NCBI GenBank assembly: GCA_016800925.1 | Contig: JABCPU010000099.1 | Coordinates: 122,668-186,667 of the forward strand | DNA: 64,000 nucleotides | Direction: 5' to 3' | Origin: Suillus spraguei | Taxonomy: Eukaryota > Basidiomycota > Agaricomycetes > Boletales > Suillaceae | In this document: piece by piece, positions 1 to 64,000 of the stretch | How the letters are laid out: each line of letters opens with the position of its first letter | How positions within the stretch are numbered: the first letter of the stretch is position 1 | The notes under the pieces: generated by a model | Seen by the model: the letters and a program-made list of their open reading frames with translations, nothing else | Databases searched by the model: none | What the model was told of the DNA's origin: nothing | Position numbers and translations under genes: made by a program

Positions 1-291
1 AGGAATAACAACAACCCAGATTTGGTACCCTTTGATGCCATGCTCAAGATGCTGGATAGGCATCATGCAGAGCTTCTAAAGGATGAACCATCCCCTGAGC
101 TGTTATTTGCAAGAACAATCTTCAAGTGAAAACAGCCAACTGGAGGTGCTCCTGATTCTGCAGGTGCAGTAGATCTAGGAGTTACTGAGTTACCTAATGA
201 CACAACCAGACACATGAGGCCAGCTGGAGGCAACATGATGATGGAAGCTGCAGTACCTATCAGCCCATCAAAGCAGAACAAGACTACATGA
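1..291 (+). pseudogene. 3' part of an unidentified gene, one in-frame TGA
   Basis: The frame is open from the first base of the window and ends at a TGA at 289-291. It is interrupted once by a TGA at 127-129, and the same frame continues for 53 more codons. The encoded piece is hydrophilic (it contains RHHAELLKDEPSPELL) and later methionine- and proline-containing. I do not recognise a domain. It may be the 3' end of a transposon gene or a host gene cut by the window edge. Reading the TGA as a mutated CGA or TGG fits the decay seen elsewhere, but that is inference. The tract may also be two unrelated open stretches. Confidence 0.3.
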
Positions 292-787
292 TAGTAATAA
301 AACAGTAGGCAACCATAGTTTTTCTGTTTCAAAACACTTCATACCTACATAGTTACTCAGTAGCTGTGATGCATGTCTCCATATGTACTTCATATGTTAG
401 AATCATCCATGCCAAGCATCAGGGCCTACTATGTCAATCCATGGGCAATTCCTGCAGTTCTCAGCATCACTGAAATTTTGAATTGAACTTATGCATCAAC
501 ATGCTGCTACCTGCAAGCAACTTGACTCATACATCTGAAAATCACCTGCAATGACCACTGAACTACAACATGAAGCCCAAGTGTCATATACCATACTTCT
601 GATCTCAGATCCGATCAATCCTATTTCTGTCTGGTCCACAGATCCTGTCCGGATCACTCATCCGAACATGCCTACTTCTCGCACTCTAACTCCCTTGTGG
701 ATATCTGCATCTATCTCCTTTCGTCATTCCTCCTGTCTCCAGTATTCCGGCTGTGTATATTTCCATCCTGCTCATTGATCCGTTATC
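292..787. other. Non-coding stretch with an LTR-like start
   Basis: No gene is supported. At about 582 the motif TGTCATATACCAT appears, the same as the start of the solo LTR at 788, followed by related CATCC/ATCCG-rich sequence. This suggests an older, truncated copy of the same LTR family directly upstream. Confidence 0.3.
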
Positions 788-2189
788 TGTCATATACCAT
801 GCATTTCAGTCCAGATCCGATTCAATCCATAGACATCCAGACACCCAATTCATACATCCAGTCCACCACTCCAATCCATATCCATCCATATCCATATCCG
901 ACCCAATCCATCCATCTGGTCTCATCCACCCATCTGATCTGATCCATATCTGATCCATATCCATATCTGACCCAATCCATCCATCCAATCTCATCTACCC
1001 ATCCAATCTCATCCATATCTGACCCAGTCCATATCCGATCCATGTCCATATCCGATCTGTGTCTATATCCGATCCGAGTTCATATCCAAACTATTCCCGT
1101 GCACCTGTGCATTACCCCGTTTAGTATATATCTGTGTCCCCAGCTCTTGGTTATCTCTGCCTCCATCTTGATAAGTTATTTCATACAAGTCTTATCTCCA
1201 AGTTCATAGCCTTATGTTCTGTTGTACTTACTAATGTGTTTCTGCATGCTTCAGACATAGCCTTCAGACTATGCTTACTTACCTTCCGGCATGCTACCTA
1301 CAGTATATAACCTTGTAGTACAACTCCTGCAGACTTCAGTCTGATCATTGCTTTCCTACTTCTGTATATTCCTTTGACTTCTGTATCTTGTAACTATGTC
1401 TATATAAATCTGTTTCCGTTCTTGCACTTGGGCTCCGGCCCTTGTAAGATTCCGACTCAGACCTATGGGATCATTCCCTAGGCCGGAGCCTTGATCCTTT
1501 GTCCTATATCCTTTTCAGACTTCGTCCATTTCCTGTCTCTCATCCAATTCACCTCCGACTCTACATGTGGTAGTCTTATCCTGTCTGTTTCTATTCCGGA
1601 CCTTGTCCAGAGTAGTCTATACTACCTCTACACCATATCTGGACCTACTCCTCTCTAGTAGTTAACACCTCCCCTAAGATCCATAGAGCTACGCTCGTCT
1701 GATCATCTGATCATCCGCCCCTCCGCTCTTCTGCTCCTCTGAGCTCTGGACCTTCGGACCTCTGGTCCTCCGGATCTATCCTATCCTATCCTCCAACATT
1801 TATGGATCATCTTTCCCTCCGGAGCTTTGCTCCTATCCTGCCCTGGACTTTGTCCAGGAGTCCATCCTTCATCTATTCTACTTGGAACTTGTTCTAGTAG
1901 TCTTACCATTACTCCCTACCATCCGGAAATAGTTCCAGTGTGTTCCTGCGCTCATCTGAAAGTCCTTCGGAGCTCTATCGAGCTATCCTGTCCTACAGAG
2001 TTCATCCAGACTCCGTCCGGACTTCACTATAACTCCCCCTTGGACTTCATCCGAAATTAAGGGCACATACTCAGGTAAGGGGCACAGCATACGAGCTGAG
2101 GCCAAGCCCCTTCGACTTTCTGTCCCTCCGGTACAACTCCATGTAAGACCAGGACTTCTTAGTAGCCCCAGTTTTGCATGATTGTAACA
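788..2189 (+). mobile_element. Solo LTR, same family as the LTR nested at 40317-41732
   Basis: It begins TGTCATATACC and ends GATTGTAACA. Its flanks are TTATC (783-787) and TTACC (2190-2194), a 5-bp target-site duplication with one transition. Almost the whole length aligns, reverse-complemented, with 40317-41732, including a pyrimidine-rich CCGGAC-repeat region, a TATA-like ACAGTATATA stretch near 1303 and a conserved 3' block near 2040-2160. There is no internal coding region, so it is a recombined solo LTR. Short open frames inside (for example 1827-2060) recur in the second copy only because the DNA is shared. Confidence 0.8.
834..1080. repeat. Degenerate tandem repeat, ATCCATATCCGA-type
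   Basis: This is a run of CCATATCC, GATCCATATC and CATCCATCCA variants inside the solo LTR. The matching part of the other LTR (about 41575-41700) has fewer copies, so this is a local expansion. Confidence 0.7.
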
Positions 2190-2994
2190 TTACCTATGTT
2201 TCATTTCCAACTCGTGCTTACTGATCTGCTGTGCACTAACTAATAAACTTCTGTTATACATCGTACATAGCCCTCGGTCCCGGACTCATTGATTATCTGT
2301 GCTAGTTACTTACAGTATATAAACCACTTGTAGATCTCTGTAGAACCTTAGTTCGAATATCATCTTAGATTCTACTCATTCTGTTCCTCTGGGCTTGAGT
2401 AACTTCCAACTCTAGTATCTTCCGAGACTTAGGATTGATTCCTGTAAGTCTACATCTCCGACTCTACCCTTTGGTAGTCTATCTCTGTTAGTTTCTAGTT
2501 AAGGACTCGTTCCGAGACTAGCCTTATTCCTTGTTCCATCTCCACATTCCGGATAATTTTCGGACGTCCGGATCCGCTACACTACCACTTCCGGATCTTC
2601 GGACATATATCCTCCCTCTGAAATAAGGGGCATTACTCGGGAAAGGAGCACAGTGCACAGACTGAGGCCAAAGCCCTTCAGATCTCTTACCCCTTGAGTA
2701 CAGTCTTAACAGTGTCTTAGCGAGCTCATTCCTATCATATAATGGACCCTTGTCATGTAATTTTCCCTCAGTCATTCCCTCATCCTTCCTTTGGATAGCA
2801 GCTGAGCACGGTATACGCCAGTTTTGTCAGCCCTCTTTTCTAGTACCCTGCATACTTTTTCCATATCATTCACTTTTAAGAATGTTCACTCACTTATATC
2901 TAACTTTTCACTTCTTTCTGACTTTTCTGCTTGCTTTATGCTTTTCACTTAATTCAATGGCACAAACTTTTCAAGTCTGAACAAATAGTGATGA
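2190..2994 (+). repeat. Diverged LTR-like sequence
   Basis: The order of motifs resembles the 3' two thirds of the 788-2189 LTR: ACAGTATATAAA near 2310, a CTCCGACTCTACCCTTTGGTAG stretch (in two overlapping pieces) near 2457, a CCGGA-rich part, then an AAGGGGCAT...ACTGAGGCCAA block near 2625-2670. I infer a second, older copy of the family placed in tandem. No open frame is convincing. Confidence 0.45.
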
Positions 2995-3810
2995 TTATTA
3001 ATGGGCCACTTAAATAAGTGCAAAAAGTTGGAAAAGTAAACTCATGATTTACTGATGTTGCACAGGGGCTAAGATGGACCTCTAAGGAAATCATCCATGA
3101 GTGGATGTCAAGGTGTGTTCTGATAACAAAAAATACTGTCATCAGCAGGTTTTGAACCTACACAGGAAAGAGAAACAGATTTTGATTCTGTTGTGGTAAC
3201 CATCAGGCTAAGACCAGTTACAATGAACTGCCAAAGAAACCATCATGGGTGAATATCAAGGTGTGTTCTGATAGAAAAAACCTTGTCATTGGCAGGTTTT
3301 GAACCTGCACAGTCCAAGAGAAACAGATTTTGATTCTGTCATGGCAACCACCAGGCTAACACCAACTACAGTGAACTTTCAAAGAAACCATCCACAAGTG
3401 AACATCAAAGTGTGTTCTGATAGAAAAAACCTCATCATCAGCAGGTTTTAACATAGTTCAAGATAAACTTTTGATTCTGTTGTGGAAACCACCTAGCTAA
3501 GAGCAGTTACAATGAACTTCTAAAGAAGCCATCCAAGAGTAAATGTCAAGTGTGCTTCAATAGAAAATACCTTGTCATCGGCAGGTTTCAAACCTGCACA
3601 GTCCAAGAGAAATCGAGTTTGATTCTGTTGTGGCAACCACCTGACTAAGACCAGTTGTGGTGACCTTCTGAAGAAACTGTCCATGAATAAATGTCAAAGT
3701 GCATTCTGATAGAAAAAAACTGTATTTCAGCAGGTTTCGAACCTGTCCAGTCCAAGAGAAACAGATTTCGATTCTGTTGTGGTAACCACACTAGCCAGGC
3801 TAAAGTTTTT
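2995..3810 (-). repeat. Tandem array of five tRNA-Ser-like pol III units, period about 145 bp
   Basis: On the minus strand each unit shows a box A-like TTAGCCTGRTGGTTRCC, an anticodon-arm-like ACAGAATCRAAATCTGT hairpin, a variable-arm-like TTTCTCTTGGACTG, a box B GGTTCRAAACC inside a GCAGG/CCTGC stem, and then a T-run. The units lie at about 3136-3222, 3283-3366, 3430-3507 (most decayed), 3572-3653 and 3720-3806. The pseudo-anticodon is CGA (serine) in the last unit and CAA in most others, as C-to-T change would give. A long variable arm is a class II (Ser/Leu) feature. This is either a tandem tRNA-derived SINE head or a decayed tRNA cluster. Confidence 0.6.
3720..3806 (-). pseudogene. Best-preserved tRNA-Ser(CGA)-like unit of the array
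   Basis: Read on the minus strand, this unit has the intact box B GGTTCGAAACC at 3732-3742, a 5-bp anticodon stem ACAGA/TCTGT with loop ATCGAAA, and a T-run at about 3713-3719 after the T arm. I could not build a clean 7-bp acceptor stem by eye, so a functional tRNA is unlikely. Confidence 0.45.
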
Positions 3811-4439
3811 AACTCCCACTTGACGACTTGAAAACTTATGGGGCCCCTGATTGACACTGCCCAAAAAGATGACATGGACAGTAAAGTTCAAGTCTGAACG
3901 TCTACGAGACAATAGAATTGCCATGATGAGGGACGAAGATTAAGATAATTCTAATTCACCATCATTAGCAGCAAGTTCAGTGTGATTGACATTACCACTA
4001 AGTATACACGGAGTTTCTGGAAACACAGAAGGAAATGAGCAGATACTAGAAAACAAGGACAGTGAAACACTGTTACCACCTTGAAGGCCAAACATGGAGG
4101 ATTGGAGACAGGAGTCTCATCTTCCCACAAAACGGTGGTCACGCAGCAATGTAGTTCATCCCAAACATAACATCGAGACCTCACGCGATCTCGAACTCGA
4201 CATCGGCAGTGAGAGCACGGCAATAAATCACTGAGGCCATAGGGATTTAAGCGAAACGCGAACTTGGGCCCAAACGGCTGAGCGAACGAGCAATCGAAGA
4301 AGACGGGAGAGGAATACCATTCAAGGACAAGAGCAACAGACACAGGAAAAAAATTCATTTGAATGATCTCCCAGTGGTAAAACACGATGTAACTCACTCC
4401 CTTATGATAGCGGGAATAAATCTACAAGACACATTAGCA
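3811..4439. other. Stretch without a supported gene
   Basis: A 148-codon minus-strand frame (3951-4397) is open, but its product is cysteine- and leucine-rich with no recognisable domain. I treat it as chance or as decayed coding sequence. Confidence 0.2.
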
Positions 4440-4537
4440 CAGGGTGTTCGGAAACAAATGCAAGCACTTACCTTACTAGGAAGGTTCTGAGAAGTGGAAG
4501 CCTTGGAAGTAGAGCACGGTGGGTCTGGCTTTCCATA
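4440..4537 (+). mobile_element. Remnant terminal repeat of the 47-53 kb transposon family
   Basis: The sequence CCTTACTAGGAAGGTTCTGA is followed by AGAGCACGGT and GGTCTGGCTTTCCATA, matching the right terminal inverted repeat of the element at 47114-53058 and ending at the same terminal CCATA. No partner end was found nearby, so this is a single surviving terminus or the end of a deleted copy. Confidence 0.65.
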
Positions 4538-5317
4538 GAGCAGCAGTCTTCGTACGAATATCTGCTCTCTTCTGCACACAACGGGGGCAACAAGGGCCAG
4601 TACAGATACGGACAGAGTTTGCAAGCCGTTGTGATAATATTGATCGACGTAATGAGACCATACATGATTGTCACGCTGTCTCAAAGCCATATGGGATACG
4701 GCAGAAGGAGAAAAGACAGTGGGAATATACTTCAGGCTAGATAGACCGGTTGAAATGTCTGTTAAGAATTATACCAACTGTCGATAGTAGGAATGCGCGC
4801 AGGACCAGATGTCAACTCCACGGTGACCCCATTATGATTGGAAAAAAAACGCAACACAATGCAGTCATGCAGAAAAGACGATAGCACGGAGAAATCTCGA
4901 CTCACCGTTAACATAAATAACAGTGGGAATATCAGTGAAGGGTCCAATGACTTGATAACAACTAAAGACGCAGTCGACGATTAAGATCAACATACGCAGT
5001 GAGAAACACAACACCAACTACTGTCTTAGCGGGAATGAAGCACTGCGCAGCCTGAGTGAGTCGCATATCCTGGAGAGTAAGGGCTGCTCAGTGAGCTCAG
5101 GGAAGGAATCCCAAGGATAGAGCCACTGATGTTGTGATATTAATAGCAATGCTCGCCAGCAGTTGCGGATCTACCTCAGTGAGCACAGCGCGCAGAGTCG
5201 CCGCAGACTGGCGTAGAACTGATTTGTGACAGGACCATAGTGTGAATAGGTGCATAGGTTGCGGCATATCGGCAAATCGAACCGTAACCTATCGTCCACC
5301 ATAATATCGAGCATCAA
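4538..5317. other. Intergenic stretch without a supported gene
   Basis: There are only short frames on both strands. A few minus-strand pieces are hydrophobic and bounded by GT/AG-like sites (for example near 4905 and 5065), so a decayed membrane-protein gene is possible. I cannot connect them into a model. Confidence 0.2.
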
Positions 5318-5465
5318 TTTCTCAACTTTGTTGCTGCTGCTGCAGGTTCAAATGATGAAGTAATGAGTGAGATATCAAGATTCAGGATGAGACGGACCGG
5401 GGGTTTAAGCGAACCTTCCATGGCTACGAAGAAGAAAATCGTCAATTATGGCTGCAGGTTCTGCC
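5318..5465 (+). repeat. Direct repeat, copy 1 (upstream of the 5.6-kb peptide gene)
   Basis: The block starts CTCAACTTTG and contains GGTTTAAGCGAACCTT and GGCTACGAAGAAGA. The same order recurs at 6232-6385, so the peptide gene is bracketed by two copies of about 150 bp. Confidence 0.7.
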
Positions 5466-5540
5466 GAATCCTACCACTCCACAGCAATGACAATTTCAAA
5501 AAATCAACCAACTTGATCGTGCCCCTGAGTATATGCAGGA

Positions 5541-5548
5541 TATAAAAG
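5541..5548 (+). promoter_or_regulatory. TATA box of the cysteine-rich peptide gene
   Basis: TATAAAAG lies 61 bases before the first ATG (5609) and 82 bases before the preferred ATG (5630). The related peptide genes have ATAAAAG or TATAAAAG about 70-75 bases before their ATGs. Confidence 0.5.
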
Positions 5549-5629
5549 CTGATCTTCGTCTTACAGTGTTCCCCCATCTTCAGAGATATCTATCCCCCTC
5601 AAAAGATTATGTATCGCCTCGCACAGAAA

Positions 5630-5861
5630 ATGCGTTTATCCATCCTCGCCGTTGCTGTTGCTTTGACAGCATCTATGCTTGTCAGTGCATGTGCGTCGTC
5701 CGCAGGAGATCCTTGTGATGCAAACCATAGTTGTTGCACCGAGGACGGCTTGACTTGTGGTGCCAATAATGTGAGTATGGGCAGATCGCTATGCAACCAG
5801 TATTCAACCACTCACCTGCGCGCCTCTGAATGGACATCAGGTCTGCGTCATATTTACTTAG
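5630..5861 (+). CDS. Small secreted cysteine-rich protein (two exons)
   Basis: Exon 1 is 5630-5770 and exon 2 is 5841-5861, separated by a 70-bp GT-AG intron. The product is about 53 residues. The first 21-25 residues form a signal peptide (MRLSILAVAVALTASMLVSA). The mature part has cysteines in a C-x5-CC-x6-C-x4-C arrangement, with the last cysteine supplied by exon 2. An upstream in-frame ATG at 5609 would add MYRLAQK, but 5630 gives the better signal peptide and matches the MRLS start of the related genes. It probably acts outside the cell. The cysteine spacing resembles small disulfide-rich folds, but I assign no function. Reading through the intron instead gives a long, cysteine-poor tail that looks artificial. 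Confidence 0.6.
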
Positions 5862-6231
5862 AAATTGAGCCGGCAGCCAGAGTGGCACGCCGAGTCGGTA
5901 ATTATTCTTTCTGCTTTCGCTTTGGCATTATGGCTGATGGTACAATATCTAGTTCGGAGCCCATCAGTACAGTTGTATTTGGAGTCTTCGACAAGTTTTC
6001 ATACTGCTCGAGCAATGGTGTAGATGTTTGAATTTAATGCCTGGTCCTTAACTGGCGTGAAATCACCAAACTCATTGCTGCGGCACTGCGGCAGTAAGCG
6101 AGCGGGTGCTATCGCCGTGCAATGATAATACCATCAATTATTGACGCATAAAAGCTGACAAAAAGTGCTGCAATAGGCTCCCGCCTTTGCGAGGGTAGAG
6201 TGAGTGAGAGAAAAATAAGCAACTTCTCAAC
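5862..6231. other. 3' flank of the peptide gene
   Basis: No gene is seen. The downstream region carries a second TATA-like ATAAAAGCTGAC near 6148 but no signal-peptide ORF after it. Confidence 0.3.
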
Positions 6232-6385
6232 TTTGTCACTGCGCCGGCAGGGTCACTGCCGGTTCAAATAATGAAGTAATGAGTAGAGATCAGAATTCAG
6301 GATGAGACCGAGGGTTTAAGCGAACCTTCTGTGGCTACGAAGAAGAGGATCGTTGATGCCTGCTGGGAATATAGGTTCAACTCGG
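6232..6385 (+). repeat. Direct repeat, copy 2
   Basis: The block contains CTCAACTTTG, GAAGTAATGAGT, GGTTTAAGCGAACCTTC and GGCTACGAAGAAGAGGATCG in the same order as 5318-5465. The copy has small indels, including a GCCGG insertion. Confidence 0.7.
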
Positions 6386-6557
6386 AATCAAGGCCTTAGA
6401 CGGTACATATTACAATGAAGCCACTGACCATTTAACTGCCGCTCTCAGCTCCAGCAATCTATCATCGAAATCGGACATTCATGAGATATATGAAGACTTG
6501 GTAGTGATACATTAACACACATCCTTTATCTAGCTCTTCGGATGGGATCTCAAATCT

Positions 6558-6714
6558 TTGTGGCTCACCGCGCACCAGAAACATTATGAAGCACTCCTTC
6601 GGGCAGGTAAACTTGAAGACGCCATGAAATCGTACCGACACATGATGGTTTCGAGTAATGATATTACAATGGCTGACTGCCTTGAATGGTCCAAAGGCAA
6701 GTCTGGAGCACATA
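6558..6714 (+). pseudogene. Alpha-helical repeat fragment, 5' neighbour of TPR-HET copy 1
   Basis: The frame encodes HQKHYEALLRAGKLEDAMKS and then ADCLEWSKG, a TPR-like helical pair with the usual A/L/Y spacing. It overlaps the start of the TPR-HET frame and has no start or 5' exons that I can find. I read it as the tail of a repeat-protein gene that once lay upstream or was fused to the TPR-HET gene. Confidence 0.35.
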
Positions 6715-8877
6715 ATGTCACACAGGCTACAATCCTCATCCGAATTTCACTCAGCTTCCACGGAAGAATGCGGCGCTTCCTTTCTTGCCAGCGGAGATGC
6801 TGCCCTCGCTGTAAATGACCATGACAGCGCTATTGACTTATATTCGGCGGCGATCGACCTGGACTTTGCATCCGACATCGTCTTTACACATCGCAGCAAG
6901 GTAAAGTTAGGTGAAATGCTATGAGAGGATGCGCTTCTCGACACGCAGAAGGTGCGATGGCATGTAAGTTTTTGTAGCCCGTGTTTGCACAGGTTACCGA
7001 ACTTAATCCTTCATCTCACGTTGAATACCATTTGACCCATACAGCTCTGCGTGGCGCGCAACGCTACGACGAAGCCATCGAGGCCTTCACCATCGTGTTG
7101 TCCAAGTTGGAAATTGCTCCCGAAGCGCGGGTACGAGGTGAGCCTGGGAACACTCTGCATCATCCCGAAATGCTTATCTGATTCTGCAGAGTTGCGCCAG
7201 CAGTATTTCAGTCCATCCGCAGCAGGAGACGTTATTCAACGAACAGTTTGGATGGAGCTCGAAAACGCCCTACTTTGCCTACTCAACACCTCCACGGGCC
7301 TTTCGTGCGATCGAGCGGCACAGATACACTCCTTCCAAATGAGTCCAGAGTACAACGAGCTTGTCTCATTTCCAACAAAGGACTCGAACTTCCAAACGGA
7401 GCACATCAAAGACGTAGTGGCGACGTACTTCCGCTGCATCCTGCTATCTCACAGGTGGGAAGAGACGGAGGCACTGCTGCATGCATTCAAGACAAAGTCG
7501 TGTACGAGTTGAACGACTTTGGTGGCATCACAAAACTGCAGTCGTTTTGCAAAATCGCTCGTGATGCTGGGTATTACTGGGCATGGATGGACACATGCTG
7601 CATCGACAAGAAGAGCAATACGGAACTTCAATAATCGGTCAACTCCATGTTTGTCTGGTACCGCCACTCAGCGCTTACCATTGTCCACCTGTCGTCCCTC
7701 CTTCATCCCATCCCGGTGCACTGGCAAGGAGTGTTTGGAACGAACGAGGATGGACCTTCCAAGAATTTTTCGTTCCAAAAGTTGTCATCTTTTATCAGAA
7801 GGATTGGTCCTTATATCTCGGCGATCGCTCTTCCAATCGCAAAGACCCCCTGCGATCATGAAGGCGTTGGAGGATGCGACGGGCATAGATGCACAGGCCC
7901 TCGTGACCTTCCGTCCAGGTATGAACGGCGCCCGAGAGAAACTGCAATGGGCATCGAAGCGCGTCACCACTGTGCAGGACGACGTTGCGTACTCATTGTT
8001 TGGCATATTTAGAATCACCCTACCCGTCATTTATGGCGAGAAGAAGCAACATGCGCTTGTGCGGCTCCTGCAGGAGATCGTTGCTCAATCAGGCGACATT
8101 ACGGTCCTCGACTGGATCGGACAACCGTCCGAGTTCAATAAATGTAAATGTCTTCCAGCCCATACCACCTCTTACACTACTCCTCCACGTACCCCTCCAC
8201 CTTTGTCTGAAGATCAGATTCAGACACAAGTCTCGCCGCTGGAACAAATCATGGGTACAGGTGTGGCATTGAAACTTCACGACCAGCTTGAGCAGCTGAG
8301 AGCTTCCCGCTTCGCAAACTGCAGACTTCATCTGCCTTGCATTTCATTCTGTGTCACGGAAGTCAGATGGAGACGGGATCTAGCCCAGGAAACTCCCATC
8401 ACGTATAGAATCAAGGCAGACGGGCTTCAGGACTTGCTGATCGCTACGGAAGAAACCCTAGTTCAGTTCTCGCGGGAAAACCCCATTCGGCAGACATTCT
8501 TACTTGTCCGTCCATGGGATCGGTATCTCCTCGGGGTACCTGGCTTTGCAGAGCAGGCTGACTTCACAGATGATATGGAGAGCATAGGAGATTGGACCGA
8601 GCCCGGGTCCCCGACGGACGACTCCTGGATGGACGACTCCAACAAGTTACCCAGCGGTTCGGCTGTTGAAGAGGAGCCTGGCTCACGAGCGTTACAGTTG
8701 ATGGTTCATCTCGGACAGCCTTTCGACGCATTTTTGTTAGGACAACAGCGTGTCGGAGAATACAAGAGGATCGCATCGGACAATAGTATCGTTGCACAAG
8801 TCAAAGATCTTGCTTCGGTTGATCATATAGACGTTGGTACCATTGTCCGAAAATGGTCGCTTGAAATGAATTTGTAA
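6715..8877 (+). pseudogene. TPR-HET protein, copy 1 (broken)
   Basis: The start ATG (MSHRLQSSS) is conserved in copy 2 at 17603. The order is a TPR-like segment (ASFLASGDAALAVNDHDSAI), an intron at about 6956-7000, a second helical segment (ALRGAQRYDEAIEAFT), an intron at about 7138-7190, then a HET domain with LLSHRWEE and WAWMDTCCIDK, and a long C-terminal region to VRKWSLEMNL. HET proteins trigger incompatibility or cell death in fungi. Several breaks exist relative to copy 2: TGG to TGA at 6922-6924, a one-base loss near 7483, GAA to TAA at 7632-7634, and frameshifts in the GWTFQE region (7690-7850). Only the C-terminal 340 codons are uninterrupted. It is most likely non-functional. Confidence 0.75.
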
Positions 8878-9034
8878 GATTTTCCGAACATAACATTAAC
8901 ATTTAGAAAGGACTGGCCATGGTTGGTGAATTTCTACCTTAGTACATTACTGTAAACATCTCAAAAATATCAACCCCAATGGTTTTTCCCAACAAGTCTC
9001 GAGGTGCGACCAGAGTATAATCATCTTTCCAAGT
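8878..9034. other. 3' flank of TPR-HET copy 1
   Basis: No gene is seen. Unlike the other HET copies, the last codons differ (VRKWSLEMNL instead of a ...MEIL/VEIL end), so the 3' end was replaced. Confidence 0.3.
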
Positions 9035-9430
9035 CTAGCTGAAATAATGCGGGTAGCTCGCTCCATAGAGATGGCGAACTTCCTTCAGCCTGCTTCTAAT
9101 CCTGTGGCGATATAATTGACAAGTTGGCAGCTCCTCCATTGCAGCACGCCCGCGAAGAGTCGCGAGGACATCCGAAGTACCCTGACATTCTTCACGTACT
9201 TTGTTCATAATTTCCATTCGTTGGGTTTCCCTACACCCATCCGTCACGCAGTGCATCTCACTGTCAACATCACCAACCTCGGTTGTGAGCATTGAATGAG
9301 TGACTTGCAGAAGACCTTCCCTGCCTAGAAGGAGGCATTGGAAATCTCTTGCTGTGAGGAGATCCCAATTTGCAAGATATTTTTGTCCGTATTTTTGACC
9401 ATGATGTCTTGTCAGCTCTCTACATTGCAT
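9035..9430 (-). CDS. Hypothetical protein, 131 codons
   Basis: The open frame has a balanced, charged composition (TQRMEIMNKVREECQGTSDV, then RLKEVRHLYGAS) and no recognisable domain. Its first 20 codons lie in a block duplicated at about 14740-14830, where the frame is not kept, which argues against strong constraint. There are no TATA or intron signals that I trust. It could be a real small gene or chance. Confidence 0.25.
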   Translation of the reverse strand: MQCRELTRHHGQKYGQKYLANWDLLTARDFQCLLLGREGLLQVTHSMLTTEVGDVDSEMHCVTDGCRETQRMEIMNKVREECQGTSDVLATLRGRAAMEELPTCQLYRHRIRSRLKEVRHLYGASYPHYFS

Positions 9431-9960
9431 AGTCTTCCATTTCGCTCATTGCACTGCAGCACCGCATCAAAACGCCCTCCTTCGTTGTTTTCCCTTTTTG
9501 TGCTAGCACCACCCCTTTTGTAATACACCAGAGCACGACGCTCCTAGCACCTGATCTCGTCTTCTTAGTTGGACTCAAAACCTCTGGCGCCCTATGCAAA
9601 CAAGATGATCAAGGTATAAGCGTGTTGCCCGCTAGATATCCCGTGTACCCAGGGCTTGCTTTCTTGGTTATCCGTCTCGAAATTCTGAAGCAACAAAAAG
9701 AAGCATCTAAATGCTATCGCGATCTCATATTGTACATATATATAAGTACAAGAACATCATGTCCGGTACCCTGGCTCTCCAACTCGTTGAGCGCCGATGT
9801 TCCGATAGGTCACCATAAACATTATGAGGGGGCCTGCATTCCTCCGCGCACATCGTATCTAGTGCCACGTCTGTGCCCACTATGAAATGTACATTTTAGA
9901 GAAGAAACGTCAGGGCGTACAGTGATACTTATAATAGCCTGCAGTGCGTAATGTTCAGGA
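9396..9960 (+). repeat. Segmental direct repeat, copy 1
   Basis: Blocks such as TCTTCCATTTCGCTCAT, TTTTTGTGCTAGCACCA, CCGTCTCGAAATTCT and AAGTACAAGAACATCAT recur in order at about 14785-15340. Together with the following promoter and peptide gene, this forms a duplicated module of about 1 kb. Confidence 0.7.
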
Positions 9961-10020
9961 CTACTTAATTTGGGTTTTACCGATCACTGGCACGGCGTTA
10001 CGGTGGGTTTCCTTATAGTG

Positions 10021-10215
10021 CTCTTCTGTCGGGAGAATGTCAGGAACGTAACAAATCAAGTCTGATGTCTGCTGGCAGTGCAAATGTCGCCTGTTTGAAG
10101 ATGTATTTCAGATGGACAGGATCTGCACACCATTCAGCACATAAAAGCAAGCCGCCATCCTCCTACCGTCCCCTTCAGCTTCAGTTTTTGCATCCCAGAT
10201 AACATCTCACAAACA
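10021..10215 (+). promoter_or_regulatory. Conserved peptide-gene promoter, copy A
   Basis: The core GTCTGATGTCTGCTGGCAGT is followed by CCTGTTTGAAGATGTATTTC, ATAAAAG (10142-10148), a pyrimidine/CTTCAG leader and AACATCTCACAAACA just before the ATG. The same order is found at about 15440, 22660 and, inverted, 54745. Confidence 0.7.
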
Positions 10216-10353
10216 ATGCGTCTCTCTTTCATCCTCGTAGTTGCTGCTGCATTCAGCTTAACAGCAGCTATGCCTACCGGAAGTTATTGTCCAGCGACCG
10301 ATATTAATTGCGTGCGCAATCCTGCTTGCTGTTACTTTGAAGCAGTAGAATAA
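10216..10353 (+). CDS. Small secreted cysteine-containing peptide A (45 aa)
   Basis: It is a single exon. Residues 1-18 are a signal peptide (MRLSFILVVAAAFSLTAA) that is nearly identical in three other copies. The mature part is only about 27 residues with four cysteines (Cys at about 25, 32, 38, 39) and ends CCYFEAVE. The signal peptide and promoter are conserved while the mature part diverges between copies, as seen in rapidly evolving secreted peptides. Function is unknown. It is too short for a hydrophobin and lacks the eight-cysteine pattern. It was below the size of the supplied ORFs but its structure is clear. Confidence 0.7.
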   Translation: MRLSFILVVAAAFSLTAAMPTGSYCPATDINCVRNPACCYFEAVE

Positions 10354-11096
10354 ATATGACTCGAGACGTATGTGAGCAGAATTAGTTTTCATTCAATCCC
10401 ATAACTCACCGGCGTGTTAGACTACAATTATGTATGTGTGTCAAACGCGTCCCATCACCGCAAGCTTACTATTCACAAGTAGTAGCGAATGGATTCATCA
10501 TTTTCGTTAAACGGTGTCTGAAACGGTTGGCCGTGAAAGAAATGCCATTGTCAAGAATGTGGTTGGCAAAATGATAGTTCGAAGGGTCCGAAATGCCATT
10601 ACAATACAGTATTGCAAAGAGCTAAATGATAAACCGCACGAGCAGTGCAAAACAGCATATGAATCGCGTCTGATGTCTGCCTGAACTGAAGATTAGACTG
10701 CCGTGAGTAATGGGTATAAACTGATCGATCGTGGAAATCCACTTGGTCCAAGGGTCGATATTCGATAGGGATGCATGAAAGCTGGCACACAATGGGCGGT
10801 GTCATGGGACACAATATGCCTTATTCATTCTTGATCCGTACAATGTCCAGCATGTAACAAGGATTATCCAATAACATTATAAAAGGTCCACAAGCGATAA
10901 CAAGGACAAGAAAACACACGGAATATTCGACCCAAAGAAAGCGTCAATGATTTGGTCAAATATACATATGATAGAATGAGATAGTCATAAAGAGAAAACA
11001 TTCGTGAAGAACTGGAGAAAATACTAGAGCACGGCAGCAGGAAGTTAGCAGCAGTGACAGATACAGGCCAAGGAAGACGTACAGTCGTACATTGGA
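10354..11096. other. Conserved 3' block of peptide module A, then intergenic
   Basis: The block TAACTCACCGGCGTGTTAGAC with the following TATGTATGTGTGT and a region to about 10680 recurs after peptide genes C and D, and in part after B. On its minus strand lies a frame (MAFRTLRTIILPTTFLTMAF) discussed at 54033. From 10690 to 11096 I see only the downstream flank of the zinc-finger gene. Confidence 0.5.
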
Positions 11097-12517
11097 CTAT
11101 GTTGCATTGCGGGCAGGAACGATATACCCATAGACCAACTTCTTCGGGCCTTGAGGATTGAATTTGCGACGTGCCTTCTTAGCGCGGGCCTTACTATCAA
11201 GGAGGGGTTTGCATGTGCGCTGATGCCGATTCAAAGAATCGGACCTCGACCAGCGCTTGCCACAATAGGGGCATTCGTAGGATGTAGTATAGTGGACGCC
11301 CTCAATGTGGCGGCCCAAACTGTACATTGCCTGTGCTTTCGAGCAACCCTCGAATTTGCAGGGAGCCGTGTCTGTGGATTTCACGCCGTGCCAATACAGG
11401 AGGTGATGTGCGACGCGGGCCTTGCTCATCTCTACAAACAGCCCACAGGGTTGGTCTGTCCAATCGCATGCTCGTACGCAAGTCATCCCTTCGGGTAGTT
11501 CATTCGTAATCTTGGCGGACCGGTTGGAGTAGGAATCATCAAGTTCCATCGCCCCAAATCGCCTCGTTCGAAGAAGATTACCGCAAGCATCATGAGTCCT
11601 GCGGCGGCTGATGTCTACCGGGTTCGGGTCGTGAACGGGCATAGCCATAACTACAGCACTGGCGTCTGCTAGTCTGTAAGCACCAAATTTACCATCTCTA
11701 ATTTCGTCTTCGTCGTCGTCCAAGCATCTGCGCTTACGTGTGGTAGGTGCAGGAGACGCACTCGAATTATCGTCCTCGGATTTAAAGTGGCGAGTTCTGC
11801 GCTTGGCACATGCCGTCCCGTCAGGAGCAGAGGAAGATGGCTCCAGGTTGTCGCCATCACTCAGATTCATTGTCGCGTGAGAGCCTGGCGCGGCCGGCAA
11901 AAAGGTTTCGACATTCGCCATCGTGTCCACGATAGCATCAGGGTATGTGTAGCCAGGATGTTCCTCTGCAAAGGGAATAGAGTGCGCGTTTTGCTCCCGG
12001 GGGGATGGCGGTCTCAGGCCATACGCGCGGGGATCCCCCGCTGCCCACAGCTCCAGGTCGATGATAGGGGGATAGTAATTTTGAGCAAAATTGGGTCCAT
12101 TCGCATACAAACCATTATCATGATCGGACTGGGACCATACAGGGTTTTCTGGCGCCGCTTCAGGGACTGCTGGGGGCTGCGGATAATCGTATTGGCTCGG
12201 GTCCAATGAAGGAAACTGGGGTAGGCCAGCCACCGGAGCGGTGAATTGGTTCAACGTTGGAAAAGATGTTGGATCATGATCATCTGGGACATCCTTAGAC
12301 TCCATTGTTAAAGATCTGGAGAAATAAATGAGAGATGGTGTGCACTCGGTTGGGGTGGCACGTACTTTAGGTCTGGATCTTCCTCGCACAACTCAGCCCA
12401 TCTGCCAAAGGCCGTCAGTTTGAGTCGATCATTTGAACAAAGTGGAACTACATACTGAGCCCTCATGTAGGCCCAATCTTCGGGCTGAAGATATTCTCGG
12501 GGGTCTTCCGAGACCAT
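11097..12517 (-). CDS. C2H2-type zinc-finger protein (438 aa, three exons)
   Basis: Exons are 12517-12456, 12401-12366 and 12315-11097, with GT-AG introns of 54 and 50 bp. The joined frame starts MVSEDPREYLQPEDW. The first 230 residues are proline- and acid-rich and disordered, followed by a basic stretch with likely nuclear-localisation signals (KRRTRHFK, RKRRCLDDD). The C-terminal quarter has zinc-binding pairs: C-x4-C...H-x4-H in CKFEGCSKAQAMYSLGRHIE and CPYCGKRWSRSDSLNRHQRT, the latter ending in Cys (C2HC variant). It ends with a basic tail. This suggests a DNA-binding regulator in the nucleus; the target is unknown. A single-exon start at 12303 (MESKDVPDD) is the alternative, but the upstream exons splice in frame. 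Confidence 0.75.
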
Positions 12518-14784
12518 GTTAGGGATGGATTCGGAGTGGATTACAGGTTGAGAACACGGAAGGGTGGACCTGCTAAGAACATTATGAGGTGAACCGCGTC
12601 ATTCGACTCGAGATTGAACACCAACCTATCCAAAAGCATTTGAAGACTGTTGTATGAGGCATTGAATGGGGAAGACATCGTCAGCATATGAAGATACCGA
12701 GTCGACATGGGGGTAGACTTACGTGGCGATATCGATGAATTAAACGAGCGATATGAGATGGCTTAGATCACAAGATGAAGTATTAGAGTAAAGAGGAGGA
12801 GAGATAGTGAAGTGAAGGAGATAACAACGTCAGCTTTTAACCTCACAAAATGTGGAGCAGTGTTAAAAAAAATGAAAGCACCTGTGGACTTGCATTGTCC
12901 ACATGGCACAAAAAAGGAAGCGTGTGTGGTTACTTCAATATGACAAACGAATCTGTGGTTACTGTTTTGAAGTACCACACGTGCATAAATCCACAGCAGT
13001 AAAAGGTTTTCACCACACTTCACCCATTCTTTGTAGACCTAGACGCGTGTGAGACAATAAAGTAAGTACTGACGCTTCTTTACTAGAGGATATGACATTA
13101 CAAGTGCGCGCAAAAGTACAATTCCACTGAGGTTCAAGGTATCGCAACAATGCCATTTTTGTGGCGTATGGTCAGAGCACACTCAACCACGATCATCAGC
13201 TTTGGCAGCGATACCCGCTTTGGACAGCAGCAAGCAACCTCCAGCACAAGCGGGCAGTTGGTATATTACAGCCGAATATTGTGCAATAGAGAAACAGCAG
13301 ATGTGAAGGTACGTAGCATCCAATGCCTGAAATCGATATGTGTATGTAGTGTCAATCGCATGTTTCATTGTAAACGTGCAAAGATACTTACATTCGCTGT
13401 TCGTTGCGTTACGACACACCTAGTCCTCACACCTGACATGGGAACTGGTGGGCTTTATATCATCTAGCTACTCCATGAACAATGCAATACTCTTTCAGAT
13501 CGGAACCATGTCACGGCCTTCACATTTCCGTTTGCATGAAGATATTAGGCGCTAGCTTGCAAGAGCACGTAGCCTGTAACATCCTGGTCATCATGATACG
13601 AATGTAGAATTCTCTGAACTAGATGTCAACAGTTTTTATTTGAATCAGAAACATTGCCTGACAAACTTCATAACATATCACTTAACCAGGCATATCAATA
13701 CGCGTGACTCTTGTTATCACGATTCTGTCAGAGGTATGAAACTGCATGTATAACGCAAGGCTTGTGTTGATGTCAGAAGTTGCCGTATAGCTAGTTGTAA
13801 TGTCTGATTATGTAGTAGAACGTGACGAGCGTACGCGGTGTTTTGGTCTGTTGTCCAATGGCTTCCAAGAGTTTCCTTGTTCGGAAGTTGCACTCCTAAG
13901 TTCTCAAATCGTTCAATGTGTGTGGACAGTATTTCAAATGATTTTAGAGGGGTATTTTTTGCGGTGAAGAGACTGGATGATGGACTTGACAAGAGAATAA
14001 CAATAACCCAGTAGTTAGAAAATATATATTGTACGAAGGTTATTAATTAATTAAAAGAATCATTGAGACGGTGAACGAAAGGTGAACGTAGATGATGTAT
14101 TGATAAGTGAACGCGTATGCAAAACAAAGTATATACGGGGCACACGAGCAACCACACAATATACCATAAAAAACTAACTACTATCAATACTGCCAAAGGC
14201 GCTAGATTTCAGCTTACTACGTAACTATAGGAGAGTATGTACATGAAGTTACATTTGAGCTCCGCCTGCCGGAAGGAAGAGGATGCAGCCGCAACATCAA
14301 ATGTTACAAATATTTGTCAACTTGCGAGTTTCCAAACAGACTCTTACAGTATGGCCTGAATCTAACCTCTGTTCAGTCCCGACACAGGACCTCCATCACA
14401 CACAAGAAGCAGATTCCAGAAGGCAACTTCACTAGAAAGAAAAAAGTATCGTGAGACACATCAGGAAATTCACACATTCCTTGACGTGCCCTTATGCAGA
14501 CTTATTTACACTTAACTGCCTTGGTGAAATTGAATCTACTTGTCCAAAATTTCAATGTGAGTGAATTCAGAAAAAAAATGTTGAGATATATTAATATACA
14601 TGTTTTATTATATTTCGCACTCAAAAAATATAAGATATGCCAGGTGAATGATGTGAGAGAGAGCAAACAAGTTTTGAGATAAGTGAGTTAAGCTGATTAA
14701 GCACGTCAAGGAATGTGTGAATTTCCTGATGCATATGTTGAGGGTTCCCTGATGATATCTTTGTCCACAATTTTGACCGTGAAT
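12518..14784. other. Gene-poor stretch
   Basis: The upstream flank of the zinc-finger gene is followed by AT-rich sequence. Open frames at 13150-13467 (+) and 13717-13992 (-, MSSPSSSLFTAKNTPLK) have no domain or intron support. I report no gene here. Confidence 0.3.
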
Positions 14785-15340
14785 ACATGATATCTTGTTG
14801 GCTCTCTACTTGCATAGTCTTCCATTTCGCTCATCGCATTGCAGCACCACGTCAAAACGCCCTTCTTCATTGTTTTTCCTTTTTGTGCTAGCACCATCCC
14901 TTTGTAATACACCAGAGCACGACACCCCTGGTACCTAATCTCGTCTAGCTGGACTCAAAACCTCTGGCGCTGAAAACAAGATGAATTGAGCATCAAGGTA
15001 TAAATGTATTGCCCGCCAGTGCTTAGTTGATGTCTGGTGTACCACCCAGGGCTTGCTTGATTTTTTGGTAATCCGTCTCGAAATTCTAAAGTAACAAAAA
15101 GAAGTATCTGGATGTTATGGGGAGTTCATGTTGTACATTTAAGTACAAGAACATCATATCCGGTGACACCCTGGCTCCCCCTTCGATCCTCATTGAGCAC
15201 CGATGTTCGGATACATCACCATAGGCATTATCCTGCATCTCTCCACGTACATTATCTCCAGTGCCACGTCTGTGTGCATTATGAAATGAACATTTTAGTG
15301 AGGAAACGCCAGAGTATACAAGTGCTCATCGTTCAGGACT
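14785..15340 (+). repeat. Segmental direct repeat, copy 2
   Basis: It is collinear with 9396-9960, with small indels. It ends where the peptide-gene promoter B begins, so the duplicated unit includes the peptide gene. Confidence 0.7.
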
Positions 15341-15439
15341 AAGGATTTTACCGATCACTAGCGTTTCTCATGTCACCTATCGGTCTCACGGTGGGCTGCA
15401 TGTACAACGGAAGGGGTTGGAATTACACATTACCAGCGT

Positions 15440-15642
15440 TTCCTAGTGTTCTTCTTCCGGGAGAATGTCAGGAATGCAACAAATCAAGTCTGATGTCTGC
15501 TGGCAGTGCAGATGTCGTCTGTTTGAAGATGTATTTCAGAGGGACAGGATCTGCACACCATTCAGCATATAAAAGCAAGCCGTCCTCCCGCTGTTTCCTT
15601 CAGCTTCAGTTTTTGTGCATCCCAGATAACATCTCACAAACA
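15440..15642 (+). promoter_or_regulatory. Conserved peptide-gene promoter, copy B
   Basis: It has the same core as copy A: AAGTCTGATGTCTGCTGGCA, TATAAAAG at 15568-15575, and AACATCTCACAAACA immediately before the ATG. Confidence 0.7.
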
Positions 15643-15765
15643 ATGCGTCTCTCATTCATCCTCGTAGTCGTTGCTGCGTTCGGCTTAACAGCGGCCACGC
15701 CTGTTGATATTAGTCTTTGTGCATGGCAGCCAGATTGTTGCCAAGACTGCAATGGCCAAAAGTGA
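15643..15765 (+). CDS. Small secreted peptide B (40 aa, probably truncated)
   Basis: The signal peptide is MRLSFILVVVAAFGLTAA. The mature part carries cysteines in CAWQPDCCQDCNGQK and ends at a TGA (15763-15765). The same frame continues after the stop with THCCYFGLVT and a TAG. The CCYF there matches the CCYFE end of peptide A. The annotated stop is therefore likely a recent nonsense change that removes the last ten residues and one cysteine pair. It may still be secreted. Confidence 0.6.
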   Translation: MRLSFILVVVAAFGLTAATPVDISLCAWQPDCCQDCNGQK

Positions 15766-16029
15766 ACCCACTGCTGTTACTTCGGACTCGTGACTTAGTA
15801 CAATCATGTATGTGTGTTAAACGCGTCCCGTCACCGCAAGCTAGCTACTGACACCCACAGCTTGTAGCAGCTACTAAATTCGTCTCATTTGGCCGAAGGG
15901 CGGCTAAAACAACTGGCCAGTGAAAGAATGCCATTGTCAAGAATGTAGTAGTCGAAATGATAGTTCGAAGGATCCGAAATACCATTAAAATACAGTACTG
16001 CAAAGAGCTAAATGATAAACCGCACGAGC

Positions 16030-16110
16030 AATGAAGATGGAGGGGCATAGCAATTGGGTGTTGGGATTGGCGGTATCACGAAATGGGCAATTGATAGCAA
16101 GCGGTGATAT
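16030..16110 (+). pseudogene. WD40-repeat scrap
   Basis: GGGGCATAGCAATTGGGTGT through GGGCAATTGATAGCAAGCGG repeats 16705-16770 of the WD40 gene. It is a partial duplicate with no open frame of its own. Confidence 0.6.
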
Positions 16111-16542
16111 TTAATTATTTAATTTGGGGTTAAACTTGTTTAACCAAGTTGAATCGATTCGCGACGCGTGGTTAATGATCTAAACCTAACGTTTGCTCCC
16201 TCAGGCTCTATCGTCTTATCAAGGTCGTAGTAGCGTTTGGTATAAGAATTCTCGTTCATGATGCCATCGCTGTGAGATGAGGGATTCGAGGTGGTGCTAG
16301 AAGGACACGTGTATGCACTGCAAAGGCGCTTGGAGGGTGTGGCGCCGAGACTGCGGGGATACGCATGACATTGATAGGGTACATTATTGCTGCTTGAACA
16401 GCACGTGATGGAGGTGTGGAATGGAAACGGGCCGCTGAGGCATGAAGCTTGAAGCAGTGTAAGTACCTCTGCAGTTTAGCGGCAAGACACCCATAATCCT
16501 CCCAAAGTCCACCTTGACGCTGAACACCCAACCTCCAGTAAA
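16111..16542. other. Upstream flank of the WD40 gene
   Basis: No gene is supported. This is a mixed AT-rich region with a short palindrome-like TTAAACTTGTTTAA near 16131. Confidence 0.2.
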
Positions 16543-17532
16543 ATGTCGGAGCTCAGTCCAATCACTACACCCCCGCGAGAGCTTGAAGGTCATGAAGGCT
16601 ATGTAAGGGCAGTCGCAGTTTTCCCCGATAAACGGCGGATGGTTACAGCCTCGGAAGACAAGACGCTTCGTCTATGAGACTCACAGACAGGTGTTGTATT
16701 GATGAAGATGTTGGGGCATGGCAGTTGGGTGTGGAGATTGACAGATGGGCAATTGATAGCAAGCGGTGATAGTGAAGGAGAGGTCATCATCTGGCACGGA
16801 GAAACTGGCAAACCACTTACTCGACCCATCAAAGCCCACTCCAGTTGCATCTATTCGCTGGGTTTTTCTCCCGATGGAACAGTGCTAGCCACTGCTGCTA
16901 GTTCATGGAACCAAACGACAAAGCTGTGGAACACCAAAACTTGGGAACAACCAGGGGATTCAATTCAGCGTGATAGTTATGTCAACTGCGTTCGATATTC
17001 ACCCTCTGGAAAACATCTTGCCATCGCAACAGATAGCAATGTTCACATTTATAATCCAGGCACGAGAGAACGCCTCGCATCCTTCAAGGCCCAGGCATCA
17101 CGTAACTCGTCACTCGCGTGGACGCCCAATGGCACTCGCCTTCTCACTGGCGGCACTAATCTCGATCTTACCATACGCGAATGGGATACAACATCCTGGA
17201 CGCAGGTCGGTGAGCCCTGCACCGGTCACACTCGCTCTGTCTGTGCCATTGTCGTCAATCCTGCTGGTACACTCATCGCTTCTATATCCGACGACAACTA
17301 TGTCCGTCTCTGGCGGCTTTCTGACAGACAAGTCATTGCCACATTCAAGCACTCATCCTTGAGGACATGCGTCACCTTTTCTGTGGACGGCAACCACGTC
17401 CTCAGCGGAGGTGGAGATGGGATGGTCTCGGAGTGGACAGTACCCAATTCAAATGCATGTTTCCGTTCTCAACTCATATCTCACAAATTGACCATGTTTT
17501 ATGTAGATCCTAGCCATCACATCCGCCCGTGA
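16543..17532 (+). pseudogene. WD40-repeat protein with one premature TGA
   Basis: The ATG at 16543 opens a frame of 329 codons to the TGA at 17530. It is broken once, at codon 45 (TGA, 16675-16677), exactly where the first repeat should end in Trp (DKTLRL-stop). A TGG to TGA change explains it. At least six WD-like repeats follow (GEVIIW, TKLWNTKTW, NVHIYNPGT, IREWDTTSW, YVRLWRLSD, VSEWTVP), enough for most of a propeller. If a downstream ATG (16699) is used, a 277-residue protein lacking the first blade could be made. It lies 70 bp before the TPR-HET copy 2, in the same direction. Such propellers serve as binding modules in fungal NLR-like proteins. Confidence 0.7.
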
Positions 17533-17602
17533 TACATGCATAGGCAGAGACTTATCTACCACTGAAGAACTCCCCACGCAAGATTTCAGTCTGGAGGTCG
17601 TA

Positions 17603-19727
17603 ATGTCGCACAAGTCACAATCATCACCTCCATTTCACTCAGCTTTCACAAAAAATCGCAGTGCGTCCTTTCTTACTGGTGGAGATGCTGCCCTCGCTGC
17701 AGGCGATTATGACAGCGCTATTGGCCTATACTCGGCGGCGATCGACCTGGACTCTGCATCCGATGTCGTCTTTGCAAATCGCAGCAAGCAAAATTAGGCA
17801 AAATGCTATGGGAGGATGCGCTCCTTGATGCGCAGAAGGTGCGATGGCGTCTACGTTTTTATAGCCCATGTTAACTTCGGCGATGCATAGGTCACCGAAC
17901 TTAATCCTTCGTCTCACGTTGGATACCAGTTGATACACATAGCGCTACATCGCACGCAACGTTACAATGAAGCCATCGAGGCCTTCACAATCATGTTGTC
18001 CAAATTGGACGATTCCCGAAGCGCAGATACGAGGTAGGCCTTGGAACACTTCTGCATCGTCTTGAAATCCCTATATGGTTTCGCAGAGTTGCGCCAGCAG
18101 TATCTCAGTCGATCCGAAGCAGAAGAGGTTATTCAAACAGCAGTGTCGATGGAACTCGAAAACGCTTCGTCTACTTAATACCTCCACGGGCCTTGTGTGC
18201 GATCGAGCGGCACAGATAAATTCCTTCAAAATGAGTCAAGTGTACAAGGAGCTTTTGTCATTCACAACGAAGCATTCAGACCTCGAGATGGAGCGCATCA
18301 AAGTGGCGACGTACTTTGGCCGCGTCCTGCTATCACACAGGTGGGAAGAGGCGGAAACACTCCTGCACGACATCCAAGACAAAGTCGTATACGAGTTGAA
18401 TGGACTTGGTGGCATTGCGAAACTACGGTCATTTTGCGAAGTCACTCGTGATGCCGGATATGGATGGGCATGGATGGGCACATGCTGCATCGACAAGAAG
18501 ACTAATACTGAGATTCAAGAATCAGTCAACTCCATGTTCGTCTGGTACCGCCACTCAGCGCTCACCATCGTTTACCTATGTGATGTCCCTCCCTCATCCC
18601 GGCCCGGTGCACTGGCGAGGAGCGTCTGGAACAAGCAAGGATGGACCTTTCAAGAATTTGTCGCTCCGAAAGCTGTTGTCTTTTATCAGAAGGATTGGTC
18701 ATTATATCTCGGTGATCGCTCTTTCAATCACAAAGAGTCCCCTGCGATCATGAAGGAGTTGGAGGATGCGACTGGCATAGATGCACGATCTCTGGTGACT
18801 TTCTGTCCGGGTATGAACAGCGCCCGAGAGAAACTGCAATGGGCATCGAAACGTGTCACCACTTTACAGGAAGACATTGCATACTCATTATTTGGCATCT
18901 TCGGCATCACGCTACCTGTCATTTATGGCGAGAGGAGGAAACGTGCGCTTGGGCGGCTCCTGCAAGAGATCGTTGCTCGATCAGGGGACATTACTGTCCT
19001 CGACTGGATCGGACAGCCGTCTGACTTCAATAGCTGTCTTCCAGCCCATATCACCTCTTACACCACTCCTCCACGCATCCTCCCATCTTTTTCTACAGAT
19101 CAAATTCACACACAAGTTTCTTTGCTACGGAAAACCGTGCCTACAGAACTGGCATTGAAATTTTATGACAAGCTTGAACAGCTGAGAGCTCCTCGCTTCG
19201 CAAATTGCAGACTTCATCTGCCTTGCATTTCATTCCGTGTCACAGAAGTCAGACGGAGGCGCGGTCTAGCACAAGAGACTCTCATCACGTATTCAATCAA
19301 GGCAGACGGGCTCCAGGACCTGTTGATCACCACTGAAGAGACACTAGTTCAGTTCTCGCGTGCAAAGCCTATTCGGCAGGCGTTCTTACTTGTCCGTCCA
19401 TGGGATCGATATCTCCTTGGGGTACCTGACTTTACAGACCAGGCTGACTTCGCAGATGATATGGAGAGCATAGGAGATTGGACCGACCCCGGGTCCCCGA
19501 TGGACGACTCTGATGAGTTACCCAGCGGTTCGTCTATTTCAGAGGAGCCAGACTTACGAGCGTTGCGACTGATGGTTCGCCTCGGACAGCGTTTTGACGC
19601 ATTTTTGTTGGCGCAACGGCGTGTCGGAGAATACAAGAGGATAGCGTCGGACCATAACATCATTGCACAAATCAAAGACATTGATTCAGTTGATAATATG
19701 GATGTCGGTACCGTGGAAATACTCTAA
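17603..19727 (+). pseudogene. TPR-HET protein, copy 2 (HET part intact, 5' part frameshifted)
   Basis: The start MSHKSQSS matches copy 1. TPR-like helices follow (ASFLTGGDAALAAGDYDSAI), then a frameshift at about 17788 (RSKQN-stop where copy 1 keeps RSKVKLGEML), two intron positions shared with copy 1, and another frameshift near 18166. From about 18170 to 19727 one frame of some 515 codons is clean. It holds the three HET motifs, LLSHRWEEAE, WAWMGTCCIDKK and SVWNKQGWTFQEFVAPK, then DIAYSLFGIFGITLPVIYGE and a family-specific C-terminal half ending VGTVEIL. HET domains are thought to signal death or arrest on non-self contact. A shorter functional product starting at 18075 cannot be excluded. 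Confidence 0.75.
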
Positions 19728-20129
19728 CTATAAATATTTGAAGACTAGGAATCTTTGACAGATAGTCGCTTGTGTTTCGGTGATGATACCTGCGTTGCTA
19801 CCGTGTAGATACGTGCATAGATAATACCTCTCATAGTAGACATTGTGGACGCACTACCTTCTCCCTCAGTACTGTCATCCCGCGCCAACTTGCTTCAGGC
19901 TTGAAGTAGCAACACTGGCCAGTTGCACCCTGCATGCCTAGCCAGTGACCATGTACATGTATCAGCCAAGGCCAGCTGGGCTACATTCTACGAGTATTTG
20001 TCTTGTCCGGGGTACCGGTTCTAGTACATAGGGTCATGACTGAAGTATGTGTACTACGAGTCGGGAGTATTCCTTCCCCTACTAGTAGCACGGAGAGGTC
20101 TTTGGGTAGCTTGGGTGGCCATAGGTGGT
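19728..20129. other. 3' flank of TPR-HET copy 2
   Basis: The first 200 bases (TTTGACAGATAGTCGCTTGT, GTAGACATTGTGGACG) recur after the other HET fragments, so the duplicated module extends past the stop codon. No gene is seen. Confidence 0.4.
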
Positions 20130-20680
20130 TTACCGTACGGCAAGTTTCAAAGCGCACTCTAAGACGTTCTGACGCTCTCCAGGCATCTTGCGAATTCCTA
20201 GAGATGATCGTAGGTATTTTTGACTTATGACATTGTTGTGTGTCATACCGTCGAAGGAGGCAGCACCGTAGTTTTTCCCTATAGGCTCTTGAGTGTCGAA
20301 GCTGGTGCCAGTTGGCACGTACCGAGTGGAGGCACCAACCCATGTGATCGCGCTAGAGGTATCGACAATCAACTTGTCTGCAATAATACATTAGCAGCCG
20401 CATGTTTTCTCAGTGGTGAACTTACAGGTTGTGGAAGGATCGCCAATGCCAACTGATACGACGTAGGTAAAACGAATGTTTTCCGAACCGGGAACATCAA
20501 CACGTTGGCCATGCGGGCTGTAGTCCATGAGGGCCGCCACGCGAGCTTCGTCGTGCTGCACGAGGTTGGTACTATTGGAGAATTTTAACCTTCTGGTCAT
20601 GGGGAGGGTAATGCGGGAATTGCGAACTTCAACGGGCGATGCTGTGATTGACAAAGCCAGGAGTGTAAGCAAGGGAGAAT
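20130..20680 (-). pseudogene. N-terminal half of a secreted aspartic protease (A1 family)
   Basis: The minus strand encodes a signal-like LLTLLALSITASPVEV, a propeptide region (RRLKFSNSTNLVQHDEARVA), then VSVGIGDPSTT. An intron at about 20394-20441 (GTAAGT...TTGCAG) leads into YKLIVDTSSAITWVGAS. This matches the first active-site loop of fungal polyporopepsin-type proteases, where DTGS is usual; here it reads DTSS. There is no ATG at the start (the frame opens at TTG), no second catalytic Asp and no C-terminal lobe. It is therefore a truncated relic. Confidence 0.65.
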
Positions 20681-20816
20681 ATGACTGTGATACTGGAAAG
20701 TCATATCATACTCGGTGGCCTATTATATATGTACTAGCGAACGCAGGTCCCCGTCGAAAAAGCGATGACGAGTCATCCCGAGTGCAGAGATTCGATAAAA
20801 TGCGGCAAAGGATGGA

Positions 20817-21191
20817 TTGCTTTTGATCCTGGCATGTTACTGTTTGGAAACCACCATCTTGGTTGGCATTTGCGAAATTGTACAGATTCTCGCGCAGCTT
20901 GAGATTGAAACAAAGACTCGAAGGGTATACTTATCCCCTCGCGTCACGATTCATTGTAAATCTATCGTGATGACAGGCGAGCCTCAAAAGCCATCGGTGT
21001 CTGTAGAGCGGAGGCATACCGGCTTCTTTCTGCATCAGCAAAAGACCCATAATTTTCGCTTGTTTGATGCTTACGGTGAGCTTACGACGCTGCTAATGGA
21101 GCAACGCGATTGGTGGAAAAAGCAGTATATATGGATTACGAACGTATGCCCTGAGCTATACCCAATGCAAGTTGTTCAGAACAAATTTTGA
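20817..21191 (+). CDS. Hypothetical protein, 124 codons
   Basis: The open frame has a hydrophobic first third (MLLILACYCLETTILVGICE) and a charged end (LMEQRDWWKKQYIWITNVCP). I recognise no domain. It ends just before the outer edge of the inverted duplication. Low support. Confidence 0.2.
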   Translation: MLLILACYCLETTILVGICEIVQILAQLEIETKTRRVYLSPRVTIHCKSIVMTGEPQKPSVSVERRHTGFFLHQQKTHNFRLFDAYGELTTLLMEQRDWWKKQYIWITNVCPELYPMQVVQNKF

Positions 21192-21249
21192 ACTCGTTTC
21201 GAACAGGTTGGCTCTTTCAGATGTGGGAACCGTTGCATAATGGCACAAA

Positions 21250-21991
21250 CAAGGAGTTGACATTGACCGTGACAGAATTGAGCACGCCTAATATTAAATC
21301 ACCTCTTACACCACCCCTCTACTACGCACCCTCCCATATCCGAAGAACAGATTCACACACAAATCTCCTCGCTGCGGCAAACCGTGCCTACAGATGTGGC
21401 ATTGAATTTTTATGACATGCTCGAACAACTGAGGGCTCCTCGCTTCGCAAATTGCAGACTTCATCTACCTTGCATTTCATTCCGTGTCACGGAAGTCAGA
21501 TGGAGGCGCGGTCTAGCCCAGGAGACTCTCATCATGTATGGAATCAAGGCAAACGGGCTCCAAGACCTACTGATCACCACTGAAGACACCCTGGTTCAGT
21601 TTACGCGGCAAAAGCCCATTCAGCATCAGCAGACATTCTTACTTGTCCGTCCATGGGATCGGTATCTCCTGGGGATAGCTGACTTTGCGGAGCATGCAGG
21701 TTTCACAGACGATGTTGAAAGCATGGGAGATTGGAACGAGCCCGGGTCACAAACGACTCCCAAATGGACGACTCTGGCGAGCTATCCAGCGGTTTGCCTG
21801 TTGAAGAGGAGGCTGCTTCACGAGCGTTGCGGTTGATGGTTTACTTCGGACAGCCTTTTGACGCACTTTTGTTAGCGCAGCAGCTTATCGGAGAATACAA
21901 GAGCATTGCGTCGGACCATAACATCATTGCACAAGTCAAAGACATTGCTTCGGTTGATAACATGGATGTCGGTATCATGGAAATACTCTAG
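21250..21991 (+). pseudogene. HET-family C-terminal fragment (left arm, frameshifted)
   Basis: This encodes only the region after the HET domain: TVPTDVALNFYDMLEQLRAP, LHLPCISFRVTEVRWRRGLA, TFLLVRPWDRYLLG, ending VGIMEIL. A loss of about four bases near 21750 (GGGTCACAAACG, against GGGTCCCCGACAAACG in the inverted copy) shifts the frame. There is no HET domain upstream, so the duplication captured or kept only the 3' half. Confidence 0.8.
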
Positions 21992-21999
21992 CTATGGGT

Positions 22000-22659
22000 A
22001 TTTTAAAGACTAGGAATTTTTGATAAGTAGTCGCTTGTGTTTCGGTGATGAATACCTCCATTGTTACCATGTAGATGCATGCACAGATACCTCACACCCT
22101 TCACAGCAGATATTGTGGACGTTCTACCTTCTCTATTAGCACCGTCATCAATTGCTGTGTAGATTGATGAACACCTCGCCCCAAGAGTTTGATTCATCAT
22201 ATTAAATTTTCTGTTCTACATACTTGACTTCGTGCGATAACTCGCTTCGATCAAAAAAATCAAAAAAACGAATATCCTGCTAGATTTTTCCTGGACGACA
22301 GTGCTGGCTAATGGTTCAGACGACCATACAGCGAAGTTGTGGAGTAAATAGGTACTCTACTATGATGGAGACACAACAATAACTAGAACTACACTAGACC
22401 TACCTTCCTGCGATGTTCGGATAGGTCACCATAGGCATTATCAGGCTCCTGCATTCCTCCACGTACAACATGTATAGTGCCACGTCTGTGCCCGATATGA
22501 AATATACATTCTAGTGAAGAAACATCAGGGCATACAAAGATACTTACAATAGCCTGCAGTGCCTAATGATCGTTCAGGGCTAATTTGGGTTTTGCTGGCA
22601 TTTCTCTCAGCGTCAGGGTGAGTTTCATGTACAACAACGGATTAGAATTACATTACCAG
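22000..22659. other. HET 3' flank, WD40 scrap and start of the peptide module
   Basis: The shared HET 3' flank runs to about 22200. At 22291-22350 the frame WTTVLANGSDDHTAKLWSK is a single WD40 blade ending in a stop. From about 22400 the sequence is collinear with the 9.8-kb and 15.2-kb modules. Confidence 0.55.
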
Positions 22660-22862
22660 CGTTTCCTAGTGCGCTCCTGTCGGGAGAATGTCAGGAACGG
22701 AACAAATCAAGTCTGATGTCTGCTGGCAGTGCAGATGTCGTCTGTTTGAAGATATGTTTCAGATGGGCAGGATCTGCACACCATTTAGCACATAAAAGCA
22801 AGCCATCCTCCCACCGTCCCCTTCAGCTTCAGTTTTGCATCCCAGATAACATCTCACAAACA
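22660..22862 (+). promoter_or_regulatory. Conserved peptide-gene promoter, copy C
   Basis: It has CAAGTCTGATGTCTGCTGGC, ATAAAAG at 22792-22798 and AACATCTCACAAACA before the ATG, as in copies A and B. Confidence 0.7.
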
Positions 22863-23012
22863 ATGCGTCACTCCTTCATCCTCTTAGTTGCTGCTGCTTT
22901 CAGCTTGACAGCAGCTATGCCTGCCGATAGCAATTATTGTCCAGAATGTTGCCGTTGGTGCAAGGGCGAGTTTTACTGCTGTGACCCGAACCCCCGGCGC
23001 AGTAGAATATGA
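22863..23012 (+). CDS. Small secreted cysteine-rich peptide C (49 aa)
   Basis: The signal peptide is MRHSFILLVAAAFSLTAA. The mature part has six cysteines (YCPECCRWCKGEFYCCDPNP), then RRSRI. The inverted twin (54404-54547) has one more C in the CCCCC run after GACCCGAA, so its tail reads PPAQ instead. One of the two lengths is derived, or is an assembly error. It probably acts outside the cell; no family is recognised. Confidence 0.7.
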   Translation: MRHSFILLVAAAFSLTAAMPADSNYCPECCRWCKGEFYCCDPNPRRSRI

Positions 23013-23349
23013 CTCCACTTGTGTGAGCAGGATTAGTTTTCATGTAATCCCATAACTCACCGGGGTGTTAGACCACAATTATGCATGTGTGTTAAACGGG
23101 TCCAATCACCGCAAGCCAACTGCTGATACCCACAAGTAGCAGCTACTGAACTCATCATTTTCGTTGAAGGGCATCTAAAACGGTCGACCGGGGAAAGAAT
23201 GCCATTGTCAAGGATGTGGTTGTCGAAATGATAGTTTGAAGGGCCCGGAACGCCATTACAATATAGTATTGCAAAGAGCCAAATAATAAACCACGCGAGC
23301 AATGCGAAGCAGCATATGAATTGCGTCTGAATGGTCTGCTGCAGCTGCA
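23013..23349 (-). other. Conserved 3' block of peptide module C
   Basis: It is shared with modules A, D and partly B. A minus-strand frame (23057-23383) encodes a hydrophobic helix (FICCFALLAWFIIWLFAILY). It is kept in the inverted twin, but copy A has a TGA in that helix. Coding status is doubtful. Confidence 0.35.
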
Positions 23350-23504
23350 CATCAGGAAAACCCTCCCAAGGCAAATTAGGCAAAATTCATATAATATTGT
23401 AACATTAGCATAATAACAGCTGTTTATCTACAAAGTTGCTAAAGATGATAATGTCAGACGAGTTTTTTTTGAACAAGGCAAGAATTATCGAGAATTATCG
23501 AGAA

Positions 23505-26500
23505 TTATCTGAACATTGAAAAAGTATATCTATCTATGTACGAGTTCAACCAGAAGGTGTCACAGTCCTCAAGCACTGTATCACTTGTCCACTCTCGCGG
23601 GGCTATGACACCAAACCTCGGAATAAGATGAACACTGCGCTCGATATCGGCTACTGGCACAATACTAGCCACAGTTTCACCTCCACGCAGTGATCGCGAG
23701 AGCTTATATAGCCCGCTATTGCGGTCTGGAGCTGGCGGAAATGGTGTAAACCACTCGACATACGCAAGGTGAGTAGGAAGATGGACCGTTGGTGGGAAGA
23801 GCAGTGGGATAGATTTTGGGGGAAGGTGAACATGACTCGAACTTGACCAACACGGAAATCTAGCATCAATACAAAGTAAGTAATACATACTAACGCTGAC
23901 TGACAGATAACGCACCTCGAAGATCCTTCGCATTCATACCCACCCTCACCAGAGCTGTATCGGATCGGCGAGCAGTGAGGTGAGCACCCACATTGCGTTG
24001 TGGTTTTGCATGGATGCTGTCCAAAGTAACATGCGCGTCGCCATGGCCACGAGCATCGACCGAGCACCACTTGACCTTATGAAAGACAGGCAGTCGGTGG
24101 AACGGAAAATGAATGTCGCGCGCCAGCACATCAAGTGCTTGACTGTCGAGTGGCGCAGGATCGTTACCTCGACTCTGCTGAGCAATAAAGCGTGCGAGGG
24201 CATCGTGAAAATGAGTAGCGCCGTAATCTGTAGCCAGCTTTTCGAGGCTGACGGACTTCGCGCTAGGGTGTTTTGTCATGACTTGTTCACGGCCGAATGT
24301 CATATCCGGTGGGCGTGAATGATAAGGATCAGCCTGGTGGCCACCAGCAAGTCGCCAACTAACATATTTTTGGTGTCGTAAAATCTTCTCCTTTCGTTCG
24401 AGCCAGCGGGTCATCTGGGCAAACTCATCCTTGTGATTCGTAGCGCGGTAGGCATCTTTCGCCAAGTCGATATGGAGCCGTTCTGTGTACTCTGTGTTAT
24501 AATTGTCAGTAGAGCCGAACAGCATGATCATCAAATGATAGTGACGAGCAGCATGCAACTTCGGTAGGTTAAAGTTGTTTCGAATGCCGAGCTCGACGAA
24601 AATAAGCTTGTTTTCATGAAAAAGGTCCAGTGCCTCGTCCAGCAACTGAAGGGTCTCGGTGCTATGGCAAGGGTATTGCGCGAGGTACAGGAAATCAAGA
24701 AGCCCTCTAACAGCTCGTAGCAGACGACCTGCATTGAGATTGTTGGGCAGACGAATATCGATTATGATGCCGAGGAGGAAGCGGCATATCTGGGCATGTT
24801 CAGTGCCGCTTACGCGTGATAAGGTGGTGATACCCTTGGCGAATAATCTAATGTGATGGTTGGGAGGAAGGCGTCGACAACGAGCATCTATTTCTGTGGC
24901 TCCACAAGCGGCCTCTAACCATGCTAAAAGGTGTTTCACCAAGCCCTGGTATAGCTGATGCAACACATCAGGCGTGACACCCTGAAAAATGTTCGCGAAC
25001 GGCAGTCCCTCCCAGAAAGGATGTATCAAAGGTTTGATTCCTACTGCGGCACATGCGCGAACAAAGGCGAGATTGCCTTGATCGAGTGCCGCGAGTGCAT
25101 CCAGCACCTCACCAATATTTCGTAGGTGAAGTGGTACCGTATTGCTTTCAGTGTCGTCCTTCTCAACATCACATTTCGGGCAGTCACCAAACTTGATCCC
25201 TGTTGCGAGAAGCTGCTCGGGATAATCACCAACAAAACTCGCAAATAAAGGGTGGCAGCGGCGAAGAGCGCCATCACCACTGCGCATATTGATGCCCTCT
25301 AATCCAGCATGTTGCAATGGAGCAAGGACGCGACTCATGCAAGCGTGATATAAGTTTGCAATAGACCGACGGCGTGAGGCCTTATTGGTGATGTGCTCAA
25401 GTCGAGTAGTTGGTAGATAGGCCAGAAGGATATGTCCCCCTCGCGAAGGTTTACGGCGAATTTCCTTCGGGATGTTACCAATCGTGAGATACATCGGGTA
25501 TGCGGACTTGTTGCGAAACATAGTGACTTGAGTTTTGTCCGTCGAGATGATAATCGGAATGATGGTCCCACCAGGACGATGCTGATCAAGTTTTTTCTAA
25601 GGCATTATAAGTTACGAAGTTCAATTGATGTCACATAACAGTACTTACCTGCGTGTTCCACCACCACTTTCCAGTATGCATATCATGAAACAGACGAATG
25701 GTCTGATCCTCGTCAGTGTAATGGCGCTCCGGAGCGAATGTAAGGTATCTCGCAAAGTCGGGATCGCCGTACAGTGACTTGATGCATTCGATGATGTCAC
25801 GGTAATACACATCAAAGGATTCTCCTGCGACGACGACCTGCTCCCGTTTGAATTTGGGGCGTCCAGTTGGAAGTTCGTGGTCGATAATCTTGTTAAGTTC
25901 GTTGGCGTTCTTGAATGACAACCCTAAACGTTCGCTAACCTAGTAGTATTGGCTATAAATGAGTGGAACTTGTGAAGTGGCGAAAGAACTTACTCCATCA
26001 ATGGAGAGCAGGTCCGAAAATGCTGTAGAAGTTGCTCCGCGAAGCTTCGCCCATCTCGCAACCTCCCATTCGATCTGGGAATTGAAAGGATGGTATGGAT
26101 TCTCGTCATTGGCGAGATGTGCGCCATATGCTGCATTGGCACCATGGTCAACTGAGCCATGCGACATACTCCGCCGGCCAGCACGTGGATCAGGATAGGG
26201 CACCCTAACAAATCCAGAGTGGCCTCGTGCGCGAGCCTCGATGTCTTGACGAGCGTTCTGTTGATCCTCCAACTCGTCATCCGCAAAGGCATCGTCCAGT
26301 AGGTCCAAGTCATTGTCTTCATCGGCCTGAGGTTGCGATGGTGCAGCCTCCCATTCAGGTTCGAAGAGCAGATGATCATCGAAATCATCCTCATCACTAT
26401 CAGCTGCGTGCTCACTCGCAGCAGGCCTCTCTAACTCATCCTCATTTCCGTTATAGTCTCCCTCAAAGAAATCGGCGTCATCGAAGGCAAGCTCAGCTTC

Positions 26501-26656
26501 GTTGGCTTCGTTCAAGGCTTCGTTGTTTGTTCTTGATCGCGACTGGCTGTAGAGTGCGTGACAACGTGGGTCGCGACTCTTTGCGATATGCTGGCTGAGT
26601 CCAGTTACGGTGAGATCATCACGGCCACAAGCTGAACAAGTTCGGTGACCATCCAT
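23505..26656 (-). CDS. Plavaka family transposase
   Basis: The start is placed at MDGHRTCSACGRDDLTVTGL, the usual N-terminal C2H2-like finger of the family; an upstream in-frame start at 26797 adds serine-rich sequence. An acidic linker follows (DEDNDLDLLDDAFADDELED), then IEWEVARWAKLRGATSTAFS. Further exons follow (25921-25670; 25598-about 23930; the last to 23505), with the characteristic MFRNKSAYPMYLTIGNIPKE, GYL-like AYLPTTRLEHI and GVTPDVLHQLYQGLVKHL. The final exon holds HLAYVEWFTPF and APREWTS. Near 23815 the frame shifts by one base in a G5/C5 run (a C6 would restore it), so it is either a recent knock-out or a base-calling error. It moves the element by DNA cut and paste. Confidence 0.8.
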
Positions 26657-27307
26657 AGTTATAATGGTGGGGGATGAAGACGAAGCTGAAACGATGGGAG
26701 TGAGGGATGAAGACGAAGCTGAAACGATGTCAAAATGAAAAAGGGTAAGGGTGTGGTAGGGATGGGCAGGTAGTATGGGACCATGTACAGCGGCCATAGT
26801 GAGCAGAACGGGCTGGATGATGGTGTCGCGAAGAGCTGGTCCAATTTGCCGTCATTACAGGGTAGTCAGTGCCCGATCAACCTAGCAAATATTAGCACTG
26901 CAGCCGCCAGTAAAGCGAGGGAAAACATACTAAGTTGTGCTTTGACGGTGGTGGTACTGGTACTGGCTCGTGTTTTGGGATACCTGGGGATGATGATGGG
27001 TATCCGAGTCATGGGATACCTGGGGACGATGACTGGGGACGACGATGCTGGTGGGGCAGTGTCACGAAAGTCAGGGACAGCCTACAGCGCCGCCGATACA
27101 GTGCCGGTGAAAATACAGTTTAGCGCCCTTCACTGCTGCTACATAATTGCCCTGTTACATTGCGTTAGTAAAATTTTCAGTCCCATTCCCTTCCGTTTGA
27201 CCATCACTCACATTCGTTTTAAAAAAATCTGCACGGCACCCTCGACGCTCCTTTATTCTTTCAAGTCCTACACATTCTAAGTCTCAAAAACAAAGAAATA
27301 TTAATAA

Positions 27308-29440
27308 ATGACTTTACCTCGGCAGGATCAAGGTAAGTGAGTATAAGCAACTCGGCAAGTGACTGACTGTGAGGCTCGACAGAAGCGCGTGGTGCCAAGA
27401 AAAAAGCTATCGAAAACGCAGGTGAGCGACCGAAAACACCATCAATAAATCAAACTGACCTGAGATTCAGTTTGGAAGCAAGATAAACCAAGACGCAAGA
27501 ATGCGACAGCGACATCAGCCCAAGACTGTCCTGCCACAAAAAAGAGAACTGACGCGTTGGCACCGGCGCCTACTCCAAGTCGGAACTCCAGCTCCACTGG
27601 CAAGTCAAACAGGACTATGGTGTCAAGAAAGCCGTCAACACTGAGTCCGTTGATACACTTGAAACTGATTTATGGTACTTACATGGAAAAATGTTGGGCA
27701 CTGGCAGAGCGTCCGCGCAACATGAGCGACTCAGATGATGGTATCTTGCAGGCTCCACTGATGGTTGATAAGCAACTTGAAGGTCAGCCTACGCCGTGAC
27801 CAAAAAGGAAGTCCGAGTCTCACATGATCATCTTGTGCAGCGCAGCCTAACTATCGACGACCAGCGAAACTCTGCCGAACTTACGCTATGAGAGATGTGG
27901 CGTTGCCTGAAGATGAAGATGAGGAGCAGAGTGCTGACTCTGATACGAGTCGGCCCAGGGACAAACCGAGTCGGGACAACTTACTAACCGATTCAGACGG
28001 TAGTGATCATGAGAGCAGTGCCACTGACAGCGAGGATGAAGATTCGGCTGCAATGAAGCTTTTCGATGAGGTCAGCTTTATTATATCATATGCTTGTGGA
28101 CTCACGTTTGATACTTTCAAGGTCGCGTCGGTCGTCACCAACAAGCAGCAGGTAGCATCGAAATCACGTGGCACTTCAAAAGCCGAGTTCAAGGCCCGAG
28201 ATCACAAACAAGCGGCGGAGACTCCTACCTGGGCCAATATGGATGTTGAAGATGCAGTTTCGGAGTCCATTGAAGATCGCTCGACTGGTGGCAACTCGTC
28301 AGAATTTCAATCTGACGATGAAGGTACTGCACCGACTCGGAAACTTCAAACCTCAGACACGAAGACTCGGAGTATCGCCTCACTCGTTCGAACAGAAAGT
28401 GGAAAGGTGAAATTACTTGATCAGAACATAGAGACTCGCAGAGTTCTTCAGTCCGCAATCATGGAAGTCAAGTGCCACCTTTTTTTCGCCAACGGCTACC
28501 CTGAATTGGTTGACAAGAACCAAGTCGCGCTGCAAGCATTGATAGTAGTCGCCGAAAAACGTGGTGTGCATCCAATCAAAGAATGTCTTCAATCAGACGT
28601 TAGGTATGCGTCACAACTCGGTAGCTTGGTGAGTTCAACTTGCACCCTTTCTTATCAGTCTCTAACCATATGCGAGGTGGATGCTCGTGTTCCAATATTG
28701 CGCCGTGAGCTGAAGGAAGACGCATGTGCGAATGCCGATGGTTACTTTCGCCTTGGACACACCGACTCTGGGAAAGCTGCAGCGAGAAGGCTGTTGGATA
28801 AGCTTGCATATATATACGCCTTGAAGTTTGATGTGAGATCTCTCCCCTTGCCTGTACTACTGACATTGTTGAAATTATACAGATCAATAACGAGGCTTCG
28901 CCCATTGGGAAGAAGCCCTACCAGGGTGAACTCTTACTTTTCTTAATATATCGGCAGCTCTTTCATAGCTCGAGGTCCATTGCCATCAAGTTTACGGAAC
29001 GCTTCGTCGAAATCGCCAACAACAAAGGCCAGCGCCCCGAAGTCCCTATCCCTTTGCTGGCATTGGTTGCAACTGCGGTAACGTGCTTGTCGTCATTGTA
29101 CGGATGTGCCGTCTAACTCGTTGCAAAGGTGTATGCAGCCCTTCTGTGGAAGTCGCAAGGTTCACCGTCGAAATTCAACTTTACAGGAAATTTATTCAGC
29201 GAGACATACAACTACCATGTCAGGTTCCTGGAAAAACTGAAGAAGGACGCACCTGCGAAATTCCACTGTATGATGGCCGACATCTATGAGGCTGCGCAGT
29301 GAGTTCCACTTAGGTAGTATTCCCTCGATGCTCACTCTGCTTGCAGGAAGTTGCGATACAGCGGCGCCGCTGCCAGTGGCCATGCTGCTGAGCTCGAAGC
29401 ATTCGAGTTACTTGACCTCGACAATATGGAAGAAGACTGA
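27308..29440 (+). CDS. DUF6532 domain protein, transposon passenger
   Basis: Small first exons (ATG at 27308, MTLPRQDQ) join a basic, serine-rich region (KKRTDALAPAPTPSRNSSS). An acidic region (27888 onward) leads to the conserved part: HLFFANGYPELVDKNQVALQ, REL-KEDACANADGYFRLG, GKKPYQGELLL and FRSIAIKF-like SRSIAIKFTERFVEIANNKG. It then continues across introns at about 29083-29129 and 29300-29345, to LRYSGAAASGHAAELEAFEL and a TGA at 29438. Proteins of this type often lie inside Plavaka-like elements in Agaricomycetes (from memory). Its role is unknown. The middle exon boundaries (27700-27890, 28070-28125, 28630-28680, 28830-28885) are approximate. Confidence 0.65.
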
Positions 29441-29828
29441 TTCATCCCCCACTTGTTTTCATGGTGTACAATACGGAATTGTGAAGCTGATACATAGTCT
29501 CCTGGTTGATCATAGCGCGCACTGTTATTTAAATTACCCTACTAGCCCATATACCCATTTTTAATCAAATTTAATTTTGTTCTTGTTATCTTATTCTGTC
29601 TGATTCGGTTGGAACTCTCGTCTAAGATCAAACAATTAATTCTACAAGTCATGATAATGTGTTTGAATAACTGAAAATCATTGCTAATTCTTGTGTTTTT
29701 ATTAGGGGGTAAAAAAACCGAACTAAGCTTGCTAAAACTTGAATTTGTATAATTTAGACATAATAACGCAGGATTAGTTCTAATGTTGCATCTTTAGTCA
29801 AATTTGTTGGGGGAGGGTTTTCCTGATG

Positions 29829-30095
29829 CATTTTGCCATCGGTGTCGAGATCGACAAAAGCTAAAAACAAACGTCATGCCTTCCAGGAGGAAAATATAGT
29901 CAAGAATGACGACTTGGTAATCTTTCACCAGCGCACGAGTTAGAATCGGCAGAGATCTTTCTCCAACACAAAAGTCCGGTTCGGACCGTAGTTCTGGACT
30001 GGACCCCGGCAGCACTAGTATAAATGGACGGTCATATTTAGCAGGAGCAAATATCTACCCATCTATAATCTTCATGGTTACAATATCGAAGACTT
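29829..30095. other. Left-arm sequence between Plavaka and HET fragment 2
   Basis: It is identical in content to 53795-54060. A minus-strand frame (29794-30015; plus strand at 53875-54153) encodes SLPILTRALVKDYQVVILDY and FCRSRHRWQNA. I do not recognise it. Confidence 0.3.
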
Positions 30096-30720
30096 TTGGA
30101 TCCACTAATGTCCTTGCTACAGAAGACCGTGCCTACAGAACTGGCATTGAAATTTTATGACAAGCTTGACCAGCTGAGAGCTCCTCGCTTCGCAAATTGC
30201 AGGCTTCATCTGCCTTGTATTTCATCCCGTGTCACGGAAATCAGACGGAGGCGCGGTCTAGCCCAGCACTTTCATCACGTATGGAATCAAGGCATACGGG
30301 CTCCGGGACCTGCTGATTACCACTGAAGAGACACTAGTTCCTAGTTCTCGTGGGCAAAGCCTATTCGGCAGGCGTTCCGTTACTTGTCCGTCTATGGGAT
30401 CAGTAATGATCTCCTTGGGGTACCTGACTTTACAGAGCAGGCTGACTTCACAGACAATATTGAAAGCATAGGAGATTGGCCCGAACCCGGGTCCCTGATG
30501 GACGACTCTGATGAGTTACCCGGCGGTTCGTCTATTTCGGAGGAGCCAGAACTTACGAGCGTTGCGGTTGATGGTTCGCCTCGGACAGCGTTTTGACGCA
30601 TTTCTGTTGGCGCAACAGCGTGTCGGAGAATACAAGATCGGACCGTAACATCATTGCACAAGTGAAAGACATTGCTTCGGTTGATAACATGGATGTTGGT
30701 AGAAATACTCTAGCTATAGA
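30096..30720 (+). pseudogene. HET-family C-terminal fragment 2 (left arm)
   Basis: It starts LLQKTVPTELALKFYDKLDQ and follows the family to the ...AEIL-type end near 30712. Small indels break it (LAQHFHHVWNQG at about 30270, a gain near 30345, one extra base near 30550). It is nearly identical to 53172-53794, so these breaks predate the duplication. Confidence 0.75.
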
Positions 30721-31013
30721 TATTTAATAACTAGGGATCTCTGACAGATAGTCGTTTGTGTTTCAATGATATACCTGCATTGTTACCATGTAGATACACA
30801 CATAGATGCCTTCACAGTAGACATTGTAGAAGGACGGTGAATATATTTACAAGCATGTTAATCAACCGTATGTACGTATATACTTGAATCCATATCATCA
30901 CGCCGCGACATTCATAACCGTAGGCAACCTCTTGTAATGTTGGAAATCAACCCGCCAACATCATGATACTAATACATGGACGTAACTTGCTCAATGCCAG
31001 CGGACTTGCGACA
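30721..31013. other. HET 3' flank and downstream flank of the CorA-like gene
   Basis: No gene. It holds the empty target GTAGAA (about 30826) at which the right-arm copy carries a 5.9-kb transposon. Confidence 0.5.
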
Positions 31014-33054
31014 TCAGACAGTCCTACTTTCGCCACCCTCTTTGCTCGTCCTTTGTCTCCAGTTACTTATACTCTGAGTCAACTGGGGCGGGAGTCGACA
31101 ACGTACGAGCCTCCAGAGTAAATGAACGGGCCATAGTGCACGCTGCAGCAAGGTAGCTTCACGTTTGTGAACCCAGCCCCGTTGCTGAAGCATGATGATG
31201 ACGTAAGTCGTAAGAAGCGTGAGCAAAGCGGTGGCCACCGCATAGTGAGCGAGTGTTTGTGTCCCACTGTTAATCTCTTTGACGTTCATTGTAAAGATAG
31301 ACTGGGGACATGCGCAGTCAGAAAGGATCTGTACACAAGACTTCTATGCTTACCGCAATGAAACTTGCTGGAAGGAAGACCATCGTGAGGTATGAGAATC
31401 TCTGTATCCGCCTACTATCCTCAGTATCAACGATCGCAAACGCAAGATCCATCGCATTCTTCAGTCGTTTGCTCAGCATCTCCCGCCGCCTTTCTAGACG
31501 ATCAATTTCGCCGAGTAGATTCTTGCACTCCCTCTTCATAAGTTCATCAGATACCTTGCGATCTTCTACAGTAAAGGACTCCATGGCTGGATTGAGGGTC
31601 GTCTCGATAAACGTTACCGATACCTCGAAGCCATGAATGAGTGATTGGTAGTGCAAAAGACGTGCCTGAAGGACATGGAGGTCATGTGTAAGTGATATAT
31701 TATCGAGATGCAATACTTGTAACTCCTTGATATGCTTGATCAACATCACTTCCACGCTGTGCAAGAGCTACATACCAGCTTGCCAATATAGTGGTACAGC
31801 AAATCAAGGGACTCATCCCATGCATATATCGCATACCATAAAATGACGAGGAAAAAGAATGTCGGGTCTTTGGACGCTTTGAATATTTCTTGCCAGTATA
31901 CACTTTCCCCTACAAGTTGTATGAGCGAGTGGAGGTGCTTCGCAGATGTTCGGTCCCCTGTGGACTCGGGATGATAGGATATAATAGTGTTTCCTTCCAC
32001 GTTGCGGACCATGTGGATTGCGAGGAGGTCAATGAAGAGCATGCGGCCATCTAAGAGTGACATTTGAGCGTGGATGCACCAATGCAAGGACATCAATACA
32101 CATACCACTTGTTGAAACAGGAGCCTGGATATCGATCGGGATATATGCCGGAGGTAAATCGGACGACTATGATGGGTAATGAGCCACTTGCTGGTCACAA
32201 AGCCCCACGGCTCAGGGTCAATTGGCAATGAATTAGTGGGTGGTGATTTCGATTTCTGTCGTGGACGTAAAAATGGTAGGATAATAGTGATATCTATTCC
32301 GCAATTTGGCCATGCGACTCAAAACGGAAGGTTTAGACTTACGATCTCCTTCTCTATGATGAGGCGCTTCCTGATATCGGCAGGGTATCCAATTAATGGC
32401 AGATGTGAAAAAGAATGGCTCGATTTTGTATCTATGTATGAAGCCTCAGAGCAAGCAGAAGAGTAAAATACGTCACATACTTTGTCCCCAACATGCGCAA
32501 GACCGGTTCCGTCAAATCATCCACAAATAACGATCGCACTCGGATGTCACCTGGACGCTACAAATCACATCTTGATTAGCATGCATACCATTGTTCAGGT
32601 GAGACTCACTATCCCCTCCAAGAAATTCCAAAAAATTGCCTGATTTTGAGTCGATTGTGCGGACACTGCTGTAGTATCACCCATTCCTCCGATATTTGAT
32701 TTGACAAACTTCCCGTCTGATTCACGTACGTCTATCCAGTAGATAGTAGATGTCTCTCTCGAACATTTGTTGAACATCTGACTTTGTTCTATTTGATTTG
32801 GGGTCCAGTTCTTGAACTGGTTCTGAGGGTAGCCCCGCCAGGATTGATCCACGGGTATATTAGTCATGTCAGAGTCAACGTCCAAGTTCATCCATGGCCA
32901 TGGTCCCGACGGTGCCGCATGTCGGCATCTGGGAAGAGCATAGATCAGACAAGATCAGACAAGGAAACGAAGAATATATGAACAAAACTTACATGGGATC
33001 GGGCACTACACGTAGCGAAGAAGGGGCATTGGATTTCTTTGTGCCAACTTGCAT
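31014..33054 (-). CDS. CorA-like divalent-cation transporter (possibly decayed)
   Basis: Exons in order on the minus strand: a short exon from about 33054 (MQVGTKKSNAPSSL), 32940-32610 (DQSWRGYPQNQFKNW), 32560-32480 (RPGDIRVRSLFVDDLTEPVL), 32420-32340 (PFFFTSAINWIPCRYQ), 32280-31790 (EPWGFVTSKWLITHHSRPIY and SKDPTFFFLVILWYAIYAWD), 31764-31365 and 31303-31014. The last two encode the pore helix YLTMVFLPASFIA, joined to SIFTMNVKEINSGTQTL and a second hydrophobic helix. CorA channels carry GMN at this point; here it is TMN. Between 31765 and 31790 a 23-27-base interruption is too short for a normal intron. Function may be lost; family membership is clear. Confidence 0.65.
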
Positions 33055-33264
33055 GATGCAGCTGAGTTGGAGTTCATGCCTCGCATGAATTCTGAATTTA
33101 TATATGATTGTCAATGTGGTGTCACGTCAGCACAACGAGATACTGATGAACACCATACCTCAATCAGTCCTGTGCATCGTGCACGACCAACGTGCAATAT
33201 ATAAGCAGCTATAGTAGCCTGGTCCCGGTGAAGTGGCACCATTCCCACAAGAAGCACTCAAAAT
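33055..33264. other. Upstream flank of the CorA-like gene
   Basis: This is a short region between two same-strand genes. Nothing specific is seen. Confidence 0.3.
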
Positions 33265-33731
33265 TCAGAACCTCCTGCCAAAAATCCATTTGCGTACCCT
33301 CTTATCTTCATCCACCAGCCTATGAAGGGCCTCGCGAACTTTGCGCCCTGATTCCCTGAAATACATGAGGTATTCGAGCAGCAAGGTCCTTCTTCGTCTT
33401 AGCGCAACAGGGAGGTGGCGGCAGAGCTCTGGAACATGGCCGAGGTGTGGTGTTTCTTTCTGAAAAGCATGTACCGCATGAATATAGTAAACATCAACAG
33501 TTTTCCCGAAGACGGTGACCCTCAGTCTCTGACCGCAATATTTCAAGATACTTTGAATAGAGGGCAATTAAGATATCCACTTTGGTTCTCCAGAAACTTT
33601 GAAAGCTCCCGAACAGTGGAATCGATCAAGGCCCTGCAGGCGTCAGAAAGGTGCGTTTCGAATATGATTCCATTATCATTATGTAAGTAGTAGATTCTGA
33701 CGCTCGTGATGCGGTTTCCGGTACCCTGCAC
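33265..33731 (-). CDS. Hypothetical protein, about 155 aa, frame break in the middle
   Basis: Two overlapping minus-strand frames (33731-33543 and 33567-33265) look like one protein. The first gives VRELSKFLENQSGYLNCPLF. The second gives QRLRVTVFGKTVDVYYIHAV, then LCRHLPVALRRRRTLLLEYL and a basic end KRVRKWIFGRRF. The join near 33550 needs a one-base shift or a very short intron. No family is recognised. It lies upstream of the CorA-like gene on the same strand. Confidence 0.4.
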
Positions 33732-33900
33732 CTGTTCATGGCAGGGTGATACTTAACCGTGTCTAACTATACATAGTACATTTTGTAAGTTTGTCTCGGA
33801 GCCACCAACATGAAGCTTCACGAAGCTTAACAGGCACAATGCCTCTCTGATTCTAAAGATCGGGATCTCTCTTGTGATCTCGATGCTACTGGAAATGTTT
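33732..33900. other. Flank between the hypothetical gene and the foldback element
   Basis: No gene. The segment GAAGCTTAAC recurs inverted beyond the other end of the foldback (about 44670), so older arm sequence may extend past the clean repeat. Confidence 0.25.
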
Positions 33901-34755
33901 TTCTCAGGCTTCCAATAATAGCACTACCACCGGGAAAAATCACCAAATTGGGATATTCCAATAATCTCACTATTCCCACATACCTCCCTAGCTCTACTGC
34001 TGCACCAGAGCTTTCCCCTTGCTCACTCATGTATATAAGTAGTAGAATGGCATGTACATACATAAAATGATACAATAGACCGCTTTTTTTATTGTCTGAG
34101 AGCTTGTACAGCAGTCTACAGTATTGACTACAATATGTGCATCCCAGGACCAAAACATATTCGATATTTTGCCCCTTCAGCAGGGAAGCAATTCTGACTG
34201 TATATATCATATATTAGAGTGTTAATGAATATATTACACCGCTTGTTTGAGCCTCTGGAGTGTCCTACATCAGTAGATATGTTAAATTCATGAATACCTC
34301 TCAAAAAACATAAACCAGTTCGCATTTTTTGGTGTTTAGGTATATAAACTGGTAAACATTATTTCTAACATCTCTTTACTAGTATATACAATATGTCAAG
34401 AGTATAGGTCAGCAGGATCAGTCCCTGGGGTCATATGTATTGTCATGTTCCTGGTGGTTCACCCTCTGAGAAACATTTTCCTGCAGCTCGGCCCTCTAGG
34501 ATGGTAGGTATTTTGTTAATATAAACATATGAAATATATTTATTATATAGGTATACCAGAACAATACCAGGATCCTTGTCTACAATCCAAAGTCACTTCC
34601 TGCCTACATTGTACCATCTTTTCGCATTTTTGCGGTTTTTCACTACATTCTCACTACATATACTACACCAGCTGTTCATATATCCCTTATGGTACATATA
34701 TGAAGCCCTCCCAAGGCCATGATCAGGCAGAAATATGTCAGAGTAATGATATCAA
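33901..34755 (+). repeat. Foldback element, left arm (855 bp)
   Basis: It runs from TTCTCAGGCTTCC to AATGATATCAA and pairs with 35179-35411 plus 44022-44646. Near-identity is shown by the 65-codon stretch at 34128-34325, which recurs unchanged at 44222-44419. The frames in the arms look non-coding. Confidence 0.85.
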
Positions 34756-35178
34756 GCACATATCTCCTATTCTCACTGATAAGAATTCCCAGACATAAAT
34801 ATAGTAAACTATTATAATCAGACTATCATGGAGTACACTATATATACTAAGTAATACAGTCCTCGACTACCAGAAGGATCTATGAATAATTGATAGCAGG
34901 GGAATCTAATAGATAAGAAAAAGGTCGTGGGAAAGTCAAAAAGTCCAAACATCGAATAAGTACTATGCACCAACAGTCTATGCCATCGGTGGTCTGACCA
35001 TAATAATGCAACAAATTGAGACCACAACACTTCCACATCACCTTTACCTTCACAACATATATTAGTATAGCATATTTAAGTAGTTCACAATGTATTCTAT
35101 ATATTTTCAATGAAATCTTCGCCCTAGACAGGGTTGAAATATAACATTTGCATGATTGTGGGGTTTGCCCCTATATCA
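34756..35178. other. Foldback spacer
   Basis: This is 423 bp of AT-rich unique sequence between the arms, with no gene. Confidence 0.7.
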
Positions 35179-35411
35179 TTGATATCATTACTCTGACATA
35201 TTTCTGCCTGATCATGGCCTTGGGAGGGCTTCATATATGTACCATAAGGGATATATGAACAGCTGGTGTAGTCTATGTAGTGAGAATGTAGTGAAAAACC
35301 GCAAAAATGCGAAAAGATGGTACAATGTAGGCAGGAAGTGACTTTGGATTGTAGACAAGGATCCTGGTATTGTTCTGGTATACCTATATAATAAATGTAT
35401 TTCATATGTTC
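35179..35411 (-). repeat. Foldback right arm, inner part
   Basis: It is the reverse complement of the inner third of the left arm. It is interrupted at 35411 by the gypsy retrotransposon and resumes at 44022. Confidence 0.85.
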
Positions 35412-36050
35412 TGTAAGAACCTAAGTGGCTCTCGCTGCGAGTTCAAAGGGGTGTGGAGACCACTAGTGTGATGCTGAAATGTTATAGAAATAGATTAGCG
35501 TTAACGAATGTTATGCGATAATGATTGAGACGAGTGCGAGACGATAAACAATGGATATAGCGATACGATTTAGATAGCGAGTGCGAGACTGAGACTGAGA
35601 CTGGGAGACTGGTATGATTGCCTGTCGTAGTGAGTGTACATGGGCTACTTTTTATACTTCAAAATACTAAGGGTCGGGTATAGCTATGCCAAATCATTTA
35701 TGTGACGACGGGCGCTGAAGGGAGTGGCGTCGCGCCTGACAGGGTAGAGTAGACTGAAAGGGAAGAGCATATGAAACGATTGAGTGAGTGGCAATATAAA
35801 AGGGTATGGTATTGACAAATTGACGAGAGCGGGATAGTGGGACTTGACAGATTCGGAGATGGTGAACTGAGAATGGGGCGATGGTGACGAAGAATAATAA
35901 GGGTTGAATGAGTCAGTAGCGACAAAGAATTAGAGACGAAAAGGAGGTGAGGTCCGTGCTGACTGACTTGGCAGTGCATTGATGCTGATGGTGGTAGAGG
36001 TAAGCGTCGAAACGGCACTTTCTGGCATCAGCCGATTGGTAATCACTACA
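35412..36050 (-). repeat. Gypsy 3' LTR (639 bp)
   Basis: It pairs with 43384-44021. By eye the two differ at about 16 positions, all transitions, plus one small indel near 35748. A 106-codon minus-strand frame inside it recurs in the other LTR and is not a gene. Confidence 0.9.
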
Positions 36051-36061
36051 CCTCCCCCCAA
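36051..36061 (-). promoter_or_regulatory. Polypurine tract
   Basis: On the minus strand TTGGGGGGAGG lies directly before the 3' LTR, the expected position of the plus-strand primer. Confidence 0.75.
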
Positions 36062-36102
36062 CTACAGATATCGACCGTCCTCGGTCGATCCACAAAACAA
36101 AT

Positions 36103-39100
36103 CTATACATTGAATGATCCTATCATCCCTGTGATTGCATCTGCGTCGATAATCTGAGTGACTTCGAGTGTAGTCGGGGAACGCGAGTGATAGGGGATGA
36201 GACGAAACGCAGCAAATTTGAGCTTGGACACAGCGCCGTCGACCTCTGCAAGACGATACGCGCCGCTTGTGTTTCGTGAAACGACAACCATGGGACCAAA
36301 GTAGCGTGGCTTGCACTTTGCATTCGACAACGGCTCAATCTTCTTGTTAAGGACTAAAACGAGCTCGCCTGGTTCAAAGTGTCGGTCCTTGATGATGTTT
36401 GAAAAACGACGCTTGAAATCTTTCACGGAGGCATAACAACTTGCAAGGACACGCTTGTGAATGTGTGCAAGGTCTTCGTCTCGTTTGGCAAGCTGTCATG
36501 CGCGGGCTGCAATAAGTTCGTGGGTAGGGATTATTTCGGTGATGTCAGCTATGAGGAATGTTGCTTCTGTTATGTCGAGTGGAAGCAGAGGTTCGATGCC
36601 ATGCGCCATATAAAATGGCGTGTGTCCCGTTGATTTGCGAGTGGTGACGCGGTCTGCCCAAAAGATATGTGGTGCAAATACTGGCCATTGGGTGATGTCG
36701 CCTTGACAAGCTTTAACGAGTGAGTCACAGATCGTTCGATGCGAACGTTCGACGATTCCATTGGCTTTAGAGTTATAGGCTGAAATGCGGATGTGACAGA
36801 TATGGTATTTCGATGCAAGCCAGTCGAGCGCAGCCACAAATGGAGTCCCATTGTCTGTAACTATCTCTTCAAGTCCTCCCCAACGGCACAATAAGTCTTC
36901 AAAGATAAATTTTCCCAGCATGCGACCAGTCTCTCTCTGTAGCATTCGCCATTCGGGCCATGCTGAAAGTGAACAACGAGCTTGAACAATGTAGGAATAT
37001 CCGTGCGAGGTTGGCATATGCATTGAGTTGGTATAGGCTTTGCGAAACAAAGGTGCGGGAATGGCAACTGTAGGTGGGAGAACAACTTTCTCGACAGATT
37101 GAAGCTGACACTGATGGCACGTTTTAAGGTACCATGAAAGGTCGTGAGTGAGAGTTGGCCACCAAAAACGATCAGCAATGGTTTGTCGAGTCGAATAGAA
37201 ACCTTTATGTCCAAGATTGTCGTGAGTCTGCTGGAGAATTTGAGAGCGGTCATTTTGGAAAATGATGAGTTGATGACGACCTGCAGAATTACGACGCCAA
37301 AGTCGTGTATTATGAACAAAAAATTGTGCTGCTCGTTTAAGAAAACGAGAGCGAGCTGAGAGCTGCATACTCAAAGGTAATGCGAGCGTCTCGAGATAAT
37401 GCTGAATGGCCCGAAGGTCATCATCGCACCATTTGGAACCTTCGTCGCATGGGAATTCAAGGTCAGTACTGATGTCGGCTTTCATAGAATTGAAAACCTG
37501 AGCCTTGGTCATCATTCCGAGACTTCCGTTGCGAGAATCCATCACTGTCCATATCCCATAGCTAAGGACTTCATCTATCCACTCTTCAACTTCTCCCGAA
37601 TCTTCTTCGTCAAAATCTTCATCTTCCAGTGCTTGACGACGGCGCGAGAGACCATCAGGGCCAGTGTGCTTCGATCCCGAAACATGTTTGAGCATGAAGT
37701 CGAATAGTAAGATTCCCGCAATCCAACGATTAATGGCTGCGTTTGGCTGAATGTCAGGGTTATTGAGCATACCCTTAATATATTTTGCATCAACTTCGAT
37801 AATAAAATTCTTGATTCTGATCGTCCAGACTTTGGTAGCTTTGAGTGCGCGAAATAGACCATAAAGTTCGATTTTTGCTTGTGAGTAGCAAGATTCTCGG
37901 TCATTCCAAGTAATCGAGCCGAAACGAGATGGTCGACGACGATTTTTGTTGTCAAGCTGAAGCAGAATCCAACCGCAGGCAATATGGGAGGAGTCGACGG
38001 CTAGAATGACAGGATTAGAGCTATGATAATTGATGGGTTGAATAGTGGGTGAATTAATGATAGCGTGTTTAAGGGTGTTCATGGAGGTCTGCGCATTTTC
38101 ATCCCAAACAAAAGGCACAGCATTGCGAGTGAGATTAGTAAGCGGGCGTGCGAGTAGGGCGTAGTTCTTAATCCAGTTGCGGACTGTTCCTGCAGTGCCT
38201 AAAAATCCACGGACTTCAGATCGTGTCGTGCAGGGAGGCCAGTTCTTGATCTTGACGACTTTCGAGTCATCGGGAATGCATCCCTCATAAGTACAGTGCT
38301 GGCTGACGACGATAACCTCAGGTACACAAATAAAAAGCTTCTTTGCCGAGACCATGGCTCCTGCATGCTTAAGACGGTGTAAAACTCTATTCACGTCTAA
38401 GCAGTGCTCCCAAATGAATTGTCAAATGCCGGAATTCGTGGGAATGGTCTCAAAAGTGCCATCCAAGAGCTCATATCATGTGCGAGAGCCGAGAACATTA
38501 ACATCATCTTGAAAATTTGGTGCGATATTGATTTTGTGTTGAAGGATGAATGCGATGTCATTTTGAAAGACTGCGGGAGAATCTGTCCATCCCATAGGTA
38601 ATGCAGTGAGTCGAAAAGTGCCGAGAGGTGTCTGGAAGGTGGTAAGGTCCCGAGATTCTTCAGCTAAGGCTTGGTGATCAAAACTGACGAATAGGTCCAT
38701 CATGGTATAGATTGAGCGACCAGCTGACTGCTCTGCGAACAGCTCGACATAAGGGAGAGTGGCTGCATCCTTAACTGTGATTGCATTAAGGGGCTGGAGG
38801 TTATGAACGATTCGAATTGAGCCGTTTTTCTTTGAAACGCAAAACCAACTTGACTGGTATGAGCTGTTTGATGGTTCGTAGATCCCTGACACAATTTTCG
38901 ACTTAATGAGGGCAATGACTTCGTCGCGGATTCCCGGTGGGATAGGTGATTGACGATGGACCCAGGGAGTATGCTCTATGGTTGGAATGATAACAAGCGG
39001 GAAATAATCATCGCAAAAATGCCCTTTCTCGGTCTCGTCCCATGCTAGCGCTGACTCATTGAGAGATAGGACATGGGCCGCTAATTTTCGCTCTTCAGGC

Positions 39101-40332
39101 CATAGGAAAGAGTTTTGAAATATTCTGAGGTCGTCAATGTGTTCTGTAGTGAGCCAGGTGCCCGAAATGAAGTCTGGAGGGTTCATAGAGACTGTGGGAA
39201 GGGAAAGAAGGGGATCTTCGGGGAAATGACGGATGATACGAGCATGGGCAGGCATGGTTGTTGCAACAGGCTTGATTCAATTGGTGACCTTTTTGTAAGC
39301 AAGGACTCATCGAATGGGATCATAATTAAAGGCTTCCTGTAGTAGACATTCTGCGAGAGGGTGAGTCAAGGCTGACGACGGGCTACTAAGAGCTGCTGCT
39401 GTGAGCATGAGTGTGTTCAAATGGGGCGGAGGACAAGGGAAGGTAGCGCAGGTTCGAACTCGCATGATGTCTATGGGATTGTGGACTGTGACACATACCA
39501 TTTCCGATGTTTCTGACTTCGACAATCGAACAAGCTTTTGCCACGGTCGTCCTAAAAGCAAGCAGTATGGTGCGTCAGCTATAACATAAGCATGTGCCCA
39601 TGTTTGGATGCCATCAACATCAATTTCGAGCATCTCGAGACACCCAGACATGTCCTGAGAGCCTCCGTTTGCCGTCTGCATGCGCATACGGATATCTTTG
39701 TTGATTGGGGCTCGAGTTTTCTTCCAGACATCTTCTCGAATAACGACGAGTTCTGAGCCTTCATCAAGTAATGCCATCTCCGTGTAAATGCCATTTAGTG
39801 TGACCTTGAGTTCTCGAAGTGGCGTGGCATGCTCGATTTGAGGAGGTGGAACAGGAATGGCAGCAGCAAGAGTAGTGGCAGACAAAGGAGGGGATACTCA
39901 GTGCGTTTTGCAGTGTTCTATGGCTTCCTTGTGAAGATCCGAGCTAACTGCAAGAAGATCAGCAATTGTGACATTTGGAACGGCGGTGTTGAGCATGCTC
40001 TGGTAGATGCGGGAAGCAGCATCTGGAACGGCTGCTTTCAACTCATAGACATAGGCTGGAGTTTTCTTTGGGGCCATGGAGGGGATGTCTGGACAGGGAA
40101 TATTGACGGAGCAAGTTTGTGGGTGAGCATGGGGACTGGACGACGAACTGGCGGCTTCCTTTGACTTCTCCTGCAAAGGTGCTGTGTCTTCACTATTGGG
40201 CACCACGTTTTTGGCCTTCGAACGGGTTATAGCAAGAGTGTCTGCACCCGATTCGTCATCTTCAACTGTCATGACTGTAGCATGATTTTCTGTGATTCGA
40301 GTACACTGAAGGAAGTTGTTACGACCATGCAA
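36103..40332 (-). pseudogene. Gypsy pol: protease, RT, RNase H, integrase
   Basis: One frame runs from 40332 to 36103 and is broken only by TGA: 39898, 39307, 39277, 38476, 38422 and 36496 (lowest coordinate of each). At each, arginine (CGA) is the likely ancestor. Protease: ALLDEGSELVVI. RT: FVSFDHQALAEES, ALPMGWTDSPAVFQND, and NFQDDVNVLG as the YxDD-type motif. RNase H: VILAVDSSHIACGW. Integrase: zinc finger GHKGFYSTRQ...CHQCQ, and DNGTPFVAALDW with a later E in NGIVERSHR. The order RT-RH-IN defines Ty3/gypsy. No chromodomain is seen at the end (ITGMIGSFNV). Confidence 0.85.
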
Positions 40333-41737
40333 AACCGGAGATTAGCAAGAAGTCCTGGTCTTACATGGGGTTGTACCGGAGGGTTGTAAGTCAAAGGGGC
40401 TTGGCCTCAGCTCGTACGCTGTGCCCCTTACCCGAGTATGTGCCCTTAATTTCGGATGAAGTCCAAGGGAGAGTTCTGGTGGAGTCCGGATGGAGGGTCC
40501 GGACGAACTCTAAGGCAGGATAGCTCGACAGAGCTCCGATGGACTACCGGATGAGCGCGGGAATGCGCCGGAACTATTTCCGGAAGGTAGGGAGTAATGG
40601 TAACACTACTGGGACAAGTTCCAAGTAGAACAGATGAAGGATGGACCACTGGACAAAGTCCAGGGCAGGATAGGAGCAGAGCTCTGGAGGGAAAGATGAT
40701 CCATAGATGTCAGAGGATAGGATAGGATGGATCCGAAGGACTAGGGGTCCGAAGGTCCGGAGCTTGGAGGAGGGGAGCGGAGGAGCGGAGCGGAGGAGCG
40801 GAGGAGCGGAGGAGCGGAGGAGCGGAGGAGCGGAGGAGCGGAGGAGCGGAGGGAGCGGAGGAGCGGAGGAGCGGAGGAGCGGAGGAGCGGAGGAGCGGAG
40901 GAGCGGAGGAGCGGAGGAGCGGATGATCAGATGATCAGATGATCGGATGAGCGTAGCTCTGTGGATCTTAGAGGAAGTGTTGGCTACTAGAGAGGAGTAG
41001 GTCCGGATATGGTGTAGAGATAGTATAGACTACTCCGGACAAGGTCCGGAATAGAAACAGACAGTATAAGACTACCAAAGGTAGAGTCGGAGGTGAAACA
41101 GATGATAGATGGAGATGGACGAAGTCCGAACAGATTATAGGACATAGGATCAAAGCTCCGGCCTAGGGAGTAATCCCATAGGCCTGAGTTGGAAGCTTAC
41201 AAGGGCCGGAGCCCAAGTGCAAGAACGGAGACAGAGTTATATAGACATGATAACAGGATACAGAGTAATCAAAGGAATATACAGAAGTAGGAACAATGAA
41301 TCAGACTAAGGTCTGCAGGAGTTGTACTACAAGTTTATATACTGTAAGAGCATGCCGGAGGGTAAGTACGGATAGTCCGAGGCTATGTCCGAAGCATATG
41401 GAAACACATTAGTAAGTACAGCGGGACATAAGGCTATGAACTCGGAGATGAAGCTTGTACGAAATACTTATCAAGACGGAGGCAGAGATCACCGAGAACC
41501 GGAAGCACAGAGATACCCAGAAGCTGGAGACACAGGTATATTCTAAAAGGGGTAATGCGCAGGTGCGCGGGAATAGTTCGGATATGAACTCGGATCAGAT
41601 ATGGACACGGATCGGATATGGACACGGATGGATATGGATTGGAGTGGATGGGTGGATCAGATATGTGTAGGTTGGGCATCTGGATGTCCATGGATTGGAT
41701 TTGATCTAGACCTGAATGTACGGTATATGACAGAAGT
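40312..41737 (-). mobile_element. Solo LTR (40317-41732) nested in the gypsy element
   Basis: The LTR is 1416 bp, flanked by GAAGT at 40312-40316 and 41733-41737 (a perfect 5-bp duplication). It is inverted relative to the related LTR at 788-2189. It separates gag from pol; without it the codons SYF and LQCTR become contiguous in frame. No internal region is present. Confidence 0.9.
40770..40922 (+). repeat. 9-bp minisatellite (GGAGCGGAG)n inside the nested LTR
   Basis: About 16 copies of GGAGCGGAG with one phase slip near 40850. The sister LTR has only a short, degenerate counterpart near 1710-1740. Confidence 0.85.
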
Positions 41738-43365
41738 AGCTTTTGGATATGAAGGCGCTGGAGGGAATGGTCGTGGGAGGAGGGTTCAAGGATGGAGTGG
41801 ATGATGCGATGGATTGAGCGTGCCTATCTATGGCTTGCTGTAAGTTTTCGATGCCTTGTCGTTGAATGCGAGAGCCATCCGGATTGAGAAGGAAGAGGTT
41901 TTCGCGAATGATGCGTCCCGTGCGAAAATATTCAGCAGCTACAGGGCAATAACAAAGATAGTGGGACTGTCCACAGAATGAGCACTGTTTTGGGAGAAGT
42001 GGGGCACTGGAGGGTACGGGAGGAGCTGTAGACACATTGCTGCAGAGTTGATGAGTACGGGGGGCAGCCCAGGCATCAGCAGCAGCGGGAAATAGGCAGA
42101 CGAGTTGCGTGTAGCATGAGGAGTAGTTGACGTCCCCAATATCGAGATTGTGCATCCGTCGAGCAAGTGCATCGACCTCATCCATAGTGGACTTGTGTGG
42201 TGCTTGAACAGGTGCTTGAGGCTTCGTGAAATGCACAGTCTTCGTTCGTACTTCACGAGGAGCATCACAGGGTTCGTCCGAATCATCTGAGTCATATGCT
42301 GGACTTTCTCGCACTCGACGATGGCTGATAGTAGTTGGAGGGGCACGATCTCTGATGGACTGGATACAAAGGGTGATGGGATCATTAAACTCGGCATCGA
42401 AAGCTTCATCTGAGAAAACGTGATGTCCCGCCTCTATGACTTTCTCAAAGTTTGTCGGCTCGTTGCGGTTGAAGTCCGGATCCTTAAGCTCGAGCCGTTG
42501 AAGGATTTGACGACGAGCACGGACTGGTAAACCCTGCCAAAAGTACTTGTCGCGGTCGCGTGCAGAGATCTTGTTATTGGCAACAAGCCAGACAGCGACG
42601 GCTTGAAACTGACTGTAGTACTGCACGAGCTCCTTCTCCGTGTTAATGTTGCTGTCCAATTGAGTAACAACAATGCATTCGAGCTTGCGAATAGTATAGC
42701 GCTGTCCCCTGCTGGCACCAGGATATTGGCCTAGGATGCTCTTTTTGAAGACCCCGTATTCATGACTCTCATAGCCCGTAAGCGTTATCCAAAAACACTT
42801 GGTTTGACGATCCACATATCGCACTAGACATTTGCATTTGTCAGCGCTGGTCAGACCATAAGTAGAGGTGAGATCTTCAAACAGTTCGAAGAACTCCAAT
42901 AGCTCTGACGTCTCGCCTTTGAAGAGCGGCGCTTTGGTAGAGTTTGGGCTGGGCATGGCACCTGTGCCTCGATGCGTATGAGACATGGTTGTCATTGTCG
43001 GTTGATTTGTGGGTCGGGTTTGTGTGTTGGTGAAGATGGCGGGTCTCAGAATGAAGGGTTGCGGTTGCTGAAAATTAAATGAGGGTTGTGGTAAGGGTGC
43101 AGCAGCAGTAGAACGTAATGGTCTAGGGTCGTCCGGCGCGAACGGATCCTCGTTCTCGTCGTCTGCATCATCGTCGTGTGCGTCGTTGTCATCTGAGTTG
43201 ATTCTGGGATGAATGGGATGGGGAATGGGATTCTGCGGGGTTACTGGATTTGGTTGAAGGATAGAGGCCCCGACGAGAGCGCGGTTGTCTCTAATGTGAG
43301 CCAGCGTGGATAGTGAAGGACAGTGGGATGCGCTAGAATAAGTCAAGAGATCTGAAACACACCCC
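41738..43365 (-). CDS. Gypsy gag
   Basis: The open frame extends from 43418 inside the LTR through the primer-binding region, so the formal start there is not real. The first plausible ATGs are near MTTMSHTHRGTGAMPSPN (about 42990-42955). Capsid-like helices follow (LLEFFELFEDLTSTYG, CFWITLTGYESHEYGVF, ELVQYYSQFQAVAVWLV). Near the C-terminus is a zinc knuckle CSFCGQSHYLCYC. It is cut at its 3' end by the nested LTR. No stop codons occur within it. Confidence 0.75.
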
Positions 43366-43380
43366 TCGCGGTGGGCTCCA
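43363..43380 (-). promoter_or_regulatory. Primer-binding site
   Basis: Three bases after the 5' LTR, the minus strand reads TGGAGCCCACCGCGAGGG, an 18-base tract starting TGG and so complementary to a tRNA 3' end (CCA). I cannot name the tRNA. Confidence 0.6.
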
Positions 43381-43383
43381 ATA

Positions 43384-44021
43384 TGTAAGAACCCAAGTGG
43401 CTCTCGCTGCGAGTTCAAAGGGGTGTGGAGACTGCTAGTGTGATGCTGAAATGTTATAGAAATAGATTAGCATTAACGAATGTTATGCGATAATGATCGA
43501 GACGAGTGCGAGACGATAAATGATGGATATAGCGATACGATTTAGATAGCGAGTGCGAGACTGAGACTGAGACTGGGAGACTGGTATGATTGCCTGTCGT
43601 AGTGAGTGTACATGGGCTACTTTTTATACTTCGAAATACTAAGGGTCAGGTATAGCTATGCCGAATCGTTTATGTGACGACGGGCGCTGAAGGGAGTGGC
43701 GTCGCGCCTGACAGGGTAGAGTAACTGAAAGGGAAGAGCATATGAAACGATTGAGTGAGTGGCGATATAAAAGGGTATGGTATTGACAAATTGACGAGAG
43801 CGGGATAGTGGGACTTGACAGATTCGGAGATGGTGAACTGAGAATGGGGCGATGGTGACGAAGAATAATAAGGGTCGAACGAGTCAGTAGCGACAAAGAA
43901 TTAGAGACGAAAAGGAGGTGAGGTCCGTGCTGACTGACTTGGCAGTGCATTGATGCTGATGGTGGTAGAGGTAAGCGTCGAAACGGCACTTTCCGGCGTC
44001 AGCCGATTGGTAATCACTACA
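43384..44021 (-). repeat. Gypsy 5' LTR (638 bp)
   Basis: It has TG...CA ends and a TATA-like GGCGATATAAAAGGG (about 43761 on the plus strand). Most differences from the 3' LTR are C/T or G/A at or next to CG. Confidence 0.9.
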
Positions 44022-44646
44022 GTTCATATTAACAAAATACCTACCATCCTAGAGGGCCGAGCTGCAGGAAAATGTTTCTCAGAGGGTGAACCACCAGGAA
44101 CATGACAATACATATGACCCCAGGGACTGATCCTGCTGACCTATACTCTTGATATGTTGTATATACTAGTAAAGAGATGTTAGAAATAATGTTTACCAGT
44201 TTATATACCTAAACACCAAAAATGCGAACTGGTTTATGTTTTTTGAGAGGTATTCATGAATTTAACATATCTACTGATGTAGGACACTCCAGAGGCTCAA
44301 ACAAGCGGTGTAATATATTCATTAACACTCTAATATATGATATATACAGTCAGAATTGCTTCCCTGCTGAAGGGGCAAAATATCGAATATGTTTTGGTCC
44401 TGGGATGCACATATTGTAGTCAATACTGTAGACTGCTGTACAAGCTCTCAGACAATGAAAAAAGCAGTCTATTGTATCATTTTATGTATGTACATGCCAT
44501 TCTACTACTTATATACATGAGTGAGCAAGGGGAAAGCTCTGGTGCAGCAGTAGAGCTAGGGAGGTATGTGGGAATAGTGAGATTATTGGAATATCCCAAT
44601 TTGGTGATTTTTCCCGGTGGTAGTGCTATTATTGGAAGCCTGAGAA
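44022..44646 (-). repeat. Foldback right arm, outer part
   Basis: It is the reverse complement of 33901-34520. It ends GCCTGAGAA, where similarity to the left arm stops. I find no clear target duplication outside the foldback. Confidence 0.85.
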
Positions 44647-46299
44647 TCACCAAAGGAGTCAGAAGCCGTTAAGCTTAATTGTAAGGGATTGATGGTTTAC
44701 AAACAAACTTACAAAACCACCTCACCGATGTTCGTATCTCGCAGTTCAGTACTTTTGATGGTGCGTTTCGTGGATGAGTACTTAGATTCAATATAATATA
44801 ACATACCACAATCTCGTTTCAACCACTGTGCCTAGACGCCACCTCAACCAATCCAACCGACAGGACACTTTGACCTATTTTACGGCTACTAGCAGGCTTC
44901 GCAAGGGGTTGAACTTCAAGTTCAAGATACATTCATCGGAGTCATTACTACATACTATGATACAAATGACACGATGTCTGAAGACCAAATACCATGTCAA
45001 CAATGAGAGCGATATGGGAAAAGTACTAAGACATTGATGAGCGAAAGACGATGACAACAGAAGATCAGGGCGGTTCATGAGCTGCACGAGATCGATCATT
45101 TGTGGCTGCTCAACAACAACCTTGGATGTGCTCGCTTGATGAGTGTCTCGACGTGTGCTATCCGAACTCAAGTTGGGGAAGAGCAAGGGAAAGGAAGAGA
45201 GTGAGAATATCTTGAGGTCAGGGGTCGAGCTACGAGCTCGACACTTATTGTGAATCTTCGGGATTGATGGCGCAATATTACCGGGCGTCGGCAGCATGGT
45301 TTTGACGTTGACTGGCATATATAAGAAGGTATTTTCTGTACGACTACGCTATGCGTTTGTCACTGTAAAAGCTGAGTTGGTATTACTTCACAGAATGTCA
45401 GTCCGAGACTTGCGTCATCAATCCCGAAGATTCCCGATAAGTGTCGCGTACCTCGACCCCTGATAATCCAAGAGGTCCTTACTATATGAGTGACCAGACT
45501 ACCAGTCCCCTGTTACCCGTCCGAAAATTTTCGGTTCCCAGAAGCGTCACTTCAAGGTGCGAGCATTTCTCCTTCAAGCCTATGGAGGACCCCGAGGACC
45601 CCACCTTCGTTACTAAAGCCTGTTACAACAGATATTCCTGCGCTGACGCGGCCGTCCAGCAATGTCTTCCCTCCACGGCCAACACTGTGTCTGCTGCTCA
45701 ATGTTCTGAACTCCATGTCCATTGCAATGCCCTCATTTTTTCAATTTCTAACTTATCTCCAGTATCACAAAGTCGCCACACCACTCTGGCCTTCTCATCC
45801 ACCCATTTGATATCAACCATGCAAACACTTTTACGACACTGCCGCCTACGAAGGAGCGTCGACTTGCATCATATACTTACATCATCGCATCATACATGTA
45901 GTCTCATTGTTAATAAAAATTTGTCCTGCAGGACATTGTATCATTCATGCACCACTACTCCGAGTCTACAGCTCCGTGCAACGTACTAAAAGTGCTCAGT
46001 TGATCTCGAGTGGGAGAGATATGCAGATATACTGCAGATGCAGCAGGAAGTGTAGCACTAAAAGATGGGGAACGTGCTCAATAATCTACGACATGTACAC
46101 CTGCAGTTAGTGCTGAAGTGAGAGTGCTGAATGTTGATACTGGGATGACAGTGGAACTGGACATCAGTGGCGAGTCAAGATTGAATTCAGGTTGAGGCTC
46201 GACAGACGGAGAAGCGAGACGAACGCATGCAAAACTTGTGTTGCCCTGCGAGGGCAAAGACTTTGTGTGTCTCACTGAAAACCGTTTGAGTGTTCCAGA
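44647..46299. other. Spacer region with weak open frames
   Basis: Open frames at 44875-45318 (-) and 45441-45989 (+) have no domain support. An imperfect inverted repeat (about 45217-45272 with 45415-45475) lies inside and breaks both. Confidence 0.3.
45217..45475. repeat. Imperfect inverted repeat, arms about 55 bp
   Basis: The left arm contains TCAGGGGTCGAG, CGACACTTAT and GAATCTTCGGGATTGATG. The right arm contains CATCAATCCCGAAGATTC, ATAAGTGTCG and CTCGACCCCTGA. The loop is about 145 bp. Confidence 0.7.
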
Positions 46300-46634
46300 T
46301 AAAAACTCGAATATACTAGTGCTTACCTTGTGGAGCAAGAGCACGTTTTGCGCGGTAAGCATGGGTAGATAGACGGTCGCTGGAGTTGATGCCAAATGCA
46401 TCGAAAAGGTAGACTAGTACTGATGTTTTCGTCGTAGTGAAATCCTCGCATGATTCCTCCCAACAGTGTAAGGCCCACACCATCATGATTGACGTTCCTG
46501 CGTGCTTGCTCGTTGCCGTTGGTAGTAGTTGGCGAGGCCTTCCAGATTTCGAGTGGAATAAGACTGATAGAGTGCCGGAAGTGCGAACTTTGTGCCTTCG
46601 ATTTTATCTTTAAGCCACGCAGCGACGCTGGAGT
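46300..46634 (-). pseudogene. C-terminal fragment of a transposase-like Agaricomycete protein
   Basis: On the minus strand, adjacent frames give AAWLKDKIEGTKFALPALYQ, then IPLEIWKASPTTTNGNEQAR and LTLLGGIMRGFHYDENIST, then FDAFGINSSDRLSTHAYRAK. Proteins with a (P)TTTNGNEQ-type motif near the C-terminus are common in mushrooms and look transposon-derived (memory, not checked). Two one-base shifts separate the parts. Its 5' side stops exactly at the inner edge of the inverted duplication, so the arm truncated it. Confidence 0.45.
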
Positions 46635-46924
46635 AGTCTATCTTTACAATGAACGTCAAAGAGATTAACAGTGGGACACAAACACTCGCTCACTATGCGG
46701 TGGCCACCGCTTTGCTCACGCTTCTTACGACTTACGTCATCATCATGCTTCAGCAACGGGGCTGGGTTCACAAACGTGAAGCTACCTTGCTGCAGCGTGC
46801 ACTATGGCCCGTTCATTTACTCTGGAGGCTCGTACGTTGTCGACTTCCGCCCCAGTTGACTCAGAGTATAAGTAACTGGAGACAAAGGACGAGCAAAGAG
46901 GGTGGCGAAAGTAGGACTGTCTGA
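46635..46924 (+). pseudogene. Duplicated last exon of the CorA-like gene
   Basis: It encodes SIFTMNVKEINSGTQTL and the final hydrophobic helix exactly as the left arm does, ending at the same stop. No upstream exons exist here. Confidence 0.8.
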
Positions 46925-47448
46925 TGTCGCAAGTCCGCTGGCATTGAGCAAGTTACGTCCATGTATTAGTATCATGATGTTGGCGGGTTGATTTCCAACA
47001 TTACAAGAGGTTGCCTACGGTTATGAATGTCGCGGCCGTGATGATATGGATTCAAGTATATACGTACATACGGTTGATTAACATGCTTGTAAATATACTC
47101 ACCGTCCTTCTACTATGGAAAGCCAGACCACCGTGCTCTGTTTCCAAGTCTTCTACTTCTCAGAACCTTCCTAGTAAGGCAAGTAGCTTCTGTTGGCCTC
47201 CGGACACCCCGTGCGACTCACGACTGTTCAAAAATCTAAATTTCATCGACCTTTAATTATAATGCGTGCGCAGGAGCTTCGGCTGCAAGAAATATAAGAA
47301 CAGACGATGAACAAACATAGCACTCAGTGTCGTAACTTTCATCTACAGAATCAACTTCAAACCAGCCATTCACAAACATGCGAACACCCTGTGCGTCCAT
47401 TTAGTGCGTCACATGATGTAGATTTATATATAAAATGTAGTCTGTAGG

Positions 47449-49358
47449 CTACCATTGATCAGCGATGCTAATCTCATCACTTTCGTTATCGGAGAAATCC
47501 CAAACAACAAGACCATTGTGATCGAGCCCTATAAGGTCGACATCTCCATCAACAGAAACATCAGGCTCATCCTCTTCGATGAGGCTATCCAACTGTTGAT
47601 GGTGTACCGTATCTGATATGAGATGTCAATTGAGAGTGTCGAAAGGAGAGTCATGCAGTGTCTTACCCAGCCCTAATCCACCGCCAACATCACCCATATA
47701 GTAGCCATCCTCGTTGAATGGCAGATCTTGATGGTTATTGAGCAGCGGTAAATCCTCCAGTTCCTCATCTGAATATTCATCAGAGACATCAAGGAGCGCG
47801 GAGTTGTTGCCATGCTGGAGCTTATCGAGCAAATCATGATAGACAGTCCATGCTGAGTCACGGTCAACGATGGGACAGCCTATTTCTTCATAGCACAGTT
47901 GGATATAATCGTTCAGGTTGGGAGGCACAAGGTCAAAGACGGGATGGCTTGGATTAATGTAGACTCCCCAAACGTGGTCAATAGCATCTTGTTCGACAGT
48001 GATCTGATGATAACAAAAACGTGAGGAAAAGAAACCTAGAAGGAGGATACATGATGACGTACCTTGAAGTCAAGAGCCCCGAAATCTTCGGGCGTGTTGT
48101 AGATGAGATTGGGGACACCATGGGGAAGTACCTTGTTGCGATCACGCCGCTTCGCTGTGTTGTTCACGCGGTCCCGGCATGCATCAAGTTCGCGCTGTAG
48201 CCAAGGAATGAAGACCCAACGGAATACCATTCTGAAGTGGCAATGATTAATATTTAATATATCACCAGCATCATGAACAGAAAACTTACACTTGGAGCGT
48301 GTTGCTACTGTCATACCAACCTTCATTGACTCCTCGGTCCAGTATTGATTCGAAGCCGGGAGTAAAACGTCTACGTAGCTGCGACCATGTAATCTCAGGC
48401 ATTACGTTCTTCTTCGTTCGCATCCAACGATGCTGAAGTGTGCCTTGCAATGCAGGGTCATGCCATTGCCATAGCATGGTGTGGGCATTTGCAATACCGT
48501 AGTTCTCAGTACCTGGGTCGCTTTGTGTTACCATAGGCATATCTAAAATAATCTTGTGAATCATTCAAGTGACTAATAGGATAGAAATACTTATGACCGA
48601 GAGTCTGAATGGTATCTAAGTAGTAACTGAGGATAAGCTGTGGGTTCCTGTTAGAATGCCAGACACGGATCCAGAGGATGCGCCCTGAGAATGGCTCAAT
48701 TCCAGTGTGCAGTGCGAGACCGAATCTTAACCATTTATCATGTTGATCTACGGCAAATAAGTCATTGACCCCTGCAGCCCAAAAACGTTTCCTTTTCAAA
48801 CGTTGTGCCTTCCGCTCCGCACAAGGTCTGGCTCATAAGCTGCGAAATAAGCTCGTACTACAGTCCTGTATAAGTTCCAAATGAGTTGCGCTTGCTGCCA
48901 TTGAAGTGACAAAAAACAAAACATATGTACCTGGCTACACTCATGCCTTTTTCATGGAACAGGAGGCTGATCATCTCCCTTGCTCCGGCGTTGGGATAAA
49001 ATTGACGTAGGTCAAGCATGGCTTCGCGAATGGATTCAATGGTGTGCCCTTGCTGATGAGTTCGTCGAAGACCCATGCTAAGACGGATCTCTACAAATTT
49101 TGTAAGCCTTGAGCGAGCGAGTCAGTGCTGTGACTTGGAATGTCTGAGATAGTGTAGAAAGTACTCACCCAAGTCCATAACATTCAGTGTCAAAATGTTT
49201 CCGCAAACCATCTACAATCTGTTTGTCTGTTTGACGTGCCTTCCATAACTGAAGGATGTGAGGTGCAATCTCATCAAGGGGTGCTAGGGCCGATTGTCAA
49301 TGACGAAGTCTGAAATCATCAAAAAGATACGCACGAGTTGGTTTGTATTGGTTGGGCA
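47449..49358 (-). pseudogene. Integrase-core (DDE) transposase, one frameshift
   Basis: It begins MPNQYKPTRA, followed after an intron by PLDEIAPHILQLWKARQTDK. Then come MGLRRTHQQGHTIESIREAM and FHEKGMSVAR, KRFWAAGVNDLFAVDQHDKW (first catalytic Asp in AVDQ), PMVTQSDPGTENYGIANAHT (second Asp), LRRRFTPGFESILDRGVNEG and RWVFIPWLQRELDACRDRVN (likely Glu). It ends with an acidic tail to IADQW. Eight or so exons splice by GT-AG. Near 48818 one base is missing in GTGCGGAGCGG compared with the expected ...VRQRKAQRLKRKRFW reading, which knocks the frame. Otherwise all catalytic parts are present, so loss is recent or an error. Confidence 0.75.
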
Positions 49359-49549
49359 TACCTGGTATGAATCAGCCAGTGCTAATACTACTAAGGAGAA
49401 ACACAAAATACTTAAAGCGTTTAGTTCCCAAGGCCACCGAGGACGAAGCATATCTGCAGCGACTGAGGCTCCAAGCCAGAGAACAATAATTACGTGTCCG
49501 CAGCTGGTGAGATTCCTGTCTTCAGAGTTGAGAATGTCGGTGGCTATGT

Positions 49550-49965
49550 TCTTACCTGAAGAGTAAATTCAAGTCGGACCGAGTCTCACTGGATCCCTGG
49601 ATCCTCTATCTTCACTGCGCTGCTCTGCACCATGTTCAGGCTGACTTACCTGAAGAGTAAATCAGGCGGAGTCTCACCGGATCCTCTATCTCCGCTAGTA
49701 CTTTCGTCACCCGACGAGCAGGTCTTTTCACAATTGAAATGCAAATTAAGCTATCTACTTTGGCTGATCATGAAGTTTGAAGGCACAATGTCACCAAGTC
49801 TTGCAAAGGCATCGCTGGATTAAGGGCCAAGTCTCACTAAATCCTCTATCTCTGGGACTATGTTCTTACCTGAAGAGTAAATCGGGCCGAGTCTCACTGA
49901 TCCTCTATCCTCACTGCGCTGCTCTGCACCATGTTCAAGCTGACTTACCCTGAAGAGTAAAGCGT
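49550..49965 (+). repeat. Direct repeats in the transposon's divergent promoter region
   Basis: TTCTTACCTGAAGAGTAAAT with GAGTCTCAC(T/C)GGATCC, CCTCTATC and CACTGCGCTGCTCTGCACCA recurs at about 49552, 49645, 49830 and 49863. The region separates the transposase from the kinase gene. It may contain promoter repeats. Confidence 0.65.
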
Positions 49966-50050
49966 CAAAGCAAGATTTTGTATTTAATGGGCCGTTCTCT
50001 GGTACCCAAGTTTTATTGCTATCCCTCACCACCTCTGCTCAACCCCAACA

Positions 50051-52842
50051 ATGTCTGGGTTTGAATTAGTATCTCAGTTCACCGAAGATGCATTTGCGAA
50101 GAAGGATCAAGTATGCGAACGTCCTGCCTGCAGTGCCATGATTTTCAGGGGTGACCCCTGTTTTTATGTGGGCACTATAGACCCTGGGAAACCAGGTCGT
50201 AATGTCTGCAGTTCTTGTCATGAACGGTACCGAGGGAAGCTAGCTACGTCCGTGAGACCCACAACTAACAGTGAGTTTTCTACCGCTTATACTTGAAGTC
50301 TGGCACTGATAAGTCTGCTTGGCTGTCACTTGCAGGACGAGACATGATGTCAAACCGTGAATTGCCAGATCCACATGTTATCCGACAATCTGTCAATGCT
50401 GCGCAACGAAAGTGTAAGTAGACCGATAGCATTTTACATCATACGAGTCTTACAGTTATTCAGCAACACTTAACCCACCACCTGTGGTGGCCATGGCACG
50501 CTCCACCATGGGTCCCAATGTCAATGTGCCATCAACATGGCAGCGTCCGATCCAACCCTCCAGTTCTAATTCACAGGCTATGGGCTCACGGGCCTCTGGT
50601 TACTCTTCACACCATGCTCATTATGGGTCCGAACGCGAGCGCTGGGCTAAGCTTTCGTATGCCATACCAGCAGCACAGACCATTTCTCTGGAAATCTCGG
50701 CTGTTCATGAGGGCGGGGTCAGGCGAAAGGGTAGTCGTGGCATTACTATTGGGGTATGTGTTTTATCTTCAGAATTGTGGATTGGTTATTAATGATATAT
50801 CTCTAGAACATTTGTGAGGGCCTAAAGGATATCGATGCTCGTATCGATGCACCTGGACTTATAACAATCGCACTTGATACCATCCTGCCAAAGATCCGGA
50901 CTTTTTGTTCTGATTTTGTCTGGTATGACAACGAGTTTGTTGTGCGGGATGGAAAATGGGTAGATCTCTCCACTCACCAGGCCGGACAACCTTACTTCCT
51001 CGATCAATGCTTACAAGCAAGTCGCAAAGCTTCGAAGCCAGTGATCTTCAAGTCAAAACAGTTCTCATTAATGGTAGTCGCACCTCAAACACGCTGGCTA
51101 GAATATGAAGACTGGATGGAACGAGTTGCAGAAGAGGTAAAGTATCATGTTTTATTCTGCGTGTCAACCGGTTGCTTAATCAGATGTATTTTAGGCTGCT
51201 ACCAGCCGTACCACCAACCATACTACTGGTCGTACCACCGATTGTACCACCAGTCGTACCACCAGTCATACCGCCAGTCATACCGCCAGTCATACCGCCA
51301 GTCATACCGCCAGTCATACCGCCAGTCATACCGCCAGTCATACCACCAGTCATACCTTGAGCCATACCGTGCAGAGTGATGCAACCGGGGACGATGAACC
51401 CCTGCAATATGACTATACACAAGCTCAGCAGGTGAAATCCCACTCTGTTTCAGAGCTCTGAGAGAAACTAACCATGTGTTCTAGACTAGTGCAGCCTTCG
51501 AGGGCGATGTGTCTGCAGCTCAGACTATATTGTCTACTAAGCGGACTCATGTACGAACCGAGAGCAGTCATAATGCTTTACCTCCATCTCCGCCACTCAA
51601 AAAGATTGCGCCAGCAGTTATATTTCACTCGCCCGACCGTAATGACCTGAAAGCGGCCCTTAAGTCAGGTGGTACCGCAAATCTCAATGTGAAGAAAGGT
51701 AAGAGTTCTACGCTTATATCCTTCCACGAACTAATGGATGGTGTTTGTACCTAGTATTTGAAAGACAGAGTGAAACTATACATTTCTACCCCATCCCTAA
51801 TCGCCCTCTAATGGAGATCTTACGAAACAAGGATTATCGCTCATTTACGCTCGACACTGCCGAGTCTTATGTTGGCCAGTTGATGGTTGACATATCCCAT
51901 GACAGCACTATTGGGATGGGTGGGTTCAAGACGGCCCATCCAGGATGGCTCACCCTCACTCCTCCTCCAGTTTCCGGACTTGGTTCAGTTCCGCGTGACG
52001 AAATCGTGGTCAAACGGCCCTTTCACAGAGTTTTTTCACAGGCTGGCGGGTCGACTGAAGCCTTCAAGATCGGCAGGTTTCCCGTCGTAGATGAATTGCC
52101 AAAGCTTTTTCGAGAAGCCAACGTGCTATACTGGGCAAGCTCCCTTTTACAACTTACATACGACTTCATCGACCATCGACGTGCTACCTATTGTCCTCCT
52201 CCGTTCCCAGTACCACGAGTACGATTTGTGCAAGCTGGCCTTGCATTAGCATTTGTGCAAGGTCAAGCAGTCATAGCGGCTCCCTCTGGCAAACTGGGCT
52301 CAAAAAGCATCATGCCAGGGTTGAAGCCCTGCCCTATTCGAGCAGCTTATCTGCTCGAAGAACTCATTGACGGCGGTGACGATGCATTTGTCAAATTCAT
52401 TCATAACATGGACGCTGATCCTTTGCTCGACGAACTTGACTATGGCTATGATTTAGCGGTATTCTTCGCATTCACTCAACACGTTCAATATGTGAAGACT
52501 GGTGGTTTAGCATTCATATCTGACTACCAAGGTATGCATCTCTCCTTAATGACAATCCTGTGCTCACAAAACTCGTTGACCCTCAGGAAGCACGTCACTA
52601 CTGACTGACCCTCAAATATTGACAGACCCGTGCGTATGCTCTCGATCTCCGGCTCCAGTGGTTGTTGACATCCTATTATAATCAGCTCGGTCAGCGATGG
52701 ACAGGATATCTTTGGTGAAGGGAACATAGAAGTCGCGGTCACCATGTTCGAGGCGCAGCACGTCTGCAATGATTATTGTGAATGGGCTGGATTAGAGAAG
52801 TTTCAGTCAGCCGACTCTGTAGATGAAACTCACGATACTTAG
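50051..52842 (+). CDS. Alpha-type (MHCK/EF2K-like) protein kinase, transposon cargo
   Basis: There are about eight exons: 50051-50270, 50336-50413, about 50457-50753, about 50807-51136, about 51195-51432, about 51485-51698, about 51754-52531 and two short ones to the TAG at 52840. The N-terminal part has paired cysteines (CERPACSAMIFRGD, CSSCHERY), a possible zinc module. A repeat-rich linker follows. The kinase domain includes SVPRDEIVVKRPF, FVQAGLALAFVQGQ, RAAYLLEELI, FVKFIHNMDADPLL, AVFFAFTQHVQYVKTGGLAF and SDYQG. After two introns come LLTDPQILTDP, then IFGEGNIEVAV (GxGN-type loop) and HVCNDYCEW (zinc-binding H/C/C). It is complete and intact. It phosphorylates proteins; targets are unknown. 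Confidence 0.8.
51190..51365 (+). repeat. 12-bp coding minisatellite in the kinase linker
   Basis: The unit AGTCATACCGCC (with variants AGTCGTACCACC) is repeated about 13 times and encodes SHTA/SRTT tetrapeptides in the kinase frame. The unit length of 12 keeps the frame at any copy number. Confidence 0.8.
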
Positions 52843-53171
52843 TACTGTATTTGTTGATCGTTTGTTCTCACAAAACATATTTCTTGCAGCCGAAGCTCTT
52901 GCGCACGCATCATAATTAAAGGTCATTAAAATTCAGATTTTTGAACAGTCGATGAGTCGCACGGGGTGTCCGGAGGCCAACAGAAGCACTTGCCTTACTA
53001 GGAAGGTTCTGAGAAGTAGAAGACTTGGAAACAGAGCACGGTGGTCTGGCTTTCCATATTCTACAATGTCTACTGCGAATATATCTATGCATGTATCTAC
53101 ATGGTAACAATGCAGGTATATCATTGAAACACAAACGACTATCTGTCAGAGATCCCTAGTTATTAAATATC

Positions 53172-53794
53172 TATAGCTAGAGTATTTCTACCAACATCCA
53201 TGTTATCAACCGAAGCAATGTCTTTCACTTGTGCAATGATGTTACGGTCCGATCTTGTATTCTCCGACACGCTGTTGCGCCAACAGAAATGCGTCAAAAC
53301 GCTGTCCGAGGCGAACCATCAACCGCAACGCTCGTAAGTTCTGGCTCCTCCGAAATAGACGAACCGCCGGGTAACTCATCAGAGTCGTCCATCAGGGACC
53401 CGGGTTCGGGCCAATCTCCTATGCTTTCAATATTGTCTGTGAAGTCAGCCTGCTCTGTAAAGTCAGGTACCCCAAGGAGATCATTACTGATCCCATAGAC
53501 GGACAAGTAACGGAACGCCTGCCGAATAGGCTTTGCCCACGAGAACTAGGAACTAGTGTCTCTTCAGTGGTAATCAGCAGGTCCCGGAGCCCGTATGCCT
53601 TGATTCCATACGTGATGAAAGTGCTGGGCTAGACCGCGCCTCCGTCTGATTTCCGTGACACGGGATGAAATACAAGGCAGATGAAGCCTGCAATTTGCGA
53701 AGCGAGGAGCTCTCAGCTGGTCAAGCTTGTCATAAAATTTCAATGCCAGTTCTGTAGGCACGGTCTTCTGTAGCAAGGACATTAGTGGATCCAA
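53172..53794 (-). pseudogene. HET-family C-terminal fragment 2 (right arm)
   Basis: It is the inverted twin of 30096-30720 with the same internal breaks (LAQHFHHVWNQG and others). It has no HET domain. Confidence 0.75.
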
Positions 53795-54032
53795 AAGTCT
53801 TCGATATTGTAACCATGAAGATTATAGATGGGTAGATATTTGCTCCTGCTAAATATGACCGTCCATTTATACTAGTGCTGCCGGGGTCCAGTCCAGAACT
53901 ACGGTCCGAACCGGACTTTTGTGTTGGAGAAAGATCTCTGCCGATTCTAACTCGTGCGCTGGTGAAAGATTACCAAGTCGTCATTCTTGACTATATTTTC
54001 CTCCTGGAAGGCATGACGTTTGTTTTTAGCTT

Positions 54033-54352
54033 TTGTCGATCTCGACACCGATGGCAAAATGCAGCTGCAGCAGACCATTCAGACGCAATTCATATGCTGC
54101 TTCGCATTGCTCGCGTGGTTTATTATTTGGCTCTTTGCAATACTATATTGTAATGGCGTTCCGGGCCCTTCAAACTATCATTTCGACAACCACATCCTTG
54201 ACAATGGCATTCTTTCCCCGGTCGACCGTTTTAGATGCCCTTCAACGAAAATGATGAGTTCAGTAGCTGCTACTTGTGGGTATCAGCAGTTGGCTTGCGG
54301 TGATTGGACCCGTTTAACACACATGCATAATTGTGGTCTAACACCCCGGTGA
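54033..54352 (+). other. Conserved block behind peptide gene D with a hydrophobic frame
   Basis: The plus strand has a frame with FICCFALLAWFIIWLFAILY and, in another frame, MAFRALQTIISTTTSLTMAF, which stays open in modules A, B, C and D. It may be a 3' UTR or regulatory block rather than a gene. Confidence 0.3.
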
Positions 54353-54403
54353 GTTATGGGATTACATGAAAACTAATCCTGCTCACACAAGTGGAGTCAT
54401 ATT

Positions 54404-54547
54404 CTACTGCGCCGGGGGGTTCGGGTCACAGCAGTAAAACTCGCCCTTGCACCAACGGCAACATTCTGGACAATAATTGCTATCGGCAGGCATAGCTGCT
54501 GTCAAGCTGAAAGCAGCAGCAACTAAGAGGATGAAGGAGTGACGCAT
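54404..54547 (-). CDS. Small secreted cysteine-rich peptide D (47 aa)
   Basis: It is identical to peptide C for the first 44 residues: signal peptide MRHSFILLVAAAFSLTAA, then the six-cysteine stretch ending CCDPNP. A C6 run (C5 in peptide C) changes the tail to PAQ and the stop. It is the inverted twin of gene C. Confidence 0.7.
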   Translation of the reverse strand: MRHSFILLVAAAFSLTAAMPADSNYCPECCRWCKGEFYCCDPNPPAQ

Positions 54548-54750
54548 TGTTTGTGAGATGTTATCTGGGATGCAAAAACTGAAGCTGAAGGGGACAGTGG
54601 GAGGATGGCTTGCTTTTATGTGCTAAATGGTGTGCAGATCCTGCCCATCTGAAACATATCTTCGAACAGACGACATCTGCACTGCCAGCAGACATCAGAC
54701 TTGATTTGTTCCGTTCCTGACATTCTCTCGACAGGAGCGCACTAGGAAAC
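54548..54750 (-). promoter_or_regulatory. Conserved peptide-gene promoter, copy D
   Basis: It is the inverse of copy C. CATAAAAGC (minus strand; plus 54612-54620) lies about 70 bases before the ATG, and the GTCTGATGTCTGCTGGCAGT core is at about 54675-54695. Confidence 0.7.
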
Positions 54751-55385
54751 GCTGGTAATGTAATTCTAATCCGTTGTTGTACATGCAACTCACCCTGACG
54801 CTGAGAGAAATGCCAGCAAAACCCAAATTAGCCCTGAACGATAATTAGGCACTGCAGGCTATTGTAAGTATCTCTGTATGCCCTGATGTTTCTTCACTAG
54901 AATGTATATTTCATATCGGGCACAGACGTGGCACTATACATGTTGTACGTGGAGGAATGCAGGAGCCTGATAATGCCTATGGTGACCTATCCGAACATCG
55001 CAGGAAGGTAGGTCTAGTGTAGTTCTAGTTATTGTTGTATCTCCATTATAGTAGAGTACCTATTTACTCCGCAGCTTCGCTGTATGGTCGTCTGAACCAT
55101 TGGCCAGCACTGTCGTCTAGGAAAAATCTAGCAGGATATTCGTTTTTTTTAATTTTTTTGTGATCGAAGCGAGTTATCGCACGAAGTCAAGTATGTAGAA
55201 CAGAAAATTTAATATGGATGAATCAAACTCTTGGGGGCGGGGTGTTCATCAATCTACACAGCAATTGATGACGGTGCCAATGGAGAAGGTAGAGCGTCCA
55301 CAATATCTGCTTTGAAGGGTGTGAGGTATCACCGAAACACAAGCGACTACTTATCAGAAATTCCTAGTCTTTGAAATACCCATAG
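54751..55385. other. Right-arm twin of 22000-22650
   Basis: It contains the inverted WD40 blade (55063-55118) and the HET 3' flank. At the WD40 stretch the twin reads through a slightly different sequence (CGACGACAG becomes AGACGACAG). No gene. Confidence 0.5.
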
Positions 55386-56075
55386 CTAGAGTATTTCCAT
55401 GATACCGACATCCATGTTAACAACCGAAGCATGTCTCTTGTATTCTCCGATAAGCTGCTGCGCTAACAAAAATGCGTCAAAAGGCTGTCCGAGGTGAACC
55501 ATCAACCGCAACGCTCGTGAAGCAACCTCCTCTTCAACAGGCAAACCGCTGGATGGCTCGTCAGAGTCGTCCATTTGGGAGTCGTTTGTCGGGGACCCGG
55601 GCTCGTTCCAATCTCCCATGCTTTCAACATCGTCTGTGAAACCTGCATGCTCCGCAAAGTCAGCTATCCCCAGGAGATACCGATTCCATGGACGGACAAG
55701 TAAGAATGTCTGCTGATGCTGAATGGGCTTTTGCCGCGTAAACTGAACCAGGGTGTCTTCAGTGGTGATCAGTAGGTCTTGGAGCCCGTTTGCCTTGATT
55801 CCATACATGATGAGAGTCTCCTGGGCTAGACCGCGCCTCCGTCTGACTTCCGTGACACGGAATGAAATGCAAGGTAGATGAAGTCTGCAATTTGCGAAGC
55901 GAGGAGCCCTCAGTTGTTCAAGCATGTCATAAAATTTCAATGCCACATCTGTAGGCACGGTTTGCCGCAGCGAGGAGATTTGTGTGTGAATCTGATCTTC
56001 GGATATGGGAGGGTGCGTAGAGGGGTGGTGTAAGAGGTGATCAGGCGTGCTCAATTCTGTCACAGTCAATGTCAA
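55386..56075 (-). pseudogene. HET-family C-terminal fragment (right arm, open frame of 229 codons)
   Basis: Unlike its twin at 21250-21991, this copy is open from MTLTVTELSTPDHL to VGIMEIL. It contains LRQTVPTDVALKFYDMLEQL and RFANCRLHLPCISFRVTEVR. A deletion of about 39 bp near 55432 removes the DHNIIAQVKDIAS stretch without breaking the frame. It lacks a HET domain. A truncated protein could be made if a promoter were present; I see none. Confidence 0.7.
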
Positions 56076-56093
56076 CTCTTTGTTTGTACCATT

Positions 56094-56902
56094 AAGTCGT
56101 ATCCCTCAGCGTTTCGCTGAGTATGTTTATTCTTGTACTCAAATATAGACTAGACTCTATAGGTACATCAATTGATGAGCGTTTGCTCAGACTCGTTGTT
56201 TCCACTCGCTGAATGTCATTGTTCCAGCCTTACACTATATTTTCACTGTCACCATAATGGCGAAGGCAAGTAAAAACACGCCCGAGAGGGGCAAGAACTC
56301 AGAAAATTGCCAAAACGGTAGCCTGTGGGTAAAACATTCTCGTAATGCAATGTGGCGATAGCATATGTTGGTGCCAAGTTTAAAGAACATACCACAGGTC
56401 CTGCCCATCAATATCAATACCCATAAGTTAGAGAAGACTCGTCGCTTTGCATCGACTTATAGCAACTATATGTATGTAGCTCGTCTCCTAGCCATACGGC
56501 AGGATGCGAGTGATGTGATGCTGGGACAATTAAGCTGTACGTTTCCATTAATCCCCTTGCCCACGTACGCCCATCGGACAGGATATTTTGTGAAATGTGT
56601 GAACGACCTTGAATCGGGCGATTCGATGAACATGGACACAGAAGTCGTGTATGCAGGGTGCTTTTTTCCGGATGCAGCATAACGCAAAAACCACGAATCA
56701 GAGTAGATCCTATAACTCAAGTAAAGAGGTCGCCATAGAAAGTTCTCATGTTGATACATAGAAGCTGAAACCTAAGTCACTCTATTGTACTGTAGCAATA
56801 TGAATACCATTCCTTTGCGCATGTGGCTGAGTATTATGCTCAAGTTATGGGTACCTCCACACAAGGGGATAGTATCATATTCGCGATTGCATATACCTGA
56901 AC
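56094..56902. other. Intergenic region between the duplication and POL1
   Basis: Open frames at 56365-56682 (+, 105 codons) and 56466-56759 (-) overlap and lack any domain. The likely downstream flank of POL1 is at 56700-56902. Confidence 0.3.
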
Positions 56903-59900
56903 TTAGAGATTCATGCTAGAAAACAATGCTCCAAGATTAACCCAGCATCGTCCACATTGTTCCATATACTTGTCCACTGTCTTCGACATCGCCCTGAGGA
57001 ATGGGTCGTTGTTTGTCGCAACAGCCACAATTTCCTCTGTATGTCAAAATGTCAGATATCAGTCAGTTGATGAACTGGATTCATGCTTACCCTTTTTCGC
57101 ACTGCCCTGTGCAGCTTTGACGATTCTCTCAATGTCAAACAGTGTCGAAAAATACCGGAGCTGGGTGTACAACTCGGTGTCCCCATATTTGAACTGCACT
57201 CTACCTTTGCAGCCTGCCGGCGCTCCGCACCGCCAGCCGTACATCCGCATCGACCGCGTCTCGTATGCACATGCTTGATCTTCGCAGACAACCCATCCTT
57301 CGTAGTACCGGGCCACAAACGACCGAATCTGCACCTCAAGCTGCGTCTGCAGGCTCGCTGAACTCAACGGGGCGCTGCACGCGGGGCAGGTCGGTCCTGA
57401 TGACAACAGAATCGAGGCCTGTTCGACGTCAGTTAGTCCTAAGCAAAAATGGGGATGCGAGCACACACATCTCGATCATAGACAGGAGGGAACGCCATCT
57501 GTCCTGCGCACCCGCGACAACGTACAAGGAACGGAGCCACGTCGCAGAACCGTTCTGCATCGGAGACGAGGGAGTCTAGTGTTGTGAGTGCTGATCCAGC
57601 CGGCGTGCTTCCACTAATGCGGTAACGTCCCGGATCCAGTCCTTTTAGAAACATTGAATTTTATTTGCAGGCATCGATGTTTCAACGCTCACCAAGGCAC
57701 TCAGCCAGCCGTGCCCTATCCGTCCCTTCAATAGGCTCACACAGTCGCTCAATGGGTGGCAAGACCTGGTTCGCAAGGTAGTGCTCGTGATCCACAGTGA
57801 GTTCCCCTGCCGCCTTCTTGATCTCGTCTGGATGCTTAGCGCGATCTGCTTGTGCGGTCTTCACGGTCTCTTCGCCGGGAGCGACGCAGAACACATAGGG
57901 TATAACGTCACCGTTGCGGGCGCTTCCACCTTTTGCTTTTAATCTTAAAGCGACTTGCACATGAGGCTGAGATTTAGCATCGGGGTAGTCTTCCGGGTTC
58001 TTGCCTAGGCGCTGAGTCATGCGTGAGATTGACCAAGAAACGTCGAAAGGAGTTTTTGAAGGATACCTTGAATACAATGAAGTCCTCCAATTTGATCTTT
58101 CCGCTGCGGACATTTTCGCCGATGGTATTAAGATATTCGTGAATGTTCTCTACCACAACCTCCGTTGGTTCGCCGGACAAGATTTGCTCCAAGACGTATC
58201 TGGAAGGTGTGGGGGTTGAACCAAGTCGACACAATCACAATGCATGACCTACTGAGACACGTTCTTCGATAAAGCGCAGTATTCTCGACGCTTCATATCC
58301 AGACCTTTAACTTCTGTAGTTGTCCGTGATCCCTCTTCCACCTTCAAGGCTGCATATTTCTTTTTCTGTAAGAGTAAGAGACGCGCAAAGACACCGTCGA
58401 GGTCTATTTCGAGAAGCTTATATCGATCGTTGACAGCCTTCTTGAACTCGGCAGAGATTTTTAACGCCTCGGAAAGCTCTGTCACGTTGGAGTTGACGAA
58501 CACCGAATCAGTATCGCCGTAAACGACCTATGATGACTCAGAGAAACCCCGTGACACATATTGGAGATGTGCTCACGTCTAGTTGTAAACTCTCGGCAAG
58601 CTCCCTAGTATGCGTTAGGATCTCACGACCCTTGAAAGTAGTTAGGGCAGCGAGAGGCTTGGCATAGAATCGCGAGTACTCGAAACCAAGACAGCCGTAC
58701 ATACTGTTCGCTGTCAGTTTTAATGCTTGTTGTTTGATATCATACTGTGACGAAAGCCAAGTGTAAGCAAGCAATCAAAGGGACAGCATCGACTATCGAA
58801 CCTGCAGTAGTTTTGCGTGTGATATAGAACGATCCTTCATAAGTGACTTCACCTGACGTCGCCGGTTGACGAGTGTTGCAATAAGTCGTGGAAGGACGCC
58901 CTGAGGCACCTCAGGTGGCGGTGGGTCAGGTATTTTGTCATCGTCATCCTGCACTTAGGTGTCAGCATTGAAGCATGAACAAAAGTCTAGTCACTTACAT
59001 CTTCCTGTGAGCGCTCGACGGTCGTGAAGTCAATGTTATACTCCTGGATGATACTCGGATAGAGCGAGTTAAAATCCATGACGAGGATATACTTGTCCCA
59101 AAGTCCACGCTTCGGCTCAAACACAAGACCACCCTTGAACTTGTCCCGTTTGCCTTTACTCGACTTGCCGCCACCGCCCCCTTCGCCATTCGCATCATCT
59201 GCTTCGGGCTCTGCTTTTGGTGCTTTCTTCCCGTATGTTTTGTCAGGACAAATGTACTTCAGGCGGTGGAACTCGTGCAGAAGAATGTACTCGTTCCGCT
59301 CAGCCCGACCACCGTTCAGTGTCTTGTTCCTGTGACCAAGCTCCATTAATGTCCAAATTAGCAACTAATGGAACTCACCATGCGTTGCCAGCAAGGTTTG
59401 TGAGCTGTCTTGTCAGAGGTAGAACTTGCACCTTGGATGCGATGGCCATTTGGTAGTGAGCGTCGAGCTCACAATGCCGCACGAATGTCATGAGCATGTC
59501 TGGGGATGATACGGTACCATCAAAGTATGTTGCTGTGTCATCTGGGTCGATGTCCTGCCTGTCCGACTTGAGATGAGTTTTACACATTTCGGTGAGGGAC
59601 CACGTCGTGGAGGCGATCATGCTCTGACGGTAATTCATCAGTCACTGTATCACAGAAGCCGATGTGATACCTACCCGTGCACCATCGCTGGCGAGATCAC
59701 AGAGTAGGCGCCCAGTTAAAAAGCGCATGTTTGTGCCTTGACGTCCTATAGGTGGCCATTTCGAACGCCTGAACCGCCCGAGGCGTGACCAGTGTTCCGC
59801 TTTGAGGTCCTTCATTCTACCGAGGAGAACATCTAGGGAGACACCGAGAAAGTCGTGACCAACAATGACGTCGGGATCTGCTTTGTGCAGCGTGACTGCA

Positions 59901-62065
59901 AGATAATCTGGTCAACAATTAAGGAACATTGCAATTGAAGGAGAAAGTCACCAAGCAAACTGTTGAGGAGCATCCGCTCGTTCTTCATCGGCGAGATTAT
60001 GCCCTTTCCATTTGCTCGCGCTTGGGTTTCAAAATTCGCAGGGAAGCGGTCAAGAGGACGGACGAGGGTGTGCACAGAGCACGCTAATTGTTCGGGAGGT
60101 GTAGGATCGTCAAGTTGAACTATATAATGTGCTATCAAGTAAGCAATGTTCTTCAGCAGAGGTGTAAGATAATTGACCATCTCGCCATATGCGGCCTGTG
60201 GCACACACAACTTCCCGCTTGTTTTCGCGATGATTGACAACGGTGCGTACTGCGAGACTCATTATTGTTAGAGGGGGAGGCTCTGGAGCACTGTCTCCCA
60301 TGGGTGTCACGTTTTTGGGGTCTGATACAGTGGCCTCAAACTTGCACCACGAGATCTGCGTGAATATATCATCAACTAAAAGCTAAGAGATCGTTCGTGG
60401 ACAGCCTTACACCCTTGTTCTCGACGACCGCATTAGTTATGACAAGCCAGCACGGCCCCATGATCTTGCGCTTGAGTACGAAAAGCTCAAACGCACTCGT
60501 GTTCGTCCCAAATATCCGAGCAATATTAGGTGAACAGGCGTTCATAGGGACTTGGGGCTCTATCCGCATACAGTGAGTATTTTGCAAAAGTTCGGCAACT
60601 GGGGGTTACCTTCAAAAGAGTATAAGACTTTCATCCATTCGCCCTCCTTTGGTACGTCCTTCTCGTCAAATGCATGATTTCTCCGAACCCATCTCCCCTT
60701 CCACCCCTTGATACCAAGCTTCTTCCGTATCCGATCAAAATCTTCGTACACATCCGATTTGCTTGGCACGACGTCAGTTTCTTGCATCACGAACTCGCCT
60801 TCTTCGGTTTCCTCTTGCTCGATGCGTAGCGGACGCGGGAGCAGGAACAGATTACGCTGAAGCCCCTCAATGGCGAGGCACGCAGAAACCCAAGTCGAGG
60901 AGGTTTTGTCCTTTATTTTACCAGTGAGAAAGAGCTTGCCGTTATGCTCAAGGTAATCTAGCCAGAAAAAGTGGAAGGTGCCATCGGGTTCAAGAGCGTC
61001 AACAGAAGATCTAGAAGTTGAGGACGAAGAACCAGAGCCTAAAGTGTCTTCGGAAGTGACAGCGAGGGAGTCGTAGACAGATAGCCAAGTTGGCGCTGAC
61101 GGCGGTTCTGCTTTGGTTGGTGCCAAGGCAACATTGACCTTGAGCTTAGTTTCTAGGCCATCGAGAATAGATTTTTTCCCCTTGACCGGTTTGATATCAA
61201 GATCTTCGTCATCAACGTCCATGAAGGCATCCATGTCCATGTCCTCAAAGTCCATTGAGTTGCCAAGACCATCTTCCGATCCACTATGAACCTCCAACTT
61301 GCACATTCGCTCGATTGCGGGAGCGATTCCAGCACCACTCGTTGTACGCGGCTTCTTCTTAGGACTCATCATAATTGAAAGATCATCTTCGAAATCACTT
61401 GATGGAAGATTGAAAGCAGCATCGTCCATGAGACCATCAGAGGAATAGTTTACGTCTTCATGATCTGATAACGGGGAGGGCTTGCGTTTCTTTGGCATTC
61501 TCGCAGCTGGGGCTGAGACAGCATCTAGGCCTCCAAGAAGGTTGGCCATGAAGTCCTCTTCCTGCTCTGCTGAGACAGCCGGACGGTACACGCTGATAGA
61601 GGGCTTGGCAGCGGGCGGTGGTGCTTTCGGCTTCGCTTTAGCCTTGGGTGCAGCATCCTTGGCCTTCTTCGCTGAAAAGTCACAATCAGACGTTATATAG
61701 ATAGATATACAATCAAACACACCCTTCTTCTTCTTTGTCTCGTACTCTTCCTCCTCATCCTCTTCTTCATCTTTCTCAGCGCCCGTCCAGTCGTCCATCC
61801 CATTGTCCATGTAACCGTTCACGCCGTCATCCACGACAAAGTCATCCTTTTGCAGCCTTCCTCGCACAATGCTTCTATACTGATCCTCAGTGACCTCATC
61901 ATAAATAGCCACATCCTCTTGAACCTGTGAAGACGCGTTCGAGGACCGATTTCAAGCCAAATGGCAATGATGTCGCACCTTCCACTTGCGCGCACCTCCT
62001 TCACGAGTTCGTTTTAATTCTGCAAGAGCAGCAAGTCTATCGGCGCGCTTTGCTCTGTCTGACAT
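56903..62065 (-). CDS. POL1: DNA polymerase alpha catalytic subunit
   Basis: The gene spans about 5.2 kb with roughly 16 short introns. The start [20 protein letters not shown] and the first intron (before [20 protein letters not shown]) match the N-terminal domain of Pol alpha. An acidic, lysine-rich disordered region follows, then the family-B core: an exonuclease-like domain ([20 protein letters not shown]), region [22 protein letters not shown] (about 59020-59085), region [23 protein letters not shown] (about 58660-58725) and region [11 protein letters not shown] (about 58500-58530). Region II is followed by the usual TTVERS. The C-terminal zinc modules (CRGCAGQ, CPAC; CEDQAC, CGAPAGC) and the end [12 protein letters not shown] (56903) are present; the last intron uses acceptor CAGAG. 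It makes RNA-primed DNA with primase in the nucleus. It appears intact. Confidence 0.93.
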
Positions 62066-62300
62066 TGAGCTGTGGTAGACCTGTTTGACAATGAGCTCGC
62101 GTCTTGCGATCGATTGACGCGTTTTCCCACTCCGCTAGAAACGCGTGGGTCACGACTCACATGTCACGCCTTACAGTGACGTCGATCTCACTGTCACATC
62201 AGTGACAATGTACATATAGCAGGCGGTGCACGTGATGCACTGCGCGAAACTTCATGGTCAACGCAGTGCTGAGTCTGCTGATCATTAGTTATCCTATTCC
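62066..62300. promoter_or_regulatory. Bidirectional POL1/FIC1 promoter with two MCB sites
   Basis: ACGCGT occurs at 62117-62122 and 62141-62146, 52 and 76 bases from the POL1 start. These are MluI cell-cycle boxes bound by MBF-type factors at G1/S in yeasts. A symmetric TCACATGTCACGCC...CAGTGACGTCGATCTCACTG stretch (two pieces) lies at about 62158-62195. Confidence 0.6.
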
Positions 62301-64000
62301 ATGTCACAATCGAAAGAACTCGGGACGCTAGTCGTCGTCATTCTCAAGGCTCGTCATCTGCACCAACCTTCTTTTTACAAGCAGGACCCATATGCGCAAG
62401 CGGTCCTTTCTGGCCAGACTCAACGAACCAAGCCAGAGCCCAAAGGCGGTCAACATCCTGTGTGGGATGAAGAATTTAGATTTCCTGTTCTCACCGATCC
62501 TGGCAAGGACAAGGTCAACAGACAGCTGGAAGTGTCTTGCTGGAAGGATGAACCTCGAGGTGAGGATAAGCTCTTAGGCAAAGGGATTGTCGATATCGAA
62601 TCGACTTTGAAAACTGGTGAATTCGATGGTGAGAGACTTGTAATTCCGGCCTAATCCATGCTTAAACTGTCTCATTAGACTGGGTTCCTCTCGAAACCTC
62701 AGGCGGAGCGAGAGGCGAGTTATACCTCGAGATGACATTCTATGCAAATACTCCTCCTCCTCTTAATCGACGACCGTCGAAGCTCAAACAATCAGATCGT
62801 CTCACGCGGCCGCAGTCGTATCATCCTGTACCGCACAAGAGCGGACCGCCATCTGCCCTGAACCCTACTTCTGTGCAGCTCCATGATCCAGGTTATGTCC
62901 CCCCTGCTACGCTACCTGCATCTTTACTTCCTGCTGGGGGCCAGCACAAGAATTCATCGCCATCCCCTTCACCCACGGGCCGACATTCCCCGAAGAGTAA
63001 AACTGATGTGCTCCCCCTCTTCCGAGGAAGATTTAGTACCCCAAAGAAAACCTGGTCATTTGCCAACCATTCTGCGCCCAGGTATTTCTGGACGTGCAGG
63101 TCGTTTTGCGACTCCCGCTATGAGTAATGGAGGCACGAGTGACTTGCCCTCATTCTACACGGCTCCACCAACATTGTTACAGACTCCCGTCCAAGAACAT
63201 CCTTATGAGCTTTCTCCAGAGCTTCTAGGAGTTCGCACACCCCTGATTTTGACAGAAAATCCGCTGAATTCGCATTACCAGCCCTCGTTTCCTATGGCCC
63301 AACCCTATACACCAGAGCCACAGCTTCATCACGAGCAAGGACAATGGCAATCCAATCATCACCCGTCGGGCCAAACTCCTCAACAATATGCTCCCTCATC
63401 GCAAGGATATGTTCCCCATCAACAAACACTTTCTCCGCCTCCCCAACAATACGCCTCCTTGTCGCAAGGATACGTTCCTCCTCATCAAACATTATTCCGC
63501 CTTCTCACCATATCAACAATCTTATACGCCCCATAATTATCCGCCGCCGCCCTCACCACAACCCATCAATACTTACCATCTTCTCCTCAGCCTTACCAGT
63601 ATCAACCTCATCAGGCCCTGTCTCCCGCTCCTCAACATCAGCCCCCACCTCCTCATCAATCTCCGCCTCCCGCACCACAATATCAGCCATCACCATCCCC
63701 TCATCCACAGAGTTACTCTGCTCAACCTTACCAACCTCCACCTCCGCTACCTCAGTCGTACACCCCACTTCCTAATCAGCAACCCATATTCTCCTTCATC
63801 ACAGCCGCAAGGATATGTTCATCCAAACCAACAGCAACCTCAGACATACACTCCTGTAACCCCTCAGCAGCAGCCATACCAACAGCAACCCTATTTCCCT
63901 CCTCCACCCCCTGCGCAATCCCCAGTCCCTCCCCCTCAACTACAACTTTTCCCAAAAGCACCGTATTTTCACCGCCGCCACCGCCGCCACCACTTCCGGA
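62301..64000 (+). CDS. C2-domain, proline-rich Inn1/Fic1-like protein (partial)
   Basis: Exon 1 (62301-62629) and exon 2 (from 62679) encode an N-terminal C2 domain: ELGTLVVVILKARHLHQPSF, YKQDPYAQAVLS, PVWDEEFRFPVL, LLGKGIVDIES, DWVPLETSG and GELYLEMTFYANTPPP. A likely 40-bp intron (62997-63036) leads to PQRKPGHLPTILRPGISGRA. A long P/Q/Y-rich tail with PxxP motifs runs off the window. This layout fits Inn1/Fic1, which links the contractile ring to septum formation in cytokinesis. In the tail the reading frame changes near 63490, 63570, 63800 and 63960. The product is recognisable across all frames, so indels in low-complexity sequence are likely. It is divergent from POL1. Confidence 0.75.

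Follow-up and report, generated by a model that had tools for sequence, protein, structure and literature searches.

An apparent inversion of a transposon-rich spacer between partly homogenised inverted repeats in Suillus spraguei

The window analysed here, a 64,000-nucleotide stretch of a Suillus spraguei contig, contains two arms (L arm, 21238-31303; R arm, 46635-56094) which repeat one ~3.5-kb block in inverse orientation to each other and enclose a 15.3-kb spacer (Table 1). Self-BLAST of the window yielded three arm-to-arm matches, all with E=0 and hence far above chance: (i) 56094-54060 inverse to 21238-23349 (outer pair; 93.6 % with gaps, 40 mismatches and 10 indels), (ii) 29827-30831 versus 54063-53059 (99.4 %), and (iii) 30822-31303 versus 47117-46635 (99.2 %). 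The similarity is uneven, since the outer 1.6 kb carry 40 substitutions and several indels between the window arms, and the inner ~2.0 kb just 8 substitutions, six of them packed into 16 bp beside the right insertion site (R-arm patch 53076-53091). A search of the window for a paralogous source of this patch, within six substitutions, matched the two arms alone. The inverse copying of one 3.5-kb block, noted in a first-pass annotation, is thereby borne out, as are its coordinates for the left arm; the right arm ends at 56094 instead of 56093.

Table 1. Features of the inverted-repeat locus (window coordinates; aabb, variants grouping by haplotype; abab, variants grouping by position)
Feature	Position	Strand	Basis or remark
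L arm, outer part	21238..22850	+	diverged from R arm; variants group by chromosome position across haplotypes
HET-family C-terminal fragment in L arm outer part	21298-22149		self-BLAST
L arm, homogenised part left of Plavaka	22851..23349	+	6 aabb, 0 abab
PlavakaB DNA transposon, haplotype-specific	23350..29828	-	TSD CA; PF18759 on two minus-strand ORFs
L arm, inner part, homogenised	29829..31303	+	12 aabb, 0 abab in 29831-31303
HET-family fragment in L arm inner part	30103-30830		self-BLAST
CorA-like gene, 3' portion (extent approximate)	31017..32318	-	PF01544; crosses spacer/L-arm border
Left 855-bp TIR of multicopy ~2.13-kb element	33901..34755	+	self-BLAST
Right TIR of ~2.13-kb element	35179-35410 + 44022-44646		split by retrotransposon
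LTR retrotransposon inside ~2.13-kb element	35412..44021	-	LTRs and Pfam domains
1.4-kb repeat with TG..CA ends, within retrotransposon	40317..41732	.	TSD GAAGT
Right TIR, outer part	44022..44646	-	self-BLAST
R arm, inner part with truncated copy of CorA-like last exon	46635..47113	-	self-BLAST, alignment
IS3EU DNA transposon, haplotype-specific	47114..53058	+	TSD GTAGAA; alpha-kinase-like ORF (+), integrase-core-like ORFs (-)
R arm, remainder (inverse of 21238-23349 + 29829-30830)	53059..56094	-	self-BLAST, alignment
Right flank with DNA polymerase alpha gene (minus strand)	56095..64000	.	PF12254, E=1.1e-19 on 60563-61951

The spacer is nested, a 2.1-kb TIR element being interrupted by an 8.6-kb LTR retrotransposon which in turn contains the 1.4-kb TG..CA repeat. 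Two facing arms of the TIR element were found at no fewer than seven other loci (40 of 74 candidates scored). The LTRs (35412-36050 and 43384-44021) differ at 16 of 638 positions, by transitions only, and the domains PF17921, PF17919, PF17917, PF00078 and PF13650, in the order protease-RT-RNaseH-integrase, indicate what we take to be a Ty3-type retrotransposon. It occupies the same site in the window and in an allelic contig (C293), from which the 1.4-kb repeat, read as a solo LTR, is missing at this site.

At the spacer/L-arm border lies a CorA-like gene (PF01544 match on 31321-31767, E=1.4e-7), the 3' splice site of which coincides with the border; judged by eye and from paralogs, the last exon adjoins 31303 within the arm, and the intron position is the same in four genomic paralogs. 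Since the last exon belongs to the arm, it is kept in both orientations of the spacer. The other arm holds a decapitated copy, and from the CorA-like gene it seems likely that the arm end next to CorA is the original one and the other end a truncated copy. The non-CorA spacer end belongs to a dispersed family (of 9 paralogous matches, 4 break off at query 427, at a distance of 8 bp from the border with the arm). Homology that would make both spacer ends CorA paralogs was also searched for, and the matches were weak even at best (E=0.018 in tblastx, 0.052 in blastn). An ORF across 21238 made the left outer junction look original, but this reading was dropped, because the flank at that point belongs to a dispersed repeat which stops 11-14 bp short of the arm (of 40 listed matches, 7 end at query 324-327).

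The left arm is split by a 6479-bp insert with the ends CATCAGG..CCTGATG and, judged against the empty sites, a 2-bp TSD (CA). Matches to the Plavaka transposase (PF18759; E=1.2e-81 and 1.3e-28) on two ORFs, together with termini (CATCA..TGATG) and a TSD length (2-3 bp) as given for the PlavakaB class (Kojima 2025, PMC12730594), confirm the Plavaka element recognised earlier. Of 48 candidates in the same genome 40 were scored, and at least eleven full-length copies, that of the window included, reach a rounded identity of 100 %.

The insert in the right arm comprises 5945 bp, with the ends TATGGAAAGCC..GGCTTTCCATA and a 6-bp TSD (GTAGAA, again versus empty sites). Its TATGG..CCATA termini, TSD length and TIRs of ~240 bp (89 % alike) agree with the IS3EU class, described from rust-fungus families with a 6-bp TSD, TAYGG..CCRTA ends, TIRs over 30 bp and oppositely oriented transposase and alpha-kinase genes (PMC12730594). 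The integrase-type transposase (PF24764; E=3.7e-4 and 0.051) stayed below the curated cut-off, as did the alpha-kinase match (PF02816, E=0.15) of the oppositely oriented ORF 51703-52605, and the window is absent from the 29 genomic PF02816 matches. A genomic locus which itself lies above the cut-off (L021) matches this ORF with 53 % identity across 266 aa (E=4e-76), and by this likeness the insert carries an alpha-kinase gene opposed to its putative transposase. The alpha-kinase transposon of the first-pass annotation is thus an IS3EU element, with a weak Pfam match of the ORF itself. In the account of the rust-fungus elements, a TET/JBP gene lies between the two genes (PMC12730594); none was seen among the ORFs scanned here. 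Among 40 of 570 candidates scored, at least three full-length copies (99-100 %), including that of the window, were found in the genome.

Neither insertion site is interrupted in the opposite arm of the window or in either arm of C293, the three empty sites per element being without footprint. The element ends and target duplications proposed before are accordingly exact, and the later date of both insertions relative to the duplication is strengthened by their lack from both C293 arms.

Blocks of 94-99.5 % identity link C293 to the window and to the 30 kb upstream of it, and outside the arms the two are collinear, bar one swapped block pair upstream; we infer that the window contig and C293 represent the two nuclei of one dikaryon. 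The outer flanks keep the window orientation in C293 (outerL +, 99.4 %; outerR +, 99.0 %), and 3.6 kb of the right flank (56400-60000) occur at exactly two places of the assembly in the same orientation (2 of 2 candidates). The inner flanks, by contrast with this, lie on the minus strand (innerL at 155072-154776, 99.7 %; innerR at 131314-131017, 98.7 %). Two spacer segments were each found full-length at two places, in plus orientation on C1246 and in minus orientation on C293, segment 1 among 40 of 284 candidates scored and segment 2 only there (7 of 7 candidates). At contig level, both orientations of the spacer thus occur at the orthologous place, bounded by the same near-identical inverted repeats and with unchanged outer flanks, but with neither arm insertion in C293. 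Haplotype divergence is not clearly higher at the spacer ends (two stretches with 9 and 20 differences, together 29 over ~4.5 kb, 0.65 %) than in the flanks (104 over ~23 kb, 0.45 %, three stretches measured); flank block 1-3091 has 44 mismatches, and the last 8.7 kb differ mainly by indels (14 mismatches, 36 gaps). The first-pass annotation had regarded the duplication, on account of its spacer, as a potential source of palindrome-mediated rearrangement, which understated the case. It contained neither the inversion nor the homogenisation pattern nor the CorA-like gene across the arm border.

Variants were classified in a four-arm alignment of the window (WL, WR) and C293 (CL, CR) arms as grouping by position (abab) or by haplotype (aabb). 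Outer-flank identities were taken from a separate search per flank; the alignment columns mix unrelated flanks (WR-CR 89/211). Informative events in 21238-22850 were 15 abab, 0 aabb and 1 abba, those in 22851-31302 18 aabb, 0 abab and 0 abba (Fisher p=9.6e-10 for outer versus inner grouping). In this alignment, then, the inner ~2.0 kb are alike within and different between haplotypes (8 substitutions for WL-WR, 2 for CL-CR), and homogenisation within the haplotype is confined to them, the outer 1.6 kb not being homogenised. A 39-bp indel is among the 15 position-type events, and since both haplotypes share these, the duplication evidently predates the haplotype split, as far as these sequences tell. 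Three of the 15 lie directly beside this indel and may belong to it. A further 27 outer events occur in the window's L arm alone and are left unexplained by a simple two-step history.

The main rival to a true inversion is an assembly artefact, by which the near-identical arms would have led to the spacer being placed backwards in C293, or else in the window contig, although the true haplotypes are collinear. CL and CR are almost the same over ~1.9 kb, where a short-read assembler would misjoin, and both contigs stop at the same base, so that assembly breaks do occur here. However, the assembly crosses near-identical 6.5-kb Plavaka copies (within C1246, and the first of two within C1191) as well as a 473-bp repeat pair in C293 (99.8 % alike, 7.2 kb apart), and reads longer than the 3.6-kb arm therefore seem to have been used. 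Plavaka copies within contigs, the lack of N in the window and in C293 90001-166515, and the indel-rich haplotype differences imply an assembly built from long reads. With the window arms additionally told apart by different large inserts, an artefact is considered unlikely.

Near-identity of the inner arms within haplotypes could also have arisen, in place of gene conversion, through recent duplications that took place independently in the two haplotypes, or through consensus mixing during polishing. The former is opposed by the shared position-type events, which make the duplication older, and the latter should presumably have erased the haplotype differences too, rendering both quite improbable. 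Two opposite insertions of one mobile element, instead of a segmental duplication, might be considered in view of the repeated family pieces in the block (HET fragments elsewhere in the window are 77-87 % like arm pieces in self-BLAST). Yet the 482 bp at the inner arm end exist in exactly four copies, i.e., one inverted pair per haplotype (4 of 4 candidates), inspection of the arm alignment revealed no TIR, LTR or TSD at 21238, 31303, 46635 and 56094, and the inner end cuts the CorA-like gene at an exon border; such an origin is very improbable.

We favour, with a probability of roughly 80 %, an old inverted repeat which was homogenised by gene conversion and underwent crossover, inverting the TE-rich spacer between haplotypes prior to the arm insertions. 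The arms would represent an old inverted segmental duplication of HET-gene-family debris and the CorA-like last exon, the inner portions of which were probably homogenised by arm-to-arm conversion. The spacer was then probably inverted by non-allelic homologous recombination, in which the two arms on a single chromosome crossed over within their homogenised part, either orientation leaving the CorA-like gene its last exon. Later, and in the window haplotype only, PlavakaB would have entered the left and IS3EU the right arm; such large one-arm inserts split the shared homology into short tracts and should lessen further flipping. More tentatively, the locus might flip recurrently in the species, with conversion keeping the inner arms alike, the CorA-like gene always retaining its last exon while facing a HET-gene cluster in one orientation and the DNA polymerase alpha gene in the other, and one-arm transposons serving as accidental orientation locks.

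The closest precedent among the accounts drawn on here is the flip/flop region of Saccharomyces chromosome XIV, in which 24 kb with 15 genes occur in both orientations between 4-kb inverted repeats, with many strains, multiple inversions, arms homogenised within strains, and, in three strains, one arm broken by mobile elements (Salzberg et al. 2022, PMC9731477). Inverted repeat, both orientations, homogenised arms and one-arm mobile elements are shared with the present locus, which differs by its TE-rich spacer with few genes and by the comparison of two haplotypes of one assembly (cf. PMC9731477). In the filamentous fungus Sclerotinia sclerotiorum, a 3.6-kb MAT region lies between 250-bp repeats, likewise inverted partial copies of a gene of the region, and half of the offspring carry it inverted whichever the parent type; one gene is truncated there, whereas the CorA-like gene keeps its last exon (PMC3574095). 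Haplotypes of another ectomycorrhizal bolete, Boletus edulis, also differ by an inversion, which is far larger (0.4 Mb) and for which the consulted portion of the account gives no inverted-repeat mechanism (PMC12134998). Among the openly licensed papers listed, none pointed, in its title or the beginning of its abstract, to an inversion mediated by inverted repeats that distinguishes the nuclei of a Suillus relative, absence from print not being claimed. The arms of human Y palindrome P6 are much longer than those described here. Located on a non-recombining chromosome, P6 is reported with arm similarity above 99.9 %, and likewise with arm-to-arm gene conversion and rare crossover inversion (PMC3723533).

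The rearrangement risk raised by the inverted repeat thus appears to have been realised via a well-known mechanism, turning a predicted hazard into an apparent observed event, with one assembly holding both orientations. Arm-specific transposons and flank- and haplotype-specific variants make the conversion tracts and the rough place of exchange readable in an Agaricomycete. In dikaryotic fungi, small inversions mediated by repeats may thus distinguish one haplotig from the other, and such differences could be taken for errors of assembly.

The first-pass annotation had proposed an inverted duplication carrying a different transposon in each arm, which was borne out by self-comparison of the window and by base-level comparison (duplicated block ~3.5 kb). 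When the whole assembly was searched (G000, 86.2 Mb, 1256 contigs), the inner, spacer-side arm (482 bp) was found in exactly four copies (4 of 4 candidates), two in the window and two, inverted, in a second contig (C293). Compared with the window plus 30 kb upstream, C293 maintains the same order outside the arms, except for one swapped block pair upstream (blocks 94–99.5 % identical), and a 3.6-kb right-flank piece with the DNA polymerase alpha gene is confined to C293 and the window contig C1246, of which the window covers 122668–186667. By sequence comparison, C293 is allelic to the window, and the two contigs presumably represent the two nuclei of a dikaryon. Both contigs end on the same base, with many indels between them.

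Features of the window and their counterparts in C293
Feature	Window	C293	Remarks
Swapped upstream pair	-5071 to -2137	100498-103669	two blocks, ~94–96 % identity
HET-domain/WD40 gene pieces	6700-19850		clustered
~270-bp element	14458-14731	108880-109152	ends CATCAGGAAA..TTTCCTGATG; different sites in the two haplotypes
Dispersed repeat, outer L border	21030-21227
L arm	21238-31303
PlavakaB insert (L arm)	23350-29828		CATCAGG, CCTGATG; TSD CA
~2.13-kb element, 855-bp TIRs	spacer		split by LTR retrotransposon; at least 7 other loci with two facing arms
LTR retrotransposon	35977-40316 (stretch compared)	137071-141410	within 2.13-kb element, same site in both haplotypes
1.4-kb TG..CA repeat	within retrotransposon	absent there	TSD GAAGT
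Dispersed repeat, inner R border	45866-46626
R arm	46635-56094
IS3EU insert (R arm)	47114-53058		TATGG, CCATA; TSD GTAGAA
Six substitutions in 16 bp	53076-53091		R arm of window alone; adjoin IS3EU insertion
Contig end	64000	166515	proline-rich low-complexity stretch

Both outer flanks align to C293 in plus orientation and both inner flanks in minus orientation, each at the opposite arm (window 29827–35422 to C293 156545–150974; 44717–47117 to 132932–130535), and full-length copies of two spacer segments occur on C1246 (+) and C293 (−) alone (40 of 284 candidates scored and 7 of 7, respectively). This arrangement indicates that, at contig level, the inter-arm segment (15.3 kb in the window, 24.1 kb in C293) is inverted between the two. 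Divergence between the contigs is 0.65 % for two spacer stretches together versus 0.45 % for three flank stretches, other flank blocks diverging more than the three measured (44 mismatches in block 1–3091); since the values are close, the inversion does not appear to predate the haplotypes.

To establish how the arms evolved, all four (WL and WR of the window, CL and CR of C293) were aligned with inserts left out, single-arm events being counted as not informative. In the outer part (21238–22850), informative events group 15 times by position, once by orientation and never by haplotype; one of the 15 is a 39-bp indel, of which three immediately adjacent events may form part. In the inner part (22851–31302), all 18 group by haplotype (0 by position, 0 by orientation), and past 31303 the arms group by orientation. 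This succession argues that the duplication predates the haplotypes and that homogenisation of the inner arms took place independently in the two; the spacer-inverting exchange would most simply be placed in the homogenised part. CL–CR differences number 5/442 versus 15/403 for WL–WR at 21958–22399, and 1/450 versus 6/451 at 22400–22850. Single-arm events amount to WL 27, WR 10, CL 7 and CR 6 in the outer part, and to WR 9, CL 2, WL 1 and CR 1 in the inner; part of the WL excess would fit additional conversion of CL in the direction of the R arm. The facing outer TIR parts of the 2.13-kb element display four haplotype-type sites and no position-type site.

With respect to a true inversion or an assembly error, near-identity of the C293 arms over ~1.9 kb counts against the former, whereas resolution of near-identical 6.5-kb elements inside contigs, absence of N in the stretches read and indel-rich differences at the contig end point to an assembly built from long reads, which counts in its favour. 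Overall, we assign a probability of about 0.8 to inverted-repeat arms that were homogenised and whose spacer was inverted between haplotypes.

Both arm insertions are absent from both C293 arms and, on sequence evidence, are recent. The Plavaka element encodes its transposase (Pfam) and has at least 11 full-length copies, the window's own included, whose identity rounds to 100 % (40 of the 48 candidates were scored); IS3EU has at least three, likewise inclusive (99–100 %; 40 of 570 scored). In the latter, integrase-core matches on the minus strand fall below the Pfam cut-off and the plus-strand ORF matches alpha-kinase weakly, but across 266 aa this ORF shares 53 % identity with a genomic copy of the alpha-kinase that clears the cut-off. 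Such ends and TSD lengths are described for PlavakaB and for IS3EU in Kojima 2025 (PMC12730594), as is, for IS3EU, the opposite orientation of transposase and alpha-kinase; the passages on IS3EU deal with rust families. The ~270-bp element (both ends visible in C293, only the right one in the window) looks like a PlavakaB-type MITE. No donor for the six-substitution patch was found within the window. Several other copies of the dispersed repeats stop within ~15 bp of the arm borders.

A CorA-like gene runs leftwards from the spacer into the L arm. Its last intron has the 3' splice site at border 31303, and the arm holds the final exon, with the second membrane helix and the MN motif. Four genomic paralogs (two on C389, one each on C170 and C336) share the two exons, with an intron of 52–60 bp at that place. 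In C293, the gene is oppositely oriented and runs into the other arm; the predicted gene retains its last exon in both orientations. The other inner border carries a decapitated copy. The arms also hold fragments of the neighbouring HET family, which has at least 150 matches in the genome, 150 having been scored out of 204 candidates; among the best 120 of 900 matches, the best named ones of a HET-domain ORF are Suillus proteins (up to 79 %), which points to a bolete close to Suillus.

At another site, C293 has a copy of the 1.4-kb repeat of its own, and its spacer also holds a 676-bp insert and an additional LTR element of 7.6 kb. The common LTR retrotransposon differs between the haplotypes at 161 of 4340 positions, including 152 transitions, at least 117 of them at CpG (24 of undetermined context); one flank compared differs at 49 of ~10,960, with 13 of 32 transitions at CpG. 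This pattern suggests that cytosines of the retrotransposon have been methylated and deaminated.

Inversion between inverted repeats is a known phenomenon: the arms are homogenised at the flip/flop locus of Saccharomyces (PMC9731477) and in P6 of the human Y (PMC3723533), and another example is Sclerotinia MAT (PMC3574095). The present locus is a further case of this kind, with unusually readable markers.
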